This document shows positions 1 through 64,000 of a DNA stretch of 64,000 nucleotides, in pieces. Source of the stretch: Microbacterium sp. BK668. Its GTDB lineage: Bacteria > Actinomycetota > Actinomycetes > Actinomycetales > Microbacteriaceae. The first letter of the stretch is position 1, and each line of letters starts with the position of its first letter. Position numbers and translations under genes: made by a program. The stretch is taken from assembly GCF_004362195.1 (NCBI RefSeq), contig NZ_SNWG01000001.1, positions 2,852,001 to 2,916,000 on the forward strand. Direction: 5' to 3'. Below the pieces are notes generated by a model. It was not told the origin of the DNA and did no database searches. It worked only from the letters and a program-made list of their open reading frames with translations.

Positions 1-786
1 TCAGGATGCCGCGCGCGCGGCGTGCCGGCCGTCCTCCGAGGTGAGTGCGATGGGAAGTCCGAAGGCCTCCGTCAGATTCTCGGCCGTCAGCGTCTCGTCG
101 ATGGGCCCCGCCGCCACGACCTTGCCCTCTCGCAGCAGGAGGACGTGCGTGAAGCCGACGGGGATCTCCTCCACGTGGTGGGTGACCATGATCATGGCCG
201 GCGTCGTCGGGGCCTGAGCGTATCCGCCGAGCAGCGTCAGGAGCTCTTCGCGCGCCCCGAGGTCGAGGCTCGCGGTCGGCTCGTCGAGGAGCAGGAGCTC
301 GGGATCCGTCATGACCGCGCGTGCGATCTGCACCCGCTTCTGCTCGCCGTCCGACAGGGTGCCGAACGTGCGGTCGGCGAGGTGGTCGAGCTTCCACTCC
401 GCGAGCACGCGCAGCGCGCGGCGCTCGTCGATGTCCTCGTATGCCTCGTTCCACCGGCCGAGCACCGAGAAGGCGGCCGTCAGCACGACGTTGAGCACCG
501 TCTCCTCGGGGGGCACGCGCTTGGCCATCGCCGAGGAGGCGAAGCCGATGCGGGGACGCAGCTCGAAGACGTCGGTGCGCCCGAGGCGCTCGCCGAGGAT
601 CGTCACCACTCCGGCGGTGGGGTGCATGAGCGTGTCGGCCAGCTGCAGGAGCGTGGTCTTGCCGGCTCCGTTGGGCCCGAGGATGACCCAGCGCTCGTCA
701 TCGTCGACCGACCAGTCCAGGTGATCGACGATGTCCCTGGCGTTCCTGCGGACGACGACGTCGGAGAACTTCAGGACCTGCGGCAT
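1..786 (-). CDS. ABC transporter ATP-binding protein
   Basis: Single ABC ATPase domain of 261 residues, complete: the stop is the first three bases of the window. Walker A GPNGAGKTT is at residues 37-45, followed by a variant signature LSDGEQKR, Walker B LLLLDEPT and an H-loop VTHH. The D and E in the signature (LSDGE rather than LSGGQ) place it with stand-alone ATPases of the YlmA/ModF kind. No permease lies beside it, so the substrate is unknown. The ATG is preceded by TAGGCT six bases upstream, which suggests a leaderless mRNA. Its promoter overlaps the stop codon of the upstream glgA gene. The family call is firm; the role is not. Confidence 0.85.
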   Translation of the reverse strand: MPQVLKFSDVVVRRNARDIVDHLDWSVDDDERWVILGPNGAGKTTLLQLADTLMHPTAGVVTILGERLGRTDVFELRPRIGFASSAMAKRVPPEETVLNVVLTAAFSVLGRWNEAYEDIDERRALRVLAEWKLDHLADRTFGTLSDGEQKRVQIARAVMTDPELLLLDEPTASLDLGAREELLTLLGGYAQAPTTPAMIMVTHHVEEIPVGFTHVLLLREGKVVAAGPIDETLTAENLTEAFGLPIALTSEDGRHAARAAS

Positions 787-792
787 GCCGCC

Positions 793-798
793 AGCCTA
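793..798 (-). promoter_or_regulatory. -10 box TAGGCT for the ABC ATPase gene
   Basis: Read on the minus strand, TAGGCT ends six bases before the ATG at 786, the spacing expected when transcription starts on the start codon. The last three bases of this box (796-798) are also the TAG stop codon of glgA. No clear -35 element is visible. Confidence 0.45.
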
Positions 799-1989
799 TC
801 GGCCCGCGCCGCTCACCTCTTCGTACAGGGCCTGGGTCGTCTCGGCGATCCGGGCCCAGCTGAAGTCGTTCGCGGCACGCTCCCGGCCCGCGCGCCCGTA
901 CGCGGCAGCACGCTCGGGATCGGACACCACCTCGGTCAGGACGCGGGCCAGATCGTCGACGAATCTCTCGGGATCCGTCGGCGTTCCGGTGCCGTCCTGC
1001 ACCTGCTCGATCGGTACGAGGCGTCCGGTGACCCCGTCGGCGACGACCTCGGGGATGCCTCCCGTCGCCGTCCCGACGACGGCGGCGCCGCACGCCATCG
1101 CCTCGAGGTTCACGATGCCGAGCGGCTCGTACACCGACGGGCACACGAACGTCGTCGCCGCACCGAGGAGCGTGCACAGCTCATGGCGCGACAGCAGCCG
1201 GTCGAGCCACACCACCCCCTCGCGGGTCTCCTGCAGGCCCTTCACCAGGCCCTCGACCTCGGTCATGATCTGCGGAGTGTCCGGGGCTCCCGCGCAGAGC
1301 ACCAGCTGCACGTCCGGCGGCAGCTTCTCGGCGGCGCGGAGCAGATACGGCAGGCCCTTCTGACGTGTGATCCGGCCGACGAAGACGATCGACGGCTTGG
1401 ACGCGTCGACGCCGAGCTGAGCGAGCAGGTCGGGGTCTTCGACGGGATGCCACGCCTCGACGTCGATCCCGTTGTAGATGACCCGCACCTTCTCCGGATC
1501 GAGCGACGGATAGCTGCGCAGGATGTCGGCGCGCATCCCCTCGCTCACCGCCACGATCGCGGCCGCGCCCTCGTAGGCGGTCTTCTCGATGTAGCTCGAC
1601 ACGGCGTACCCGCCGCCCAGCTGCTCGGCCTTCCACGGCCGCAGGGGCTCCAGGCTGTGCGCCGTGACGATGTGCGGGATGCCGTGGAGCAGCGATGCGA
1701 GGTGCCCCGCGAAGTTCGCGTACCAGGTGTGCGAATGCACGACGTCGGCTCCCGCGACATCCGTCACGATCTCCAGATCCGTCCCGAGGGTCTGAAGCGC
1801 CGCATTCGCGAGGGACAGCTCGGCGGGGACTCCGTACGACGTCGTGTCGGCTTCGTCGCGCTCTCCTCCGAACGCGCGCACCTGCACCTCGATCGACTCC
1901 CGGAGGGCCTTCACGAGCTCCGTCACATGGACGCCGGCGCCGCCGTAGATCTCGGGCGGGTACTCCTTCGTGACGATGTCGACGCGCAT
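796..1989 (-). CDS. glgA: Glycogen synthase / alpha-maltose-1-phosphate synthase (GT4)
   Basis: A 397-residue glycosyltransferase of family GT4. The N-terminus has KEYPPEIYGGAGVH (nucleotide-sugar loop), followed by HSHTWY and, near residues 310-325, the EPLG...E retaining-transferase motif. Its length matches mycobacterial Rv1212c (387 residues), which was renamed GlgM because it makes maltose-1-phosphate from ADP-glucose; the GlgM function is therefore equally likely. The ATG at 1989 was chosen because the family begins MRVDIVTKEYPP; a longer in-frame start at 2046 would add 19 unrelated residues. It is divergent from glgC, which makes its ADP-glucose donor. No glgE or glgB is in the window. 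Confidence 0.93.
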   Translation of the reverse strand: MRVDIVTKEYPPEIYGGAGVHVTELVKALRESIEVQVRAFGGERDEADTTSYGVPAELSLANAALQTLGTDLEIVTDVAGADVVHSHTWYANFAGHLASLLHGIPHIVTAHSLEPLRPWKAEQLGGGYAVSSYIEKTAYEGAAAIVAVSEGMRADILRSYPSLDPEKVRVIYNGIDVEAWHPVEDPDLLAQLGVDASKPSIVFVGRITRQKGLPYLLRAAEKLPPDVQLVLCAGAPDTPQIMTEVEGLVKGLQETREGVVWLDRLLSRHELCTLLGAATTFVCPSVYEPLGIVNLEAMACGAAVVGTATGGIPEVVADGVTGRLVPIEQVQDGTGTPTDPERFVDDLARVLTEVVSDPERAAAYGRAGRERAANDFSWARIAETTQALYEEVSGAGR

Positions 1990-2066
1990 GCCACGAAACC
2001 TAGTACACGTGACGCGCCGCGGTACAGCGCTACCCGGGCCGCGCACAGGGCCCTAGGGTGGGTGCC
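1990..2066. promoter_or_regulatory. Divergent glgA/glgC promoter region
   Basis: The 77-bp gap holds two back-to-back -10 boxes. On the minus strand TAGGTT (1997-2002) is 7 nt before the glgA ATG; on the plus strand TAGGGT (2054-2059) is 7 nt before the glgC ATG at 2067. Neither start has a good Shine-Dalgarno sequence, so both mRNAs are probably leaderless. Confidence 0.5.
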
Positions 2067-3311
2067 ATGCCAGCAGCCCCGAAGGTGTTCGGAATCATCC
2101 TCGCCGGTGGCGAGGGGAAGCGATTGATGCCCCTGACGGCTGACCGGGCGAAACCCGCTGTGCCGTTCGGCGGGCAGTACCGCCTCATCGACTTCGCGAT
2201 CTCGAACCTCATCAACTCCGGCCTGCGCCAGATCGTCGTCCTGACGCAGTACAAGTCGCACAGCCTCGACCGCCACATCTCGCAGACGTGGCGCATGTCG
2301 GCGCTGCTCGACTCCTACGTCGCGTCGGTGCCCGCGCAGCAGCGTCTGGGCAAGCGGTGGTTCTCGGGCTCGGCCGACGCGATCCTGCAGAGTCTCAACC
2401 TCATCAACGACGAGAAGCCCGACATCGTCGTGGTGATCGGCGCGGACCACGTCTACCGCATGGACTTCCGCCAGATGCTCGCGGCGCACATCGAGTCCGG
2501 CGCGCAGGCGACGGTCGCCGGCATCCGTCAGCCGATCGGGCTCGCCAACCAGTTCGGCGTCATCGACGTCGCACAGGACGACGGCGTCCGCATCAACCAG
2601 TTCCTCGAGAAGCCGCAGAACCCCACCGGCCTGGTCGACTCGCCCCACGAGGTGCTCGCCTCGATGGGCAACTACATCTTCGATGCGGACGCGCTCATCG
2701 ACGCCGTCGAGGCCGACGGCGAGCTGCCCACGTCCAACCACGACATGGGCGGCGACATCGTGCCCTACTTCGTCGGTCGCGGCGAGGCCGGCGTCTACGA
2801 CATGAACCGCAACGACGTGCCGGGCTCGACCGACCGCGACCGGTACTACTGGCGCGACGTGGGAACCATCGAGTCGTTCTTCGACGCTCACCAGGACCTC
2901 ATCTCGACCCTGCCGATCTTCAACCTGTACAACATGCAGTGGCCTATCCATTCGCAGACGGTCAACTCGCCGCCGGCGAAGTTCGTGCGCGACTCCGTCG
3001 GCCGTATGGGCAACGCGATCGATTCCGTCGTGTCGCTCGGATCCGTGCTGTCGGGAACCCACCTCGAGCGCAGCGTCGTCGGACCGTGGACGCTGTCGGG
3101 AGGCGGCGCGACGATCACCGACTCGGTGCTCTTCGACCACGTCCAGGTCGGTGCCGGTGCCCGCGTGCACCGGGCGATCCTGGACAAGAACGTCATCCTC
3201 GCCGACGGCGCCACCGTCGGCGTCGATCGGGAGCGCGACCTGTCGCGCGGGTTCACCGTCACCGACAGCGGCATCACGGTGGTCGGCAAGGGCGTCTTCA
3301 TCGACCGCTGA
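2067..3311 (+). CDS. glgC: Glucose-1-phosphate adenylyltransferase
   Basis: Makes ADP-glucose from glucose-1-phosphate and ATP, the committed step of glycogen and maltosyl-phosphate synthesis. The 414-residue protein starts with the pyrophosphorylase loop [14 protein letters not shown] and AKPAVPFGG, has the DFAISN and [10 protein letters not shown] segments, and ends in a left-handed beta-helix-like region carrying the hexapeptide-type repeats expected for GlgC. The length is normal for actinobacterial GlgC. ATG 2067 is preferred over an in-frame GTG at 2058 because of the TAGGGT box 7 nt upstream. It is divergent from glgA. High confidence. Confidence 0.96.
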
Positions 3312-3352
3312 CCGGACGGAGGATGCCGCGGCCCGCCGCTACGGTGGAAGGC

Positions 3353-3994
3353 GTGCCCGCGACATCCGCCCGCTTCCTCGTCGTGCTCGACGCCGACTCG
3401 ACCCTCATCCGCAACGAGGTCATCGAGCTGATCGCCGACGAGGCGGGTCGCGGCGCGGAGGTCGCGGCGGCCACCGAGGCGGCGATGCGCGGGGAGGTGG
3501 ACTTCGCCGCCAGCCTGCGCTCGCGTGTCGAGGCGCTGCGCGGAGTGCCGGTGTCGGCCTTCGCGCACGTGCTGTCGCGCATCGAGCCCACCCCGGGAGT
3601 CCGCGAGCTCATCGAGGCGGTCCACCGGCGCGGCGGCCGGGTCGGCGTCGTCTCGGGGGGCTTCCACGAGATCCTCGACACGGTCGCGCCCGAGCTGGGC
3701 GCCGATGTATGGCGGGCCAACCGGCTCGCCGTCGTCGACGACCGCCTCTCGGGGCAGGTGGACGGAGAGATCGTGGACGCCGAGGGCAAGGCCGTCGCGC
3801 TGAGCGGCTGGGCGCACGAGAGCGGCGTCGCCCTCTCGCGCACGATCGCGATCGGCGACGGGGCCAACGACCTGCGGATGATGGCCGTCGCCGGCCTCGG
3901 CATCGCCTTCAACGCCAAGCCGGCGGTGCGCGGGCGGGCGGACGTGGTCGTGGAACCGGTCGACCTGCGCGAGGTGATCCCCCTCCTCCCCTGA
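3353..3994 (+). CDS. serB: Phosphoserine phosphatase (HAD family)
   Basis: Last step of serine synthesis: dephosphorylates phosphoserine in the cytoplasm. The 213-residue protein consists only of the HAD catalytic domain, with no ACT regulatory domain. The nucleophile motif DADST is at residues 13-17, VVSGG is motif II, and GDGANDL is the metal-binding motif near the C-terminus. GTG 3353 was chosen because TACGGT (3340-3345) lies 7 nt upstream, a leaderless arrangement, and a GGAAG is also close. An in-frame ATG at 3323 would add ten residues. It follows glgC by 41 nt. Confidence 0.9.
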   Translation: MPATSARFLVVLDADSTLIRNEVIELIADEAGRGAEVAAATEAAMRGEVDFAASLRSRVEALRGVPVSAFAHVLSRIEPTPGVRELIEAVHRRGGRVGVVSGGFHEILDTVAPELGADVWRANRLAVVDDRLSGQVDGEIVDAEGKAVALSGWAHESGVALSRTIAIGDGANDLRMMAVAGLGIAFNAKPAVRGRADVVVEPVDLREVIPLLP

Positions 3995-4026
3995 CGCATG
4001 TCGCAGGGCCGTTGTACGTTCGCGAA

Positions 4027-4722
4027 ATGGACATCATTCTGGTTCCCGGACTCTGGCTCGACGCATCCTCGTGGGACGGCGTCGCCCCCGCCCTCGAAGC
4101 CGCGGGCCACCGCGTGCATCCGCTCACGATGCCGGGCGTCGGCGGCCCCGCAGCGGAGACGGCGGAGATCGGGATCGGCGACTGGGTCGACGCGGTGGCG
4201 GAGCGCATCGACCGCATCGGCGGGCCGGTCGTCCTCGTCGGGCACTCCGGCGGCGGCAACGTCGTGTGGGGCGCGGCCGGCGCCCGCCCCGACCGCGTGG
4301 CCCGCGTCATCCTCCTCGACACGATCGTGCCGAATGACGGCGGATCGATCTGGGAGTTCCCGATCGTCGACGGCGTCGTGCCCTTCCCGGGCTGGGACTC
4401 CTTCGAGGAGGAGGAGGTCGGCGATCTCGACGATCAGACGAGGGCGGATGCCTCGGCCCGTGTGAAGTCGGTGCCGGCGCGCATCCCGACCGACCCCGTC
4501 AGCCTCGGCGACGAGAGACGCCGCAGCGTTCCCGTGACGATGCTGACCGGCACGATGCCCGCATCGCAGGTGCGCGGGGTCCTCGCCGACCCGCCGGCCT
4601 GGGCAACCGAGCTCGCCGCTATCGAGGATCTCGAGGTGGTCGATCTGCACTCCGGGCACTGGCCGCAGTTCTCGAAGCCGGACGAGGTCGCGGCCGCGAT
4701 CCTCACGGCGGTCGGCCGCTGA
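4027..4722 (+). CDS. Alpha/beta-fold hydrolase
   Basis: A 231-residue single-domain alpha/beta hydrolase. The nucleophile elbow is GHSGG with Ser74. The oxyanion region is VPGLWLDASSW near the N-terminus, and the likely catalytic His is in LHSGHWPQFS near the C-terminus. The length and the SGHWPQFS ending resemble the small EstA/salicylate-esterase-like group of actinobacterial hydrolases. The substrate cannot be read from sequence. It has its own probable promoter: TACGTT (4015-4020) six bases before the ATG. It is convergent with the reductase gene downstream. Confidence 0.85.
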   Translation: MDIILVPGLWLDASSWDGVAPALEAAGHRVHPLTMPGVGGPAAETAEIGIGDWVDAVAERIDRIGGPVVLVGHSGGGNVVWGAAGARPDRVARVILLDTIVPNDGGSIWEFPIVDGVVPFPGWDSFEEEEVGDLDDQTRADASARVKSVPARIPTDPVSLGDERRRSVPVTMLTGTMPASQVRGVLADPPAWATELAAIEDLEVVDLHSGHWPQFSKPDEVAAAILTAVGR

Positions 4723-4747
4723 GCGGGGAGGCGGTGGTCGCGGCGGA

Positions 4748-5458
4748 TCAGTGCCCCATGCCGAGGCCGCCGTCGACCGGGATCACGGCGCCCGAGATGT
4801 AGGCCGCATCGTCCGACGCGAGCCAGGCGACGACCCCGGCGACCTCGGCGGGCGTCGCGAAGCGGCCCACCGGGATGTTGCTCTTGTACTCGGCCTGCGT
4901 CTCGTCGGGCAGCGCCGCCGTCATGTCGGTCTCGATGAAGCCCGGCGCGACGACGTTCGCGGTGATGCCACGGCCGCCGAGCTCCCTCGTGAGCGAGCGC
5001 GCGAAGCCGACCAGCCCCGCCTTCGACGACGCGTAGTTGATCTGACCGGGCGAGCCGTAGAGCCCCACGACGCTGGAGATGAGGATGACGCGGCCCCACT
5101 TCGCGCGGAGCATCCCCTTCGACGCGCGCTTGACGACGCGGAACGCCCCGCCGAGGTTGGTGCCCACGACGGAGTCGAAGTCGTCCTCGGTCATGCGCAG
5201 GAGCAGAGTGTCCTTCGTGACGCCGGCGTTGGCCACGACGATGCCGACCGGGCCGAGGGTGGCCTCCACCTCGGTGAATGCCGCATCGACGGCCGCGGCA
5301 TCCGTCACGTCCGCGCGCACGGTGAGCGTGCCCTCGGGACCCTCGCCCGACCGCGCGGTCACGGCGACCTTGTACCCCTCCGCGACGAAGCGCTCGGCGA
5401 TGGCGCGGCCGATGCCGCGGTTGCCGCCGGTGACGAGGACGACGCGATCAGTGGACAT
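4748..5458 (-). CDS. fabG: 3-oxoacyl-ACP reductase-like SDR (FabG/MabA type)
   Basis: Classical short-chain dehydrogenase of 236 residues. TGGNRGIG at residues 10-17 binds NADP(H); NAG, a catalytic Ser in LISSVVG and the YASSK catalytic pair follow; GGLGMGH is at the C-terminus. The close match to the mycobacterial MabA layout (GNRGIGRAIA, GLYGSPGQINYASSK) supports 3-ketoacyl-ACP reduction in fatty-acid elongation. The ATG at 5458 has GGAGG a few bases upstream, and a -10 box TAGGCT lies at 5494-5499. Paralogous SDRs are common, so the exact substrate carries some doubt. Confidence 0.85.
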   Translation of the reverse strand: MSTDRVVLVTGGNRGIGRAIAERFVAEGYKVAVTARSGEGPEGTLTVRADVTDAAAVDAAFTEVEATLGPVGIVVANAGVTKDTLLLRMTEDDFDSVVGTNLGGAFRVVKRASKGMLRAKWGRVILISSVVGLYGSPGQINYASSKAGLVGFARSLTRELGGRGITANVVAPGFIETDMTAALPDETQAEYKSNIPVGRFATPAEVAGVVAWLASDDAAYISGAVIPVDGGLGMGH

Positions 5459-5566
5459 GCTTCCTCCGGAAGGTGACGGCGGTGGTCCGGACCAGCCTAG
5501 CGGCGGGTTTGACAGGCCTCCGCTGCGCTGGGACGCTGGGAGCGCAGGCGAGGAAGGGGACCGATC
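5459..5566. promoter_or_regulatory. Divergent promoter region, fabG and DUF4190 gene
   Basis: On the minus strand TAGGCT (5494-5499) is the likely fabG -10. On the plus strand TTGACA (5509-5514), 17 bp and GACGCT (5532-5537) form a plausible promoter for the gene at 5567, which also has the Shine-Dalgarno sequence AGGAAGGGGA. Confidence 0.45.
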
Positions 5567-6211
5567 ATGAGCGATGCACGCAGCGACGGGGCACGCGACG
5601 ACGGGGCTTCGTCGCGTGCGGACGACCAGCCGACCACTCCTCTGGACCCCGCTCCCCCCGCTCCCCCCGCATACGGCCAGCAGCCGCAGCCTCGGTACGG
5701 GGAGCCCGGCTACGGACAGCAGCAGCCACCGGCCTACGGACAGCAGCAGCCACCGGCCTACGGCGCGCAGCCCCCAGCCTACGGACAGCAGCCAGCGGCC
5801 TACGGACAGCAGCAGCCTCCCGCGTACGGACAGTACGGCGCCCCATCCGGCTACGGGCAGCAGCCTCCCTACGGCCAGAGCTCGGCTGCATACGCGCCGC
5901 CGCAGTACACGCCGGCGCCCGCATACGGCTCCTACTCCGCCGCCAAGACCAACGGCCTTGCGATCGTCTCGCTGATCTCGTCGCTCGTCGGGATCTTCAT
6001 CATCCCGTTCATCGGCTCGATCGTGGGCGTCATCACCGGCCACATGGCGCTCGGGCAGATCAAGCGCACGGGCGAGAACGGCCGGGGCATGGCCCTCGCT
6101 GGAACGATCGTCGGCTATGTCGGCATCGCCTTCGCGATCCTCGGGATCATCCTGTTCTTCGTGTGGGTCAGCTGGTTCACCGCGAACGCCGGCAACTTCC
6201 AGACGTCGTAG
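5567..6211 (+). CDS. DUF4190 membrane protein with PYGQ-rich N-terminus
   Basis: A 214-residue protein. About 125 N-terminal residues are disordered and made of AYGQQQPP-type repeats, with exact 24-bp DNA repeats near 5716-5763. The rest is a DUF4190 domain with two hydrophobic segments, near residues 130-165 and 175-200, and a GHMALGQIKRTGENGRGMALAG loop between them. Similar actinobacterial membrane proteins with Gln/Tyr/Pro-rich cytoplasmic tails are common; the function is unknown. A good Shine-Dalgarno sequence supports the ATG. Confidence 0.85.
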   Translation: MSDARSDGARDDGASSRADDQPTTPLDPAPPAPPAYGQQPQPRYGEPGYGQQQPPAYGQQQPPAYGAQPPAYGQQPAAYGQQQPPAYGQYGAPSGYGQQPPYGQSSAAYAPPQYTPAPAYGSYSAAKTNGLAIVSLISSLVGIFIIPFIGSIVGVITGHMALGQIKRTGENGRGMALAGTIVGYVGIAFAILGIILFFVWVSWFTANAGNFQTS

Positions 6212-6267
6212 ATCCGATGGCCGGAGCAGGAGCCCGTGCCCTGCACGCGGCGTACCCTGGAACCATC

Positions 6268-6687
6268 GTGAAGAACTCCGGCGGACCCCAGTCCGCGACG
6301 TCGCTTCCGCGGGCGCCGCGTGATGCGGTGGGCGCGCGTTCGACACGGTATCTGATCACGATGGGGATCCGCGTGGCGTGCTTCATCCTCATGGTGGTGG
6401 TCACCCCGTACAGCTGGTACACGTGGATCTTCGCCGCGGGCGCCGTCTTCCTCCCGTACATCGCGGTGGTGGGCGCCAACGTCGGGGAGGACACCAGGAG
6501 CCCGGCGATCGAAGCGCCGGAGCGTGCGCTGCCTTCGGCTCCCACGGCCGCCGCGCCGCCGGCGGAGGGGCCCCGGATCATCCGGCTCGAGGAGCAGCGC
6601 CCGCTCGCCCCTACCGAGCGCGACGCCGGGGCGCGGCATCCGTCCGCTCCGGCGGATCCGGACGCGGAGCGAGGCAGCTCGGCATGA
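6268..6687 (+). CDS. DUF3099 membrane protein
   Basis: A 139-residue protein with two membrane segments at about residues 30-75 (RVACFILMVVV and TWIFAAGAVFLPYIAVV), typical of DUF3099, and a Pro/Ala-rich charged tail. GTG 6268 is preceded by TACCCT at 6253-6258, suggesting a leaderless mRNA. It overlaps the next gene by ATGA, and the run DUF3099, small zinc-binding-like protein, SURF1 looks like one transcript. The biochemical function is unknown. Confidence 0.8.
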   Translation: MKNSGGPQSATSLPRAPRDAVGARSTRYLITMGIRVACFILMVVVTPYSWYTWIFAAGAVFLPYIAVVGANVGEDTRSPAIEAPERALPSAPTAAAPPAEGPRIIRLEEQRPLAPTERDAGARHPSAPADPDAERGSSA

Positions 6688-6902
6688 GCAGGCACGCAGA
6701 GCCCGCGGTGTGCTCGCGGGCGGGATGCCGCGCGGCCGCGACCTGGCGGATCGACTGGCGGAACCCCAGGATCCACTCCCCCGACCGGCGCAAGACGTGG
6801 GTCGCGTGCGACGAGCATCGCGACTACCTGCGGGACTTCCTCGCGACGCGGGACTTCCCCGTCACGGTGGAGCCCCTGCAGCCGGCGGGAGAACCGGCGT
6901 GA
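6684..6902 (+). CDS. Small conserved Cys/His protein, function unknown
   Basis: A 72-residue protein with Cys10, Cys15, Cys42 and His45 (CSRAGC and CDEH), a pattern that could hold a zinc ion. It begins MSRHAEP, overlaps the DUF3099 stop by ATGA and the next gene start by GTGA, so translation is coupled on both sides. I recognise it only as a short actinobacterial hypothetical that accompanies DUF3099 and SURF1 genes. Confidence 0.7.
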   Translation: MSRHAEPAVCSRAGCRAAATWRIDWRNPRIHSPDRRKTWVACDEHRDYLRDFLATRDFPVTVEPLQPAGEPA

Positions 6903-7765
6903 GCGCTCGCGCGTCGAGGAAGGATGCCCCTGCCGCCGTCCGCTGGACGGTGTACGTGGCGGTGGCCGTCGTGTTCGCGATCGCGTGCGCCTTCCTGTCC
7001 AACTGGCAGTTCGCGCGCAACGCGCAGCGCTCGGAGCAGCTCGCGCTCGTCGCCGCCAACTACGACGCCGACCCGGTCCCCCTGGCCGACGTCATCCCGG
7101 CAGGTGGTGCTCTGCAGCCGGGCGACGAGTGGACGCCCGTGACGCTCACGGGCACCTATCTCACCGACGAGGAGCTGCTCGTGCGCAACCGCGCCCACGG
7201 CGGATCGGCCGCGTACGAGGTGCTGGTGCCCTTCCGTACGGACGACGGGCGCGTCGTGCTCGTCGACCGCGGATGGGTGCCGCCGGGCGAGCAGCAGAAC
7301 GAACCCGACGTCGTTCCGGCGGCGCCGCAGGGCGAGACGACCGTCGTCGTCCGGCTGCGGCCCGGCGAGCCCCTTCCGGCCTCGGGGCGCACCGCCCCCG
7401 CGGGCCAGCTGCCGACGATCCACCTCCCCACCGTCGCCGGGCTCCTCGGAGCCGCGACGGCAGACGCGCTCGAGCAGAGCGCCTACGGCGTGATGGCGTC
7501 CGAAGACCCGGCGCCGGCCACGCGCCCGCAGGCGATCGACGCGCCGTCGGACGATCCCGGCCCGCACCTCTCCTACGCCGTGCAGTGGATCCTCTTCGCC
7601 ATCATGGGATTCATCTTCATCGGCTACGTCATCCGGACCGAGCGCGCGCACCGGCGCGAGGAAGCCGAAGCGGCACGGACAGGTCGTGCCCCGGCGCGCG
7701 CCAAGAGACGGCGGGATGCCGATGCCGACGCCGAGGACGCGCTTATCGACACGGCGGGCCGCTGA
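6899..7765 (+). CDS. SURF1 family cytochrome oxidase assembly protein
   Basis: A 288-residue membrane protein with the SURF1 layout: an N-terminal transmembrane helix (about residues 17-37) ending in SNWQFARNAQR, a large extracytoplasmic domain containing VLVDRGWVPP, and a C-terminal helix (about 222-243) after SYAVQWILFA. SURF1 assists heme a insertion into aa3 oxidase, which agrees with heme A and heme O synthesis genes near 52-56 kb. The start is GTG, overlapping the upstream stop. The basic C-terminal tail (RAPARAKRRR) is cytoplasmic. Confidence 0.9.
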   Translation: MSARASRKDAPAAVRWTVYVAVAVVFAIACAFLSNWQFARNAQRSEQLALVAANYDADPVPLADVIPAGGALQPGDEWTPVTLTGTYLTDEELLVRNRAHGGSAAYEVLVPFRTDDGRVVLVDRGWVPPGEQQNEPDVVPAAPQGETTVVVRLRPGEPLPASGRTAPAGQLPTIHLPTVAGLLGAATADALEQSAYGVMASEDPAPATRPQAIDAPSDDPGPHLSYAVQWILFAIMGFIFIGYVIRTERAHRREEAEAARTGRAPARAKRRRDADADAEDALIDTAGR

Positions 7766-7774
7766 GCGCGCGGC

Positions 7775-9373
7775 TCAGGCCAGCGCCACGAGATCCGCGT
7801 AGTCCCGGCCCCAGATGTCCTCGACGCCGTCCGGCAGGATGAGGACGCGCTCGGGGTTGAGCGCCTGGACGGCGCCCTCGTCGTGCGAGACGAGGATGAC
7901 GGCTCCCTCGTAGTGCGCGAGGGCGCCGAGGATCTCCTCGCGCGAAGCGGGATCGAGGTTGTTCGTCGGCTCGTCGAGCAGGAGGACGTTCGCCGACGAG
8001 ACGACGAGCGTCGCGAGCGACAGTCGCGTCTTCTCGCCCCCCGACAGCACACCGGCGGGCTTGAGGACGTCGTCCCCCGTGAACAGGAACGACCCGAGCA
8101 CCTTGCGGGCGTCGGTCGCGGTGATGTCCGGCGCCGCGGACATCATGTTGTCGAGCACCGATCGGCTGACGTCGAGATTCTCGTGCTCCTGCGCGTAGTA
8201 CCCGATCTTGAGCCCGTGGCCGGGCTCGATGCGTCCGGTGTCGGGATCGTCGACGCCTGCGAGGATGCGCAGGAGCGTCGTCTTGCCGGCGCCGTTGAGC
8301 CCGAGCACGACGACCTTCGACCCGCGGTCGACGGCGAGGTCGACATCCGTGAAGATCTCCAGCGAACCGTAGGACTTCGAGAGGTTCGACGCCATGAGCG
8401 GGGTCTTGCCGCACGGCGCCGGCTTGGGGAAGCGCAGCTTCGCGACGCGGTCCTCCTGACGCACCTCGTCGAGGCCGGCGAGCATCTTCTCGGCGCGCGC
8501 GACCATCTGGTGCGCGGCCGCGGCTTTCGACGCCTTCGCGCCGAAGCGCGCCGCCTGCTGCTGCAGGACGGTGGCCTTCTTCTCGACGTTGGCCCGCTCC
8601 TTCTTGCGGCGCTCCTCGTCGGCGACCCGCTGGCGCAGGTAGTTCTTCCAGTTCATGTTGTAGACGTCGATGACCTGACGGTTGGCGTCGAGATAGAAGA
8701 CACGATTGACGGTCTCGCCCACGAGCTCGACATCGTGCGAGATGACGATGAGCCCGCCCTTGTACCCCTTGAGGAACTCCCGCAGCCACACGATGCTGTC
8801 GGCGTCGAGGTGGTTGGTCGGCTCGTCGAGGATCATCGTCTGGGCGTCCGAGAAGAGGATCCGCGCCAGCTCGATCCGGCGGCGCTGACCCCCCGACAGC
8901 GTCTTGAGCGGCTGCTCGAGGATGCGGTCCGGCAGGGAGAGGTTGTGCGCGATGGATGCCGCTTCCGCCTCTGCCGCGTAGCCGCCGAGCGCCTCGAACC
9001 GCTCCGTGAGGCTCGCGTACCGGCGCATCGCGCGGGCCGCGGCATCCGCGTCGTCCGACCCCATCGCGAGCGACGCGTCGTGCATGCCGATGGCGAGGGT
9101 GCCCAGTCCGCGGGCGTCGAGGATGCGCGTGCGGGCCAGCATCTCGGGGTCGCCCGAGCGCGGGTCCTGCGGGAGGTAGCCGAGATCGCCCGAGCGGTCG
9201 ACGCGCCCCCCGGACGGCAGGACGTCGCCCGCGAGCACCTTGGTGAGGGTCGTCTTGCCCGCGCCGTTGCGGCCCACGAGCCCGATCTTGTCACCGTCGG
9301 ACACGCGGAACGACACGTCCGACATGAGGACGCGAGCGCCTACGCGGATCTCGAGGTCGTGCACGGCGAGCAC
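7775..9373 (-). CDS. ABC-F family ATPase (ribosome-associated)
   Basis: Two tandem ABC domains in 532 residues and no membrane segments: GRNGAGKTT with LSGGQRRR and DEPTNHLD in the first; GLNGAGKTT with LSGGEKTR and DEPTNNLD in the second. The linker between them is rich in Lys/Arg/Ala, as in ABC-F proteins, which act at the ribosomal E site as translation factors or in antibiotic protection. The start at GTG 9373 (VLAVHDLEIRVG) matches where family members begin; upstream in-frame codons are not conserved-looking. A -10 box TAGACT is at 9429-9434. Convergent with the SURF1 gene, 9 nt apart. Resistance versus housekeeping cannot be told from sequence alone. Confidence 0.88.
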   Translation of the reverse strand: MLAVHDLEIRVGARVLMSDVSFRVSDGDKIGLVGRNGAGKTTLTKVLAGDVLPSGGRVDRSGDLGYLPQDPRSGDPEMLARTRILDARGLGTLAIGMHDASLAMGSDDADAAARAMRRYASLTERFEALGGYAAEAEAASIAHNLSLPDRILEQPLKTLSGGQRRRIELARILFSDAQTMILDEPTNHLDADSIVWLREFLKGYKGGLIVISHDVELVGETVNRVFYLDANRQVIDVYNMNWKNYLRQRVADEERRKKERANVEKKATVLQQQAARFGAKASKAAAAHQMVARAEKMLAGLDEVRQEDRVAKLRFPKPAPCGKTPLMASNLSKSYGSLEIFTDVDLAVDRGSKVVVLGLNGAGKTTLLRILAGVDDPDTGRIEPGHGLKIGYYAQEHENLDVSRSVLDNMMSAAPDITATDARKVLGSFLFTGDDVLKPAGVLSGGEKTRLSLATLVVSSANVLLLDEPTNNLDPASREEILGALAHYEGAVILVSHDEGAVQALNPERVLILPDGVEDIWGRDYADLVALA

Positions 9374-9569
9374 AGCGGACGTCCGTTTCGTGGAGGGGCG
9401 GGAAGCGCGGCCGACTGGCCGACCACCCAGTCTATCGCGCCTTGCGCACCGCCCCGGCGCGACGGGGGCCATCGGGGCAATGCTCCCCGACGAACGGGCA
9501 ACAAGTGTGCACGCTCCGGTGACCCGGCACACCCTCCCGTTCTGCGCGAGCGTCCCTAGCGTCGCTGGT
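9374..9569. promoter_or_regulatory. Divergent promoter region, ABC-F gene and eCIS membrane-protein gene
   Basis: Minus-strand TAGACT (9429-9434) serves the ABC-F gene. Plus-strand TAGCGT (9557-9562) is 7 nt before the ATG at 9570, again a leaderless spacing. The gap marks the left edge of the contractile injection locus. Confidence 0.45.
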
Positions 9570-10877
9570 ATGGCCGTCGCCGTCTCCATCGAGCCCGCTG
9601 CTCTCGCAGCGGTCCCGGGCGAGCCCGTCGAAGCGGTGGTGACGGTCCGCAACGACAGCCAGATCGTCGAGCAGTACGCCCTGCAGGCGATGGGTCCGGG
9701 CGGCGAGTTCACCACGCTCGTTCCCGACCACGTCAGCGTCTATCCCGAACGCACGGAGACGGTCACCGTCCGAGTGACGGTGCCGCGCTCGCCCGCCGTG
9801 CCGGCCGGCCGCCTCGACGTCGCCATCCGCGTCGTCCCGACATCGGCCGCGCCGACCGAGGACGAGCCGCTCGTCGACCGCACGACGGTCGCCGAGGTCG
9901 TCGAGCTGGCCGTGACCGTCGAGCCGTTCACGGCCGTTGCGGCCGAGCTCGTGCCACGGGTGTCGCGGTCGAGGGGCCGCAAGCGCGTGCGCCTGGCCGT
10001 GGACAACAACGGGAACGACGCGATCGCCGTGTCGCTGCTCAGCGCCGGGACCGAGCGGCTCTCCGTCGTGCCGCGCGATCCGGACCTGCTCATCGACGCC
10101 GGTCACGCCCAGTTCGTGCGCGTGACGCTCGTCCCGCGCCGGCGCATCTGGCGCGGTCAGGCGGCGAGCCATCCCTACTCGATCACCGTCACGCCCAGCT
10201 CCGGCGAGCCGGTCGTCGCCGACGGCACGCATATGCAGGAGCCGGTGTTCCCGCCGTGGTTCTGGAAGGCGCTCCTCGCGCTCGCCGCGCTGATCGCCCT
10301 TCTGATCCTCCTGTGGAACCTGCTCCTCAAGCCCACCGTCGAGCAGACGGCACGCGACGCGGTCGCCGAACCGCTCGCGAGCGCGCAGCAGCAGGCGGCG
10401 GAGGCAGAGGAAGCCGCAGCCGGCGCGCAGCAGACGGCACAGGAGGCGAAGGATGCGGCGCAGAGCGGCTCGGGCGAACCGCCACCGCCACCGCCGCCCG
10501 CGTCCACCACCGTCGACAGCGCGATCGCCGTGACCCTCACCGATCAGCCCGGCGGCGCTGTCGCGACGCGCGACATCGGCCCGGCCGTCCCGGACGGTGC
10601 AGTGTTCCAGATCACCGACCTGGTCTTCAACAACCCGCAGGGCGACGTTGCGACGGTCCAGCTCGCCTACGACGACACGGTGCTGCTGAACCTCAGCGCG
10701 GAGAACTACCGAGACCTCGACCTCCACTTCGTGACCCCCATCCAGATCCCGGCCGGTCAGACCCTGGAGGTGCGGATGAACTGCGTGCAGGTCGGCAAGC
10801 CGGTCGGCCGGACGCCCGACCGATGCCTCGCGACGGTGCTCGTCACCGGGGCCACGGTCACGCAGCCTGCAGGGTGA
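9570..10877 (+). CDS. eCIS-associated single-pass membrane protein with Ig-like N-terminal region
   Basis: A 435-residue protein of four parts. Residues 1-220 are two beta-sandwich-like repeats (VSIEPAALAAVPGEPVEAVVTVRN, a COG1470/NEW3-like pattern). One transmembrane helix lies at about 229-250 (WFWKALLALAALIALLILLW). An Ala/Gln/Glu coiled coil (about 260-295) precedes a PPPPPPP hinge and a C-terminal beta-rich domain with two Cys. It starts the rightward eCIS pair and is followed by the PAAR gene with 4 nt between. Actinobacterial CIS clusters carry a conserved membrane protein (CisA in Streptomyces) needed for particle function; this could be its counterpart by architecture, but I could not align them. 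Role inferred. Confidence 0.75.
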   Translation: MAVAVSIEPAALAAVPGEPVEAVVTVRNDSQIVEQYALQAMGPGGEFTTLVPDHVSVYPERTETVTVRVTVPRSPAVPAGRLDVAIRVVPTSAAPTEDEPLVDRTTVAEVVELAVTVEPFTAVAAELVPRVSRSRGRKRVRLAVDNNGNDAIAVSLLSAGTERLSVVPRDPDLLIDAGHAQFVRVTLVPRRRIWRGQAASHPYSITVTPSSGEPVVADGTHMQEPVFPPWFWKALLALAALIALLILLWNLLLKPTVEQTARDAVAEPLASAQQQAAEAEEAAAGAQQTAQEAKDAAQSGSGEPPPPPPPASTTVDSAIAVTLTDQPGGAVATRDIGPAVPDGAVFQITDLVFNNPQGDVATVQLAYDDTVLLNLSAENYRDLDLHFVTPIQIPAGQTLEVRMNCVQVGKPVGRTPDRCLATVLVTGATVTQPAG

Positions 10878-10881
10878 CGCC

Positions 10882-11199
10882 GTGCCCACCGGACCCGCTC
10901 TCCGCGCCGGCGACTCCGCGCTCTGCCCCCTGTTCGACGGACCGAAGCCGCACGGCGGCGGCGTCATCACTCCGGCGGCCGCGGTGCCGACGGTGCTCAT
11001 CGGCGGGATGCCGGCGGCGGTGGCGAATGCGATGCCGGGAGGCATCGTCTGCGTCTCGCCGGCGCCCAACGGCATCGCCCAGGGAAGCATGACCGTGCTC
11101 ATCGGCGGGTTCCCCGCGGCGCGGGTCGGCGACCAGTCGATGCACGGAGCGCCGATCGTCCCGGGCCCCGGGTGCCCCACCGTCATCATCGGCGGTTGA
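10882..11199 (+). CDS. PAAR-domain spike tip protein
   Basis: A 105-residue protein made of the repeating PAAR pattern (GDSALCPLFDGP, PTVLIGGMPAAV, VLIGGFPAARVGDQSMHG, GPGCPTVIIGG). PAAR proteins form a sharp metal-capped cone on the VgrG/gp5 spike of contractile systems. Cys and His residues suited to metal binding are present. The start is GTG, 4 nt after the membrane-protein stop. It is encoded opposite to the spike and baseplate genes although its product must bind the spike encoded at 14860-16668. Confidence 0.88.
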   Translation: MPTGPALRAGDSALCPLFDGPKPHGGGVITPAAAVPTVLIGGMPAAVANAMPGGIVCVSPAPNGIAQGSMTVLIGGFPAARVGDQSMHGAPIVPGPGCPTVIIGG

Positions 11200-11232
11200 C
11201 GCAGCGCCGCTCGCGCGGCCGGTGCGCCCGAT

Positions 11233-11925
11233 TCAGGGCGACTGCGACGAGAACACGAAGCCGACGATCGACGTGATGAATCCGATCACCACGTCCCGGT
11301 TGAGCCAGGCGACGACGAGCAGGCCGATCAGCACCGCGAGGACCAGCACAGCCGTGAACGGGAACCGCGTGCTTCGTCCTTTCGGCCGCGACCCGGCAGC
11401 CGGCTGCGCGGACGCCGGGGCGGCGACCGGCGCCGTGAGCTGCGCTGCGCATCGGCGGCAGAACCGCCGCTCGGGACGGTTCCCCGCTCCGCACGTCGGG
11501 CAGATGACATCGCCGGGGGCGGGCGGCGCCTCGACCGGGACGGCCGGCACGGCGGCGCGCGGACGCGGCGGAGCCGCAGCCGTCGGCTTCCGCAGAGCCG
11601 GGACGTCGGCGGGCGGGGCCGCCGGGGGCGTGCCCGGCGAAGGAGGGGCCGTGCGGGCTGTCGCGTCGGCGCCGCCGCCGGGCGGCATCGGAGCGGCCTT
11701 CGACGCGGCCGGGGAAGCGGGCATCGGGGCTGCGGCATCCCGTGTCGGCTCCCCTGCGTCCGTGTCCGGCCCCGGCTGGGCGGGCCGCGCCGCCGCGTCG
11801 TCCGGCGGCTCGGCCGCCGCAGGCTCCCACGCGAGATACGCGCCGCAGTTGCCGCAGAACTGCTCCCCCTGGAGATTCCGCCCGCCGCACTCGAGGCAGA
11901 CGACGTACGGGGTCGTGTCGGTCAT
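11233..11925 (-). CDS. eCIS-associated double zinc-ribbon membrane protein
   Basis: A 230-residue protein. The N-terminal zinc ribbon has Cys10, Cys13, Cys24 and Cys27; a Pro/Ala-rich linker of about 110 residues follows; a second ribbon (ICPTCG...FCRRC) lies near residues 140-162; and a hydrophobic helix near 188-212 is followed by a second weakly hydrophobic stretch. It is the last gene of the leftward structural operon, overlapping the tail-protein gene by 4 nt (ATGA). The function is unknown. Zinc-ribbon proteins recur in actinobacterial eCIS loci, so it may tether particles or their assembly site to the membrane. Confidence 0.7.
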   Translation of the reverse strand: MTDTTPYVVCLECGGRNLQGEQFCGNCGAYLAWEPAAAEPPDDAAARPAQPGPDTDAGEPTRDAAAPMPASPAASKAAPMPPGGGADATARTAPPSPGTPPAAPPADVPALRKPTAAAPPRPRAAVPAVPVEAPPAPGDVICPTCGAGNRPERRFCRRCAAQLTAPVAAPASAQPAAGSRPKGRSTRFPFTAVLVLAVLIGLLVVAWLNRDVVIGFITSIVGFVFSSQSP

Positions 11926-12485
11926 GTTCCCTCCTCGGCAGGGGGCGGTTCGAGCATCCAGGGCACGTGCGCGGGGACGACCGACCGCAGCACGCGCTCG
12001 ATCCGCCGTCTCACTTCGGGGTCGTCCACTCCCGTCGCGACGACAGTGACGAGCACGTCGTCGCTTCCCGGCACCTCTCCGCCCGGCTGCCCGGACCAGG
12101 CGACGCCGCCGTTGTCGCTGACCGTGACCTCGGCGTCCGGTCCCGCGGCCAGACGGACGGCCTCACGGATGCCGCCGAGCGTGCCGGCCCCGCGGTGAAG
12201 GGCGACGGCGCGCGCGACGATGTCCCGCCGCTGGTCGAGCGTCCATCCGCCGTCGGGTGCGACATCCACCCATCCGCCGAGCCAGTCCAGGAAGTCGGCC
12301 GGTGCGAGACGCGGATCGACGTAGGCGGCGAGATTGTCCAGGGTTGAGATCGTGGGCGCGATCGACGCGTCGAACGCCTGGAGGAAACGTGGCAGGAAGT
12401 CGCCGTCCGCGGCGTCCTGAAAGACGCCGGGCAGACGTTCGAGGAACGGAGACGGGCTGGCCAGCCCGGGGACGAGGCCGCGCAT
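11922..12485 (-). CDS. Phage tail protein I-like baseplate component
   Basis: A 187-residue protein resembling the P2 gpI/TIGR02242-type tail protein: it begins with FLERLPGVFQ, continues with DFLPRFLQAFD and FLDWLGGWVD, then RRDIVARAVALHRGAGTLGGIREAVRLA. In contractile tails this piece works with gpJ to form the baseplate wedge (Afp12-like position). ATG 12485 lies one base after the gpJ-like stop codon, so a start there is preferred over an upstream in-frame codon at 12512. Confidence 0.82.
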   Translation of the reverse strand: MRGLVPGLASPSPFLERLPGVFQDAADGDFLPRFLQAFDASIAPTISTLDNLAAYVDPRLAPADFLDWLGGWVDVAPDGGWTLDQRRDIVARAVALHRGAGTLGGIREAVRLAAGPDAEVTVSDNGGVAWSGQPGGEVPGSDDVLVTVVATGVDDPEVRRRIERVLRSVVPAHVPWMLEPPPAEEGT

Positions 12486-12486
12486 G

Positions 12487-14439
12487 TCAGACCCCCGTGA
12501 CGACCCGGACACTGTGCCGGTAGGAGTAGACGAGCGCGTTGGAATCGAGGTCGATGCGCAGGACCGGCTCGCCCGCCCGCTTGCCCGTGACCGGGTCGGC
12601 CTCCCACAGCTTGAGCTCGTCGACGAGCTCGACGCCGGGGACCGACTGCAGCACCGCGTACACCTCGCCGGCGAGGACGGGGCGCCCGAAGGGCCACCCG
12701 GTGCCGTCGATGCCGCCGACCACGGGATCGAAGTGCCGGTACAGGGCCGCCAGCGACCTCTTCTCGAGGATCTCCGGCACCGTCCCGGGCCGCGCGACGA
12801 TGCGCGCGACGATCGTCACGCCGCGGTAGAACGGCGGCTCGACGATGACCCGCGCCCCGACCGTCCGTCGTTCGCCGATCTCCTCCGCGACACCCGCGAG
12901 GAGATCCGCGTGGGGCTCGAGGTCAGCGAAGTCGACGTGACCGTCCGCTCCGGGGGCCGCGTTGGGAACGACGAGGAGCCGCACGGCGCCGTCCGCGGCC
13001 GTTGCGGGCACGCACCGCACGCGCGCGATCCCGGGACGGGCCGCTTTCGCGAGCTGCTCGTAGTCCTGCGCGGTCACCGCCCGATCGCGGGTGCGCACCG
13101 CGAGCGGGCCGCGCCGCTTGGCCTCCTCCAGCGTCTCGCCGTCGATGCCGCCGAGCGCCGCCGAGAGGTTCTCGACCGATCGGACGTACGGGACGGTGGT
13201 CCGAAGGACCGTGATCGAGCCCGCACCCACGTTGCCTCGGCGGCCACCACCCACGCGGTATCGCGGGATGCGCAGCGGAGCGCCCGCCGGCGGCACGGCG
13301 CCATACGGGGTGAGCCCGCCGTCGCGCTCACGGACGGCGGGCGGGAAGGCCAGCTCGCCCAGAGCACGATCGACGGTGAAGATCCGGTCGTCGCCCGTGT
13401 GTCCGGCGAAGGAGTCGGCCTCGTGCCACTGCTCCCAGCCCGAGCCGCCGGCGACCTCGACCACGAGCGGCTCGCCGTCGGCGACGACGGGAGCCTGCGA
13501 CAGGGCGAACACCTGCCCCGGCACGCCTTCGCTGAGGCCCAGGACCTCCCCGAGGACGGCTTCCGCGTGGGTCGCGTCCACCGCTCCGCCGACGATGGAT
13601 GCCGCGGCCCGGTGCACCAGGGGCGAGGAGGTGTAGGCGGGCTGACGCTCGTGGACGGGCTCGGTGACGATGCACCGGATCCAGCCGGCGCGCACTCCCC
13701 CCACGACCGAGACGACGTGCTCGGCGGGCAGCAGCACCTCGACGTCGCCGTCCTGGTTGAACCCGCCCGTGCCGTCGGAGACGACGCGGCAGTTCCGCCA
13801 GGCGCGGCCGGTCCACGCCTGCCACTGCCACGGCGGGTCGGTCGGGTCGACGCCGACACCCCGCACGCTGCACTGGAGGCTGACGGCGACGAGGCACCGC
13901 GGTGCGGCGTCGTCCAGCCCGAAAAGCACGGCATCGCCGGGAGCGGGGTCCGACTGGAACGCTTCGAACGTCCCCTCGCCGGGAAGCGCGTCGTCGGCGT
14001 GGACCACCCTCACCTCGACGGGCTCGCCGCGGCCGATGTGCGTCAGTCTGCGGGGCGGCATCGAGAGCTCGTCGTCCGTCGCGAAGACGATCGGCTCCTC
14101 GCCCTCGGAGCGCCGGGTCGCCACCTCCGCGGCCGCCGGCACCACCACCGGGTCGGGCCGCGCCGCGGAGAGCCGGAAGAGCACCTCGGCGCGGGCAGGC
14201 GCCGGCGGGTGGAGGGTCACGCCGAGGAGGTCGAGGAACGCGATGTACAGCCGGTCGGGCACGCGGTTCAGCCGGTAGTGCAGCTCGTCGACCATGAAGG
14301 CGAAGGCCTCGATGAGCGTGACGCCCGGGTCCGAGACGTTGTGGTCGCTCCACTCCCGGCATCGGGCGGCGACGAGCCGCTTGGCGTCGTCGACGAGCTG
14401 CTGGAACCTCCGGTCATCGAGATCGGGCGCGGGGAGCAT
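12487..14439 (-). CDS. Baseplate J-like wedge protein
   Basis: A 650-residue protein of the baseplate-assembly J/gp6 type (TIGR02243-like, Afp11 position). The N-terminus DRRFQQLVDDAKRLV...HNVSDPGVTLIEAFAFMVDELHYRLNRVPD is the classic start of this family; TVPYVRSVENLSAALGGIDGET and RAVTAQDYEQLA mark the central J domain; the C-terminal third matches FYRGVTIVARIVARPG. It forms the wedge ring around the spike. The start overlaps the gp25 stop (TGATG), indicating translational coupling. Longer than phage J proteins, as usual for eCIS. Confidence 0.9.
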   Translation of the reverse strand: MLPAPDLDDRRFQQLVDDAKRLVAARCREWSDHNVSDPGVTLIEAFAFMVDELHYRLNRVPDRLYIAFLDLLGVTLHPPAPARAEVLFRLSAARPDPVVVPAAAEVATRRSEGEEPIVFATDDELSMPPRRLTHIGRGEPVEVRVVHADDALPGEGTFEAFQSDPAPGDAVLFGLDDAAPRCLVAVSLQCSVRGVGVDPTDPPWQWQAWTGRAWRNCRVVSDGTGGFNQDGDVEVLLPAEHVVSVVGGVRAGWIRCIVTEPVHERQPAYTSSPLVHRAAASIVGGAVDATHAEAVLGEVLGLSEGVPGQVFALSQAPVVADGEPLVVEVAGGSGWEQWHEADSFAGHTGDDRIFTVDRALGELAFPPAVRERDGGLTPYGAVPPAGAPLRIPRYRVGGGRRGNVGAGSITVLRTTVPYVRSVENLSAALGGIDGETLEEAKRRGPLAVRTRDRAVTAQDYEQLAKAARPGIARVRCVPATAADGAVRLLVVPNAAPGADGHVDFADLEPHADLLAGVAEEIGERRTVGARVIVEPPFYRGVTIVARIVARPGTVPEILEKRSLAALYRHFDPVVGGIDGTGWPFGRPVLAGEVYAVLQSVPGVELVDELKLWEADPVTGKRAGEPVLRIDLDSNALVYSYRHSVRVVTGV

Positions 14440-14846
14440 CACTCGCCTCCTTCCTGTCGCGGGATGACGTAGAACGGGAAGACGAGGTTGCGCGGATCGT
14501 TGTCGCCGCGGATCCGGTACCGGATGTCGATGAGGAGGCGTCCCTCCTCGGCACCGTCGAAGTCGACCAGCACGTCGTCGAGATCGATGCGGGGCTCCCA
14601 GAAGCGCAGCGACGTCCTCACCGCCTCGCCGATCGCCCCCGCCGTCGAGGCGTCCGCCGGGGCGAAGACGTAGTCGTGGACGGCGCAGCCGAACTCCGGG
14701 CGCATCGGCCGCTCCCCCGGCGCGGTGGCGAGGATGAGTCGGATGCTGTCCTCGATCTCGCGGTCGTCGCGAGTGAGCAGGATCCGGCCGCTGCGGTCGG
14801 TCTCGACGGGGAACGCCCATCCCCTGCCCACGAACTCCTTCGACAT
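14439..14846 (-). CDS. gp25-like baseplate wedge protein
   Basis: A 135-residue GPW/gp25 family protein (Afp9-like). It has the GWAFPVETD start, the GERPMRPEFGC segment and the hallmark EPR motif (RFWEPRID) at about residues 81-86, which nucleates sheath polymerisation in contractile systems. It lies between the spike and wedge genes in one operon, 13 nt after the spike stop. Confidence 0.93.
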   Translation of the reverse strand: MSKEFVGRGWAFPVETDRSGRILLTRDDREIEDSIRLILATAPGERPMRPEFGCAVHDYVFAPADASTAGAIGEAVRTSLRFWEPRIDLDDVLVDFDGAEEGRLLIDIRYRIRGDNDPRNLVFPFYVIPRQEGGE

Positions 14847-14859
14847 GTCGGTCCGCTCC

Positions 14860-16668
14860 TCAGTTGATCTTCACGATCGCGCCCTTGACGGTCACGGCGG
14901 CCCCCGCCGAGAGCTCCGCCTGCGCGTCCGCCTTGACCGCCACCTGCGGAGCGGAGACCTCCACCTTGGCGGCGCCCTTGAGCTTCACCTGGGGCGCCTC
15001 GAGTTCGAGCGAGTCCTTCGCGGAGAGGGCGATGGTGGATGCCGAGACGACGACCTTGCCGGAGTTCGTCGTGATCGAGACATCCGTCTTCGCCGTCACC
15101 GACACCGGTCCCTCCGACAGGATCTCCAGTCCCTTCTCACCGTCCTGGCGCAGGGTCACGCGCTGCGCGCCCTTGTTGGTGGTGAGCTGCACCGTCTCCG
15201 ACGATCCGTCCTCGACGAACTCGACGCGCATGCCCGTGCGCGACACGAGCGCGCGCCGGAGCACGCCCTTCGAGTCGACGTACTCCTTCCAGCCGCCGTC
15301 GGGCAGGTCCTTGCCGTTGAAGAGGCCGCCGAGCACGAAGGGACGGTCGAAGAAGCCGTGCTCGAAGGAGACGAGCACCTCGTCCCCCACCTCCGGGAGC
15401 ACGACGTTCCCGCGCTCGGGGCCTGCGCCGACGTGCACGGTGCGGGCCCAGCCGCTCACGTAGTCGTCGGAGGCGAACGGGAACTTGAGCTTCACGCGGC
15501 CCTGGTCCTCGGGGTCGAGGTTGTCGGTGACGACGGCGGAGGTGACGCCGGAGATCCGCGGCTCGTGCAGCGCGACGCCCGCTCCGGCGACGCCGAAGAG
15601 CGAGCGATCCGAGACGTTCGCCACGACGGCGGTGGTGGAGTATCCGGCGCTCGCCGAGAAGTCGTGCACGGTCTCGCTCACGGTGTAGCGCCCGTCGAAC
15701 GGCTTGCCGAATCCGCTCAGGTTGACGGCGACCCCGCACCGGATGTCGGGATTTCCCGTGACCTGTGCCTCGACTTCGGCGAATCCGCCGGCGAGGCGGT
15801 CGGCGAGCGAGGCCGCCAGCTTGTCCTGGGACGCGGCGCGCCCCTCGCCCCACACGTCCGCGAACTCACGGCTCCCCACCTTCTTCGCGATGCCGGCCGG
15901 GGTGAGGTCGGGCAGTTCGGCGCTGCGGGTCTTGGCGTCGGCCTTGGAGACGACGACGTCCTTCGTCGCGGCATCCCACCCCCGCACCGAGACGTTCGCG
16001 ACCTGCTCGGCGGCCGTGACGACCGCCTTCACATACTGGGCGTTCGCGCCGTGCTCGATGACGACGGGGTTCTCGCGGGCGTTGGTGCCCGTCGGGGCAT
16101 CGCGAGCCGGGGTCGGCGGCCCGAAGTCGAGGCGCTTCCCGGTGACGGTGAAGGTCGCTCCGGCCAGGCGCGCGAGCCGCGCGAGGAAGGTCCAGTCGCT
16201 CACGTTGTCCTGCGCGACATGAGGCAGGACGCCGGCCGGCGCCTCGACTCGACCGACGGTCAGCCCCGCGCCCTGGGCGACCTTCCGGACGATGTCCGGG
16301 ATCGAGCACTCGACGAAGGCCGCGACGCGCGTGCCGCGCATGAGCCGCGCCGCACCGTCGAGCCCGCGCACGCGCGTGTGCAGTGCGCCTCCGAAGTCCT
16401 CCCGCTCGAGCGCGGTCACCTCCCCTTCGAACAGGACCGGCGAGCCGCCGGGACCGTTCTGGGAGACCTTCAGCGAGATGGCGGCCGCGATCGGGAAGAG
16501 GGCCGCCACCTTGGCGTGCTCATCGGTGAACTCCAGCTCGAAGGCGTCGGGCAGCCCCACCCCGTCCGTCACGCGCCCGCGCACGAGGAGCGCCGCGATG
16601 TCGGCGGGAAGCTCGTTGCCGTCGACCTGGACGACGAGCAGGCTCGTGTAGGTGTCAAGCGCGGGCAT
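14860..16668 (-). CDS. VgrG-like spike protein (gp27/gp5 fusion)
   Basis: A 602-residue trimeric spike protein. The first ~380 residues are the gp27-like hub (LVVQVDGNELPADIAALLVRG, then DWTFLARLARLAGATF). An OB-fold follows near residues 385-490 (VVTDNLDPEDQGRVKLKFPF, GWAR, EVGDEVLVSFEHGFFDRPFVLGGLFNG). The rest, to 602, is a beta-helical needle of short V/K/A-rich repeats. It corresponds to Afp8 and receives the PAAR tip. GGAGG precedes the ATG, and the first 14 bases overlap the 3' end of the LysM gene. No extra effector domain is fused at the C-terminus. Confidence 0.92.
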   Translation of the reverse strand: MPALDTYTSLLVVQVDGNELPADIAALLVRGRVTDGVGLPDAFELEFTDEHAKVAALFPIAAAISLKVSQNGPGGSPVLFEGEVTALEREDFGGALHTRVRGLDGAARLMRGTRVAAFVECSIPDIVRKVAQGAGLTVGRVEAPAGVLPHVAQDNVSDWTFLARLARLAGATFTVTGKRLDFGPPTPARDAPTGTNARENPVVIEHGANAQYVKAVVTAAEQVANVSVRGWDAATKDVVVSKADAKTRSAELPDLTPAGIAKKVGSREFADVWGEGRAASQDKLAASLADRLAGGFAEVEAQVTGNPDIRCGVAVNLSGFGKPFDGRYTVSETVHDFSASAGYSTTAVVANVSDRSLFGVAGAGVALHEPRISGVTSAVVTDNLDPEDQGRVKLKFPFASDDYVSGWARTVHVGAGPERGNVVLPEVGDEVLVSFEHGFFDRPFVLGGLFNGKDLPDGGWKEYVDSKGVLRRALVSRTGMRVEFVEDGSSETVQLTTNKGAQRVTLRQDGEKGLEILSEGPVSVTAKTDVSITTNSGKVVVSASTIALSAKDSLELEAPQVKLKGAAKVEVSAPQVAVKADAQAELSAGAAVTVKGAIVKIN

Positions 16669-17416
16669 GAGCCACCTCCCGCCGGGCGATCCCGCGCGCC
16701 CGTGCGTCGTCCAGTTCCTCGGCGGTGGGAAGGAAGATCGTCCGCCCCGGCCGTACCCGCATGGGGTCGTCGATGCCGTTGACGTCGGCGAGCGGGCGCC
16801 ACAGCGCCGCGTTCCCGTACTCCCGGTACGCGATGACGGCGAGGCTGTCCCCCTCGCGCATCGTGTGGACGGCTCGGGGCTGGAGTCCGCCCGAGGTCGG
16901 ATTCTGCTTGCCCTTCTCGGAGGGAAGCTCCTCGAGCGACACGGTGCACACCGCACGCAGCGGGCGGCCGTCCGAGCCGAAGAGCGTGTACTTCGCCGCG
17001 ACCGACTTGACGTAGCCGAGGAAGCTGCTGAGCGGGCCCCACGCGAACTTGACCCACGGCGGCGAGGGGCGCTTCTGTCCGATCGAGGCGGGCGTCGGCA
17101 CGACCGTCTCGAACAGCGCCTCGACGTCCTTCACGACACTCGACCCGGGCGAGCGCGTCGCGTCGAAGAACATCTCGAGGGTGAGTTTCTGCGGCTCGGG
17201 CGTCGTGAAGTTCGCCGGCGGCGCCGACCCCGCCTTCTTCTGGTTCTGCGACTCCCACTTCGCCGACTTGGTGACGGTCAGCTCCTTCGGGTTGAAGTGG
17301 AACGGGATGCTGCCGCGCGGCCCGCCGGGCTTGCCCGGCGACGGACCGGGCTCGAAGAGATCGAGCCTCGCGTGGACGAGCTTGGCGGAATTGCTGGAGG
17401 TCTGTGTGAGCTCCAT
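16655..17416 (-). CDS. LysM-containing baseplate hub protein
   Basis: A 253-residue protein (Afp7-like). The N-terminal part has FHFNPKELTVTKSAKWE and LTLEMFFDAT, the usual start of contractile-tail LysM proteins. A LysM domain lies at about residues 185-232 (HTMREGDSLAVIAYREYGNA...WRPLADVNGI). In contractile tails it joins tube to hub rather than acting on cell wall. It begins 3 nt after the tube-2 stop and overlaps the spike gene by 14 nt. Confidence 0.88.
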   Translation of the reverse strand: MELTQTSSNSAKLVHARLDLFEPGPSPGKPGGPRGSIPFHFNPKELTVTKSAKWESQNQKKAGSAPPANFTTPEPQKLTLEMFFDATRSPGSSVVKDVEALFETVVPTPASIGQKRPSPPWVKFAWGPLSSFLGYVKSVAAKYTLFGSDGRPLRAVCTVSLEELPSEKGKQNPTSGGLQPRAVHTMREGDSLAVIAYREYGNAALWRPLADVNGIDDPMRVRPGRTIFLPTAEELDDARARGIARREVAHARA

Positions 17417-17419
17417 GCG

Positions 17420-17857
17420 TCACCTCTTCACCTGGAAGCCGTGGTGGGCGAGCTCGAGGGTCTCGACCGCGACCTTGGAGGAGTCCGTGTTGAGCGACGG
17501 TCCCGTCCACCGCACCGGCACGACGTCGGTCAGCTCCCAATGCAGGACGGCCTTGCCCGCGCTGTTCTTCGCGGTGATGACGCCGTTGACCCGTTTGGCG
17601 GAGTCGATGAAGCCGGTGATCCACTGCACCGTCTTCTCGGCGTCGGCGCTGAGCGGGCGCGTGAGCTTGACGTTCGGATACTTCAGCCGGGTGGGGAACT
17701 GCCACGGGTAGGCGTTGTTGCCGCCCTCCTCGCGCGTCTCCAGCACCACCTCGATGCCCAGCCCCTCGCACGTCGCGAACGCGCCGAGGATCGCCTCGTC
17801 GAGCTTCACCTCGTACGAGACGGTGAGAGCCCAGTCCTTGGATTCGGTGAGTGGCAT
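17420..17857 (-). CDS. Tail tube protein 2 (gp19-like)
   Basis: A 145-residue T4 gp19-type tube protein: begins with a Phe/Tyr beta hairpin, has FATCEGLGIEVVLETREEGGNN and PNVKLTRPLSADAEKT, and ends in VETLELAHHGFQV. By position next to LysM and spike genes it is the baseplate-proximal tube initiator (Afp5-like), distinct from the bulk tube protein at 21041-21487. Shine-Dalgarno sequence GGGAGCG precedes the ATG. Confidence 0.9.
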   Translation of the reverse strand: MPLTESKDWALTVSYEVKLDEAILGAFATCEGLGIEVVLETREEGGNNAYPWQFPTRLKYPNVKLTRPLSADAEKTVQWITGFIDSAKRVNGVITAKNSAGKAVLHWELTDVVPVRWTGPSLNTDSSKVAVETLELAHHGFQVKR

Positions 17858-17869
17858 GGTTCGCTCCCG

Positions 17870-20446
17870 TCAGATCCGGTCGATCCGCACGCCGCGCCGC
17901 TCACGGTCGAGCAGCATCTCCGCCTTGAGCCGGCGCACCAGCGGCGCATAGAGGCGGTCGAGGAGGTGCTCGAGCTGCTGCGGCTGGTCGGCGATTCCGG
18001 GAGCGGCGGTCGCGCCGCCGGAGGAGGCCGACCCGCTCGCGGCAACTCCGGCGGCAGGCGGCGGCGCGGCCCCGGCCGGTTCGGCTTCAAGAGCGCGCTG
18101 GACGGCGGCACTCCCCGCGTCCTCCTCCGCGACCCGCGCGGAGGTGGTCGCGAGCACCTGGGCGATGCGGGCGCGGTCGGCCGACGCCGGCTGGAACGAC
18201 GGGGAGGATGCCTCGGCCCGCTGCACGGCGGGCAGCGCGGCGGTCAGCGCGGCGGGCAGCGCAGCCGGCGGAGTCGACAGCGCGCGTGCACCCCACGCCG
18301 CCGGCGAGCGACCGGATGCCGCGGCGGTCGGTGGCGAAGAATTTCCGACGGTCGCGGTGCCGGCCCGCTCGGCGGGCACGAGCTGGACGGTTTCGTCGCC
18401 GCCGCGCGGCGAGGAACCGCCGAGGGTGTGCGCCATGACGTCTGCCGACGCAGCCGAGGAGTTCGCGCCGGGGGTCCCGGGCGGCGGCTCGGGCGGGAGA
18501 ACGACGGCCCGCACGGGCGATGCGGACGGAGCGGTCGGGGCGCCCGCGCCCGACATGCGGGACGATCCCCTGTGCGCCCCGGGATCGATCGCCGGTTCGA
18601 CGCGGCGCTGCAGCAGCAGCGGGCGGACGGGGAGGTGCAGCGGCGGAGCGGAGCGCTCCCCGGCGGCGGGCACCGGCGTCTCGGCCGCCGGCGGCGCCGG
18701 GGCGGAGGGTTTCCTGGACACGAGCACGTGGCCCTCGGTCGACCCGCTCGCGGTCGTCGACCCGATCCCGGACGCGTCTCTGGTCGTCGACCCGATCCCG
18801 GCCGACCCCGGCGCCATGCCGGCCGCCGGAAGGGACGGATCGGACGGCGGCGCGGCGCCCGTCGGACCGGAAGCGGCCGTCGTTCGCGCCACGAGAGGCG
18901 GCGGCACGTCGACCGCTCGCGCGACGACGGGCTGCGGCCCGTCGGGGAGGACGTCGGCGTGGGAAGAGGCTGCTGGTGGCGCGTCGCCGAGGAGCGGCGT
19001 CACGATGTCGCCGGGGACGCCGCCATCCTGCGCGGCGGCGGGCCGGGCGGCTGTCTCCGCAGGCCCGGGCGGGCGGGGGAAGGCGGGCTCGGACGCCGGA
19101 GCGATGGCCGGCCCGGATGCCGCCGGTGGATGAGGTGACGGGTCGACCGCGGGCGAGCGCTGAAGCGGAACGCGGCCGCCCGCCGCAGACTCGGGCTTCC
19201 GGAGAGGAGCGCCCAGGCCGAGCACGGGCCGTGGCGGTGGCGGCAGCGGCAGCGGTGGCGGTGGCGCCTCGCGGACGGAGGACGTGCGCTGGATGTGGGG
19301 AGAGGACGGAGGCTCGAAAGGGGAAGAGGGCGCGTTCCCCGCGGCGAGCGCTGCCGCGCGGGGCTCGACGCTCGGATCCGGCGTGCGCTGCTCCGCTGAG
19401 CCGATCGGCTCCGGCGTGCGCGGCTCCGCTGAGTCGATCGGCTCCGAAGAGGGTGCGCTCCCGCTCGGCTCCGAGGCGTCGACATCCGATCTCGAGGACG
19501 GCTCGACGGCCGGGGAGCCGGCCGCGCGCTGCAGAGGCCGCGGGTCACGCGGCGACGGCGATGGCCCGGCGGGAAAGGGCGACGACGACGACGTGGGGCC
19601 CGAAGCGGAGGGAGCGCCCGGTGGTGGCGACGGCGTCGCCGTGGAGGGCGACGGGGCCTCCGACAGCGTCGGCTGCACCGGGAGTCCGGGCGGCCCGTCC
19701 GGCGACGAGCGGGACGGATCCGGCGGGGAGGGGCGGAGCGCACCCGGTGACGGGCGGAGCGGATCCGGCGGCGGAGGAAGGGGGGGCGGGGATGTCGCGG
19801 CTCCCTCGGCCGCGGGAGTGGAGCGACCCGGTGAAGCGGCCGACGGAGGAAGACGCTGGATGGGCGCCGAGGTCGATGCAGCCCCGCGGGGCGGCACAGG
19901 GGTTGCGGCCGAACGCTCGACCGGCGCCGCCGGCGCCGTGGCGGGGGTCGGCTCCGGCGCGCCGAGCGTGGGAGCAACGGCGGCCGGGGCATCCCCCGTC
20001 GCAGCGGGAAGCTCGGGCCCCGGGGCAGCTGAGGGCGGGTCGGCGGCAGCTGCGTCGACCGCGGGCTCGCGCTGAACTGTCGGAGCGTGCGCGGCTGCGG
20101 CACTCGAGGGCCGGCCGGAAGGAGCGGCGCCGTGCGGAGGCGGGCTGAGGACGAGCTCGCCGGGCTCGGGTCGGCCGAGCCCCTCCGGCGGAGAAGAGCC
20201 TTGATCGCCGATCGTCGCACGCGGGGCCTCCGGGCTCACGAGGTGTTCGAGCGAGGTCAGGTGCGTCGGCACGGCGCGCGTGGGGATGCGCTGCAGGAAG
20301 TCCGCCTGCAGCTGGAGGGGGGCGGGCGCCGGCGGTCCGACGAGGGGCGGGAGGAACGCCCAGCCCGCGGGGGATGGCCGCGGCGCGGCATCCTTGGATC
20401 CCTGCTCTCCGGTCGGCGGAGTGCTCCGCTGCCACGGCCAGCGCAT
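17870..20446 (-). CDS. Proline-rich eCIS protein with repeated [VIL]QR motifs
   Basis: An 858-residue protein, almost all Pro/Ala/Ser/Gly and predicted disordered. Only the ends look ordered: an N-terminal MRWPWQRS and a C-terminal amphipathic helix LLDRLYAPLVRRLKAEMLLD. Nine [VIL]QR tripeptides recur along it (first at residues 51-53; the last two near the C-terminal helix), embedded in Pro-rich spacers. DNA microrepeats near 18750-18800 and 19390-19450 suggest slippage growth. It lies between DUF6760 and tube 2 in the structural operon with a GAGGAGG Shine-Dalgarno sequence. Streptomyces-type eCIS operons have a similar long low-complexity gene here; the function is not known. A scaffold, flexible tether or protease substrate are all possible. 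Confidence 0.75.
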   Translation of the reverse strand: MRWPWQRSTPPTGEQGSKDAAPRPSPAGWAFLPPLVGPPAPAPLQLQADFLQRIPTRAVPTHLTSLEHLVSPEAPRATIGDQGSSPPEGLGRPEPGELVLSPPPHGAAPSGRPSSAAAAHAPTVQREPAVDAAAADPPSAAPGPELPAATGDAPAAVAPTLGAPEPTPATAPAAPVERSAATPVPPRGAASTSAPIQRLPPSAASPGRSTPAAEGAATSPPPLPPPPDPLRPSPGALRPSPPDPSRSSPDGPPGLPVQPTLSEAPSPSTATPSPPPGAPSASGPTSSSSPFPAGPSPSPRDPRPLQRAAGSPAVEPSSRSDVDASEPSGSAPSSEPIDSAEPRTPEPIGSAEQRTPDPSVEPRAAALAAGNAPSSPFEPPSSPHIQRTSSVREAPPPPLPLPPPPRPVLGLGAPLRKPESAAGGRVPLQRSPAVDPSPHPPAASGPAIAPASEPAFPRPPGPAETAARPAAAQDGGVPGDIVTPLLGDAPPAASSHADVLPDGPQPVVARAVDVPPPLVARTTAASGPTGAAPPSDPSLPAAGMAPGSAGIGSTTRDASGIGSTTASGSTEGHVLVSRKPSAPAPPAAETPVPAAGERSAPPLHLPVRPLLLQRRVEPAIDPGAHRGSSRMSGAGAPTAPSASPVRAVVLPPEPPPGTPGANSSAASADVMAHTLGGSSPRGGDETVQLVPAERAGTATVGNSSPPTAAASGRSPAAWGARALSTPPAALPAALTAALPAVQRAEASSPSFQPASADRARIAQVLATTSARVAEEDAGSAAVQRALEAEPAGAAPPPAAGVAASGSASSGGATAAPGIADQPQQLEHLLDRLYAPLVRRLKAEMLLDRERRGVRIDRI

Positions 20447-20458
20447 CGTCGCCCCTCC

Positions 20459-20614
20459 TCAGCCTTCTCGAAGTCGTTCGTTGATGCGGGCGATCTCCCC
20501 GACGTAGCGCAGTCGGTCGGGGTGCTCGAGCTCGAGGATGTCGTCGAGCGGCCAGTGGAAGTGGAAGGCGATGTACGAGATCTCCTCGACGATGCGGTCG
20601 GCCCCGTACGTCAC
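20459..20614 (-). CDS. DUF6760 small eCIS protein
   Basis: A 51-residue protein starting at GTG 20614 (VTYGADRIVEEISYIAFHFHW), with LDDILELEHPDRLRYVGEIARINERL making up the rest. This is the DUF6760 pattern, a short helical protein found just after the assembly-protein gene in eCIS operons; the sequence resembles T4 gp-like assembly partners with a HWP...LEHPDR motif. The GTG overlaps the upstream stop as GTGA, which fixes this start over an in-frame codon at 20674. Confidence 0.82.
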   Translation of the reverse strand: MTYGADRIVEEISYIAFHFHWPLDDILELEHPDRLRYVGEIARINERLREG

Positions 20615-21036
20615 GATTCCCCCAGGCGGCTCCCGGCGAGATCTGCGGTGAAGCGGTGCGAGCACGCGGGACACGTGACGGCGATGCGCGTATGGCCCTC
20701 CGCGTTGATGCGCCGGTAGAAGTCCTGCAGGAACGCGACATCGGTGGCGAACATGTTCTCGACCACCCCCGCATCGACGTTCGTCAGACTTCCGAGTCGC
20801 GTGATGACGCGCGCGAGCAGGACCACCGTCGTGTACGCGGCGTTCTCCTGCACCCGCACGTCGTAGAGCGGCAGCAGCTCGTCGCGGGCGGTCGCCAGCC
20901 GCATCACGCCGTCGCGGTGCACCGTGCCGTCGGGGGCGAGGTAACCGCGCGGCAGCTCGAAGGGGAACTCCGTCCGCATCCGCTCCTCGTCGCGCACGTC
21001 GCCCGAGGACGGACGGGTTGCGATCACCCGCTCCAT
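20611..21036 (-). CDS. Phage tail assembly protein of eCIS
   Basis: A 141-residue protein. FELPRGYLAPDGTVHRDGVMRLATARDELLPL is the signature of the tail-assembly family that follows the tube gene in eCIS loci. A CPACSHRF motif near residues 120-127 is a possible half zinc site. It begins 4 nt after the tube stop and ends in a GTGA overlap with DUF6760. The role is probably a chaperone for tube or wedge proteins, inferred from position. Confidence 0.8.
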   Translation of the reverse strand: MERVIATRPSSGDVRDEERMRTEFPFELPRGYLAPDGTVHRDGVMRLATARDELLPLYDVRVQENAAYTTVVLLARVITRLGSLTNVDAGVVENMFATDVAFLQDFYRRINAEGHTRIAVTCPACSHRFTADLAGSRLGES

Positions 21037-21040
21037 GTCG

Positions 21041-21487
21041 TCACGAGACGCTGGACTCGTCGAAGCAGATGATCGCCTTCTCGGTCGCCTGCTCCGTCGA
21101 TCCCGCCTTCAGGGAGTTGACCTCGACCGAGCGCACCCAGCAGTTCGTGAAGTTGAACGTCTTGATGGTCTCGCCCTTGTGATCGAGGATGTTCACCGCC
21201 GCCGTCTTGCGGGCGCCGGTGAGGTCGCCGTCCATGACGGTCTTCAGCCAGTCCACGACGGTCCGCGAGTCGGTGAGGCCGCGCGTGATGGTGATCTCGC
21301 CCGTCTTGCCACGACCGGGGATCTGCCGCGCCACGTACTTGCCGTCGGCGGCGACCTGCTGCTTCGCCTCGATCTTGTCGACCTCCATCTTCACGCCGCT
21401 CACCTCCATCACGAGCGGCATCTGCACGCCGTCGATCGTGACGCTGAAGTTGTAGGCGGGGGCGTTGTCGAATTGGTCCAGAGCCAT
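21041..21487 (-). CDS. Main tail tube protein (gp19-like)
   Basis: A 148-residue gp19 family protein (Afp1-like) that stacks as hexamers into the inner tube. It has the DQFDNAPAYNFSVTIDG start, MEVSGVKMEVD, PGRGKTGEITITRGLTDS and a WVRSVEVNSLKAG segment before TEKAIICFD. Its position directly downstream of the sheath gene and a strong Shine-Dalgarno sequence (AAGGAGGAAACC) fit a highly produced structural protein. Confidence 0.93.
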   Translation of the reverse strand: MALDQFDNAPAYNFSVTIDGVQMPLVMEVSGVKMEVDKIEAKQQVAADGKYVARQIPGRGKTGEITITRGLTDSRTVVDWLKTVMDGDLTGARKTAAVNILDHKGETIKTFNFTNCWVRSVEVNSLKAGSTEQATEKAIICFDESSVS

Positions 21488-21533
21488 GGTTTCCTCCTTG
21501 TCGAGTCCTCGTCACGTCATCCGACGTGCACGT

Positions 21534-23090
21534 TCATTCCTCGACCGCCCCGGTGCCGCCGGAGAACTGCGAGAGCTGGAAGATCACGAACTCCGCCGGC
21601 TTCACGGGCGCGACGCCGATCCGGCATACGACCCGCCCGGAGTCGATCACGTCCGCGGGATTGGTCTCGTCGTCGCACTGGACGAAGAACGCCTCCTCCG
21701 GCGTGCGGCCGAAGAGGGCTCCGCCGCGCCACTCCCCCATGAGGAAGGCCGTGATCGAGCGCCGCAGCTTGCCCCACAGAGCGGGGTCGTTCGGCTCGAA
21801 GACCGCGAACTGGGTCGCCAGGAGGATCGACTTCTCCAGATAGTTGAAGAGCCGGCGCACGTTGATGTAGCGCCATGCCGGGTCGCTGGAGAGGGTGCGG
21901 GCACCCCAGACACGGATGCCGCGGCCGGGGAATCCGCGGATCGCGTTGACGCCGATCGGATTCAGGCTCTCCTGCTCGATGCGGGTGATCTTGGTCTGCA
22001 CGTCGATGGCGCCGCGGACGATCTCGTTCGCCGGCGCCTTGTGCACGCCGCGCTCGTTGTCGTTGCGGGCCCAGATGCCGGCGAGATGCCCGGACGGCGG
22101 CACGAACTTCGACGACCCGGTGACGGGATCGAGGACCTTGAGCCACGGGTAGTAGAGCGCGGCGAACTTCGAGTCGAGACCCGAGTCGTTCGTGCGCCAC
22201 TTCGCGACCTCCTGGACGCTGAGTCCCGGCGGCGGGTCGAGCACGGCGATGCGATCCCCCATCAGCTCGCAGTGCGCGACGATCGCGAGCTGGACGCCCT
22301 TGACGGTCTCGAGGTCGATCGCGCCCTGCTCGTAGGCCGCCATCAGGTCCGGAACCGACACCATCGTGACGTCCTCGACCTCCTCCAGCCCGCTGAACCC
22401 GGTGCGGTCGGCCGCTTCGCCGATGTAGTTCGCCGCCGAGACCTGCTGCTTCTCGAGCACGATCGGCTCGCTCTTGGGCTCGGGGACGGCGAGCGCCGTC
22501 GTCCCGGTCTTCGGCTTGGTCTGCACCTCCGGCGCGACTGCCTCGACCGTGACGAGCTTCGACTCGCCGCCGACCCGCTTGACGACGTAGTCCCCCGAGT
22601 CGGGCTTGGACGAGACGTTCCCCCACACCTCGGGCGGCTTGCCCTCGGCGGTCACGGTGACCTTGAACTCGTCGTCGGGAGGCGAATCCCCCTCGGGCGG
22701 CGCCACCTCGACGGTGATCGCCTTGGCGCTGGCGCTCTTCGCCGTGAAGACGAAGTTCCCGATCGTCGCGGTCTGCGGTGCCGCCACCTGCTTCTGCGGC
22801 TTCCCCTGGCCGTTCGCCGACGGCTGGTCGGCGCCGATGCGCACGATGTAGCACCGCCCGCCGCCATTGAGGAAGTACCCGTACACCGAGTAGGCGAGGT
22901 ACGAGCCCGGCTCGATGTCGCCGAACTGCTCGACGTACTGGGTCCAGTTCGTCACCAGTGTCGGCGTATTGAGGGGGCCCCTGGGGGCGAACCCGACGAA
23001 CGCCGCGACGGCGGTGCCGACGCCTTCGATCGGTCGCGTCCCGGCGTCGAGCTCCTGGATGTAGACCCCGGGAGAGAGATACGTGGGCAT
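21534..23090 (-). CDS. Contractile tail sheath protein
   Basis: A 518-residue sheath protein. The N-terminus is PTYLSPGVYIQELDAGTRPIEGVGT, then FVGFAPRGP and YFLNGGGRCYIVRIG; the C-terminal domain holds GIRVWGARTLSSDPAWRYINVRRLFNYLEKSI and QFAVFEPNDPALW. A middle insertion of about 120 residues (roughly 100-220, Lys/Pro/Val-rich) is likely surface exposed, as in other eCIS sheaths. It opens the leftward structural operon with a GAAGGAG Shine-Dalgarno sequence. Only one sheath gene is present, unlike Afp, which has three. Confidence 0.95.
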   Translation of the reverse strand: MPTYLSPGVYIQELDAGTRPIEGVGTAVAAFVGFAPRGPLNTPTLVTNWTQYVEQFGDIEPGSYLAYSVYGYFLNGGGRCYIVRIGADQPSANGQGKPQKQVAAPQTATIGNFVFTAKSASAKAITVEVAPPEGDSPPDDEFKVTVTAEGKPPEVWGNVSSKPDSGDYVVKRVGGESKLVTVEAVAPEVQTKPKTGTTALAVPEPKSEPIVLEKQQVSAANYIGEAADRTGFSGLEEVEDVTMVSVPDLMAAYEQGAIDLETVKGVQLAIVAHCELMGDRIAVLDPPPGLSVQEVAKWRTNDSGLDSKFAALYYPWLKVLDPVTGSSKFVPPSGHLAGIWARNDNERGVHKAPANEIVRGAIDVQTKITRIEQESLNPIGVNAIRGFPGRGIRVWGARTLSSDPAWRYINVRRLFNYLEKSILLATQFAVFEPNDPALWGKLRRSITAFLMGEWRGGALFGRTPEEAFFVQCDDETNPADVIDSGRVVCRIGVAPVKPAEFVIFQLSQFSGGTGAVEE

Positions 23091-23110
23091 CGGCGGCTCC
23101 TTCGCTCCGA

Positions 23111-23134
23111 CGCGGTGCCTGCGCCGGCACCGCG
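23111..23134. promoter_or_regulatory. Inverted repeat in leader of the sheath gene
   Basis: Perfect 9-bp arms CGCGGTGCC and GGCACCGCG separated by TGCGCC, centred about 32 bp upstream of the sheath ATG and just upstream of its Shine-Dalgarno sequence. It could be an operator for a dimeric regulator or an mRNA hairpin in the leader of the structural operon. Confidence 0.5.
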
Positions 23135-23350
23135 ACTGCTCTCAGGATCGAACGGAGGATGCCACGGCACGCAGTCCGCGCGGGCTTACGGCCGGGAAGC
23201 GGATGCTGCACGTTCGGGATGCGCGAAAGGGCAGGGCCGGCGCCGAGCTGGGCAAGGTGGATACCGCCCGGCGCTCAATCGTATCTTTGTTCGAAGTGAG
23301 GTAAAATTGCCTGCCTTTGGGCGGACAGCACTCCGCAGCGGTCGTCACGC

Positions 23351-23379
23351 TTGACAGAAGATTCGAAGTTATGTACTAT
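23351..23379 (+). promoter_or_regulatory. Sigma-70-type promoter of the DUF222/HNH gene
   Basis: TTGACA (23351-23356), 17 bp spacer, TACTAT (23374-23379). Transcription would begin about seven bases later, at the A of ATG 23386, giving a leaderless mRNA. This is the best consensus promoter in the window, set in locally AT-rich sequence (about 23270-23400). Confidence 0.7.
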
Positions 23380-23385
23380 AGTGCC

Positions 23386-24753
23386 ATGCAAGATCCTTTC
23401 ACGGGCGTAGAAGCAGCGCTCGCGGCCGCCCGAGATGCGTGGACTGCAGCGCACGCCGGCGGATCGGCAGCCGACGGCGTGGAAGGTGCGATGCTGGCGG
23501 CGCTGAACTCTGCGATGGGATCCCTGCGCCGGCACGTCGAGGCCGTGCACGCCTCGGTCGCAGCGGAAGTGGCGCGAGCCTCGCGCGTCGAGCTCGGGAA
23601 TGCGGGCCTCGCGAAGCAGCAGGGCTTTCGCTCCCCGACATCGATGATCGCCGCAGCCACCGGAACGAACGTCGGCGACGCCGCTCGCCTGGTCGCCGTC
23701 GGCGAGGCGACGGCGCCGCGGATGACGCTCACCGGCGCGGATGCGCCACCCAAGCACGCCGAGGTGGCGGCCGGGCTCCAGAGCGGGCGGCTCAGTGTCG
23801 CCGCCGCAGGCGCGATCATCGCACTCCTCGATCGCACGGCGCTCCGCGGCGACCCCCACGCCGTGCACGAAGCCGAGCGCGTGCTGGTCGGGCAGGCGGA
23901 GGGGCTTCCGATGGATCAGCTGCGCAAGATCCTCGCCCGGGCCGAGGCGTGGCTCGACCCCGACGGCGTGCAGCCGCGCGAAGACGAACTCCGCGCGACG
24001 GCATACGTGCATGTGCGCGAGGACCGCGACGGCTCGATCCTGCTCGACGCGCGGCTCGACCCGGAACGCGGCGCGGTCGTCAAGACGGTGATCGATGCGA
24101 TGGTCGGCGAGGTGCTCCGCCGTCGCGACGAGGGTCCGCGGGGTGGAATGAGCGCCGACGAGCAGCGCCCGATTCCGCAGCTTCGAGCCGATGCGCTCGC
24201 CACGATCTGCCGGCATGCTCTGGCGTGCGAGAGCAAGGATGTCCCCACCGGCGGCGCGACGGTCGTCATCCGGATCGGGCTCGACCAGCTCGAATCCGGG
24301 ATAGGACTCGGGACGATTGACGGCGTCTCCCAGCCCGTGTCAGTGCAGACGATCCGACGCATGGCCGCCGACGCACAGGTGATCCCCTGCGTGCTGGGTG
24401 CAGACAGCGAGATCCTCGACTTCGGACGCGCGAAGCGCCTCTTCACCGCATCTCAGAAACTCGCACTCGGCGAGCGAGACGGCGGTTGCGCGGGATGCGG
24501 CCTTCCCCCGGGGATGACTCAGGTCCACCACCTGAGATGGTGGCATCGGGATGCCGGACCCACCGACCTCGACAACGGCATCCTGCTCTGCACCCGATGT
24601 CATCACCGCGTCCACGACGACGGCTGGGAGATCCGCATCGAGGGGCCGGGTGTGCGAGCCAAGGTGTGGTTCATCCCGCCCGTCCGCGTCGACCCCGCCC
24701 GCACACCACGCCTCGGCGGCCGCGCTCGGTACGACTACGCCCTGAGCGCGTGA
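23386..24753 (+). CDS. DUF222 / HNH endonuclease domain protein
   Basis: A 455-residue member of the actinobacterial DUF222-HNH (13E12-like) family. The first ~330 residues are the helical DUF222 domain, and the HNH module is near the C-terminus: CAGC, QVHHLRWWHRDAG, DLDNGILLC, TRCHHRVHDDGW. The Cys pairs hold a structural zinc and the HH...N...H residues form the nuclease site. ATG 23386 was chosen because a consensus promoter starts transcription there; upstream in-frame ATG 23371 lies inside the promoter. These genes occur in many copies in Microbacteriaceae and are thought mobile; this one splits the eCIS locus and runs opposite to it. Confidence 0.9.
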   Translation: MQDPFTGVEAALAAARDAWTAAHAGGSAADGVEGAMLAALNSAMGSLRRHVEAVHASVAAEVARASRVELGNAGLAKQQGFRSPTSMIAAATGTNVGDAARLVAVGEATAPRMTLTGADAPPKHAEVAAGLQSGRLSVAAAGAIIALLDRTALRGDPHAVHEAERVLVGQAEGLPMDQLRKILARAEAWLDPDGVQPREDELRATAYVHVREDRDGSILLDARLDPERGAVVKTVIDAMVGEVLRRRDEGPRGGMSADEQRPIPQLRADALATICRHALACESKDVPTGGATVVIRIGLDQLESGIGLGTIDGVSQPVSVQTIRRMAADAQVIPCVLGADSEILDFGRAKRLFTASQKLALGERDGGCAGCGLPPGMTQVHHLRWWHRDAGPTDLDNGILLCTRCHHRVHDDGWEIRIEGPGVRAKVWFIPPVRVDPARTPRLGGRARYDYALSA

Positions 24754-24807
24754 ACACGTCAGATGGAGCTCACCGATCCACCCGATCGATCGGCTTACGG
24801 CCCCGGG

Positions 24808-27800
24808 CTAGCGAATGCCCTCCCTGGCGAAGATCTCATTGATCTTCGCGGTCTGCTGGGCGACAGCGGTGCGGATGGCAGCCTCGTCGGGCTTCTGCGG
24901 CAGCTCCCCGCCCTGCGTCGAGATCCGCGTCGCCTTGTGCGCTGCCCAGTCCGCCGCCACCGCACGCACTGTCCGCTCGACGGCACCTTTCGACATGAGA
25001 TCGAATGTGCGGAGAACATTGTCCTTACTCGCCGTGGACTGAGCCGGCACCCCGGACGCCGGCTGTGAGCCTCGGGCACGTCCGAGCATTCTCTTCGTCA
25101 GCTTCGCGTCGACGCTCTGCAGCGGGCTCGCCCCACCGTGACCGAAGTCCTTCCCCTTGCGCGCTGAGTTGTAGGTGAGGATTGTGGTCATCGCGTTGTA
25201 GTCGGAGTCGGGAAGCGGTTTCCCGGTCAAGGCAATGAGCACGAAACCCACATACGAACCCGGAATGACATGCTCGGACCACAGGTTGGGCCCGCGCTTG
25301 GGCTGCGAGGTGTGCGGTGCGATGTTCCCGACATGCTGCTCCGCGTAGGCATCCGGCTTCTCGGGCTTGAGCAGAGTCGGCTTCTGAGTGTCCGGATTCA
25401 CCTTGCCGTAGATTGCGACCTTGCCGCCATCCAGCACGGGCTTGAGCTCCTGCATCCTGTAGAAGGCCCGGATGCTGGTGAGGAGTGGTGGGATCGCCGC
25501 CATGATCACCGGCTTGCCGACCAGGGCGTTCACGACCTTCACTCCTGCGGCGACACCCTTGTCGAGCCGCTTCTTCTTGTCCGCCTCGATCTGCTCGGGA
25601 GTCTTCTCCTTGATGCCGAGCTTCTTCTTGATCTTGCCGATGGCCTTCTTGCCGAGATCCTTCGCCTTGGCGAGCAGCTTCTTGCCGAGAGTCAGCGCCT
25701 TCTTGCCGAAGGCCACCGCCTTGCCGACCACCCAGTCGATCGCCTTGCCGACCGGCTCCTGGATCTTCTCGAGGATCGCCCTGATCTTGCCCGAGATCCC
25801 GCCGAGGCCGAGGAGCGAGGCCATGAACCCGATGATGACGGGCACCATCCGGCCGAGCGTCTTCTCGATGTAGCCCGCGACCGCGCCCACTCCCCCGCCG
25901 GCGATGGACTCGACCGAGTCGAGGATGCTGTCGACGAACTCCTTGATCTGCGCTGCCTTCTCGACGAAGAACATCACGACGTCGTAGATCATCTTGCAGG
26001 CCTTCACGAAGGCCGATGCCGGATTCAGCATCGAGATGAGCCACACGATGCCGGCCTTGATGATCTCGATCGAGACCATCTCCTTCACCTGAGTCAGGAC
26101 CATCTCCTTGATGTCGCCGAGCTTCTCCAGCAGCAGCTGCCAGATGCCGGAGATGCCGACGGTCATGATGGTCTTCACCACCGTGAAGCCCTTCTCGACC
26201 GCCTCGAGCGCGCCGGGCGGAAGCTTCGCGGCGATCCGTGCGCGCACCTTCGCCCACGTCAGTCCCAGGATCGACAGGATCAGCTGCAGCACGCCTTTGA
26301 AGTCGAACTTCTCGGGCAGCTCGATGCCGCCCTCGGCCAGTGCGCCGAAGAGCCAGGACTGCAGTCCCGACTTGAGGTGCGTGGCGATGTTCGCGCCGAA
26401 CTGCTGGATGCCGCCCTTGACCGCGTTCACGAAGTTGCCGAGGAAGCCGATCGGATCCTTGATGATCTTGTCGACGGCGGCCGCTGCTCGGGCGAGCACT
26501 TGCGTGAGCATCGCCGCGAGGTTCTTGATCGTGGTGATGACACCTCCGACGGCGGCGACGGCGCGCCCGACGAGGCCCTTGCTCTCCTCCTGCATCTTCG
26601 TGATCTCGGCGTCGACCTCGCCCTTGGCGGCGACGTACTTGGCGGCGAGATCCTCGACGACCGCCTGGGACTTCTCGTCGACGGAGTGCTCCAGCTGATC
26701 GAACTGCCCCGAGAACGCCTGCGCGGCCTTGTTCGCCTCGGCGCGGAGCGCGGGGTCGAGGCCCCGGATGTGCGCCGCCATCTGCTCCTTGCCAGTCGCG
26801 ATCCTCGTCTTCGCCTCGGTGAGCTTGCGTCCGACGGTGTCGGCGATCGAGCTGATCACCTTCGTCATCTCGTTCTGGTAGAACGTGCGTGACTTCTCGA
26901 AGACCTTCTGCGCCGCAGGCGGCGGCCCGAACAGGAGATCCTTAGTCCAGGCGGCGAGATTCCACCCGTACTCCCGCTCCTTGAACGCGTCCATCTCCCG
27001 CTCGTGGAACTGCTTGAACGCGGCACGCGCTGCGGCCTCACCCTTCGCGAAGTCCGCCTCCACGGTCGTGTCGATGCTCGACAGGATCGCCTCGACGTCC
27101 GTCTTGGTCTTGTCGAAGATCGCCCGCAGGTCAGCATTCACCTGCGCGTGCTTGCCCTCGGCGGCACCCTTGGCCTGCTGCTGACCCCCGAGAAGCTGGT
27201 TCAGACCCGCCGCCCTTCCCGACGCCAGTGCCGCCGCACCGCCGGCGCCGGTGGCCGCCGCATCCTGTTGCGCGGCCGCGATGACTCCCGCCTCGCGCTC
27301 CCGGAGAGCCGCGGGTGCGGTGGCGGCGTGCTGAGCCGCTTCCCCCTTGGCGGCGAGCGCGTCGGTGAACTCAGGCTCGTTGGAATTGCGCAGCTGCTCC
27401 TCCGAAACGCCGGACTCGGACAGCTGCTGGTCGACCTGCGCCGGCCCATGGGCGAGATCCGTCTGCTCCTTCGGCGCCGGCGTCGGGGCCGCTCGCGCCG
27501 CCCCGAGGGCCGGCGCCGGCGTCGGCGGCGCTGCGGGCAGCGGGGTGCCGGGGGTGACGGTTGCACGGGAGGTGTCGGGTGGCTGCGCCGTGGCCTCGCT
27601 GAGCGGACCGGTCGATGCGGCCTTGCTCTGGGTGACACGCCCCTTGACCTCTGCGCCGACGGACTCCGCCTTGCCCGACGACGCGAACGTCGCAGCATCC
27701 TCCAGCGTCTTCGGCGATTGCTTGGCGATCGCCTCGTTCACGGCCGCGATGAACGCCGCCTTGTCGAAACCGGGCGTGGGAGCGCTGCCGATGGTCTCGG

Positions 27801-28188
27801 CGCGCTCCTTCTTGGCCTGGGCCTCCGCCTCGTCGGGGGCGGGTTCGACGGCCTTCTCGGCGGTCGCGACGGCGGCTTTCGGAGACGGATGCTGCGCCGC
27901 CCGCGCTGCCGCCGACTTCACGCTCGCGCGCACGGCGCGCAGTCCGGGATGCGTGGCGGGGTCTGCCGGTGTCGGCGCAACCGGCGGCATTCCGGCGCCT
28001 TCGACCAGACGCTGAGCACGCGCGCGTGGCGCATCCCCCTCCAGGAGCGACGTGACCGCGGCATTGCCCACCAGCGGCTGGAGCGACAGCAGCGCATGGG
28101 CCTGCCCGGGACGCGCGAGCGCCCGGTCGGCGCTCGACCGGGGTCGCTGCCGCGCCGACGCGGTCTCGAGCACGGTCACGGCGGGCAT
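24808..28188 (-). CDS. Large eCIS tape-measure or cargo-like protein
   Basis: A 1126-residue protein. Residues 1-330 are Ala/Pro-rich and low complexity, with one AQR and a QPLVGNAAV motif typical of eCIS-core-associated proteins. About 330-500 is a charged coiled coil. About 500-815 has alternating amphipathic and hydrophobic helices (LQSWLFGALAEGGIELPEKF, ILSILGLTWAKVRARIAAKL) like tape measures. About 815-870 is a Lys-rich hinge (KKALTLGKKLLAKAKDLGKK). The last ~250 residues are a separate domain with WSEHVIPG near residue 973 and TILTYNSARKGKDFGHGG. It lies 15 nt after the HExxH gene. It may set tube length, carry a C-terminal toxin, or both; I do not recognise the last domain. Confidence 0.7.
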   Translation of the reverse strand: MPAVTVLETASARQRPRSSADRALARPGQAHALLSLQPLVGNAAVTSLLEGDAPRARAQRLVEGAGMPPVAPTPADPATHPGLRAVRASVKSAAARAAQHPSPKAAVATAEKAVEPAPDEAEAQAKKERAETIGSAPTPGFDKAAFIAAVNEAIAKQSPKTLEDAATFASSGKAESVGAEVKGRVTQSKAASTGPLSEATAQPPDTSRATVTPGTPLPAAPPTPAPALGAARAAPTPAPKEQTDLAHGPAQVDQQLSESGVSEEQLRNSNEPEFTDALAAKGEAAQHAATAPAALREREAGVIAAAQQDAAATGAGGAAALASGRAAGLNQLLGGQQQAKGAAEGKHAQVNADLRAIFDKTKTDVEAILSSIDTTVEADFAKGEAAARAAFKQFHEREMDAFKEREYGWNLAAWTKDLLFGPPPAAQKVFEKSRTFYQNEMTKVISSIADTVGRKLTEAKTRIATGKEQMAAHIRGLDPALRAEANKAAQAFSGQFDQLEHSVDEKSQAVVEDLAAKYVAAKGEVDAEITKMQEESKGLVGRAVAAVGGVITTIKNLAAMLTQVLARAAAAVDKIIKDPIGFLGNFVNAVKGGIQQFGANIATHLKSGLQSWLFGALAEGGIELPEKFDFKGVLQLILSILGLTWAKVRARIAAKLPPGALEAVEKGFTVVKTIMTVGISGIWQLLLEKLGDIKEMVLTQVKEMVSIEIIKAGIVWLISMLNPASAFVKACKMIYDVVMFFVEKAAQIKEFVDSILDSVESIAGGGVGAVAGYIEKTLGRMVPVIIGFMASLLGLGGISGKIRAILEKIQEPVGKAIDWVVGKAVAFGKKALTLGKKLLAKAKDLGKKAIGKIKKKLGIKEKTPEQIEADKKKRLDKGVAAGVKVVNALVGKPVIMAAIPPLLTSIRAFYRMQELKPVLDGGKVAIYGKVNPDTQKPTLLKPEKPDAYAEQHVGNIAPHTSQPKRGPNLWSEHVIPGSYVGFVLIALTGKPLPDSDYNAMTTILTYNSARKGKDFGHGGASPLQSVDAKLTKRMLGRARGSQPASGVPAQSTASKDNVLRTFDLMSKGAVERTVRAVAADWAAHKATRISTQGGELPQKPDEAAIRTAVAQQTAKINEIFAREGIR

Positions 28189-28203
28189 CGCGGATGCGAA
28201 GCC

Positions 28204-28923
28204 TCAGCCGGCTTCTTCCTCCTCCTCGGGCGCTTCCTCGCGCTGCACGAACAGCCCCTGGACGGCTGCCGACTCATCGGGCTCCTCGTCCGGGTCTTCG
28301 GCTCGCTGAACGACCGGCGCGGAGCCGTCGGCCGAACGCTGGACCGGCTCGGCGACGTCATCTGTGCTCATCACGCGCTCCGCGTTCGCGGCTGCGGCGC
28401 GCTCGAAGCGGTCGCCGGGGTCGCTGACGCTCACTCCCCCGCCCGTCGGCGTCCCGTCCACGGGTCCGCTGCGCTGCTGCATGACATGGGTGAGCTCGTG
28501 CGCCAGTGTCGTCCGCCCCGCGGTCGAGTGCGGGTCGTAGGCGTCCCGCTGGAACACCACGTGGGATCCCACCGTGTAGGCGTGCGCGCCGACCGCGCGC
28601 GCCGAGTCGTGGGCCGCGGCATCCGTGTGCACCCGGACATCCGAGAAGTCGGCGCCCAGACGGCCCTCCATGTCGCTGCGGACGTCGCGGTCCAGGCCCG
28701 ATCCGCCGCTGGAGACGACGTCGAGCACGGGACTGCGCTCCTCCTCGGCCAGACCCGCGACGGCGCTGTTCCCCGCCTCCCGCTGCAGCCTCAGCATGCC
28801 GGCCGGTCCGAGCACGTCGAGCCGATGCTCACGGAGCCCGACCGGCGACACGGTGTCGGATCGACGCTCCTCTCGAGTTCGGCGGACTGCTCCGTCGATG
28901 GTGTCGAAGTCGAATGTGGACAT
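28204..28923 (-). CDS. DUF4157 (eCIS core domain) putative metallopeptidase
   Basis: A 239-residue protein. The DUF4157 domain spans about residues 75-155: MEGRLGADFSDVRVHTD, then HAYTVGSHVVFQRDAYDP and LAHELTHVMQQ, where HELTH is an HExxH zinc-peptidase motif. The acidic tail holds three VQR motifs (PVQRSA, VVQRAE, FVQREE) and ends in Glu-rich sequence. DUF4157 is named the eCIS core domain because it tracks with these loci. GGAGGCGCC precedes the ATG. It may process the QR-rich proteins of the locus or be a loaded effector; both are inference. Confidence 0.87.
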   Translation of the reverse strand: MSTFDFDTIDGAVRRTREERRSDTVSPVGLREHRLDVLGPAGMLRLQREAGNSAVAGLAEEERSPVLDVVSSGGSGLDRDVRSDMEGRLGADFSDVRVHTDAAAHDSARAVGAHAYTVGSHVVFQRDAYDPHSTAGRTTLAHELTHVMQQRSGPVDGTPTGGGVSVSDPGDRFERAAAANAERVMSTDDVAEPVQRSADGSAPVVQRAEDPDEEPDESAAVQGLFVQREEAPEEEEEAG

Positions 28924-29053
28924 GGCGCCTCCGTCCCCTTCTCTCTGCCTTACGCCCTCTGCGGTGGTCTCGTCGAGCCGACGGATGCGGCCGGACGGGA
29001 AGCGCGGGCTGCCCTTTCGGGCAGACGCCGAGCCGGGGCATCCGTCGTATTCA

Positions 29054-31102
29054 TCACGCGCCGACCCTGGGCCAGTACTGACCGAATTCGCTCTCGACCA
29101 GGAGCCGCCCGAGCTTGCGGTACTCGCGCTCGACGGCCGCGACGAGGTGTCGCATCGTGACCATGCCGTCGGCGGCCGCCGCGAAGTAGCCCGCCGTGAC
29201 GGCGGCAGACCGGATGGATCCGCCGGAGAGCTCGAACGCCGATCCGAGGAAGGTCAGGTCGAGATCGGATGCCCGGGCCACCCCGAAGCCGAGGCATCTG
29301 TCCCACAGTTCGGCGCGCAGCGCGGCATCCGGCATCGGGAAGTCGATGATGAGGTCGAGCCGGCGCGTGAAGGCCTCGTCGATGTTGGCGCGCAGGTTCG
29401 TCGAGAGCAGCGCGAGCCCGTCGAACCGCTCGATGCGCTGGAGCAGGTACGCGCTTTCGACGTTGGCGTAGCGGTCGTGCGCGTCGCGCACTTCGGAGCG
29501 TTTGCCGAAGACCGCGTCGGCCTCGTCGAAGAGGAGCACGCCGTTCGTGCCCGCCGCCGCCTGGAACACGCGCTCGAGATTCTTCTCGGTCTCGCCGATG
29601 TACTTGTCGACGAGCGTCGAGAGGTCGATGACGTAGAGATCGAGCCCGAGTTCGCCGGCGATGACCTCGGCCGACATGGTCTTGCCCGTGCCGGAGTCGC
29701 CGGCGAACAGCGCGACGACGCCGTGTCCGCGTCCTCCGCCCGGCCGCATGCCCCAATCGCCCAGGACGCGCTCGCGGAACCGCGCGCGCACGGCAACCTC
29801 TCTCAGGGATTCGGCGGTGAGCTCCGGGAGCACGAGGTCCCGCCAGCCGACCGTCGGAGTGATGCGACGGGCCAGGCGGTCGAGCGTCGAGCCGTTCTCG
29901 GCACGGGCGCCGGCTCCGAGATGTGCGGCGGTCAGACGGCCGTCGGCGCTCACGGAGGCCTGCGTGCGCGCGGTCTCGGCCGCGCGCACCACCTGCTCGG
30001 GACGCAGGCGGAAGGGTGCCGTGACGGCGTGCAGGTCGATGCCGTCGCCGTTCATCCCGAGCGTCGAGCGCCACAGTCCGGCTCGTTCGTCGACGGTGCT
30101 CGGCGGGGCGTCGATGACGGCGGGGAGGCGCTGCGTCCAGCCCGGGTCCCACGTGTCGCTGCCGACGAACACGGTGGGCAGCGGCGCGGCGTCGAGCGCC
30201 GCGAGGACCTCCGGGTCGGTGTCGCGCGCGACCGGACCCGCGATGAGACCGCGACCCCGCAGCCGGACCTCGCGCACCGCGAGCCGCGCCACCGCCACAC
30301 CGCGATCGGACGTGAGACGGTCGAGGTGCAGATGCACGGCTCCGCGTCCGAGCGCTGCGAAGGCCCGACCGGCGAGGACCGACCCGGACCCGGTCGCCGC
30401 CTCGCGCACGTACAGGGTGCGGATGCCTCGGCGCAGCGCCGCGACGATCGGGGCGGGATCGCCCCACTCGATGTCGGGCGACTCGCTCACCAGGCCGTCG
30501 AGCGCGGGGTCGGGACGGTCGTCGCCGAGGAGATGCGAGACGATGCGATCCGGGACGCGGAGGGCGCGGCTCGGCAACGCCCGCTCCGGGTCCTCGATGA
30601 TCACGAGACCCTTGTCGACGAGCGGCCCGTGCACGAACCGGCCACGGTCGGCCGCCGAGACGAGGGGCACGCCGCACAGCTCGAGGGCGAGCGCGACGGA
30701 CGGGCGCCGCCGCGTCACGTCGTCGTTCAGGTAGCCGAAGAAGCGCTCGAACCTCGGATCGAGATCGGCGGCCAGCGCGATGATGAGCATGTCGACGTCC
30801 ACCTCGGCGAGGTCGAACACCTCGCGGAGGTCCCGCAGGCGGAGACGGGCGCCGCCCGCCGCCGCCTCATCGGCGGCGCGCTCGCACGCCTCCAGCCGTC
30901 CCGAGGCGTCCGACCACCGGGCACCGCCCGGCGTCGCGTCGAGGAGCCGATCCACCATCTCCTCACTGAGGTAGAGCCCGCGGAACGGATCGTCCGGGTG
31001 CGGATCGTCGGCACGCCGGGCGAGGACCAGCGCGCGGATGCGGTCCTCGATGACCCCGAGACGCCCGAGGAGGTGCGCGACGCTCGCTTCCTCGCCGGTC
31101 AC
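29054..31102 (-). CDS. AAA+ ATPase of eCIS (Afp15-like)
   Basis: A 682-residue VCP-like AAA+ ATPase. Residues 1-430 are an N-terminal region found in eCIS ATPases (LLGRLGVIEDRIRALVLARR, LYLSEEMVDRLL). Walker A GDSGTGKT is near residue 470, Walker B LLFDEADAVFGKRSE near 525, then sensor I LLSTNLRANIDEAFTRR with an Arg finger. It is needed for particle assembly or loading in Afp/PVC systems. It starts at a GTG overlapping the DUF4255 stop; a 130-bp gap without clear signals separates it from the DUF4157 gene. Confidence 0.93.
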   Translation of the reverse strand: MTGEEASVAHLLGRLGVIEDRIRALVLARRADDPHPDDPFRGLYLSEEMVDRLLDATPGGARWSDASGRLEACERAADEAAAGGARLRLRDLREVFDLAEVDVDMLIIALAADLDPRFERFFGYLNDDVTRRRPSVALALELCGVPLVSAADRGRFVHGPLVDKGLVIIEDPERALPSRALRVPDRIVSHLLGDDRPDPALDGLVSESPDIEWGDPAPIVAALRRGIRTLYVREAATGSGSVLAGRAFAALGRGAVHLHLDRLTSDRGVAVARLAVREVRLRGRGLIAGPVARDTDPEVLAALDAAPLPTVFVGSDTWDPGWTQRLPAVIDAPPSTVDERAGLWRSTLGMNGDGIDLHAVTAPFRLRPEQVVRAAETARTQASVSADGRLTAAHLGAGARAENGSTLDRLARRITPTVGWRDLVLPELTAESLREVAVRARFRERVLGDWGMRPGGGRGHGVVALFAGDSGTGKTMSAEVIAGELGLDLYVIDLSTLVDKYIGETEKNLERVFQAAAGTNGVLLFDEADAVFGKRSEVRDAHDRYANVESAYLLQRIERFDGLALLSTNLRANIDEAFTRRLDLIIDFPMPDAALRAELWDRCLGFGVARASDLDLTFLGSAFELSGGSIRSAAVTAGYFAAAADGMVTMRHLVAAVEREYRKLGRLLVESEFGQYWPRVGA

Positions 31103-31728
31103 GTCGGCTCACCCTCCGGCACCCGCTGCCCGCGGTCCTCGGTCACCCCAGCCTCCAGCAGATCGCTGAACTCGGCCTGGACCCCGGCCGTGACAGGCGG
31201 ACCCGCCTCGAAGACGACGCCGGTCGCCATGGGAACCGTCACGACGACGTCGAGAGACGGCTTGAGCTCTCCGCCGAGCGAGGACCAGACGTCGGCGAAG
31301 GCGCGGTCCTCGGGCGGTGGCAGCGCGATCGTCACGGCGACGGGTCGCCCCATCTCGGCGAGCGACCCCGTCATAAGCTCCGCAGGGAGGGCGTCGAACG
31401 GCAGCAGCGCGCGGAGGAGGCCGTCGAGCAGCCGGTGCTCGTCCTCCGGCCGCTGCGTCCAGGCCGTGACGAGGTAGGACAGCTTGAAGAAGCGCGGCCC
31501 GGGCGCCCGGGTGACGACGATGCCGTTCTCGTTCCGCGTCTCGACGAATCCCCGCTCCCGCCGCCGCAGGTCCTCCCGGATGTCGTAGAGGTAGAGGTTG
31601 ACGGTCGGCGCGTTCCGCCGCGCGGCCCAGTCCTTCGTCGGCGCATCGAAGACGACGTCCACGTCCTTCGGGATGCCGGGTATCTCGCGCACGAGCTCGC
31701 CGAGCGCCTGGTCCACTTCTGCGATCAT
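31099..31728 (-). CDS. DUF4255 tail terminator (Pvc16/Afp16-like)
   Basis: A 209-residue DUF4255 protein: LGELVREIPGIPKDVDVVFDAPTKDWAARR, then NAPTVNLYLYDIREDLRRRE and FFKLSYLVTAWTQRPEDEHRLLDGLLRALL. In Afp/PVC it caps the distal end of tube and sheath and ends elongation. It is coupled by ATGA to the secreted giant protein upstream and by overlap to the ATPase downstream. Confidence 0.92.
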   Translation of the reverse strand: MIAEVDQALGELVREIPGIPKDVDVVFDAPTKDWAARRNAPTVNLYLYDIREDLRRRERGFVETRNENGIVVTRAPGPRFFKLSYLVTAWTQRPEDEHRLLDGLLRALLPFDALPAELMTGSLAEMGRPVAVTIALPPPEDRAFADVWSSLGGELKPSLDVVVTVPMATGVVFEAGPPVTAGVQAEFSDLLEAGVTEDRGQRVPEGEPT

Positions 31729-34700
31729 CCGCCCCTCCCGACCAGTTCGTCCGCCACCGTGCTTCGCGGCACGAGAAGTGTGGGAAGCGCGGGGTGGAAG
31801 TCGCCGAACCTGCCGTCTGTGCTGCTGATCGTGAAGTCGCGGAGCCCCAGCAGCGCGCGGCGGACGACGAGGATGCGCTGGCTGTCGAAGGTGACGCCTG
31901 CGGGAAGGACGAGGGTGGAAGTCGGCACGGGCAGCGGAGCGCTACCCCAGCTCATCGAGATGCTGGCGCCCTCGGGGAGGCTCTCGACATAGACCGTCAC
32001 CACCTCGCCCGGGCGGGCGACGCGCGGCACGATGGTCACCTTCGGCTGAAGCACGGTGATGTCGACGAAGTCGGACCCGATCCACTCGATCGGCAGCTCG
32101 GCGATGACGGGATCGCTGGGCGGGGGCGGAACCGGGGGCGCATCGGGCGGCTGCACCGTGATCGTCACGGGAGCGCTGAGCGAGTCGTCTCGGCCGTCGT
32201 TCGCGCGGAACGTGAAGGAGTCGGGCCCGCTGTATCCCGCGGCCGGGGTGTAGATGAGGTTCGGCGGGGTCCCGGTGAGCACGCCGTGCGCGGGTTGGCC
32301 GACGATCGCGTAGGTGAGGTCGTCGCCGTCCGCGTCGGTCGCCGACAGTGCGAGCCCCACCGCGGTGCCGTGTGCGGTGATCACGGACTGGCCGACGGCG
32401 ACAGGCGGTCGGTTCGACCGGAGGCTTCCCGCGGCGAGGAAGACCTGGCTGTCCCACTGTTCCGCGACCGTGTCGGCGATCGCGATCTTCACCGTGTTCC
32501 TCTCGTCGGGCGTGACTTCCGCCACGCACTGGAGCACGGTGGTGAGCCCGTCCGCCTGCAGATCGAGAGGAGAAGGAGTGGGACTGCTGTCGGAAAGGTC
32601 GGGGGTGTTGTCCCGGTACAGCTCCGGCCTCTGCGCGTCGGTTCCGAGCGGCGAGCCGCCGTTGATCGTCTCGACCGAGACCGGGTCGGACTCATCGTCG
32701 GGGGTGAGCGCGCAATTGACCCCGTTCACGAAGATCGCGAAGACACCGTGGGCCTCGAGGTCGGCGTACTCGCTGTACTCCTCACTCGCGAAGACGAAGT
32801 CGAGGAGGAGCTGCGACGACGCCGGGACGACATCGAAGGCGAGAACGGACGCATCCCGCGTGTCCCAGTCGAATTCAGCCTCGAGATCGCTGTCCCCGGG
32901 CGCCTCGAGGTAGCCGGTGGTCGTCTCACTGCGGTTGGGACCGGGGGCATCGGAGACATAGCCGGAGCTCAGGATCACGCCCTCGGGGAATCCGACCACG
33001 TCGAAGCCCGAGAACAGACCGGCTCCGGCGTCACTGCCCGTGTAGTCGACGTTGCCCACGGTCACCCCCGGTCCGACGAGCGCGTCGACGAGATCCTCGG
33101 ACGTGACCGCGGAGAGGTCCCTCACCTCTTGCGCGGGCCCCGCGAACTGCACGAAGGGCGGGTTCAGCGGGTCGATGGAGAGGGCGGTCGACGGGGGCGC
33201 GGAGTTCAGGACCGGCGGGTCCGACGGCGAGGGCGGGTCGGTCGGCGTAGGGGAATCCGAGGGTGTCGGCGTGGGCGGATCCGAGGGTGTCGGCGTGGGC
33301 GCGGGGAGAGGCAGCGGCGTGGGAGCCTCCGCGGTGTACGACCACGAGAAGCCGCCGACGCGGATCCGGCCGGTGCTCGGGAATGCACTCGGGTCCGCAT
33401 TCGCGGGCTCGACCGCAGGCATCGCGAAGGTGAGCGTCACCTGCTTGGTCGCGTTGACAGCATCCAAGCCGGTCACCCGGCACACGCGTTCCGCGACCAT
33501 CGCGTCGCAGCCCGCGATGGCGATCAGGGTCGTGAACGTCGGCCACTCCAGAGCGAGATCCACCGTCAGGCCGGGGAGCGCGCCGGGGATCGATCCGGTG
33601 TGCGTCACCGTCGCCGTCGCCGTGACGGGCTGGCCGCCCGTCCACCCGGTGTCGCGGTCGATCACGAGGTCGACGCCGATCCTCGGGTCCAGCACCGTGA
33701 AGGTCTCGGCATCCGACCCGATCCACCCGGTCGGATAGACGGTGCAGTCGTCCGGGGAGCCCGAACACAGCACCGCCCCGGATGCGGCGATCTCTCCCAC
33801 TCCGCCCGCCGACGACGGCATGTCGAACCACACCCGCACGCTTCGCGCGTCACCGACCTGCTCGAATCGCGGCAGGAAGCAGATGTCGCCGTCCCGGTAC
33901 TCGCACCCGGATATCTCGGGAGGGTCGACGACATCGAGGAAGGAGGGCCACTGGATGCGGATGCCGACGGTGTCGACGTTGTCGTCGACCGCGGCCAGAT
34001 GGTCGAAGGTCACCCGGATCTCGGCCTGCAGCCGAAGCCCCCGGACCGTGCTGATGGACCGATCGAGCACGACGTCGACCGGGAACACCCCGGCGTCGAG
34101 GATGTAGGGGTAGTCGCTGGGGAGGATCCACGTCGCGGGCAGATCGACGGCTGCCCCGTCGTCGAACATCCGAAGCGCCGATCCCGTCAGAACCACATCG
34201 CCGCTGACGGATTCGGCGATGGACGCAGGCGTGACGAACTCCAGCGTGAATTCGACGCTGTCCCCCGGCGAGTCCAGGTCCGACACCCTGCAGACACCCC
34301 CGGTGGGCGCGGGAACGGGGTCCGGGACGAAGTCCGCGCATCCCTCGGTCGGACCGCCTGCAGGCGTGAAGAAGGCGGGCCAGTCGATGCGCACCGTCGC
34401 CTCGGCGCCGGGCAGCACGCGATCGCTGGTTTCCCGGTGCCACACCCGGAAGGTCGCGACGACCGGCGGTCCCCCGGGGGCTCCGGTCGACGAGTCCAGC
34501 TGGACCGATGTGAGGATCGGCTCCTCGAACACGGTGACCAGCATCGATGATCCGGCGACCCACTCGCTCGGCATCGGCACATCGGCCAGCGCTGCCGCGT
34601 GGATGCTGTCGGAGGCGAGAGCCGACGCCGACCCCGCGGGCGGGCTCTTCGCAGATGCGAGGACGAACTCCGGGGCGGACGGAACGACGGGGGCGAAATT

Positions 34701-35753
34701 CGGCACGGCTGCGCCCCGGACCTCGACGCGACCGACCGCGCCGCGCACCTCTATGCGCCCCGAGCCCGGGCGCGCCGCTCGCATGTCGAAGGCAAGTCCG
34801 ACGGTGTGGGTGGCTCCGACGAGGACCAGACCCGAGACGGTGCAGTGCGCACGCCGCTCCGCCGCGATCACGGAACAGCCGGGATCGCTGACGCTCGGGA
34901 CCCCGAGGAAGTCGGGCCAGAGGATGTCGAACGCCACCTCGGCGGAGGTGATGTCGCGGTCCGGGTCTTCGGGATCCGGCGTACGAGCGACGGACACGTC
35001 GATGTCGATGGGCGGGCCCGTCGGCCACCCCTCCGCGTCTCCCGTGAGTCCCGTCGCGTAAGCCGGCAGACCGAGCACGAAAGGACGGGCGTCCGAGCCG
35101 AGAGCGTCCGGTGGCCCTAGCGACACGAACTCGAGACCGCCCTCGTCGTCGGTGACCCCCCGTGTCACCGTCGCCCGCACAGTTCCGGTGAACGGGTTGG
35201 TCGAGAAGGCCCAGTCGGAGGAGAGCGGTATCCGCACCACCGCGGTCGACCCGGGCGCCCAGAGGCCGGCGATGAAGCACTCGTCGCCGGTCGAGAAGTC
35301 CCGAGCGAACTGCGGTGGAGGCGGATCGGACGGGTCCTCGGGCGGATCCGGCGGAAGGTTCATCGGCACCGTCGTACCCTGCGCCACCCAGAAGGCGCAC
35401 TCACCTGCGGGTGGGGAGGGATAGTAGGCAGGCGCGCTGCCACGAAGGACACCGTCCCAGTCCAGCCGCACGCCCACGCGGAAGTCGTCGCCCGCCGAGC
35501 CGCCCGTTGCGTCGCGCGTGACGGTGATCTCCGCGAACGCCGACCCGCGCAGGGGAATCTGGGTGGCGACGGCTCCGGTCGCGTCGACCAACCTCATATG
35601 AACCTGGTAGGGAAGGGTGGACTGATGGGAGGCGGGCACGACACCGGCGGGCAGGTCGCTGCCGGTTGCCGTGGCGGGGGCGGCGACGACCGCACCGCCG
35701 AGCACGAGGCTCACGGCGGCGAGCGCTGCGGCGAGGCGTCGTCGGAGTGTCAC
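31725..35753 (-). CDS. Secreted choice-of-anchor-L repeat protein, eCIS linked
   Basis: A 1342-residue protein beginning at GTG 35753 with a signal peptide (RRRLAAALAAVSLVLGGAVVA, cleavage near residue 32) and AGGA five bases upstream. Residues 50-800 hold about five repeats of ~160 residues with a WP motif, a Cys pair and closing vtltFxMP strands (DUF11-like). A Pro/Thr/Ser linker (about 810-848) leads to a choice-of-anchor-L domain (about 880-1110), a cadherin-like Ig repeat (about 1115-1200) and a final beta domain. No LPXTG or membrane anchor is visible. The stop overlaps the tail-terminator start, so a Sec-secreted surface protein is coupled to cytoplasmic particle genes, which is odd. 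It could be a receptor, adhesin or fibre. Confidence 0.8.
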   Translation of the reverse strand: MTLRRRLAAALAAVSLVLGGAVVAAPATATGSDLPAGVVPASHQSTLPYQVHMRLVDATGAVATQIPLRGSAFAEITVTRDATGGSAGDDFRVGVRLDWDGVLRGSAPAYYPSPPAGECAFWVAQGTTVPMNLPPDPPEDPSDPPPPQFARDFSTGDECFIAGLWAPGSTAVVRIPLSSDWAFSTNPFTGTVRATVTRGVTDDEGGLEFVSLGPPDALGSDARPFVLGLPAYATGLTGDAEGWPTGPPIDIDVSVARTPDPEDPDRDITSAEVAFDILWPDFLGVPSVSDPGCSVIAAERRAHCTVSGLVLVGATHTVGLAFDMRAARPGSGRIEVRGAVGRVEVRGAAVPNFAPVVPSAPEFVLASAKSPPAGSASALASDSIHAAALADVPMPSEWVAGSSMLVTVFEEPILTSVQLDSSTGAPGGPPVVATFRVWHRETSDRVLPGAEATVRIDWPAFFTPAGGPTEGCADFVPDPVPAPTGGVCRVSDLDSPGDSVEFTLEFVTPASIAESVSGDVVLTGSALRMFDDGAAVDLPATWILPSDYPYILDAGVFPVDVVLDRSISTVRGLRLQAEIRVTFDHLAAVDDNVDTVGIRIQWPSFLDVVDPPEISGCEYRDGDICFLPRFEQVGDARSVRVWFDMPSSAGGVGEIAASGAVLCSGSPDDCTVYPTGWIGSDAETFTVLDPRIGVDLVIDRDTGWTGGQPVTATATVTHTGSIPGALPGLTVDLALEWPTFTTLIAIAGCDAMVAERVCRVTGLDAVNATKQVTLTFAMPAVEPANADPSAFPSTGRIRVGGFSWSYTAEAPTPLPLPAPTPTPSDPPTPTPSDSPTPTDPPSPSDPPVLNSAPPSTALSIDPLNPPFVQFAGPAQEVRDLSAVTSEDLVDALVGPGVTVGNVDYTGSDAGAGLFSGFDVVGFPEGVILSSGYVSDAPGPNRSETTTGYLEAPGDSDLEAEFDWDTRDASVLAFDVVPASSQLLLDFVFASEEYSEYADLEAHGVFAIFVNGVNCALTPDDESDPVSVETINGGSPLGTDAQRPELYRDNTPDLSDSSPTPSPLDLQADGLTTVLQCVAEVTPDERNTVKIAIADTVAEQWDSQVFLAAGSLRSNRPPVAVGQSVITAHGTAVGLALSATDADGDDLTYAIVGQPAHGVLTGTPPNLIYTPAAGYSGPDSFTFRANDGRDDSLSAPVTITVQPPDAPPVPPPPSDPVIAELPIEWIGSDFVDITVLQPKVTIVPRVARPGEVVTVYVESLPEGASISMSWGSAPLPVPTSTLVLPAGVTFDSQRILVVRRALLGLRDFTISSTDGRFGDFHPALPTLLVPRSTVADELVGRGG

Positions 35754-35861
35754 GGTGATCCTGCTTCCGCTTCCATCGTCATGAGAACGTCGGTCGCCGC
35801 CGTGCGAGGCCGGGGCATCCGTCCGTGCAGGCCGACATGCCCGACCGGGCACGCAGCTGCC

Positions 35862-36485
35862 TCAGATGAGTCCTTCCCGCATCGCATATGCGACTGCGTG
35901 CGAGCGGTTGCGCAGCTGCAGCCGCGTCGTGATGTCGTGCAGGACGTTCTTCACCGTCCGCTCCGAGTACGACAGCTTCTGTGCGATCTCGGCCGTGTCC
36001 CATCCCTCCGCGACGAGCTTGAGCACTTCGACCTCGCGTGCGGCGAGCCCCGAGAAGGGGATGCCGCGCGGATCGAGCACCGTCCGCTGAAGGCGGCCCA
36101 CCTCGTCGAGCAGCCGACCGAGCAGATCCGGCGGCACGGTGCCCTCCCCCGCCGCCGCGGCGCAGATCGCGGCGACGAGCCGGTCCGGGCGCGCCTCGGA
36201 GCGCCGGACGAGGCCGACGACCCCGGTCTCCACGGCGCGGACGAGATCGCCGTCGCTCAGCTGCGTCGCGATGAGCACCGTTCGCGACTCGCCGTGGCGC
36301 TGCAGGAAGCGCAGCGTCGTCAGCGTCTCGTCATCCACGACGTCCGCTACGACCACCACCACCTCCGGCGTGATCTCCTCACCCGCACTGACGACGCGCA
36401 CCTCGGGGCGCGGTCGCAGCTGACTGACGATTCCGGCCTCTGAGATCGGGTCGCGCGCGTTGACGCGCACCGATGTTCGGCTCAT
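35862..36485 (-). CDS. LuxR/NarL-type regulator of the eCIS locus
   Basis: A 207-residue two-domain regulator: a receiver-like N-terminal half (VVVVVADVVDDETLTTL, TQLSDGDLVRAVETGVVGLV) and a C-terminal LuxR HTH (LAAREVEVLKLVAEGWDTAEIAQKL, SERTVKNVLHDI). The Asp in VVAD is a candidate phosphoacceptor, though the surrounding pocket is not typical. No histidine kinase is adjacent. It lies 108 nt before the secreted giant protein and is the likely local regulator. ATG 36485 was chosen because receiver homology starts there; longer in-frame sequence upstream is unlike the family. Confidence 0.83.
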   Translation of the reverse strand: MSRTSVRVNARDPISEAGIVSQLRPRPEVRVVSAGEEITPEVVVVVADVVDDETLTTLRFLQRHGESRTVLIATQLSDGDLVRAVETGVVGLVRRSEARPDRLVAAICAAAAGEGTVPPDLLGRLLDEVGRLQRTVLDPRGIPFSGLAAREVEVLKLVAEGWDTAEIAQKLSYSERTVKNVLHDITTRLQLRNRSHAVAYAMREGLI

Positions 36486-36589
36486 GGTGGTCTCACTTTC
36501 CCCATCCGACGAGACGAGCCCGCGCTCACCCCACCGGGACCCATGGCCTCCCCCCGCTGCCAGTGTGCCCACTGCTGCGCGGGTTTCCT

Positions 36590-36613
36590 CTACGTACCCG
36601 CGCGACTACGTAG
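36590..36613. promoter_or_regulatory. Inverted repeat CTACGTA / TACGTAG upstream of the LuxR regulator
   Basis: Seven-base arms CTACGTA and TACGTAG with a 10-base spacer, about 105 bp upstream of the LuxR-type regulator start and overlapping the last codons and stop of the large activator. The heptamer arms and placement suit a LuxR/NarL-class operator, but coding constraint on the same bases weakens this. Confidence 0.35.
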
Positions 36614-39151
36614 CTCGAGGGTGTCCTCCAGATGTGCGGCGAGGTCTGCCCGGCTGCGGATGCCGAGCTTGTGATACACGTTCGACAGATGCGTCTGCAC
36701 GGTCCGGACCGACAGCCCGGTGTCGGCCGCGATCTCGGCATCCGTCCGTCCGCCCGCGGCGCGCTGCGCGAGGTCCGACTCGCGTCCGGTCAGCATCGTC
36801 ACGGGAGCCGCCGGAACCACTGGGCTGTGCAGTGAGGGGCAGCGCCCGCGGAGGGTCGCCAGCAGCTCCGGATCGGCGCCGGCGGGAAGGGTGGCCGCCG
36901 CGCTCGCGACCTCGAGCGCGCGCCAGACGTAACCCCGGGCGGCGAGTTCGCCCGCGCACGCCGTGAGAGCCGCCGGATCCCGTTCCAGCCACGCGTGCGC
37001 CAGCTCCTGCGAGCGCCGGAGGGAGGCGACGGCAGGACCGCCGCGGATCCCGAGCAGTGCGCGGGCTGCGGCATCCGATCCGTACCGGACGGCTTGATCG
37101 AGCGCGTAACGCCCGCGGGTGACCTGACCGCGCGACACCGCCGCCGTCCCCGCCGCGAGCAGGCGCTCGGAGGCGCCCTCGACGTCGCCGCGCGCGGCGT
37201 CGAGCAGAGCCGAGGCCCGCGCGAGGTCGCTCTCGAACAGCCGCGACCTGCGGGAAGCGAGAGCGCGATCGCGGTGCTGCTGCGCCTCGTCGTGCCGGCC
37301 GGAGAGCACGAGCACCTCGATCAGGGTCGCCCTCGTCCAGGCTCGGAACGCCAGCGCCCACGTGCCGTCGACGACGACGGCGCAGACGGCGAACGGCAGC
37401 GCCACGGCCGGCGTCCCGCGTTCGAGGGCGATGCGTGCCAGCTGATGGGAGTGCTGCGCCCGCATGCCCTCGTCCTGAAGGGAGAGAGAGCGCTCGTACG
37501 ATGCGCGAGCGAGCGAGTGAGCTGCGTCGAGCGACTCCCGCACCTCGATCAGCGCCCATTCGTCGATGAGCCGCGCCGACTCGGCACCCTCGGGAAGGTC
37601 GTCCCCCGCGCGTGACACCAGCCGCGAGCGAAGCGCCCGGAGACCGTCGTAGTCCCGCATGCGTCCGGCGTGGACGAGCGCAGCACTGACGGTCAGCGCA
37701 GCGTGCGCGCGCGCGATCGTCGGGGCGTGCTCGTCGTGCACGACGGGGCGTCCGGCGCGGAGCGCACCGGGGATGTCGCCGAGCTGCAGGGCGGCGCTCG
37801 CGACGTGCGCCGCCGCGAGCGCACCCGACTCGGCATGCGGCGCGAGGAGCCCCATCGCGCGCTGCGGATCGTTCCCCGGGAACAGGAGCAGGAACGCGCG
37901 GACGATGTCACGCTGACGCCGAAGGTCGGCGGGCAGCTCGGCGTCGTCCAGTTCCGCCAGCAGCATCTCGGCATCCGCCGCTCGATGCTCATGGGCGAGC
38001 ATGGATGCCACGCCGAGTCTGTCCTCGACGGAGACCGCTCGAGCGATCGCGAGCTCGAGCAGGGCATCAGCCGCCGAAGCGGACAGCCGTTGAACCCGCC
38101 GGGCCGCCCGCAGGAGGTCGTGCGCCGGCACCCTCGCCCCCAGCTCGCAGCGCCATGTGAGCAGACGCGCGGCGAGCAGCGGATCCTCGGGGGGATGCGG
38201 ATGCGCATCGACGAGACGCTGCTCGAGATCCAGGCGGGTGCTGGTCGGCAGGTCCGCCACCAATGCCTCGGCGATCCACGGATGCCGCGGCTCGAGGACC
38301 GGGCTGTGCTCGTGCGGGACCACCGTGATGAGGCCCGCCACCTCCGCCTCCTCCATCGAGGCGGCGCTGGCCAGACCCCGCGCGACGGTCAGCGGCAGTC
38401 GCCGCGCCAGCGCGACCAGTCGGGCGATCCGCAGACCGCCTTGGGAGACGGGAGCGGAGGCGCCGACGCCGCCGCTGTCCGAAACGGGAGCAGAGCCGCC
38501 GAGGACGTAGGCCATGTCCGCCTCGTAGCCGATCCGACGGGCACGGGTCAGCCCGTCGAGGATCTGCTGCGCGTACAGGGGGACGCCGCTCGACCAGCGG
38601 GCGACGAGCGAGACCAGGCCCGGATCGGGCGTGGCGGCCAGACGCGCCCGTATCGTCTGCGCGAGCTCGTCCTCCCGCAGCGGACCGAGCGTCACCGGCG
38701 TACCGGTGTGATCGCGCATGATCGCCCGGACGGCCTCGTCCACGTCGCACCCCGCCTTGACCCCGAGCAGGAGGGGGACCTCCGCGCGCGCCAGCTGCAG
38801 GAGCAGCGCCGCCGAGGCGTCGTCGAGGTGGTGGGCCTCATCCACGATCACGAGCGGCTTGCTGCGCACGAGCGCAAGGCGCAGGCGTGTCGCCGCCTCG
38901 AAGGTGGTCTCGACGCGGTCGACGATGGGGAGGAAGACTCCGAGAGGCATCGTGGAGCCGGCCCGCGTCGCGACGAGCTCGTGCACGGGGCGCTGCGGCC
39001 GGACGCGTTCGGCCACCCGGCGAAGGAGCGCCGACACGCCGATGCCGGGCGACCCGACGACGACGCGGGAATGGCCGGCGACCGCCGACCGCGCGAGCTC
39101 CTCGAGCTCGGACCGTCGTCCGACGAAGGTGCGATGCGGTGACCGGGACAT
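36590..39151 (-). CDS. LAL-type LuxR transcriptional activator with AAA domain
   Basis: An 853-residue regulator with an N-terminal ATPase-like domain, a long helical TPR-like middle and a C-terminal LuxR HTH (LTGRESDLAQRAAGGRTDAEIAADTGLSVRTVQTHLSNVYHKLG). The P-loop reads GSPGIGVSAL: the usual Lys of GxxGxGK is Val, while Walker B VIVDEAHHLDD is intact, so ATP hydrolysis may be lost. ATG 39151 was chosen because GGAG lies 7 nt upstream; a codon at 39163 is also possible. It heads the second eCIS block and probably controls it. Confidence 0.85.
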   Translation of the reverse strand: MSRSPHRTFVGRRSELEELARSAVAGHSRVVVGSPGIGVSALLRRVAERVRPQRPVHELVATRAGSTMPLGVFLPIVDRVETTFEAATRLRLALVRSKPLVIVDEAHHLDDASAALLLQLARAEVPLLLGVKAGCDVDEAVRAIMRDHTGTPVTLGPLREDELAQTIRARLAATPDPGLVSLVARWSSGVPLYAQQILDGLTRARRIGYEADMAYVLGGSAPVSDSGGVGASAPVSQGGLRIARLVALARRLPLTVARGLASAASMEEAEVAGLITVVPHEHSPVLEPRHPWIAEALVADLPTSTRLDLEQRLVDAHPHPPEDPLLAARLLTWRCELGARVPAHDLLRAARRVQRLSASAADALLELAIARAVSVEDRLGVASMLAHEHRAADAEMLLAELDDAELPADLRRQRDIVRAFLLLFPGNDPQRAMGLLAPHAESGALAAAHVASAALQLGDIPGALRAGRPVVHDEHAPTIARAHAALTVSAALVHAGRMRDYDGLRALRSRLVSRAGDDLPEGAESARLIDEWALIEVRESLDAAHSLARASYERSLSLQDEGMRAQHSHQLARIALERGTPAVALPFAVCAVVVDGTWALAFRAWTRATLIEVLVLSGRHDEAQQHRDRALASRRSRLFESDLARASALLDAARGDVEGASERLLAAGTAAVSRGQVTRGRYALDQAVRYGSDAAARALLGIRGGPAVASLRRSQELAHAWLERDPAALTACAGELAARGYVWRALEVASAAATLPAGADPELLATLRGRCPSLHSPVVPAAPVTMLTGRESDLAQRAAGGRTDAEIAADTGLSVRTVQTHLSNVYHKLGIRSRADLAAHLEDTLELRSRAGT

Positions 39152-39395
39152 GACGTGCTCCATCGCCGTGCCGCCGAGCGCCCGTCGGCGACGTCTCGAG
39201 CCCTCTCCCGGTATCAGTGTGCCGCGTGGGGCAGGGCTGCGGTATGCGCGGAATCACGGATACGCGAAGACGCACAGGGGGAAGGCCCGGTCGTCGTATG
39301 ACATCGCCAGAATCCGGCGCCGGCCGCGGCCCTAGGATGAGTCGCAGAGCCGCACCCCTCTCGCGCCGTCCCGCGCGCGACGCCCAAGGAGCCTC

Positions 39396-40034
39396 ATGTC
39401 CGCCATCGCCGCATCCCCCGGCCGCCGCCCGGTGCTCGCCGATCTCATCGCCCGTCCGTCCGGCCGCGCTCGTGCATTCGCCGTGGACGCGGGCCTGGTC
39501 ATCGCCGGCGCCGCCGTCGTCGCCGTGCTCGCGCAGGTGCAGGTCCCGCTGTGGCCGGTGCCGATCACGGGTCAGACCCTCGGCGTCATCGTCGTGGGCG
39601 CCGCCCTCGGCGCCTGGCGCGGCGCGGCCGCCCTGACGACCTACCTGTTCCTGGGGCTCGCGGGCCTGCCGATCTTCGCCGAGTTCACCGGGACGATCGC
39701 AGCGATCGCGAAGCCGAGCTTCGGCTTCATCATCGGCTTCATCGTCTCGGCCTTCGTGGCCGGGTGGTTCGCCGAGCGCGCGTGGGATCGCAAGCCGCTC
39801 CTCGCGTTCGTCGGCTTCGCCATCGCCAGCGTCATCCCGTTCCTCTTCGGCGTGCCGTACATGGCGTTCATCCTCAACTCCGTGCTCGGCCTCGACTTCA
39901 GCTTCGGCGAGATTCTCCAGGTCGGCGTGCTGCCCTTCATCGTCGGGGGCGTCATCAAGGCCGGCCTCGCGGCGCTCATCATCCCGGGCGCATGGGCGCT
40001 CGTCCGCGCCGCGGACCGGCGCAAGCAGGGCTGA
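39396..40034 (+). CDS. bioY: Biotin transporter substrate-binding subunit BioY
   Basis: A 212-residue integral membrane S component of an ECF biotin transporter: AQVQVPLWPVPITGQTLGVIVVGAALG is the BioY signature, followed by YLFLGLAGLPIF and GFIIGFIVSAF. About six membrane helices. Energising subunits (BioM/BioN) are not next to it, so it works alone or shares ECF modules. A strong AAGGAGCC Shine-Dalgarno sequence precedes the ATG. A -10-like TAGGAT is at 39333-39338. Confidence 0.94.
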   Translation: MSAIAASPGRRPVLADLIARPSGRARAFAVDAGLVIAGAAVVAVLAQVQVPLWPVPITGQTLGVIVVGAALGAWRGAAALTTYLFLGLAGLPIFAEFTGTIAAIAKPSFGFIIGFIVSAFVAGWFAERAWDRKPLLAFVGFAIASVIPFLFGVPYMAFILNSVLGLDFSFGEILQVGVLPFIVGGVIKAGLAALIIPGAWALVRAADRRKQG

Positions 40035-40058
40035 GCGAGCCCGGTCGACGACCCCGCG

Positions 40059-40100
40059 AAGAAGCCTCCCGAGCCTCAGCGAGGATCGGGGGGCTTCTTT
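40059..40100 (+). terminator. Rho-independent terminator after bioY
   Basis: Fourteen-base arms (AAGAAGCCTCCCGA and TCGGGGGGCTTCTT, one G.T wobble) around a 13-base loop, ending in TTT. It lies between the converging bioY and siderophore operons and may serve both strands. Confidence 0.8.
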
Positions 40101-40133
40101 CGCCGGCGTCGGCTCGGCGGAGCCGTCGCTGCG

Positions 40134-41177
40134 TCAGCCCTGAGCGACGGCCGTCGCCGCAGCGAGCTTCTCGACCATCGTCGGAAGCAGCCACGGCAGC
40201 GACAGCGCGGTCGGTGAGACGGCCGCCACGTTCTCTTCGCCGACGATCGGCGCGACCGCACCCCGGGCAACGGCCGGGATGAGCTTGCCCTGGTCGGAGG
40301 CGAGGAACTGGTCGAGGGCCGATTGCTCTTCCCCCTGCGTGAAGATGACCTGCGCGTCGATCTTGTCCAGGTTCTCGTAGCTCACGGTCGTGTAGAACGT
40401 CCCCTCCCCGGTGTCGAGGTCGGTGACACTCGCGGGGGACACGAAGCCGAGGTCTTCGAGGATCTCCACCCGCGGATCGGCCGGGAGGTACAGGTAGAGC
40501 GTGTCCACGTCATCGTCGATGTAGGCGATCGTGGTGCCCGAGAACTCCGGGTGGGCTGCTGCGGCATCCGTCACCTGCTCGTCGAGCGACGAGACGAGCT
40601 CTTCGGCCTCCGGCTCGAGCCCGAGAGCCCTGCCGGTCTCGGTGATGACGTCGCGCCACGGCGTCGACCAGAGCGCCTCCTCGGGCGCGACCACCGGGAT
40701 GCCCGCCTTCGTCACAGCGTCGTACTCCTCCTGGGTGAGGCCGGAGTAGGGCGCGAGAAGGACGTCGGGGTCGGCGGCGAGCAGCTCCTCGATCGACAGC
40801 TCGTAGGTGGCGTTGTCGAGGATCGCCGGCTGCTCGCCGCCGAGCCCGTCGATGGCCTCTTCGACCCACGGGGTGATGCGGTCGTCGCCCCCGCCGTAGT
40901 CCATCGATGAGATCGCGACGGGGACGATGCCGAGCGCGAGCACGGCATCCGTCGCCCCCCATCCCCACGTCGCGATGCGCTCGGGCGCCGCGTCGATCGT
41001 CGTTTCGCCGTACATGTGCTCGAAGGTGACGGGGAACGCCGACGAGTCGCCGGGCGCCGCCGACGAGGTCTCCTCGGAGCCGGCGGAGCCGGCTGGGCTT
41101 GCGCAGCCGCTCAGCGCGAGGGCACCTGCTGCGGCGATCGCCGCGAGGGCGGCGACGGGGTGGAGGCGAGAAGGCAT
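40134..41177 (-). CDS. Iron-siderophore ABC transporter binding lipoprotein
   Basis: A 347-residue FepB/FecB-type substrate-binding protein. Signal peptide with lipobox LSGC puts the lipidated Cys at residue 24; FPVTFEHMYGETTIDAAPERIAT is the usual start of the mature domain, and SIEELLAADPDVLLAPYSGLTQEEYDA follows. It would capture ferric siderophore on the outer face of the membrane. It is last in the operon, 32 nt after the ATPase gene. ATG 41177 fits the signal peptide, with GGAAG upstream. Confidence 0.92.
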   Translation of the reverse strand: MPSRLHPVAALAAIAAAGALALSGCASPAGSAGSEETSSAAPGDSSAFPVTFEHMYGETTIDAAPERIATWGWGATDAVLALGIVPVAISSMDYGGGDDRITPWVEEAIDGLGGEQPAILDNATYELSIEELLAADPDVLLAPYSGLTQEEYDAVTKAGIPVVAPEEALWSTPWRDVITETGRALGLEPEAEELVSSLDEQVTDAAAAHPEFSGTTIAYIDDDVDTLYLYLPADPRVEILEDLGFVSPASVTDLDTGEGTFYTTVSYENLDKIDAQVIFTQGEEQSALDQFLASDQGKLIPAVARGAVAPIVGEENVAAVSPTALSLPWLLPTMVEKLAAATAVAQG

Positions 41178-41209
41178 TGCTGTGTGCTTCCTTTCGGAGG
41201 GTGGTCGTG

Positions 41210-42037
41210 TCATTCCTCGTCCGGGACGACGTGCGAGCCGCCGGGGACGGGAACGACCAGGGGGGTCCGGGTCAGGGGATCGGGGATCACCAGCGCGTCG
41301 AGGGAGAACGCTGTGGAGACGACCTCGGCCGTCAGCACGTCGGTTGCGGCGCCGTGAGCGACGATGCGGCCGTGCGACATGACGACGAGATCGTCGGCGT
41401 AACGAGCGGCGAGGTTAAGCTCGTGGAGCACGACGACGATCGTCGTGCCGTCGGTGCGGTTGAGCTCGCGCAGCAGATCGAGCACCTCGATCTGGTGGCT
41501 GAGGTCGAGGAAGGTGGTCGGCTCGTCGAGCAGGAGGATGCGAGGATCCTGCGCAAGGGCCATCGCGATCCACACGCGCTGGCGCTGTCCGCCCGACAGG
41601 TCGCCCACGGGGCGGTCGGCGAGCTCCGCGACACCCGTCCGCGCCATCGCCTCGGCGACCCGCGCGGTGTCGGCGGCGTTCCACCGCTGGAAGACGCCGC
41701 GGTGCGGATGCCGGCCGCGCGAGACGAGCTCGGCGACGGTGAGGCCGTCGGGAGCGGACGGATGCTGCGGCAGCAGTCCGACCTTCTGTGCGAACGTCCG
41801 ACGACCCATGGTCGCGACATCCGTCCCATCCAGCTCGACGCGCCCGTCCAGCGGCGCGTTCACCCGCGCCAGCACGCTCAGCAGAGTGGACTTGCCGCAC
41901 GCGTTGGCTCCGATGATCATCGTCATGCGGCCCGGCGCGATCTCGAGGTCGAGTCCTTCGATGACGCGGCGTCCGGGATATCCGGCGGCCAGGCCCCGCG
42001 CCGCCAGCCGCGGGGCGGGAGTCGACGGCGGGGTCAC
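41210..42037 (-). CDS. Iron-siderophore ABC transporter ATP-binding protein
   Basis: A 275-residue FecE/FepC-type ATPase: Walker A GANACGKST, LLPQHP Q-loop region, signature LSGGQRQRVWIAMALAQ, Walker B ILLLDEPTTFLDL and H-loop LHELN. GTG 42037 overlaps the stop of the permease upstream (GTGA). It energises the two FecCD permeases encoded immediately before it. Confidence 0.94.
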   Translation of the reverse strand: MTPPSTPAPRLAARGLAAGYPGRRVIEGLDLEIAPGRMTMIIGANACGKSTLLSVLARVNAPLDGRVELDGTDVATMGRRTFAQKVGLLPQHPSAPDGLTVAELVSRGRHPHRGVFQRWNAADTARVAEAMARTGVAELADRPVGDLSGGQRQRVWIAMALAQDPRILLLDEPTTFLDLSHQIEVLDLLRELNRTDGTTIVVVLHELNLAARYADDLVVMSHGRIVAHGAATDVLTAEVVSTAFSLDALVIPDPLTRTPLVVPVPGGSHVVPDEE

Positions 42038-43083
42038 AGCTGTCGTCCTTTCGACGTCGCGAGCAGCCAGAGCAGGAAGATCGATCCGAGCGCCCCCGTG
42101 ACGACGCCTACCGGAAGCGAGACCCCCGGGAGCGCGTACTGCGCGACGAGGTCGGCCGACACCAGCAGTACGGCGCCCACGGCGGCGCTCGTGCCGATGC
42201 CGAGGGCGCCGTGACCGAGGAGGGGCCGCGCGATCGCGGGGGCGCACAGCGCGATGAACGAGATGGGTCCCACGAATGCCGTCGAGGTGGCCGTGAGGAG
42301 CACCGCCACGACGACCGCGGTCACGCGCACGACGGCGGGGCGAACGCCGAGCGAGACCGCCGTGCCGGCCCCGAGCTGCGTCAGCGGCAGCCAGCGGGCG
42401 CAGGCGATGACGCCGGGGACGGCGACCACGCCGACGGCCAGCACCACCAGGGCGTTCCACCACGGCGTCGACGCCAGACTGCCGGTCAGCCAGACGAGGG
42501 CCGACTGCGCGAGCTCGACCTGCGCTCTGACCAGGAGATAGTTCGTGACCGCGAGGCAGAGGAACGACACGCCAACCCCGGCGATGATGAGCCGGTAGTC
42601 GCCATCGGCGCGGCGGTGCCCGGCCAGGAGCAGGAAGCCCGCCACGACGAGCCCTCCCGCGAAGGCGAGGAGCGCGACCCACGGTCCACCGACGCCGAGC
42701 ACGAGGATCCCGAAGACGGCGGCGGCACCCGCTCCCCCGCTGATGCCGAGCAGGTCGGGACTGGCCAGCGCGTTGGACAGGAGGGATTGGAGGAGCGCGC
42801 CGGCCACACCGAGCGAGGCCCCCACGAGCACGGCCATCGCGACCCGCGGAGCGCGGAGGTCGAACACGACGTACTCCTCGACCCGGGAGCCGCTGCCCCA
42901 CACCGTACGCCACAGGTCGGACGGCGTGAGGGCGTAGTCGCCCACCGACAGCGAGACGGCGACGAGGACGACGAGCAGGGCGCCCGCTGCGGCAGCGACC
43001 ACCGCGCGGCGGCGGCGGACACGGTGGCGCACGAACTGGACGCCGGCCGCAGCATCCCTCTCCGCCACGAGCGTCGCGCTCAC
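42034..43083 (-). CDS. FecCD-type siderophore permease 1
   Basis: A 349-residue membrane permease with about ten helices. RAPRVAMAVLVGASLGVAGALLQSLLSNALASPDLLGISGGAG is the FecCD family signature; FVGPISFIALCAPAIARPLLG is the cytoplasmic loop that meets the ATPase. Starts at a GTG in a GTGA overlap with the second permease gene and ends in another overlap with the ATPase. Confidence 0.94.
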   Translation of the reverse strand: MSATLVAERDAAAGVQFVRHRVRRRRAVVAAAAGALLVVLVAVSLSVGDYALTPSDLWRTVWGSGSRVEEYVVFDLRAPRVAMAVLVGASLGVAGALLQSLLSNALASPDLLGISGGAGAAAVFGILVLGVGGPWVALLAFAGGLVVAGFLLLAGHRRADGDYRLIIAGVGVSFLCLAVTNYLLVRAQVELAQSALVWLTGSLASTPWWNALVVLAVGVVAVPGVIACARWLPLTQLGAGTAVSLGVRPAVVRVTAVVVAVLLTATSTAFVGPISFIALCAPAIARPLLGHGALGIGTSAAVGAVLLVSADLVAQYALPGVSLPVGVVTGALGSIFLLWLLATSKGRQL

Positions 43084-44093
43084 AGGACCACCTGCCGGCG
43101 TCGCAGGACGAGGGAGATCAGCACGGGCGCGCCGACGAAGGCGACGACGAGGCCCGCCTGCACCTCGCCGGGGAGGGCGATCACCCGGCCGAGCACGTCG
43201 GAGACGAGCAGCACGAGGGCTCCGGCGGGCGCACCGATGAGGAGGAGCCAGCGGTAGTCGGATCCGACGAGGCCGCGCAGCGCGTGCGGGACGAGGAGCC
43301 CGAGGAAGACGATCGGGCCCGCGATCGCCGTCGCACCCCCGCACAGCAGGATCGTCGCGACGATCCCGACAGTCCTCGTCCGGGCGACGTCGTGCCCCAG
43401 ACCCGTCGCTGTGTCCTCGCCGAGGGCGAGCAGGTCCAGCCCGCGGGCGCACGTGGCCGCGAGCACGATTCCGAGGAGGATCGGGCCGGCCACGACGGCG
43501 ACGGTGTCGACGCCGCGCGCGGTGAGTCCCCCGACGGACCAATAGCGATAGACGTCGAGCGCGGCCCGGTTGGTCGTGAGCACGAGGAGCGTCACGGCGG
43601 TGAGCCCCGCCGTGACGGCGGCACCCGTGAGGGCGAGCTTGGCGGGGTTCGCCCCGTCGGGACCGCGCGACCCGATGACCGCGACGACGGCTGCCGCGAC
43701 AGCGGCACCCGCGAACGCGAACCACACGAACCCGGCGGGCGCCGCTATCCCGAGCAGCACGATCGCGCCCAGCACGGCGACCGCGGCGCCGGAGTTGACT
43801 CCGAGGAGTCCGGGATCGGCGAGGGGGTTGCGCGTGAGACCCTGCATGACCGTTCCGGCCAGGGCGAGCGCCGCCCCCGCGAGAAGGCCGATGAGGGTCC
43901 GGGGGACGCGCTGGGTGAGGACGACCGTGTGGTCGGCGTTCGCCGCCTCGGGGGCGAGCAGGGCATGGAGCACGGTGGCGGGCGGGATGGGACGAGCACC
44001 CACGCCGAGGCTCAGCACGACGGCTCCCACGAGGAGCACCACGACCAGGACCAGCACGAGACGCGCCCGTCGGGTGCGGGCGGTGCCGTTCAT
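43080..44093 (-). CDS. FecCD-type siderophore permease 2
   Basis: A 337-residue partner permease: RVPRTLIGLLAGAALALAGTVMQGLTRNPLADPGLLGVNSGAA, and IAGPIVFLGLLVPHALRGLVG for the ATPase-coupling loop. Begins MNGTARTRRARL, overlapping the siderophore-interacting protein stop by ATGA. It pairs with permease 1 to form the heterodimeric membrane channel. Confidence 0.94.
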   Translation of the reverse strand: MNGTARTRRARLVLVLVVVLLVGAVVLSLGVGARPIPPATVLHALLAPEAANADHTVVLTQRVPRTLIGLLAGAALALAGTVMQGLTRNPLADPGLLGVNSGAAVAVLGAIVLLGIAAPAGFVWFAFAGAAVAAAVVAVIGSRGPDGANPAKLALTGAAVTAGLTAVTLLVLTTNRAALDVYRYWSVGGLTARGVDTVAVVAGPILLGIVLAATCARGLDLLALGEDTATGLGHDVARTRTVGIVATILLCGGATAIAGPIVFLGLLVPHALRGLVGSDYRWLLLIGAPAGALVLLVSDVLGRVIALPGEVQAGLVVAFVGAPVLISLVLRRRQVVL

Positions 44094-45019
44094 TCGATGC
44101 GTTCCGCCTGACCCAGGCGCCAATACCCCATGAACGCGACGCGCTTGCGGTCGACGCCGTGGCCCGACACGAGCAGCCGGCGGAGCGTCTTGACGGTCGC
44201 GGCCTCGCCCGCGATCCAGGCGTAGAACTCGCCGTCTCCGTCTTCGGGGCTGTCCCAGAGAAGCTCCAGGTCCACGTCGATGTCGTCGAGCTCCTGACGG
44301 CGCGGAGCGGCGGCCAGCTTCAGCAGCTGCGTGTTGGCGCGGGTCCAGGCGGTGAGCGCCTCGATCAGCGCCGCCCCGTGCGGGCGATCCTCGCGAGCGA
44401 GCCACGTCACCCGGACGCGTGGCCCGTGCACGAGGTCGAGCCGATCGGCCGCCGTGGGCACCTCGATGAAGACGTCGGCGTCGTAGGCGGGGCCGAGAGA
44501 CTCGAGGATGCCGGCGATCCCGGGCACGGCGGTCTCGTCTCCGGCGAGCAGCACGCGGCGCGCGGTGCCCGGGTGCCAGTCGAAGCCGGTGTCGGCGTAT
44601 GGGCTGCGCGCGTCCGGCCCCACGACGACGAGGCTCTGCCCCGCGCGGGCGGCGTCCGCCCAGGCTCCCGCGGGCCCCGCGTCGTGGTGCGTGACGAAGT
44701 CCACGTCGAGCTCTCGACCCTCGGGGTCGACGCGACGGACCGTGTAGGTGCGGAAGACGTTGCGCTCGCCGTGCGGCAGCGCCCGCCAGCGGTCGTACCA
44801 GTCGCCGGCGGCCTCGTGCTGCCCGATGTCGGAGAACGTGCCGTCGGCGTGCGGGAGGACCAGCTTGACGCGCTGATCGAGCCGCGCAGTCCCGAAGTGC
44901 TCGAACTCGTCGGCGGTGAAGGTCACGCGCACGAAGTGCGGGCTCAGACGTTCGACGCGGGCGACGTCCGCCACGTAGGGGCGGTAGGCAGGCCGGACAG
45001 CGGTCGAAGTCGAAGGCAT
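44090..45019 (-). CDS. Siderophore-interacting protein (ferric-siderophore reductase)
   Basis: A 309-residue SIP family flavoprotein. FHFVRVTFT-like start, RTYTVRRVD (FAD-binding), LLAGDETAVPGIAGIL and FYAWIAGEAATVKTLRRLL (NAD(P)H side). It releases iron from imported siderophores by reduction. First gene of the iron operon; the ATG is only four bases from a DtxR-type box, so transcription probably starts at or near the start codon and iron controls the whole operon. Confidence 0.94.
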   Translation of the reverse strand: MPSTSTAVRPAYRPYVADVARVERLSPHFVRVTFTADEFEHFGTARLDQRVKLVLPHADGTFSDIGQHEAAGDWYDRWRALPHGERNVFRTYTVRRVDPEGRELDVDFVTHHDAGPAGAWADAARAGQSLVVVGPDARSPYADTGFDWHPGTARRVLLAGDETAVPGIAGILESLGPAYDADVFIEVPTAADRLDLVHGPRVRVTWLAREDRPHGAALIEALTAWTRANTQLLKLAAAPRRQELDDIDVDLELLWDSPEDGDGEFYAWIAGEAATVKTLRRLLVSGHGVDRKRVAFMGYWRLGQAERIE

Positions 45020-45023
45020 GCTT

Positions 45024-45042
45024 TTAGGCTAGCCTTACCTAC
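45024..45042 (-). promoter_or_regulatory. DtxR/IdeR iron box
   Basis: Read on the minus strand: GTAGGTAAGGCTAGCCTAA, which fits the known DtxR/IdeR operator (TTAGGTTAGGCTAACCTAA) at most positions including the central GGCTA. It overlaps the expected -10 region of the siderophore operon. Confidence 0.8.
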
Positions 45043-45067
45043 CCCGTCAGCTCAAACCGATCTCTCG

Positions 45068-46432
45068 TCAGTGAGACTTCTCGTGCGCGTGACCGAGTCG
45101 GAGGCCGGGAACGAGCGAGACGGCGGCGAGAACGAGGGCGATGGCGAAGACGGCCGGGAACGCAGCATCCGTCCCCGCCAGCGTCGTGAAGACGAGACCC
45201 ATCACGGCGATCGACCCCGCAGCCCCGATCGAGTCCGAGATCGACAGCGCCGACGAGTTGAAGCCCTGGTTCTGCGGCGTCGAGTAGGCGAGTGTCAGCA
45301 CGGTGAGCCGCGGATACATGAGCCCCATGCCCGAGCCCGCCAGCGCCCATCCGGCGATGAGCACGGCCGGGGACAGCTGCAGTCCTGCGGTCAACGCCGC
45401 CAGGAGCGCGGCCGTCCCGAGCTGGGCGGTGCCGAGGATCGAGATGCGCGCGTTGCCGATCCGGTTGCCGAACCGACCCTGGACATCGGCGGCGACGGCC
45501 CACGCGATCGCCGCGGCGGTCAGCCCCAGTCCCGCCCAGGTCGGCGAGAAGCCGTAGGCGTCGATCAGGAGGTACGGGACGTAGATCTCGGCGCCGAACA
45601 GCGCCCCGGCGACGAGCCCGCGCATCAGGACGACGCTCGGCAGTCCGCGAGCGGCGACGAGCGTGCGGCGCGGCAGCAGCGGCCTCGAGGCGAGCACGAG
45701 GACGACGACGGATGCCGCGACCGCAGTCCATGCGTACCCGCCCAGCTCGCCGGCCAGGCTCAGGCCGAGCGCGCCGATTGCTACGAGCACGGCGCACGCG
45801 AGCCGCGGGCCGATGCGCGCCACGGACGGATGCTCGGTCTCCAGCGGCAGTCCCCAGAGCCGCACCGCGACCATCGCGAACGCCAGGAGCGTCAGGGCCG
45901 CGACGCCGAGGAAAACCCACCGCCAGTGCAGGTACTCCGTCACGGCGCCCGCGAGGAACGGCCCGATGAGCGAGGGCACGACCCACGCCGCCGAGAACGC
46001 CGCGAAGACGCGGCCGTGCAGCTCGGGCGGGTACACGCGCGCCACGACGACGTAGAGCGCGACCGTCTGGCCGCCGGTCCCGAGGCCCTGGATGAGGCGG
46101 CCCGCGACGAGCACCTCCATGGACGCGGCGAGACCCGCGACGACGAGCCCCGCCACGAAGAGGAGCACGGAGGTCGTGAGGGGCCAGACGGGACCGGAGC
46201 GGTCGCTCCACGCGCCCACCGCGACCATGCCGATGACGCTCGTCGCGAGAGTGCCCGAGAAGGCGACGGCGTAGAGCGCGGCCCCGTCGAGGTCGTCGCT
46301 CACGACGGGCATGACCGTCGTGACGGCGAGCGACTGCATCGCCGCGAGGAAGATCAGCGCGACCGCGCCGACCGTCACCCAGAGGTAGCGTCCATCCCAG
46401 ACGGATGCGCGGCGATCGACGTCCGCGCTCAC
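45068..46432 (-). CDS. MFS transporter
   Basis: A 454-residue major facilitator protein of about 12-14 helices: LAVTTVMPVVSDDL, GAWSDRSGPV (loop 2-3 motif), GRLIQGLGTGGQTVALYVVVARVYP. It resembles DHA2/EmrB-like exporters; the substrate is not deducible. GTG 46432 overlaps the aminotransferase stop by GTGA, so they are cotranscribed. It ends just before the DtxR box of the siderophore operon and could export a siderophore or a sulfur metabolite, but nothing proves it. Confidence 0.85.
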   Translation of the reverse strand: MSADVDRRASVWDGRYLWVTVGAVALIFLAAMQSLAVTTVMPVVSDDLDGAALYAVAFSGTLATSVIGMVAVGAWSDRSGPVWPLTTSVLLFVAGLVVAGLAASMEVLVAGRLIQGLGTGGQTVALYVVVARVYPPELHGRVFAAFSAAWVVPSLIGPFLAGAVTEYLHWRWVFLGVAALTLLAFAMVAVRLWGLPLETEHPSVARIGPRLACAVLVAIGALGLSLAGELGGYAWTAVAASVVVLVLASRPLLPRRTLVAARGLPSVVLMRGLVAGALFGAEIYVPYLLIDAYGFSPTWAGLGLTAAAIAWAVAADVQGRFGNRIGNARISILGTAQLGTAALLAALTAGLQLSPAVLIAGWALAGSGMGLMYPRLTVLTLAYSTPQNQGFNSSALSISDSIGAAGSIAVMGLVFTTLAGTDAAFPAVFAIALVLAAVSLVPGLRLGHAHEKSH

Positions 46433-47586
46433 GACTCGACGAGCGCGGCGACCCGCTCGATCCCCTCGCGCAGCACGTCCGGCGAGCACGCGAAGTTGAT
46501 GCGCACGAAGCCCTTCCCCTCCTCGCCGAACAGCGGACCGTGGTGGAACGCGACGCGCGCCCTCCGCCGCAGGACCGTCGCGGGATTGTCGCCCCAGCCG
46601 TACGCCGAGACGTCGACCCACGCGAGGAAACCGGCATCCGGGAGGCGGTATTCCGCGCGGGGCAGGTGCTCCGCGAGAAGATCCGCGAGGAGCCGGCGGT
46701 TCTGGTCGAGGGCGGCCAGCAGGCTGTCGAGCCACGCGTCGCTCTCGGCCGAGAAGGCGGCGACGTTGGCCATCGCGCCGAAGAGCCCCGTGCGCCACTC
46801 GACCTCGCAGGGCAGGGCGCGCAGGAGCTGCGCCTGCTGCGGGCCCCCGCCGATCATGACGGCGCACTTCAGCCCCGCGAGATTGAAGGTCTTGCTCGCG
46901 CTCGTCACGGCGTAGCCCACGCGCGCGGCGCTCTCGGAGGCGGCGAGGAACGGCGTGTACCGCGTCCCGTGGGCGAGCGGGCCGTGGATCTCGTCGGAGA
47001 CCACGACCGCGCCGAAGGCCGCCGCGAGCTCGGCGAGAGCCTCGAGGCTTGCGCGGGAGTGCACGGTTCCCGTCGGGTTGTGCGGATTGCACAGGAGGAC
47101 GGCGCGCGCGCCGCCCTCGAGCGCCGCCTCGATGCCCACCAGGTCGAGCTCCCAGCCTGTGCCGGTGCGAGCGAGCGGCACGCGTTCGACGACGGCGCCG
47201 GCCTCCTCCACCGTGTCGAAGAAGGGCGGGTAGACGGGAGTCGTCACGACCACTCGGTCGCCGGGCTCGGTCACGACGCGGAGGATCTCGACGACGCCCA
47301 TCATGACGTCACCCGTCCAGAAGACCGACTGCGGGTCCACCTCCCAGCCGAACCGGCGCGCGGCGAAGCCGACGAACGCCTCGCGCACCCCCGGCTCGGG
47401 CGGCGTGTAGCCGGTGTCGCCCAGCTCGACCGCGCGCAGCAGCGACCGCGTGATGGCGGGCGCCAGCGCATAGTCCATCTCGGCCACGAAGAACGGCAGG
47501 ACGTCGTCGGAGTACTTGCGCCACTTGGTGCTTGACCGCTGCCGGAGCTCGTCGAGAGGAAGGGCTTGCAGGGGGACGGCACTCAC
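46429..47586 (-). CDS. PatB/MalY-type aminotransferase (cystathionine beta-lyase)
   Basis: A 385-residue fold-type I PLP enzyme. SSTKWRKYSDDVLPFFVAEMDYALAP is the typical PatB/MalY start, VLLCNPHNPTG binds the cofactor, DEIHGPL follows and SASKTFNLAG holds the Schiff-base Lys. These enzymes cleave cystathionine or related C-S compounds to release homocysteine or sulfide. It follows the DUF59 gene by 85 nt, so it may read on from the suf operon. Confidence 0.9.
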   Translation of the reverse strand: MSAVPLQALPLDELRQRSSTKWRKYSDDVLPFFVAEMDYALAPAITRSLLRAVELGDTGYTPPEPGVREAFVGFAARRFGWEVDPQSVFWTGDVMMGVVEILRVVTEPGDRVVVTTPVYPPFFDTVEEAGAVVERVPLARTGTGWELDLVGIEAALEGGARAVLLCNPHNPTGTVHSRASLEALAELAAAFGAVVVSDEIHGPLAHGTRYTPFLAASESAARVGYAVTSASKTFNLAGLKCAVMIGGGPQQAQLLRALPCEVEWRTGLFGAMANVAAFSAESDAWLDSLLAALDQNRRLLADLLAEHLPRAEYRLPDAGFLAWVDVSAYGWGDNPATVLRRRARVAFHHGPLFGEEGKGFVRINFACSPDVLREGIERVAALVES

Positions 47587-47671
47587 GCCACGAGCCTAAC
47601 GACGACGACGGATGCCTGCCCATCGCGTGTTTCGCCGCGTTGCGGGAGGAGGCATCCGCACCGCGCCTTCG

Positions 47672-48001
47672 TCAGATCGCGAAGCCGAGCGCGCGCATCA
47701 TGTCGCGCCCGTCGTCGGTGATCCGCTCGGGACCCCACGGCGGCATCCACACCCAGTTGATGCGGAATCGCTCCACGACGTCGTCGAGTGCCTGAGCGGT
47801 CTGCTCCTCGAGGACGTCGGTGAGCGGGCAGCCTGCGGAGGTGAGGGTCATGTGGATGACCAGAGCGTCGTTCTCGTCATCCCATGCGAGGTCGTAGATC
47901 AGGCCGAGATCGACGACGTTGATCCCGAGCTCCGGGTCCATGACGTCTTTCAGCGCTTCGGTGACCTCGTCGAACTTCTCGGGCGTGAGCGTCGCGGTCA
48001 T
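47672..48001 (-). CDS. DUF59 / MIP18 family Fe-S assembly protein (SufT-like)
   Basis: A 109-residue protein: VMDPELGINVVDLGLIYDL, then MTLTSAGCPLTDVLEEQ with the conserved Cys, and WMPPWGPERITDDGRDMMRALGF at the end. MIP18/SufT proteins help mature Fe-S proteins. Last Fe-S gene of the suf operon, 10 nt after sufC. Confidence 0.9.
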   Translation of the reverse strand: MTATLTPEKFDEVTEALKDVMDPELGINVVDLGLIYDLAWDDENDALVIHMTLTSAGCPLTDVLEEQTAQALDDVVERFRINWVWMPPWGPERITDDGRDMMRALGFAI

Positions 48002-48011
48002 GGCAGCGATC

Positions 48012-48794
48012 TTACGCCTCGGCGTCGGAGGCCGCCTCGGCGAGCGGCGCGAGGAACCGGTCGTAGCCCTCGTTCTCGAGACGCTCGGCGAGCTCGGGCC
48101 CGCCCTCCTCGACGATCCGCCCGGCGACCATGACGTGCACGAAGTCGGGGTGGATGTAGCGGAGGATGCGCGTGTAGTGGGTGATGAGCAGCACGCCCAG
48201 GTTCGTCTCGCCCTTGGCGCGGTTGACGCCCTCGGACACGATCTTGAGCGCGTCGACGTCGAGGCCGGAGTCGGTCTCGTCGAGGACGGCGATCTTCGGC
48301 TTGAGCAGCTCGAGCTGGAGGATCTCGTGGCGCTTCTTCTCGCCGCCCGAGAAGCCCTCGTTGACGTTGCGCTGCGCGAACTTGCCGTCCATGCGGAGGT
48401 GCTTCATCGCCTCCTTGACGTCCTTCGTCCACGTGCGGATCGACGGCGCTTCGCCGTCGATCGCGGTCTTCGCGGTGCGGAGGAAGTTCGTGACCGTGAC
48501 GCCGGGGATCTCGACGGGGTACTGCATCGCGAGGAAGAGCCCGGCGCGGGCGCGCTCGTCGACGGTCATCGCAAGGACGTCCTCGCCGTCGAACGTGATC
48601 GAGCCGCTCGTGACGGAGTACTTGGGGTGACCGGCGATCGTGTAGGCCAGCGTGGACTTGCCCGAGCCGTTGGGGCCCATGATCGCGTGCGTCTGACCGG
48701 TCTGGACGGTGAGGGTGACGCCGTTGAGGATCGGCGTGGTTCCCTCGTCGGTCTCGACGGTGACGTGGAGGTCTCGGATCTCGAGGACAGACAT
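48012..48794 (-). CDS. sufC: Fe-S assembly ATPase SufC
   Basis: A 260-residue ABC ATPase: MGPNGSGKSTLAYTIAGHPKY (Walker A and SufC-typical GHP), FSGGEKKRHEILQL signature, AVLDETDSGLDVDALK Walker B, and THYTRIL H-loop. It drives the SufBCD scaffold. Starts 14 nt after the Rieske gene. Confidence 0.97.
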   Translation of the reverse strand: MSVLEIRDLHVTVETDEGTTPILNGVTLTVQTGQTHAIMGPNGSGKSTLAYTIAGHPKYSVTSGSITFDGEDVLAMTVDERARAGLFLAMQYPVEIPGVTVTNFLRTAKTAIDGEAPSIRTWTKDVKEAMKHLRMDGKFAQRNVNEGFSGGEKKRHEILQLELLKPKIAVLDETDSGLDVDALKIVSEGVNRAKGETNLGVLLITHYTRILRYIHPDFVHVMVAGRIVEEGGPELAERLENEGYDRFLAPLAEAASDAEA

Positions 48795-48808
48795 GCGGAC
48801 TTCTTCCT

Positions 48809-49138
48809 TCAGTTCACTTCTTTGGTCACGGCGGGGTCGACGAGCACGTCGTCCCCCTCGATCGTGACGGCGTACACCGGGACCGGCTCGTACGCGGGGA
48901 GGTTCAGGGGCTTGCCGGTGCGCAGCGAGAACGCCGAGCCGTGGGCCCAGCACTCGAGCGTCTCGCCGTCGACGAAGCCTTCGGCGAGCGAGATGTCGCC
49001 GTGGGTGCAGGTGTCGCCGATGGCGTGGACCTCGCCGTTCGCGTCGAGGACGACCGCCATCGGGACGCCGTCGACCTCGAAGCGCTGCGCGGCGTCCTGC
49101 TCGAGGTCGCTCAGGGCGCAGATGCGGACGGCGCTCAT
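48809..49138 (-). CDS. Rieske [2Fe-2S] ferredoxin-like protein
   Basis: A 109-residue Rieske protein with CTH...CWAH (CxH and CxxH ligands), the pattern of non-heme iron oxygenase ferredoxin subunits. It overlaps the sufD stop by ATGA and precedes sufC; this Rieske gene between sufD and sufC is usual in actinobacterial suf operons and may deliver electrons for cluster assembly. Confidence 0.92.
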   Translation of the reverse strand: MSAVRICALSDLEQDAAQRFEVDGVPMAVVLDANGEVHAIGDTCTHGDISLAEGFVDGETLECWAHGSAFSLRTGKPLNLPAYEPVPVYAVTIEGDDVLVDPAVTKEVN

Positions 49139-50343
49139 GCGGCCGCCCCTTCGGCGAGCTCGCGCTCGATGGCCTCGGCGAGCTCCTGCTCGAGCGAGGC
49201 GATGCCGATCTTCTGGACGATCTCGGCGAGGAAGCCGATCACGACGAGGCGTCGCGCCTCGTCCTCGCGGATGCCGCGCGCCTGCAGGTAGAACAGCTGC
49301 TCGTCGTCGAAGCGACCCGTCGCGCTGGCGTGCCCCGCGCCCTGGATGTCGCCCGTCTCGATCTCGAGGTTGGGGACGGAGTCGGCGCGGGCGCCGTCGG
49401 TGAGGACCAGGTTGCGGTTCGCCTCGTACGAGTCCGTCCCCACGGCGTCCGGGCCGATGAGCACGTCGCCGATCCACACGCTGCGGGCGCCGACCCCCTG
49501 CAGCGCGCCCTTGTACAGGACGTCGCCTTTGGTGTGTTCGCCCTTGTGGTGGAGGTACACCTGGCTCTCGAGGTGCTGACCGGAGTCGGAGTAGGACAGG
49601 CCGTACAGCTCGGCTTCCGATCCGGCTCCCGCGAGCTCGATGGAGGGGTTCACGCGGACGACGCCGCCGCCGAAGCTCACGACGATGTGCCGGAGGTAAC
49701 CGTCCTTCTCGACCCGCGCCTGGTGGGCGGACAGGTGCAGCGCGTCGTCGTCCCACTCCTGCACGGAGATGACGGTCAGCTTCGCGCCGTCGCGGACGAG
49801 GATCTCGACGTTCTGCGAGTGCTGAGTTGTGCCGGTGTGCCGGAAGAGCACCGTCGCCCGCGAGTTCGCCTGGGCCTCGACGACGACGTGGGCGTGCGCC
49901 AGACCGCCCGTGCCGGTGAGGTTCACGACGACCGGCTCGGCGAGCTCGGCGTCCGCGGGGATGCGGATGAGCGGCGCCTCCGGCTCCTGCGTCCAGGCGA
50001 TCGCGCTCGGGAGGTCCTCCGGGCGGAAGATCTCGCCGCGCGGCGCCGCGCCGGGCGCGAGGCGCGAGTGCTCGACGCCGGCGGGCGCCTGCACGTCGAC
50101 CTGCATGACATCGCTCGGGCCCGCGGCATCCTGGAACAGCGGAGCGAGACGGTCGATCGGCGTGTACCGCCAGTTGACCTCGCGTCCGGTCGGGACGGCG
50201 AAGTCGGCCGGGTCGAACGAGCTCGGACGCTCGGAGCGGGTCTGCACGGGAACGAACGCGCCGGCGCCGTCGGAGTGCGCTCGGGAACCCGGCACCACCC
50301 GGTCAGTCGATTCGGACACTGGTGCCTCTGTCGTGGTCGTCAT
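49135..50343 (-). CDS. sufD: Fe-S assembly protein SufD
   Basis: A 402-residue SufB/SufD family protein with the right-handed beta-helix pattern (LVVQ-type strands), GRFDDEQLFYLQARGIREDEARRLVVIGFLAEI near the C-terminus as in SufD. Begins immediately after the sufB stop. Part of the SufBC2D scaffold that binds the nascent cluster. Confidence 0.95.
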   Translation of the reverse strand: MTTTTEAPVSESTDRVVPGSRAHSDGAGAFVPVQTRSERPSSFDPADFAVPTGREVNWRYTPIDRLAPLFQDAAGPSDVMQVDVQAPAGVEHSRLAPGAAPRGEIFRPEDLPSAIAWTQEPEAPLIRIPADAELAEPVVVNLTGTGGLAHAHVVVEAQANSRATVLFRHTGTTQHSQNVEILVRDGAKLTVISVQEWDDDALHLSAHQARVEKDGYLRHIVVSFGGGVVRVNPSIELAGAGSEAELYGLSYSDSGQHLESQVYLHHKGEHTKGDVLYKGALQGVGARSVWIGDVLIGPDAVGTDSYEANRNLVLTDGARADSVPNLEIETGDIQGAGHASATGRFDDEQLFYLQARGIREDEARRLVVIGFLAEIVQKIGIASLEQELAEAIERELAEGAAA

Positions 50344-51762
50344 TCAGCCGACACTGCCTTCCATGCCCATCTCGATGAGCTTGTTGAGCTCGAGGGCGTA
50401 CTCCATGGGCAGCTCGCGCGCGATCGGCTCGATGAACCCGCGGACGATCATGGCCATCGCCTCGTCCTCGGGGAGCCCACGCGATTGCAGGTAGAACAGC
50501 TGCTCCTCGCTGACCTTCGACACCGTCGCCTCGTGGCCGAGCTGCACGTCGTCGACGCGGATGTCGATGGCCGGATACGTGTCGGAGCGGGAGATGGTGT
50601 CGACCAGGAGCGCATCGCAGCGCACCGTGTTGGCGCTGTGGTGCGCGTTGGCGTCGACGCGGACCTCGCCGCGGTAGCCGGCGCGGCCGCCGCCGCGCGC
50701 GATCGACTTCGACACGATCGACGACTGCGTGTACGGCGCCATGTGGATCATCTTCGCGCCGGCGTCCTGGTGCTGACCGGGACCGGCGAAGGCGACCGAG
50801 AGCGTCTCGCCCTTCGCGTGCTCGCCCATGAGGTAGATCGACGGGTACTTCATCGTCACCTTCGAGCCGATGTTGCCGTCGATCCACTCCATCGTCGCGC
50901 CCTCGTGCGCGATGGCGCGCTTGGTGACGAGGTTGTAGACGTTGTTCGACCAGTTCTGGATGGTCGTGTACCTCACGCGGGCGTTCTTCTTGACGATGAT
51001 CTCGACCACGGCCGAGTGCAGTGAGTCGCTCTTGTAGATGGGAGCCGTGCAGCCCTCGATGTAGTGCACGTACGAGCCCTCGTCCGCGATGATCAGCGTG
51101 CGCTCGAACTGGCCCATGTTCTCGGTGTTGATCCGGAAGTAGGCCTGCAGCGGGATCTCGACGTGGACGCCCTTGGGGACGTAGACGAACGACCCGCCCG
51201 ACCAGACGGCCGTGTTGAGCGCGGCGAACTTGTTGTCGCCGGCCGGGATGACGGTGCCGAAGTACTCCTCGAAGAACTCCGGGTGCTCCTTGAGAGCCGT
51301 GTCGGTGTCGAGGAAGATGACGCCCTGCGCCTCGAGCTCCTCCTGGATCTGGTGGTAGACGACCTCCGACTCGTACTGCGCGGCGACGCCCGCGACGAGG
51401 CGCGCGCGCTCGGCCTCGGGGATGCCCAGGCGCTCGTACGTGTTCTTGATGTCTTCGGGGAGGTCCTCCCACGACTGCGCCTGCTTCTCGGTCGAGCGCA
51501 CGAAGTACTTGATGTTGTCGAAGTCGATGTCGCTGAGGTCGGCGCCCCAGGTCGGCATCGGCTTGCGACCGAAGAGCTGCAGGCCCTTCAGGCGGTTCTT
51601 GAGCATCCACTCGGGCTCGCTCTTGAGAGCCGAGATGTCACGGACGACGGCTTCGTTGAGCCCGCGCTTCGCGCTGGCTCCGGCGGCGTCGGGGTCGTGC
51701 CATCCGAATTCGTACACCCCCAGACCTTCGAGCTCGGGGCGGTCGATCAGCACATCGGACAT
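50344..51762 (-). CDS. sufB: Fe-S assembly scaffold SufB
   Basis: A 472-residue Suf[97 protein letters not shown] and [18 protein letters not shown] are all characteristic. ATG 51762 was chosen because AGGAG lies nine bases upstream; a GTG two codons earlier is too close. First gene of the suf operon. No SufR repressor gene lies upstream. Confidence 0.96.
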
Positions 51763-51976
51763 CGTCACACTCTCCTCATGGGCCGAAACGGTGTCAGCCG
51801 CCCCGGCATTCCTGATCTTCCTGGGAGGTGGGAAGGGGGATGCCGCTCTGGGCCCTCATCGGCGGCGCCGGTCCTGCGCGCCTAAACTGTTCGTGATGCG
51901 CGGCGCCGATGGGCACTCGCGCGCAACCCCTCGATTCTACAGGCTCCCGCCGTCTACCGGCGTCCGCGAGCTCCCT

Positions 51977-51996
51977 GCCCGTCATGTATGACGGGC
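51977..51996. promoter_or_regulatory. Near-perfect palindrome upstream of ctaA
   Basis: Nine-base arms GCCCGTCAT and ATGACGGGC with a 2-base centre, just upstream of the AGGAGG Shine-Dalgarno sequence (52002-52007) of ctaA. The shape is that of an operator for a dimeric regulator; it also could fold as a short hairpin in the mRNA leader. Confidence 0.55.
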
Positions 51997-52015
51997 GCGT
52001 CAGGAGGCGACATCC

Positions 52016-53008
52016 ATGTCCGCTCAGGTGAGCGCCCCGTTCCGCACCGGCCCGCTCGGCCGCTTCTGGCGCTGGCTTCCCGACCGCGTCGACCGGCGGG
52101 TCGTCGTGGCGGCATGGGCGACGCTCGTGGTGCAGATCGGCATCGTCGGCACCGGCGGCCTCGTGCGCCTCACCGGCTCCGGGCTCGGGTGCCCCACGTG
52201 GCCGCGGTGCACGCCGGAGTCCTTCGTCGCGACGCCCGAGATGGGCGTCCACGGAGTCATCGAGTTCGGCAACCGCCTGCTGACGTTCGTCCTCGTGGTC
52301 GTCGCGATCGTCACCTTCCTCTTCGTCGTCCGCATGCGCCGGCAGCGGCGCGACCTCTTCTGGCTCGCGCTGCTGATCGGCCTCTACGTTCCCGTGCAGG
52401 CCGTCGTCGGCGGGATCACGGTGCTCACGAACCTCAACCCGTACGTCGTCGGGCTGCACTACTTCGCGTCCGTCGTCCTCGTCGCCCTCGCCGCCGTCTT
52501 CGTCGCCCGCGTCTACGCGCAGCCCGGTCCGCGCTCGCGCGCCGTGCCGCGGTGGTACGCGATCACGACGCATCTCACGAGCGCCTTCGTGCTTCTCACC
52601 GTTGTGGTCGGCATCCTCGTGACCGGCTCCGGCCCGCACGCGGGCGACGGCGGCGCCGCCCGCAACGGCCTGGACCCGGAGCTCATGCAGCACGTCCACT
52701 CCTGGCCCGCCTACATCACCCTCGCGCTGACGCTCGTGCTGTTCGTCGGAGCCTGGCGCACGCCGCCGCAGCTGCGACTGAAGCTCTGGACCGGCCTGCT
52801 GCTCCTCACCGAGCTCGTGCAGATCGCCGTGGGCCTCTGGCAGGCGCGCACCGGCCTCCCGATCGTCCTCGTGAACATCCACATGGTCCTCGCCGTGTGC
52901 CTGGTCGCGGCGATGACGGCGGTCGTGATGAATCTGAAGACGACGGATGCCTCGCCCGCCGGCGCCGAGGCATCCATCGCCCGAGCGGGCTCCGCCCGCG
53001 CCCGCTGA
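52016..53008 (+). CDS. ctaA: Heme A synthase (COX15/CtaA family)
   Basis: A 330-residue membrane protein of eight helices that oxidises heme O to heme A for aa3 oxidase. GGLVRLTGSGLGCPTWPRCTP carries the paired Cys (C-x5-C) of the first outer loop; helix-borne His are seen in GLHYFASVV, MQHVHSWPAY and NIHMVLA; IEFGNRLLT follows helix 2. Divergent from the suf operon. Strong Shine-Dalgarno sequence. Confidence 0.93.
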   Translation: MSAQVSAPFRTGPLGRFWRWLPDRVDRRVVVAAWATLVVQIGIVGTGGLVRLTGSGLGCPTWPRCTPESFVATPEMGVHGVIEFGNRLLTFVLVVVAIVTFLFVVRMRRQRRDLFWLALLIGLYVPVQAVVGGITVLTNLNPYVVGLHYFASVVLVALAAVFVARVYAQPGPRSRAVPRWYAITTHLTSAFVLLTVVVGILVTGSGPHAGDGGAARNGLDPELMQHVHSWPAYITLALTLVLFVGAWRTPPQLRLKLWTGLLLLTELVQIAVGLWQARTGLPIVLVNIHMVLAVCLVAAMTAVVMNLKTTDASPAGAEASIARAGSARAR

Positions 53009-53009
53009 A

Positions 53010-53035
53010 CCCCATGCCGGCGTGCCGGCACGGGG
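53010..53035 (+). terminator. GC-rich hairpin after ctaA
   Basis: Starts right at the ctaA stop codon: CCCC-A-TGCCGGC / GCCGGCA-C-GGGG with a 2-base loop. There is no U-tract, so it is only a possible terminator or mRNA stabiliser. Confidence 0.5.
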
Positions 53036-53153
53036 CCGCGGAGCACCCCTCATAGGAAACTCATCGGAAGCGCACACGACCGGCTCGGACCGGATGCGCA
53101 AGACTGGGTGGCCGTGGGTCGACCGGCCCGCGTGTGAAGGAGAGTCCCCCACC

Positions 53154-53780
53154 ATGACCGCACGTCCCAGCCTTGTCCGCAGCATCCCGTTCTGGATCCT
53201 GCTCGTCGGCTCGCTCGCCAGCACCGCCGTGGGAGCGTGGCTCGTCGTCGACAAGATCTCGCTCATGAACACGACGCTCACGGACGGCTCGGCTACGGGT
53301 GTCGAGGTGTACGGCGGCCAGGCGTGGGTCACGCTCGGTGCCGTGCTCGTCGGCGCGGGCCTCGTCGGCCTCGTCGCGACGCTGTTCCTCGGCGTCCTGC
53401 GCTCGTTCGTCCCCGCGGCCGCACGCGAGGAGGTCGGCCCGACCGCTGAGGAGCTCGCCTACGAGCCCGCCCTCGCGACGCACGCCGCGTCCCCCGCCTA
53501 CCCGGCGCCCGCCTACCCCGCCCCCACGGCCCCGGCGGCCGCAGCCTCGGCGGCCGCAGGCCCGGCGGCCCAAGCTCCGGCGGCCGACGTCTCCCCCGCC
53601 GATGCCTCGGCCGACGCCGCACCCGCCGACGCCCCGGCCGACGCCGCACCCGCCGACGCCGCACCTGCCGATGCCCCGGCCGATGCCCCGGCTTCGCCCG
53701 CCGCCCCCGCCGCACCTGCTGCGGCGGGCTACACGCCGGCTCCCGCCGAGCCCGCCGACGAACCGACCCGCTCCGCCTGA
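53154..53780 (+). CDS. Two-helix membrane protein with Ala/Pro/Asp-repeat tail
   Basis: A 208-residue protein: helices at about 11-30 (FWILLVGSLASTAVGAWLVV) and 62-90, then a long low-complexity tail built of ADAAPADAP-type repeats (about 140-185). I recognise no functional domain. The tail length probably varies by slippage. AAGGAGAG precedes the ATG. It stands alone between ctaA and the DUF559 gene. Confidence 0.7.
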   Translation: MTARPSLVRSIPFWILLVGSLASTAVGAWLVVDKISLMNTTLTDGSATGVEVYGGQAWVTLGAVLVGAGLVGLVATLFLGVLRSFVPAAAREEVGPTAEELAYEPALATHAASPAYPAPAYPAPTAPAAAASAAAGPAAQAPAADVSPADASADAAPADAPADAAPADAAPADAPADAPASPAAPAAPAAAGYTPAPAEPADEPTRSA

Positions 53781-53785
53781 CGAGC

Positions 53786-53845
53786 CGGCACGTGCCGCCG
53801 AGCGCCGGAGACCGCCGTGGTCTTCGGCGCGCGGCGTCTCTCCGG
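53786..53845. terminator. Palindrome and hairpin downstream of the repeat-tail membrane gene
   Basis: A perfect 12-base palindrome CGGCACGTGCCG (53786-53797) is followed by a longer hairpin (53805-53845, CCGGAGA...TCTCCGG arms). No U-tract. Plausible end of the membrane-protein transcript. Confidence 0.4.
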
Positions 53846-53882
53846 GTCCGCGGCTCCGCCCACGTGGATCGCGCCCCTGCCG

Positions 53883-53954
53883 AACTGAGGAGATCTGCAC
53901 TTCTGAGGACCGACGGGCCACCGCTCGTCCTCATCTGCGCAGATCCCCTCACTT
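53883..53954. repeat. REP-like 72-bp palindromic repeat, copy 1
   Basis: Left arm starts AACTGAGGAGATCTGC and the right arm is an imperfect inverted copy (22 of 28 positions match). The right arm contains the TGA stop codon (53949-53951) of the DUF559 gene. It is the same length and sequence family as the copy at 54921-54992. Confidence 0.8.
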
Positions 53955-54815
53955 ACGCGGCGCCGAGCGCGTCGCACGGTGCAGCCCACGGGCGACGGCA
54001 CGCACGATGACGTCCTGGACCGCGGGCCAGTCGTCGATGATCTGCCCGTAGCCGAAGCGCAGCACGTGGTAGCCCCGGACGAGCAGCTGGGCATCATGGG
54101 CGACGTCCTCGTTGCGCTGGCGGCCCACGTGATGGCCGCCGTCGATCTGCACGACGAGCCGCTCGCCGATGAGGAAGTCGACGCGGTGCCCGTGGATCCA
54201 TGCCTGCGGGACGATCCTCACCGAGAGCCAGCGCAGCCTGGTGAGGAAGATCGACTCCAAGCCCGAGTCCAGATACGGCACGACCTCGGCGAGCAGTGTC
54301 TCGGCGCTTCGGGGAAGCGCCAGTCCCGCGAGTCCGTCCCTCGAGACGAGCCCCTGCCGGAACGCCGAGTCCCAGATCGCGAGGGCGGCGTCGTGCGGCT
54401 GACACGTCGCGATCGCGGCGAGCACGTTCTCGATGCCGTCGACCAGCTGATCAGGATGACGCGGCACGGGCGGCTCCGCCCAGTGCACGAAAGCACGCTC
54501 GGGCCTCGGCCGGCCCGCATGCGGTGGAGAGGCCACGTGCGGCTGGTCCTCGCGCAGCACCCAGAGTCCGCGCCGGCGCGCCTGCGTGACGCAGGTGAGG
54601 ACGACCCCGCACCTGGCCGCCGCGACGAGCTCGGCATCCGCTCCCGGCACCGCGACCCAGTCGCGCCGCACCCGATGGATCGCGCCGCCGTGCACTGCCG
54701 CCGCGATGCGATGACGCGAGTGTCCTTCGCGTTGCAGCGTCGACGCCCGCGCGACCCCGCCGCGGCTGTTCACGGCATCCATCAGTCGGGAGTGATCGGC
54801 GCGAGCAGGCGGCAT
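53949..54815 (-). CDS. DUF559 (Vsr-like) nuclease-fold protein
   Basis: A 288-residue protein. The first ~180 residues contain an N-terminal winged-helix-like region (DAVNSRGGVARASTLQREGHSRHRI, as in AbiEi-type N-termini). The last ~90 are DUF559, related to very-short-patch endonuclease: WIHGHRVDFLIGERLVVQIDGGHH, then DVAHDAQLLVRGYHVLRFGY. The usual catalytic Glu of the ExDG strand is Gln (VQIDG), so nuclease activity is uncertain. ATG 54815 was chosen; an internal ATG at 54782 is also possible. The gene is bracketed by two copies of a palindromic repeat; its stop codon lies inside one. Function unknown. Confidence 0.78.
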   Translation of the reverse strand: MPPARADHSRLMDAVNSRGGVARASTLQREGHSRHRIAAAVHGGAIHRVRRDWVAVPGADAELVAAARCGVVLTCVTQARRRGLWVLREDQPHVASPPHAGRPRPERAFVHWAEPPVPRHPDQLVDGIENVLAAIATCQPHDAALAIWDSAFRQGLVSRDGLAGLALPRSAETLLAEVVPYLDSGLESIFLTRLRWLSVRIVPQAWIHGHRVDFLIGERLVVQIDGGHHVGRQRNEDVAHDAQLLVRGYHVLRFGYGQIIDDWPAVQDVIVRAVARGLHRATRSAPRK

Positions 54816-54920
54816 GTCGCCGAGACTTCCGTCTCTGCCCCGCTGGAGCGCCGGAGTTCCGGCGGTGCGTGCACAACGCGACGTCGCGACGTGCTCGGGA
54901 GGAGAGCGCATCGGCGGCAG

Positions 54921-54992
54921 AACTGAGGAGATCGGCAGAAGTGAGGACCGGGGAGTGCTTCCGGGTCCTCAGAAGTGCAGATCCCCTCAGTT
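54921..54992. repeat. REP-like 72-bp palindromic repeat, copy 2
   Basis: Left arm AACTGAGGAGATCGGC, right arm ending GATCCCCTCAGTT. The inverted right arm of this copy matches the left arm of copy 1 at all but one of 29 positions, so the two copies face each other across the DUF559 gene 1 kb apart. Confidence 0.8.
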
Positions 54993-55000
54993 GCGCAGCC

Positions 55001-55062
55001 GGCGGGAACCAGGGCAGGTCCGAACCCCGGCGGGTGGGAACCGCGGCAGGTCGGAACCCCGG
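55001..55062. repeat. Two tandem 30-bp GC-rich direct repeats
   Basis: Copies at 55001-55030 and 55033-55062, sharing the pattern GGnGGGAACC...GGCAGGTC-GAACCCCGG. They lie between the palindromic repeat and the 3' end of ctaB. No function is evident. Confidence 0.55.
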
Positions 55063-55096
55063 GAAGCCTCCAGCCGGGGGGATGCCTCGACCGGGG

Positions 55097-56023
55097 TCAG
55101 AAGGGCAGCAGCGGGTCGACGGCGATCGCGACGAAGAGAAGGGTGAGGTACGTGATCGAGGCGTGGAACACGCGCATCGGCCGCGGCTCGGTGCCGCGCA
55201 CGGCGCGGTTGTACAGGCGATGCGATTCGTAGATGAACCAGCCGCCGAAGACGAGCGCCGAGACGGTGTAGACGAGACCCATGTCCGCGACCGGAATGAG
55301 CAGCAGCGAGCACGCGACGGTGGCCCACGCGTACAGGATCACCTGCAGGCCGACCTGCGAGCCGCTGCGCGTCGCGCCAAGCATCGGCACGTCGACATCG
55401 TCGTACTGCTTCTTGTACTTCATCGACAGCGGCCAGTAATGCGGCGGCGTCCAGAGGAAGACGAGCAGGAACAGGATGACGGGGGGCCAGGCCAGCGAGC
55501 CGGTGACGGCCGTCCAGCCGATGAGCACGGGGAAGCACCCGGCGATGCCGCCCCACACGATGTTCTGCTCGGTGCGGCGCTTGAGGATCATCGTGTAGAT
55601 CACGACGTAGAAGAAGATCGCGGCCGCCGACAGCGTCGCCGCCAGCCAGTTCGTCGTCACCCACAGCCACACGGTCGACAGCACCGCGAGCGTCCAGGCG
55701 AAGATCAGCGCACCGCGCGGCGAGACCTCGCCCGTCACGAGCGGCCGGTTCTCGGTGCGCTGCATGTGGGCGTCGATGTCGCGGTCGAGGTACATGTTGA
55801 ACGCAGCGGCGGAGCCGGCGCTCATCGAGCCCCCGATGACGGTCGCGACGACGAGCCAGACGTCGGGGAGGCCGCCCTGAGCCAGGATCATGACCGGGAC
55901 GGTCGTGACGAGGAGGAGCTCGAGCACGCGCGGCTTCGTCAGCGCGATGTAGGCGCGGACGGTGCGACCGAAGGGTCGCGAGGAGGCGGAGGTCGTCACG
56001 TGCGCCGTGCTCGAGATGTCCAT
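55097..56023 (-). CDS. ctaB: Protoheme IX farnesyltransferase (heme O synthase)
   Basis: A 308-residue UbiA-family membrane protein that adds a farnesyl group to heme b, giving heme O for Cta[16 protein letters not shown] is the first Asp-rich motif, DVDVPML the second; [15 protein letters not shown] opens the family domain. ATG 56023 fits the family start and has GGGGG upstream; TAGACT at 56062-56067 is a likely -10. Encoded near ctaA but on the other strand. Confidence 0.95.
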
Positions 56024-56373
56024 CGCCCCCCGTATCGTGCGCCCGATGCCAAACGCGTCCAAGTCTATGGCATCGGCATCCGCCCCCCGGCCCGCTCGGC
56101 GCCTCACCACCGCGCGCTGCGAGCGGTGAGCGGCCGGTCACGTGGCCGACACCTCCGCGCAACGGTCGCGATCGCCCGGCGTGCGACGCTTGCCGGGCGC
56201 CTCGGGTTTGTGGCAGTCACACAACGGCACACGGGTCCGTCCGGCCTCGGGCCTTCGATATGCTGACAACCACAGGCGCGACCCCGCGCGGAATCCCCTC
56301 CCGCCAGAACTCCTCGAGCGCTGTGCGGCGCGGCCGCCGGGGCGCCGAAACCCTTCAGACGAAAGGCGGTCCC
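56024..56373. other. 350-bp divergent intergenic region, ctaB and tkt
   Basis: Holds the ctaB -10 (TAGACT, minus strand, 56062-56067). For tkt, TATGCT (56259-56264) is a candidate -10 with no clear -35, leaving a leader of about 100 nt. No gene, repeat or clear riboswitch was seen. Confidence 0.4.
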
Positions 56374-58491
56374 GTGTCGGAACTGCGTTGGGAAGACATC
56401 GACAAGCGCGCCGTGGACACGGCCCGCGTGCTGGCGGCGGACGCTGTCGAGAAGGTCGGCAACGGCCACCCCGGCACGGCGATGAGCCTCGCGCCGGCCG
56501 CCTACCTCCTCTACCAGCGGGTTCTCAACCACGACCCCGCCGACGTCCACTGGCCGGGCCGCGACCGCTTCATCCTCTCGGCGGGCCACTCGTCGCTGAC
56601 GCAGTACGTGCAGCTCTACCTCGGCGGCTTCGGCCTCGAGCTCGGCGACCTCAAGGCGCTGCGCACGTGGGGATCCCTGACCCCCGGCCACCCGGAGTAC
56701 GGCCACACCGACGGCGTCGAGATCACGACCGGCCCGCTCGGCCAGGGCCTCGCCTCGTCGGTCGGCTTCGCCTATGCCGCCCGCTACGAGCGCGGCCTCT
56801 TCGACCCCGAGTCCCCGGCGGGCGAGTCGCCGTTCGACCACTTCATCTACGTCATCGCGTCGGACGGCGACCTGCAGGAGGGCGTGACGAGCGAGGCATC
56901 CTCCCTCGCCGGCCACCAGGAGCTCGGCAACCTCGTGGTGATCTACGACTCGAACCAGATCTCGATCGAGGACGACACGGATGTGGCGTTCACCGAGGAC
57001 GTGGCGAAGCGCTACGAGTCCTACGGCTGGCATGTCCAGACCGTCGACTGGAAGCGCACCGGCGAATACGTCGAGGACGTCCCCGAGCTCTACGCCGCCA
57101 TCGAGGCGGCCAAGGGCGAGACGAGCAAGCCGTCGATCATCATCCTCAAGACGATCATCGGCTGGCCGTCGCCCGGCAAGCAGAACACCGGCAAGATCCA
57201 CGGCTCGGCGCTCGGCTCGGACGAGCTGCGCGCGACCAAGGAGGTCCTCGGCTGGAACCCGGACGAGACCTTCGAGGTCCCCGCCGAGGTGCTCGAGCAC
57301 ACGCGGTCGCTGCGCGAGCGCGGCGAGGCGGCGAAGGCGGCCTGGCAGGAGAGGTTCGACGCGTGGGCCGCCGCCAACCCGGAGCGCAAGGCGCTGTTCG
57401 ACCGCCTGCAGGCGCGCGAGCTGCCGGGCGACATCGAGTCCGCGCTGCCGGCGTTCGAGGCGGGCAAGGATGTCTCGACCCGCGCCGCGTCCGGAACCGT
57501 CATCAACGCCCTGGCCGACGCGCTGCCCGAACTGTGGGGCGGATCGGCCGATCTGGCGGAGTCCAACCTCACCACGATCAAGTCGGCGAAGTCGTTCATC
57601 CCGAGCGAGTGGTCGACGCACGAGTGGACGGGCGACCGCTTCGGCCGCGTGCTGCACTTCGGCATCCGCGAGCACGCGATGGGCGCGATCGTCAACGGCA
57701 TCGTGCTGCACGGCCCCACGCGCGCCTTCGGCGGGACGTTCCTGATCTTCAGCGACTACATGCGTCCTGCGGTGCGACTGGCCTCGCTCATGGGCATCCC
57801 CTCGATCTACGTCTGGACGCACGACTCGATCGCCCTCGGCGAGGACGGCCCCACGCATCAGCCGATCGAGCAGCTGGCGGCCCTGCGCGCCATCCCGAAC
57901 TTCACCGTCGTGCGCCCGGCCGACGCCAATGAGACGGCCGTGGTCTGGCTCGAGCTGCTCCGGCGCCACACTGGCCCGGCGGGCCTCGCGCTGACCCGCC
58001 AGAACATCCCCGTGTTCGAGCGGAGCGAGGGCGAGGCCTCCGGCGACGCGTTCGCCTCGGCCGCCGGCGCCGTCAAGGGCGCTTACATCCTCGCCGAGGC
58101 TCCCGGCGGCACGCCGGACGTGATCCTCATCGGCACCGGCTCGGAGGTTCAGCTCGCCATCGCCGCCCGCGTGACGCTCGCGGCAGAGGGCATCAACGCC
58201 CGCGTCGTGTCGGCGCCGTCGCTGGAGTGGTTCGCCGAGCAGGACGAGGCCTACCGCGAGAGCGTGCTCCCCTCCGCTGTCACGGCCCGTGTCTCGGTCG
58301 AGGCCGGCCTCGCACTGTCGTGGCGCGGCATCGTGGGAGACGCCGGGCGCTCGGTCTCGATCGAGCACTTCGGTGCCTCGGCCGACTACAAGACCCTCTT
58401 CCAGAAGTTCGGCATCACCGCCGAAGCCGTCGTCGAGGCGGCGCGCGAAACCATCGCCGCTGCGGCGGGGAACGAAGGAGACAACGCATGA
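56374..58491 (+). CDS. tkt: Transketolase
   Basis: A 705-residue thiamine diphosphate enzyme of the non-oxidative pentose phosphate pathway. [59 protein letters not shown] (GDG thiamine motif) and [15 protein letters not shown] are all present, as is [18 protein letters not shown] 56374 follows AAAGG and matches the usual N-terminus; an in-frame ATG at 56260 would add 38 non-conserved residues. First gene of the operon. Confidence 0.97.
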
Positions 58492-59606
58492 GCACCCCCA
58501 CCGAGAAGCTCTCCGCCGAGGGCGTCAGCATCTGGCTCGACGACCTCTCGCGCGAGCGGATCACGACCGGCAACCTCGCCGATCTGATCGCGAACCGCAA
58601 CGTCACGGGCGTGACGACGAACCCGACCATCTTCGCAACGGCGCTGTCGAAGGGCCACGCGTACGAGGCGCAGGTCGCCGAGTTGGCATCGAACGGTGCG
58701 ACCACGGATGACGCGATCTTCGCGATCACGACCGACGACGTGCGCGATGCCGCGGACATCTTCCGCCCCGTCGCCGACGCGACGAGCGGTGTCGACGGTC
58801 GCGTGTCGATCGAGGTCTCCCCCGACCTCGCGCACGACACCGAGGCGACCGTCGCCGAGGCGCGCAAGCTCTCGGCCGCCGTGGACCGCCCGAACGTGCA
58901 CATCAAGATCCCCGCGACCAAGGCCGGCCTCCCTGCCATCACCGAGGTGATCGGCGCCGGGATCTCGGTCAACGTGACGCTCATCTTCAGCCTCGAACGC
59001 TACGCGGAGGTCATCGACGCGTACCTCGCGGGCCTCGAGAAGGCGCAGGCGGACGGCCTCGACATCTCGAAGATCCACTCGGTCGCGTCGTTCTTCGTGT
59101 CGCGCGTAGACACCGAGGTCGACAAGCGTCTCGTGGCCATCGGCTCGGACGAGGCGCTCGCCCTCAAGTCGAAGGCCGGCGTCGCCAACGCGCGCCTCGC
59201 GTACGAGCTGTACGAGCAGAAGTTCGCCGAGGACCGCGCGAAGGCGCTGACGGATGCCGGAGCCAACGTGCAGCGCCCGCTGTGGGCCTCGACCGGCGTC
59301 AAGGACCCGTCGCTGCCCGACACGCTCTACGTCACCGAGCTCGTCGCCCCCGGCACCGTCAACACGATGCCCGAGAAGACCCTCGAGGCAACTTTCGACC
59401 ACGGCGAGATCGCCGGCGACACCGTCACCGGCAACTACGCCGACGCGCACGGCGTGTTCGACCAGCTCGCCGCCGTCGGGGTGGACTTCGCGGACGTGAC
59501 GCAGGTGCTCGAGGACGAGGGCGTCGAGAAGTTCATCGTCTCGTGGCACGAGCTGCAGGACACCGTCACCAACGCCCTCGCCGCGGCCCCCGAGGCCGCT
59601 CGATGA
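58488..59606 (+). CDS. tal: Transaldolase
   Basis: A 372-residue transaldolase of the actinobacterial (TalB-divergent) type: [52 protein letters not shown] with the Schiff-base Lys, [24 protein letters not shown]. Overlaps the tkt stop as ATGA. GAAGGAG precedes the start. Confidence 0.96.
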
Positions 59607-61225
59607 GCTTCGACCTCCATCTGACCGGGCGCGTCAAGTCCATCGTCGATCAGACGCTGCCCGGTCTCGTGGCCGACCTCGTCGCGTCGGGCATCACGGC
59701 GGCCGACTCCACCCTGTGGGGGCCGGACGCGGAGGCCGAGGCCTCGAAGCGGCTCGGATGGGTCGACGCGGTCAGCGTCTCGCGGCCCCTCGTGCCCGAG
59801 ATCCTGGCGTTGCGCGAGGAGCTGCGGGCCAAGGGGGTCACACGCGTCGTCCTGGCGGGGATGGGCGGATCGTCGCTTGCCCCCGAGGTCATCGCGCAGA
59901 CGGCGGGCGTGCCGCTCGTCATCCTGGACTCGACGGCCCCCGGACAGGTGCTCGCCGCCATCGACGGCGACGCCGAGGCCGGAGGACTCAGCCGGACGGT
60001 GCTGGTCGTCTCGTCGAAGTCGGGATCGACCGTCGAGACCGACTCGGCCAAGCGCGCCTTCGAGGCGGCGTGGCGCGACCTCGGCATCGACCCGGTCGAG
60101 CGCATCGTCGTCGTCACCGATCCCGGCTCGCCGCTGGACCAGTCGGCCCGAGCCGAGGGGTACCGCGTCTTCAACGCCGACCCCAGCGTCGGCGGGCGCT
60201 ACTCCGCGCTGACGGCCTTCGGGCTCGTCCCGACGGGCCTCGCCGGCGTCGACATCGGCGAGCTCCTCGCAGAGGCGGACGCGACGCTCCTCGAGGTCGC
60301 CATCGACAGCCCCGACAACCCCGCGCTGGTCCTCGCCGCGGCGATCGCCGGCGGCGACCCGCGCGCCGACAAGCTCGGCCTCGTGACCGACGGCACACAC
60401 ATCGTCGGTCTCCCCGACTGGATCGAGCAGCTCGTCGCGGAGTCCACGGGCAAGGAGGGCACCGGCATCCTTCCGGTCGTCCTGCTGCCCGTCTCGCCCG
60501 AGCTCGAGAACACGCCGTCCGACCTGCAGGTGGTCCGTTTCGTGGACGAGGCGAAGGCCTTCCACTTCCGCGAGCGCCACCCGGGTGAAGTGCTCGTGAG
60601 CGGCTCGCTCGCGGCGCAGTTCATCGTGTGGGAGTACGCGACGGCGATCGCGGGACGGATGCTGGGCATCAACCCCTTCGATCAGCCGGACGTCGAGTCG
60701 GCGAAGGCCGCCACGCGCGGCCTGCTCGAGGCCCGGCCCGAGCCCGCGGCTCCGGCGTTCACGGTCGACGGCGTGGAGGTCCGGGTCTCCGACCCCGCCC
60801 TGGCCGCCTCCGGCACGGTCGCGGGCGTCCTCGACGCGCTGTGGTCGCGCCTGCCGGCCGACGGCTACGTCTCGATCCAGGCGTACGTCAACCGGCTCGC
60901 GCTCCCTCAGCTCGCGGGACTGCGCGAGCTCGTCGCCGCCGACTCCGGCCGGCCCACGACGTTCGGATGGGGACCGAGGTTCCTGCACTCGACGGGGCAG
61001 TACCACAAGGGCGGTCCTGCGAACGGCGTGTTCCTGCAGATCCTCGAGGCGACCGACGTCGACCTCGAGATCCCGGGGCGGCCGTTCACCTTCGGCCAGC
61101 TCATCCAGGCGCAGGCGGCCGGAGATGCCTCCGTCCTCGCCGAGGGCCACGGCCGGCCCGTCGTGACGCTCACCCTCACCGATCCCCAGCTCGAGGTGCT
61201 CACGCTCTTCGAAGCCGCCCAGTAG
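59603..61225 (+). CDS. pgi: Glucose-6-phosphate isomerase
   Basis: A 540-residue phosphoglucose isomerase: [35 protein letters not shown] (phosphosugar site), [15 protein letters not shown], and [21 protein letters not shown]. It interconverts glucose-6-P and fructose-6-P. Overlaps tal by ATGA, so it is translated with the pentose phosphate enzymes rather than apart from them. Confidence 0.95.
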
Positions 61226-61238
61226 GAGCACCGTTCCG

Positions 61239-62834
61239 ATGACCGTTCCGGAGACCCCTGGATCGAGCAGCGCCCCGAGTGGGAGCGGCGTCGAGATCTC
61301 GCGCGGACACAACCCCCTGCGCGACCCGGATGACCGGCGCCTCAACCGCATCGCGGGCCCCAGTGCGCTCGTCATCTTCGGCGTGACGGGCGATCTGTCG
61401 CGCAAGAAGCTCATGCCCGCCGTGTACGACCTCGCCAACCGCGGCCTGTTGCCGCCCGGCTTCGCGCTCGTCGGCTTCGCCCGCCGCGACTGGGAGGATC
61501 AGGACTTCGCGGAGGTCGTCCACGAGGCGGTCAAGCAGAACGCGCGCACCGAGTACCGCGAAGAGACGTGGAAGCAGCTGCTCCAGGGCATCCGCTTCGT
61601 CTCGGGCACCTTCGACGACCCGGAGGCCTTCCGGCGCCTGCGCGAGACGGTGGAGAAGCTCGATGTCGAGCGCGGCACGATGGGCAACCACGCGTACTAC
61701 CTCTCGATCCCTCCGAAGGACTTCGCGGTCGTCGCCGAGCAGCTGAAGTCGTCGGGCCTCGTCGACGACACGGCCGACCAGGCGGACCGCTGGCGCCGGG
61801 TCGTCATCGAGAAGCCGTTCGGACACGACCTCGAGTCGGCACGCGAGCTGAACGACGTCCTACGCTCGACCTTCCCGACCGACTCGATCTTCCGCATCGA
61901 TCACTATCTCGGCAAGGAGACGGTCCAGAACATCCTCGCGCTGCGCTTCGCCAATGAGCTCTACGAGCCGATCTGGAACCGCAACTACGTCGACCACGTG
62001 CAGATCACGATGGCCGAGGACATCGGCGTCGGCGGCCGCGCAGGCTACTACGACGGCGTCGGCGCGGCACGCGACGTCATCCAGAACCATCTCCTGCAGC
62101 TCATGGCGCTCACCGCGATGGAGGAGCCGATCACGTTCGGCGCGGCCGACCTCCGCGCCGAGAAGGAGAAGGTCCTCGCGGCGGTGACCCTGCCGGAGGA
62201 CCTGTCCCTGGCCGCCGCGCGGGGCCAGTACGCCGGCGGGTGGCAGGGCGGCCAGAAGGTGCTCGGCTTCCTCGAGGAGGAGGGCATGGCCGCCGACTCG
62301 ACGACCGAGACCTACGCGGCCATCAAGCTCGAGGTCAACACGCGCCGCTGGGCCGGCGTGCCGTTCTACCTCCGTACCGGCAAGCGCCTGGGCCGGCGGG
62401 TGACCGAGATCGCGGTCGTCTTCAAGCGTGCTCCGCAGCATCTCTTCTCGCGCAGCCAGACGTCGGAGCTCGGCCAGAACGCCCTGGTCATCCGCGTCCA
62501 GCCCGACGAGGGCGTGACGCTGCGCTTCGGCTCGAAGGTGCCGGGAGCCGGCACGCAGGTGCGTGACGTGACGATGGACTTCGGCTACGGGCACGCCTTC
62601 ACCGAGGCCAGCCCCGAGGCGTACGAGCGCCTCATCCTCGACGTCCTGCTCGGCGACCCGCCGCTGTTCCCGCGGCACGAGGAGGTCGAGCTCTCGTGGA
62701 AGATCCTCGATCCCTTCGAGCGATTCTGGGCGACGCAGGGCGGCCCGCTCGACCAGTACGCGCCCGGCTCGTGGGGCCCCGCATCCGCGGACGAGCTCCT
62801 CGCGCGCGACGGACGGACCTGGAGGCGGCCGTGA
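61239..62834 (+). CDS. zwf: Glucose-6-phosphate 1-dehydrogenase
   Basis: A 531-residue enzyme: ALVIFGVTGDLSRKKLMPAVYDLANRG (NADP Rossmann loop), RVVIEKPFGHDLESARELN, RIDHYLGKETVQNIL (active-site His) and FYLRTGKRLGRRVTEI. First step of the oxidative pentose phosphate pathway. Starts 13 nt after pgi and overlaps opcA by GTGA. Confidence 0.97.
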   Translation: MTVPETPGSSSAPSGSGVEISRGHNPLRDPDDRRLNRIAGPSALVIFGVTGDLSRKKLMPAVYDLANRGLLPPGFALVGFARRDWEDQDFAEVVHEAVKQNARTEYREETWKQLLQGIRFVSGTFDDPEAFRRLRETVEKLDVERGTMGNHAYYLSIPPKDFAVVAEQLKSSGLVDDTADQADRWRRVVIEKPFGHDLESARELNDVLRSTFPTDSIFRIDHYLGKETVQNILALRFANELYEPIWNRNYVDHVQITMAEDIGVGGRAGYYDGVGAARDVIQNHLLQLMALTAMEEPITFGAADLRAEKEKVLAAVTLPEDLSLAAARGQYAGGWQGGQKVLGFLEEEGMAADSTTETYAAIKLEVNTRRWAGVPFYLRTGKRLGRRVTEIAVVFKRAPQHLFSRSQTSELGQNALVIRVQPDEGVTLRFGSKVPGAGTQVRDVTMDFGYGHAFTEASPEAYERLILDVLLGDPPLFPRHEEVELSWKILDPFERFWATQGGPLDQYAPGSWGPASADELLARDGRTWRRP

Positions 62835-63778
62835 TCATCGAACTCCCCGACACCAACGTCAGCAAGATCTCGCGGGCGCTCATCGACGTCCGCGAGGAGG
62901 GCGGGGCGGTCGCCCTCGGCCGCGTCCTCACGCTCGTCATCGTCACGGGCCACGGCGCCGAGGAAGAGGCCATCGAGGCCGCGAACGACGCCTCGCGCGA
63001 GCACCCGATGCGCGTCATCGTGCTGATGGTCGGCAAGGACGGCGATCCCCGCCTCGACGCGCAGATCCGCGTGGGCGGCGACGCCGGCGCGAGCGAGGTC
63101 GTCGTGCTGCAGGCCTTCGGCGACGCCGCCTCGAACATCGAGAGCCTCGTGACCGGGCTCCTCCTGCCGGACGCCCCCGTCGTGGTCTGGTGGCCCGATT
63201 ATCCGCCGGAGATCCCGTCGGCCTCACCGCTCGGGCGCATCGCGCAGCGGCGGATCACGGATGCCTCGACCCGCCCGTACGACGCGCACCGCCTGTCGGC
63301 ACTCGGCGAGAACCACGAGCCCGGCGACACCGACCTCGCATGGACACGCCTCACGCACTGGCGCGAGCAGCTCGCGGCGGTGCTCGACCAGCCGCCGTAC
63401 GAGCCGATCACCGCGATCGAGGTGCGCGGCGCGAGCAGCTCCCCCTCGACGGCCCTGCTGGCGGCATGGCTGCGGCTCATGCTCGACGTCCCGGTCGACT
63501 GGCGCTACCTGCCGCCGGACGAGTGGCACGACGGCATCAAGTCGGTGCGCCTCGTCCGGGAGAGCGGCGACATCGTGCTCGAGCGCTCGAGCCCCGCGAT
63601 CGCGTGCCTCTATCAGCCCGGCCAGCCCGACCACGACCTGGTCCTCCCCCGCCGGACGCTGCGCGAATGCCTCGCGGAGGAGCTTCGACGGCTCGACCCC
63701 GACCTCCTGTATGGTCGAGTGATCACCGAGGGGTGGCAGCTGCTGGGGCCGCCCGAACCGACGGAGGCAAATGGCTGA
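62831..63778 (+). CDS. opcA: Glucose-6-phosphate dehydrogenase assembly protein OpcA
   Basis: A 315-residue OpcA, needed for assembly or redox activation of Zwf. VIIELPDTNVSKISRALIDVREEGGAVALGRVLTLVI and LLPDAPVVVWWPDYPPEIPSASPLGRIAQRRITD are characteristic. GTG 62831 overlaps the zwf stop. The pgl ATG lies eight bases before its end. Confidence 0.96.
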   Translation: MIIELPDTNVSKISRALIDVREEGGAVALGRVLTLVIVTGHGAEEEAIEAANDASREHPMRVIVLMVGKDGDPRLDAQIRVGGDAGASEVVVLQAFGDAASNIESLVTGLLLPDAPVVVWWPDYPPEIPSASPLGRIAQRRITDASTRPYDAHRLSALGENHEPGDTDLAWTRLTHWREQLAAVLDQPPYEPITAIEVRGASSSPSTALLAAWLRLMLDVPVDWRYLPPDEWHDGIKSVRLVRESGDIVLERSSPAIACLYQPGQPDHDLVLPRRTLRECLAEELRRLDPDLLYGRVITEGWQLLGPPEPTEANG

Positions 63779-64000
63779 GTTCTACACCGAGAAGCGCGTG
63801 GTGATCAGCCCCGATCCCGCGACTCTGGCTGACTCGGTGGCGGCGCGGTTCCTCAGCCGACTGGTCAAGATCACCTCCGACGGCCGCCCGGCGCACATCT
63901 CCCTGACCGGCGGCTCGATGGGCTCCGCGGTGCTCGCGGCCGCCGCACGCCATCCCAAGCTCGCGAAGGTCGACTGGTCGCTCGTCCACTTCTGGTGGAG
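63771..64000 (+). CDS. pgl: 6-phosphogluconolactonase, partial (cut by window end)
   Basis: The first 76 residues are visible: MAEFYTEKRVVISPDPATLADSVAARFLSRL, then HISLTGGSMGSAVLAAAA and the WSLVHFWW strand, which match Pgl. GGAGGCAA precedes the ATG and the gene overlaps opcA by 8 nt. The rest lies beyond the window. Confidence 0.92.
   Translation, partial: MAEFYTEKRVVISPDPATLADSVAARFLSRLVKITSDGRPAHISLTGGSMGSAVLAAAARHPKLAKVDWSLVHFWW

Follow-up and report, generated by a model that had tools for sequence, protein, structure and literature searches.

A complete contractile injection system (CIS) locus was identified by Pfam and NCBIfam profile matches at positions 9570-39163 of the window, the 64,000-nucleotide stretch of Microbacterium sp. 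BK668 DNA that was analyzed. The explanation we favor as a whole, with some reserve, is that the locus encodes a Streptomyces-type cytoplasmic CIS that may be docked through two additional proteins, one bitopic and one exported. All elements named in the preliminary description were found at their given positions; of its boundaries, the left one (9570) was retained and the right one was corrected from 39151 to 39163. Every predicted gene of the locus is an open frame. Gene starts were taken from a codon-usage-based caller, which shortened the Pro-rich open reading frame (ORF) described below and left some other starts doubtful. No Rfam match exceeded the gathering score, and no tRNAs were found. 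Among the flanking genes scanned, those nearest to the locus encode an ABC ATPase, SURF1, and BioY.

The structural genes lie on the minus strand, apart from that of the PAAR spike tip. They encode the contractile sheath (21534..23090; PF04984, 91.2 bits; PDB 8bky, 688 bits), gp19 tube protein 1 (21041..21487), and gp19 tube protein 2, which occupies the tube initiator position (17420..17857); the two tube proteins score 98 and 99 bits against the gp19 family (Pfam/NCBIfam), and both have PDB matches. These are followed by a hub protein with CIS_tube (94 bits) and a weak LysM match below the cut-off (16.5 bits) (16655..17416; PDB match), a VgrG-like spike (14860..16668; PF04717, 83 bits; PDB match), a gp25 wedge (14439..14846; 92 bits to the gp25 family, Pfam/NCBIfam; PDB match), baseplate J (12487..14442; TIGR02243, 467 bits; PDB 9gtp, 686 bits), and the I-like baseplate wedge Tail_P2_I (11922..12485; PF09684, 57.5 bits; PDB 9gtp chain E). 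Between the tube genes are a tail-assembly-chaperone-like protein (20611..21036; phrog_508, E 1.7e-4), a small DUF6760 protein (20459..20614; PF20546, 41.6 bits), and a Pro-rich 858-aa ORF (17870..20446; start uncertain, from the ORF list), all on the minus strand. On the same strand, upstream of the sheath, are an AAA+ ATPase with an N-terminal WHD (29054..31102; AAA, 80 bits), the Pvc16/DUF4255 cap, or terminator (31099..31728; Pvc16_N PF14065, 142.6 bits; PDB 9gts, 205 bits), and two LuxR-type regulators (PF00196). The smaller regulator (35862..36470) is conserved with such loci and shows 96% identity to its Microbacterium sp. SS28 counterpart; the larger one (36590..39163), with a weak N-terminal ATPase match, shows 58%. 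The PAAR gene (10882..11199, plus strand; PF05488, 65.5 bits) begins 4 bp past the gene of the bitopic protein.

For nine of the nine structural proteins, the best PDB sequence match fell in the linked entries 9gtp/9gtr/9gts/8bky/8bl4, which we take to be the Streptomyces coelicolor CIS. It is thus nearly certain, as far as genes can tell, that the locus represents a complete CIS of the Streptomyces lineage. Purifying selection was evident in the nine structural genes compared with SS28 (pN/pS 0.12-0.40, in a 20-gene comparison that left out the Pro-rich ORF and an HNH gene). The earlier proposal of a contractile particle with regulators and a lineage-specific outer part was borne out, in that all structural parts are kept, the relatives are of the Streptomyces type, and the locus carries both regulators and a lineage-variable, outward-facing protein. 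The S. coelicolor CIS, the closest solved relative, is described as cytoplasmic in excerpts of PMC12237407; it resembles the window CIS in its nine structural proteins, cap, AAA protein, lack of a recognized fiber, and zinc-ribbon/transmembrane (TM) protein downstream of the baseplate. Unlike it, the window CIS has a CisA-like protein missing the outer domain at its C-terminus, an exported-protein gene overlapping the cap gene, and PAAR and bitopic genes paired on the opposite strand at the far end. Excerpts of PMC12998442 place cytoplasmic CIS of Roseiflexus/Chloroflexota within clade IId, without close cisA homologues; these resemble the window CIS in missing a full CisA but belong to another phylum. 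Known here from its genes, the window CIS appears to belong with the cytoplasmic, Streptomyces (type IId-like) systems and not with the fiber-bearing extracellular ones, the type IId assignment being based on best PDB matches and not on the published clade scheme.

The large ORF at 24808..28188 (minus strand) had been read as tape-measure-like. A Sle1-type effector with a DUF4157 partner fits better, and the pair is very likely a candidate for Sle1/Sle2-type cargo, judging from synteny. A large protein, helical by its sequence, lies beside a small DUF4157 (eCIS_core) protein (28204..28923, minus strand; PF13699, 113.6 bits; five [VILFM]QR motifs), upstream of the sheath. The SS28 counterpart of the Sle1-like protein aligned with residues 1-938 only, and the variable C-terminal module, which starts at about residue 930, had no match in SS28. 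A database search found this module in four further proteins, and it also occurs in the loci of a few relatives. Its structural model, built from a five-row alignment, is of low confidence (pLDDT 66.5, pTM 0.59), and no PDB match was obtained at E<=0.001. The same layout of a DUF4157 protein and a large neighbor with a variable C-terminus upstream of the sheath is described for Sle1/Sle2 of S. lividans in excerpts of PMC13277306; unlike that locus, the window has an HNH gene between effector and sheath. This DUF222-HNH gene (23491..24753, plus strand; PF02720, 110 bits) splits the cluster, is missing at the same spot in the closest relative SS28, and is a probable insertion outside the machine proper. 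The Pro-rich ORF, which could conceivably be the tape measure, has nine [VILFM]QR motifs, is conserved among relatives in a C-terminal segment, and matched nothing in Pfam, PHROGs, or NCBIfam.

The membrane side of the CIS looks new. The bitopic protein (9570..10877, plus strand), recognized from its model, TM prediction, homologues, and linkage to CIS, consists of two N-terminal Ig-like domains, one TM segment (residues 235-253), a helical stalk, and a C-terminal beta domain (mean pLDDT 91.6, pTM 0.56). No PDB sequence match was found at E<=0.01; among the fold-search matches listed, the Ig part (residues 1-226) was covered. Across 396 genomes of the order, its profile (E<=1e-15) was found in 29 of 31 sheath-positive genomes (sheath at E<=1e-100) and 1 of 365 sheath-negative ones, the single exception having its PAAR, bitopic, and LuxR genes in the terminal 4 kb of a contig. 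In a CIS genome sample drawn from the best 80 of 480 sheath loci, 49 genomes were profile-searched (25 were used in one comparison); the protein was strong in 48 and weaker in one (G206, 39.9 bits), and G614 and G440 are contig-edge cases. Streptomyces CIS loci also carry a homologue; SCO4256 and SCO4257, our guesses at its S. coelicolor locus tags, are not mentioned in the excerpts of PMC12237407. Other homologues have source names of Chloroflexi, Limnocylindrales, and Dormibacteraeota (P0043, P0039, and P0048), and in source records its relatives appear as "hydrolytic protein" or as members of the COG1470 family. In distant CIS, the match was confined to the Ig part. The assumed topology is contested by the positive-inside rule: Lys/Arg residues were richer on the C-terminal side of the TM segment in 41 of 52 homologues, poorer in 4, and equal in 7. 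The C-out reading is based on the absence of a signal-like N-terminus (0 of 52 homologues), on the distribution of cysteines, which occur in the C-terminal part in 13 of 13 proteins and are missing before the TM segment in 11 of 13, and on likeness to the repeats of export-signal proteins.

The exported-protein candidate (31725..35753, minus strand; its gene and the cap gene share 4 bp) has a signal-peptide-like start, a repeat ectodomain, choice-of-anchor L and Big_9 modules, and a conserved C-terminal domain ending in RGG. A signal-peptide-like segment was present in this protein and in 19 of 20 further ones (the exception, G449, is at a contig end), although starts were picked by a script for the most hydrophobic segment, which biases toward this result. 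Among the 20 genes compared with SS28, its pN/pS was the highest (0.69).

These properties bear on whether the particle is extracellular, as first described. That description is unsupported, since the profiles run recognized no DUF6519 or other fiber gene in the locus and a cytoplasmic location is reported for the nearest relative with a solved structure. We consider it unlikely that this is a true extracellular CIS with lysis-released particles and either an unrecognized fiber or the exported protein as a detached receptor-binding part. Fibers are common in actinobacterial loci according to excerpts of PMC12923769, and the variable ectodomain and top pN/pS of the exported protein would suit such a part; against this stand its signal-peptide-like segment, the presence of only the CisA-like, PAAR, and bitopic genes in the cluster downstream of Tail_P2_I, and the lack of DUF6519 or another fiber family in the locus with Pfam-type profiles, a set without eBAP1-4. 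The fiber-type (eBAP5/DUF6519) CIS in the same excerpts share the contractile machine with the window CIS, which has no DUF6519 match; that catalogue excluded fiberless loci from its scope. A second CIS, a candidate of the fiber (eBAP5/DUF6519) type, is located in the same genome at C1:434-460 kb and contains the genome's sole, partial DUF6519 match (C1:453094-453294). For the window CIS, a non-fiber, membrane-docked mode is likely from its gene content.

The exported protein could also be an ordinary surface protein hitchhiking in the operon and unrelated to CIS, since its domains (PD40, DUF11, VWA, Big_9, and choice-of-anchor L) are generic surface modules. Its C-terminal domain makes this improbable: all 15 strong matches (56-163 bits) lay on the contig of a sheath with 62% identity or more, 3.1-10.3 kb away from it, the next-best match scored 38 bits, and none of the 15 genomes with a sheath of this identity lacked the domain. 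Weak matches of profile A1 (<=38 bits) in 22 further genomes were taken as generic domains. In Amycolatopsis, the exported gene is at the opposite end of the locus yet still adjoins the bitopic gene, and the fusion-type likeness and co-variation with the bitopic protein described below also speak against hitchhiking. The exported protein was present in 30 of 49 CIS genomes and absent from 19, indicating that it is not essential to the CIS class.

For 51 genomes, the occurrence of the exported protein was compared with that of the bitopic C-terminal domain (the window and G191 were scored by hand). Both were present in 31 genomes and neither in 18; the bitopic domain occurred alone in 2, and the exported protein never did. 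Of seven supported, independent contrasts on the sheath tree, five were in the same direction, none was opposite, and two showed no difference (sign test, p 0.0625). Shared ancestry accounts for part of this co-variation. Agreement of the exported protein with the CisA outer domain was weaker: 27 genomes had both, 14 lacked both, and 6 and 4 were discordant, with three to four of seven contrasts agreeing and none opposing. Furthermore, the bitopic protein of one clade carries fused repeats that resemble those of the exported protein. When a profile was built from three long bitopic ectodomains, five of the nine exported proteins scored 54-108 bits against it, compared with 5.5 bits for the highest-scoring of 450 shuffles, and a fourth long bitopic protein (G607) scored 600 bits; long bitopic proteins aside, no other protein of 12 loci exceeded 3 bits. 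The four unmatched exported proteins are those bearing propellers. These results suggest that the bitopic and exported proteins probably work together.

The CisA-like gene (11233..11925, minus strand; profile match), directly downstream of the baseplate genes, encodes a zinc-ribbon protein with a low-complexity N-terminal part and a single predicted TM segment near the C-terminus, as in the CisA family. The conserved extracytoplasmic C-terminal domain of its relatives was not found in the genome of the window (G000) by profile A4, which was built from relatives at the CisA position and not from SCO4242 itself, and SS28 also lacks it. The profile scored at least 86 bits in 33 of 51 genomes; the domain was not found in the other 18, some on fragmented contigs. 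Firing in S. coelicolor requires CisA according to excerpts of PMC12237407. With the outer domain missing, the window CIS may have an altered form of CisA-type firing or none. Loss of this domain and insertion of the HNH gene could mean that the membrane module is decaying and the locus partly non-functional, but this seems quite improbable, as the shortened CisA-like form is retained in two related Microbacterium genomes (pN/pS 0.46), and the structural genes are under purifying selection and all predicted genes open.

All CIS descend from phage tails, and a PHROGs search of eight locus proteins gave sub-cut-off matches of the bitopic protein to an Rz-like spanin (E 0.0045) and a virion protein (E 0.06), but a defective prophage or R-type tailocin deserves practically no credence: as had been noted, capsid, terminase, portal, and integrase genes are missing, in that none of the locus proteins put through Pfam gave an above-threshold match to such a family (the HTH of a LuxR protein cross-matched TerS_N and Terminase_5 below cut-off, E 0.03-0.06), Terminase_6N, the sole terminase family searched genome-wide, had no match, and DUF4157, AAA, Pvc16, and DUF6760 are all in the locus.

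We infer that the bitopic and exported proteins form an envelope-crossing dock or trigger for the cytoplasmic CIS. The particle would assemble in the cytoplasm with Sle1 inside the tube, and the Ig domains of the bitopic protein would accept the baseplate or the PAAR tip on the inner side of the membrane, while its outer beta domain would hold the C-terminal domain of the exported protein. Recognition of an outside cue (a neighbor, a glycan, or envelope damage) by the exported ectodomain would then license docking and firing, after which the C-terminal module of Sle1 would act on the producer, or on a neighbor after lysis. Such outside-in triggering of CIS firing is proposed tentatively. More speculatively still, many actinobacterial cytoplasmic CIS may be controlled from outside the cell by a dedicated two-protein relay, in which a CIS-specific exported receptor, its ectodomain being swappable, uses its conserved C-terminal domain to dock on the outer domain of the bitopic protein, itself a CIS-specific adaptor; adaptors without a receptor may bear their own ectodomain (repeats or a lectin), and the role of general membrane adaptor would fall to the bitopic protein instead of CisA. 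As to how a fiberless cytoplasmic CIS finds the membrane and fires, CisA is the factor described so far in the literature excerpts consulted. A second membrane protein with a matching exported partner would offer direct targets for knockout and would explain the fast variation of the ectodomain.

A single compact contractile injection system (CIS) cluster occupies positions 9570–39163 of the window (genome C1:2861570 onward) in a genome of 3.73 Mb and seven contigs. Families assigned with Pfam, PHROGs, and NCBIfam bore out the list of CIS components in the preliminary description. In a PDB sequence search, the nine structural proteins (two tubes, sheath, LysM hub, spike, gp25, J, I, and cap) all matched best to the linked entries 9gtp, 9gtr, 9gts, 8bky, and 8bl4, which we take to be the CIS of Streptomyces coelicolor. 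The contractile machine itself is of a known kind. The genes are densely packed, with five 4-bp overlaps, and the pN/pS values of the nine structural genes against the close relative Microbacterium sp. SS28 were 0.12–0.40, indicating that the locus is maintained. A DUF222-HNH gene (23491–24753), on the opposite strand between the effector and sheath genes, is missing at this site in SS28. A CIS locus of Georgenia encodes a protein resembling the HNH part of this gene.

The closest named sheath was that of SS28 (91%), from which the genus is taken to be Microbacterium and with which the window clustered within Microbacteriaceae in the sheath tree, Streptomyces lying further away. The best 80 of 480 named sheath loci were all actinobacterial (e.g., Agromyces, Leifsonia, Arthrobacter, Cellulomonas, Nocardioides, and Streptomyces), and the loci inspected among them shared a common gene order with the window. 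Sheath matches at E ≤ 0.001 occurred in 16 of 198 genomes of the genus, a sample of a larger group; besides the window's genome, only three had full-length sheaths of at least 72% identity. One congeneric genome (G110) contains a neighbouring pair of large open reading frames of 709 and 755 aa that resemble sheath genes (C1:4011821–4016141) and another sheath match elsewhere (C1:531591–532877).

The particle had been called extracellular. The eBAP catalogue (PMC12923769) presents DUF6519 as the mark of one actinobacterial fibre type and places fibreless loci outside its scope. A profile search for DUF6519, covering this one of the eBAP fibre types, found no match in the window locus; judged by this marker, the CIS is probably not of the extracellular, fibre type. 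A second, different CIS is present in the same genome (C1:434349–460000), with a divergent sheath, a tube, an AAA protein, a GPD-type hub, a CIS_tube match below the cut-off, and two J-type proteins. Its 989-aa protein (C1:453094–456063) matched DUF6519 above the cut-off through its first 67 residues (41.9 bits), a match spanning only 67 of 593 profile positions. Because DUF6519 was detected in the second CIS and not in the window locus, two kinds of CIS, fibreless and fibre-type, seem to coexist in this genome.

A candidate cargo protein of 1126 aa (24808–28188, −) and a DUF4157 protein (28204–28923, −) have the order and position of the Sle1/Sle2 effector pair, as described in PMC13277306. 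SS28 Sle1 aligned with the candidate over residues 1–938 and lacks its C-terminal module, which is present in loci of other Microbacteriaceae and Pseudarthrobacter. A database search with this module returned four other proteins, and its low-confidence predicted model had no recognised fold (no PDB match at E ≤ 0.001). The motif [VILFM]QR occurs 9 times in the Pro-rich protein (17870–20446, −; 0.24 expected) and 5 times in the DUF4157 protein (0.17 expected). Together with their relatives, the counts were 90 versus 2.6 expected in 10 proteins and 54 versus 2.1 in 11 proteins, respectively. AAA (23 versus 4.1) and LuxR (16 versus 2.6) proteins also exceeded expectation, with one or two copies each. 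[VILFM]QR may serve as a docking motif during loading.

The protein at 11233–11925 (−) occupies the position of CisA. Its relatives have zinc ribbons, a transmembrane segment (TM), and then a further domain; place, topology, and size, rather than an alignment with SCO4242, link them to CisA. The window and SS28 proteins end shortly after the TM, and the further domain, which scored at least 86 bits in 33 of 51 genomes, was not found in the window's genome.

The bitopic protein (9570–10877, +) was modelled as two Ig-like domains, a long helix with the TM, and a C-terminal beta domain (mean pLDDT 91.6, pTM 0.56; confident domain by domain). Of 396 genomes of the order, 31 had a sheath at E ≤ 1e-100, and 29 of these matched its profile (E ≤ 1e-15). 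Of the 365 lacking such a sheath, a single genome did, and there PAAR and LuxR genes adjoin the bitopic gene close to a contig end. A strong match was also present in 48 of 49 named CIS genomes, and in more distant CIS the match was limited to the Ig part. Two proteins (P0054 and P0055, one named Kitasatospora by its source) carry a bitopic-type N-terminal part fused to ricin-type lectin domains. On a Kocuria dechangensis contig (8591–11869), two bitopic genes lie in tandem, of which just one encodes the C-terminal domain.

The exported-protein candidate (31725–35753, −) begins with a signal-peptide-like segment, and its gene overlaps the cap gene (31099–31728, −) by 4 bp. Its relatives share a C-terminal domain of ~125 residues, whose last residues are RG or RGG in all nine proteins aligned; several of 20 further proteins have other termini. 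The ectodomains vary: among 13 relatives, Pfam detected PD40 in 10, DUF11 in 9, VWA in 2, and none in 3; choice-of-anchor L and Big_9 were identified in the window protein. A search of the 396 genomes with the C-terminal domain yielded 15 strong matches, all lying 3.1–10.3 kb from a sheath with at least 62% identity. The domain was found in every one of the 15 genomes encoding a sheath this similar, and in 30 of 49 named CIS genomes. Of 20 genes compared with SS28, this one had the highest pN/pS (0.69), which may reflect diversifying or relaxed selection.

Of 51 genomes, 31 had both the exported protein and a full bitopic C-terminal domain, and 18 had neither; the domain occurred alone in two (Kocuria with two tandem bitopic genes, and a Cellulomonas contig end) and the exported protein alone in none. 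Of seven supported independent contrasts on the sheath tree, five agreed, none opposed, and two showed no difference (p = 0.0625). The exported gene is missing from an Agromyces/M. yannicii clade, in which four long bitopic proteins (674–682 aa) were read. When a profile was built from the outer part of three of these proteins, it matched repeats in five of the nine exported proteins (54–108 bits, versus a top score of 5.5 bits among 450 shuffles) and did not match the four propeller-type ones. This fusion of exported-type repeats to bitopic proteins provides the strongest evidence for joint action of the two proteins. The fusion also suggests that the bitopic C-terminal side lies outside the cell, although the K/R distribution (positive-inside rule) favours the opposite topology in 41 of 52 homologues.

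In the main texts of open-licence PMC papers, none tied contractile injection to choice-of-anchor, PD40, 'hydrolytic protein', or COG1470, and within these texts the membrane and export module appears to be undescribed. According to PMC12237407, firing of the Streptomyces CIS requires CisA. By analogy with Streptomyces, the particle would be assembled in the cytoplasm, loaded with Sle1, and docked at the membrane. Because the PAAR gene (10882–11199, +) adjoins the bitopic gene, this neighbourhood suggests that the spike tip would meet the Ig domains of the bitopic protein. We infer that the bitopic and exported proteins would form a docking complex that senses a cue outside the cell.
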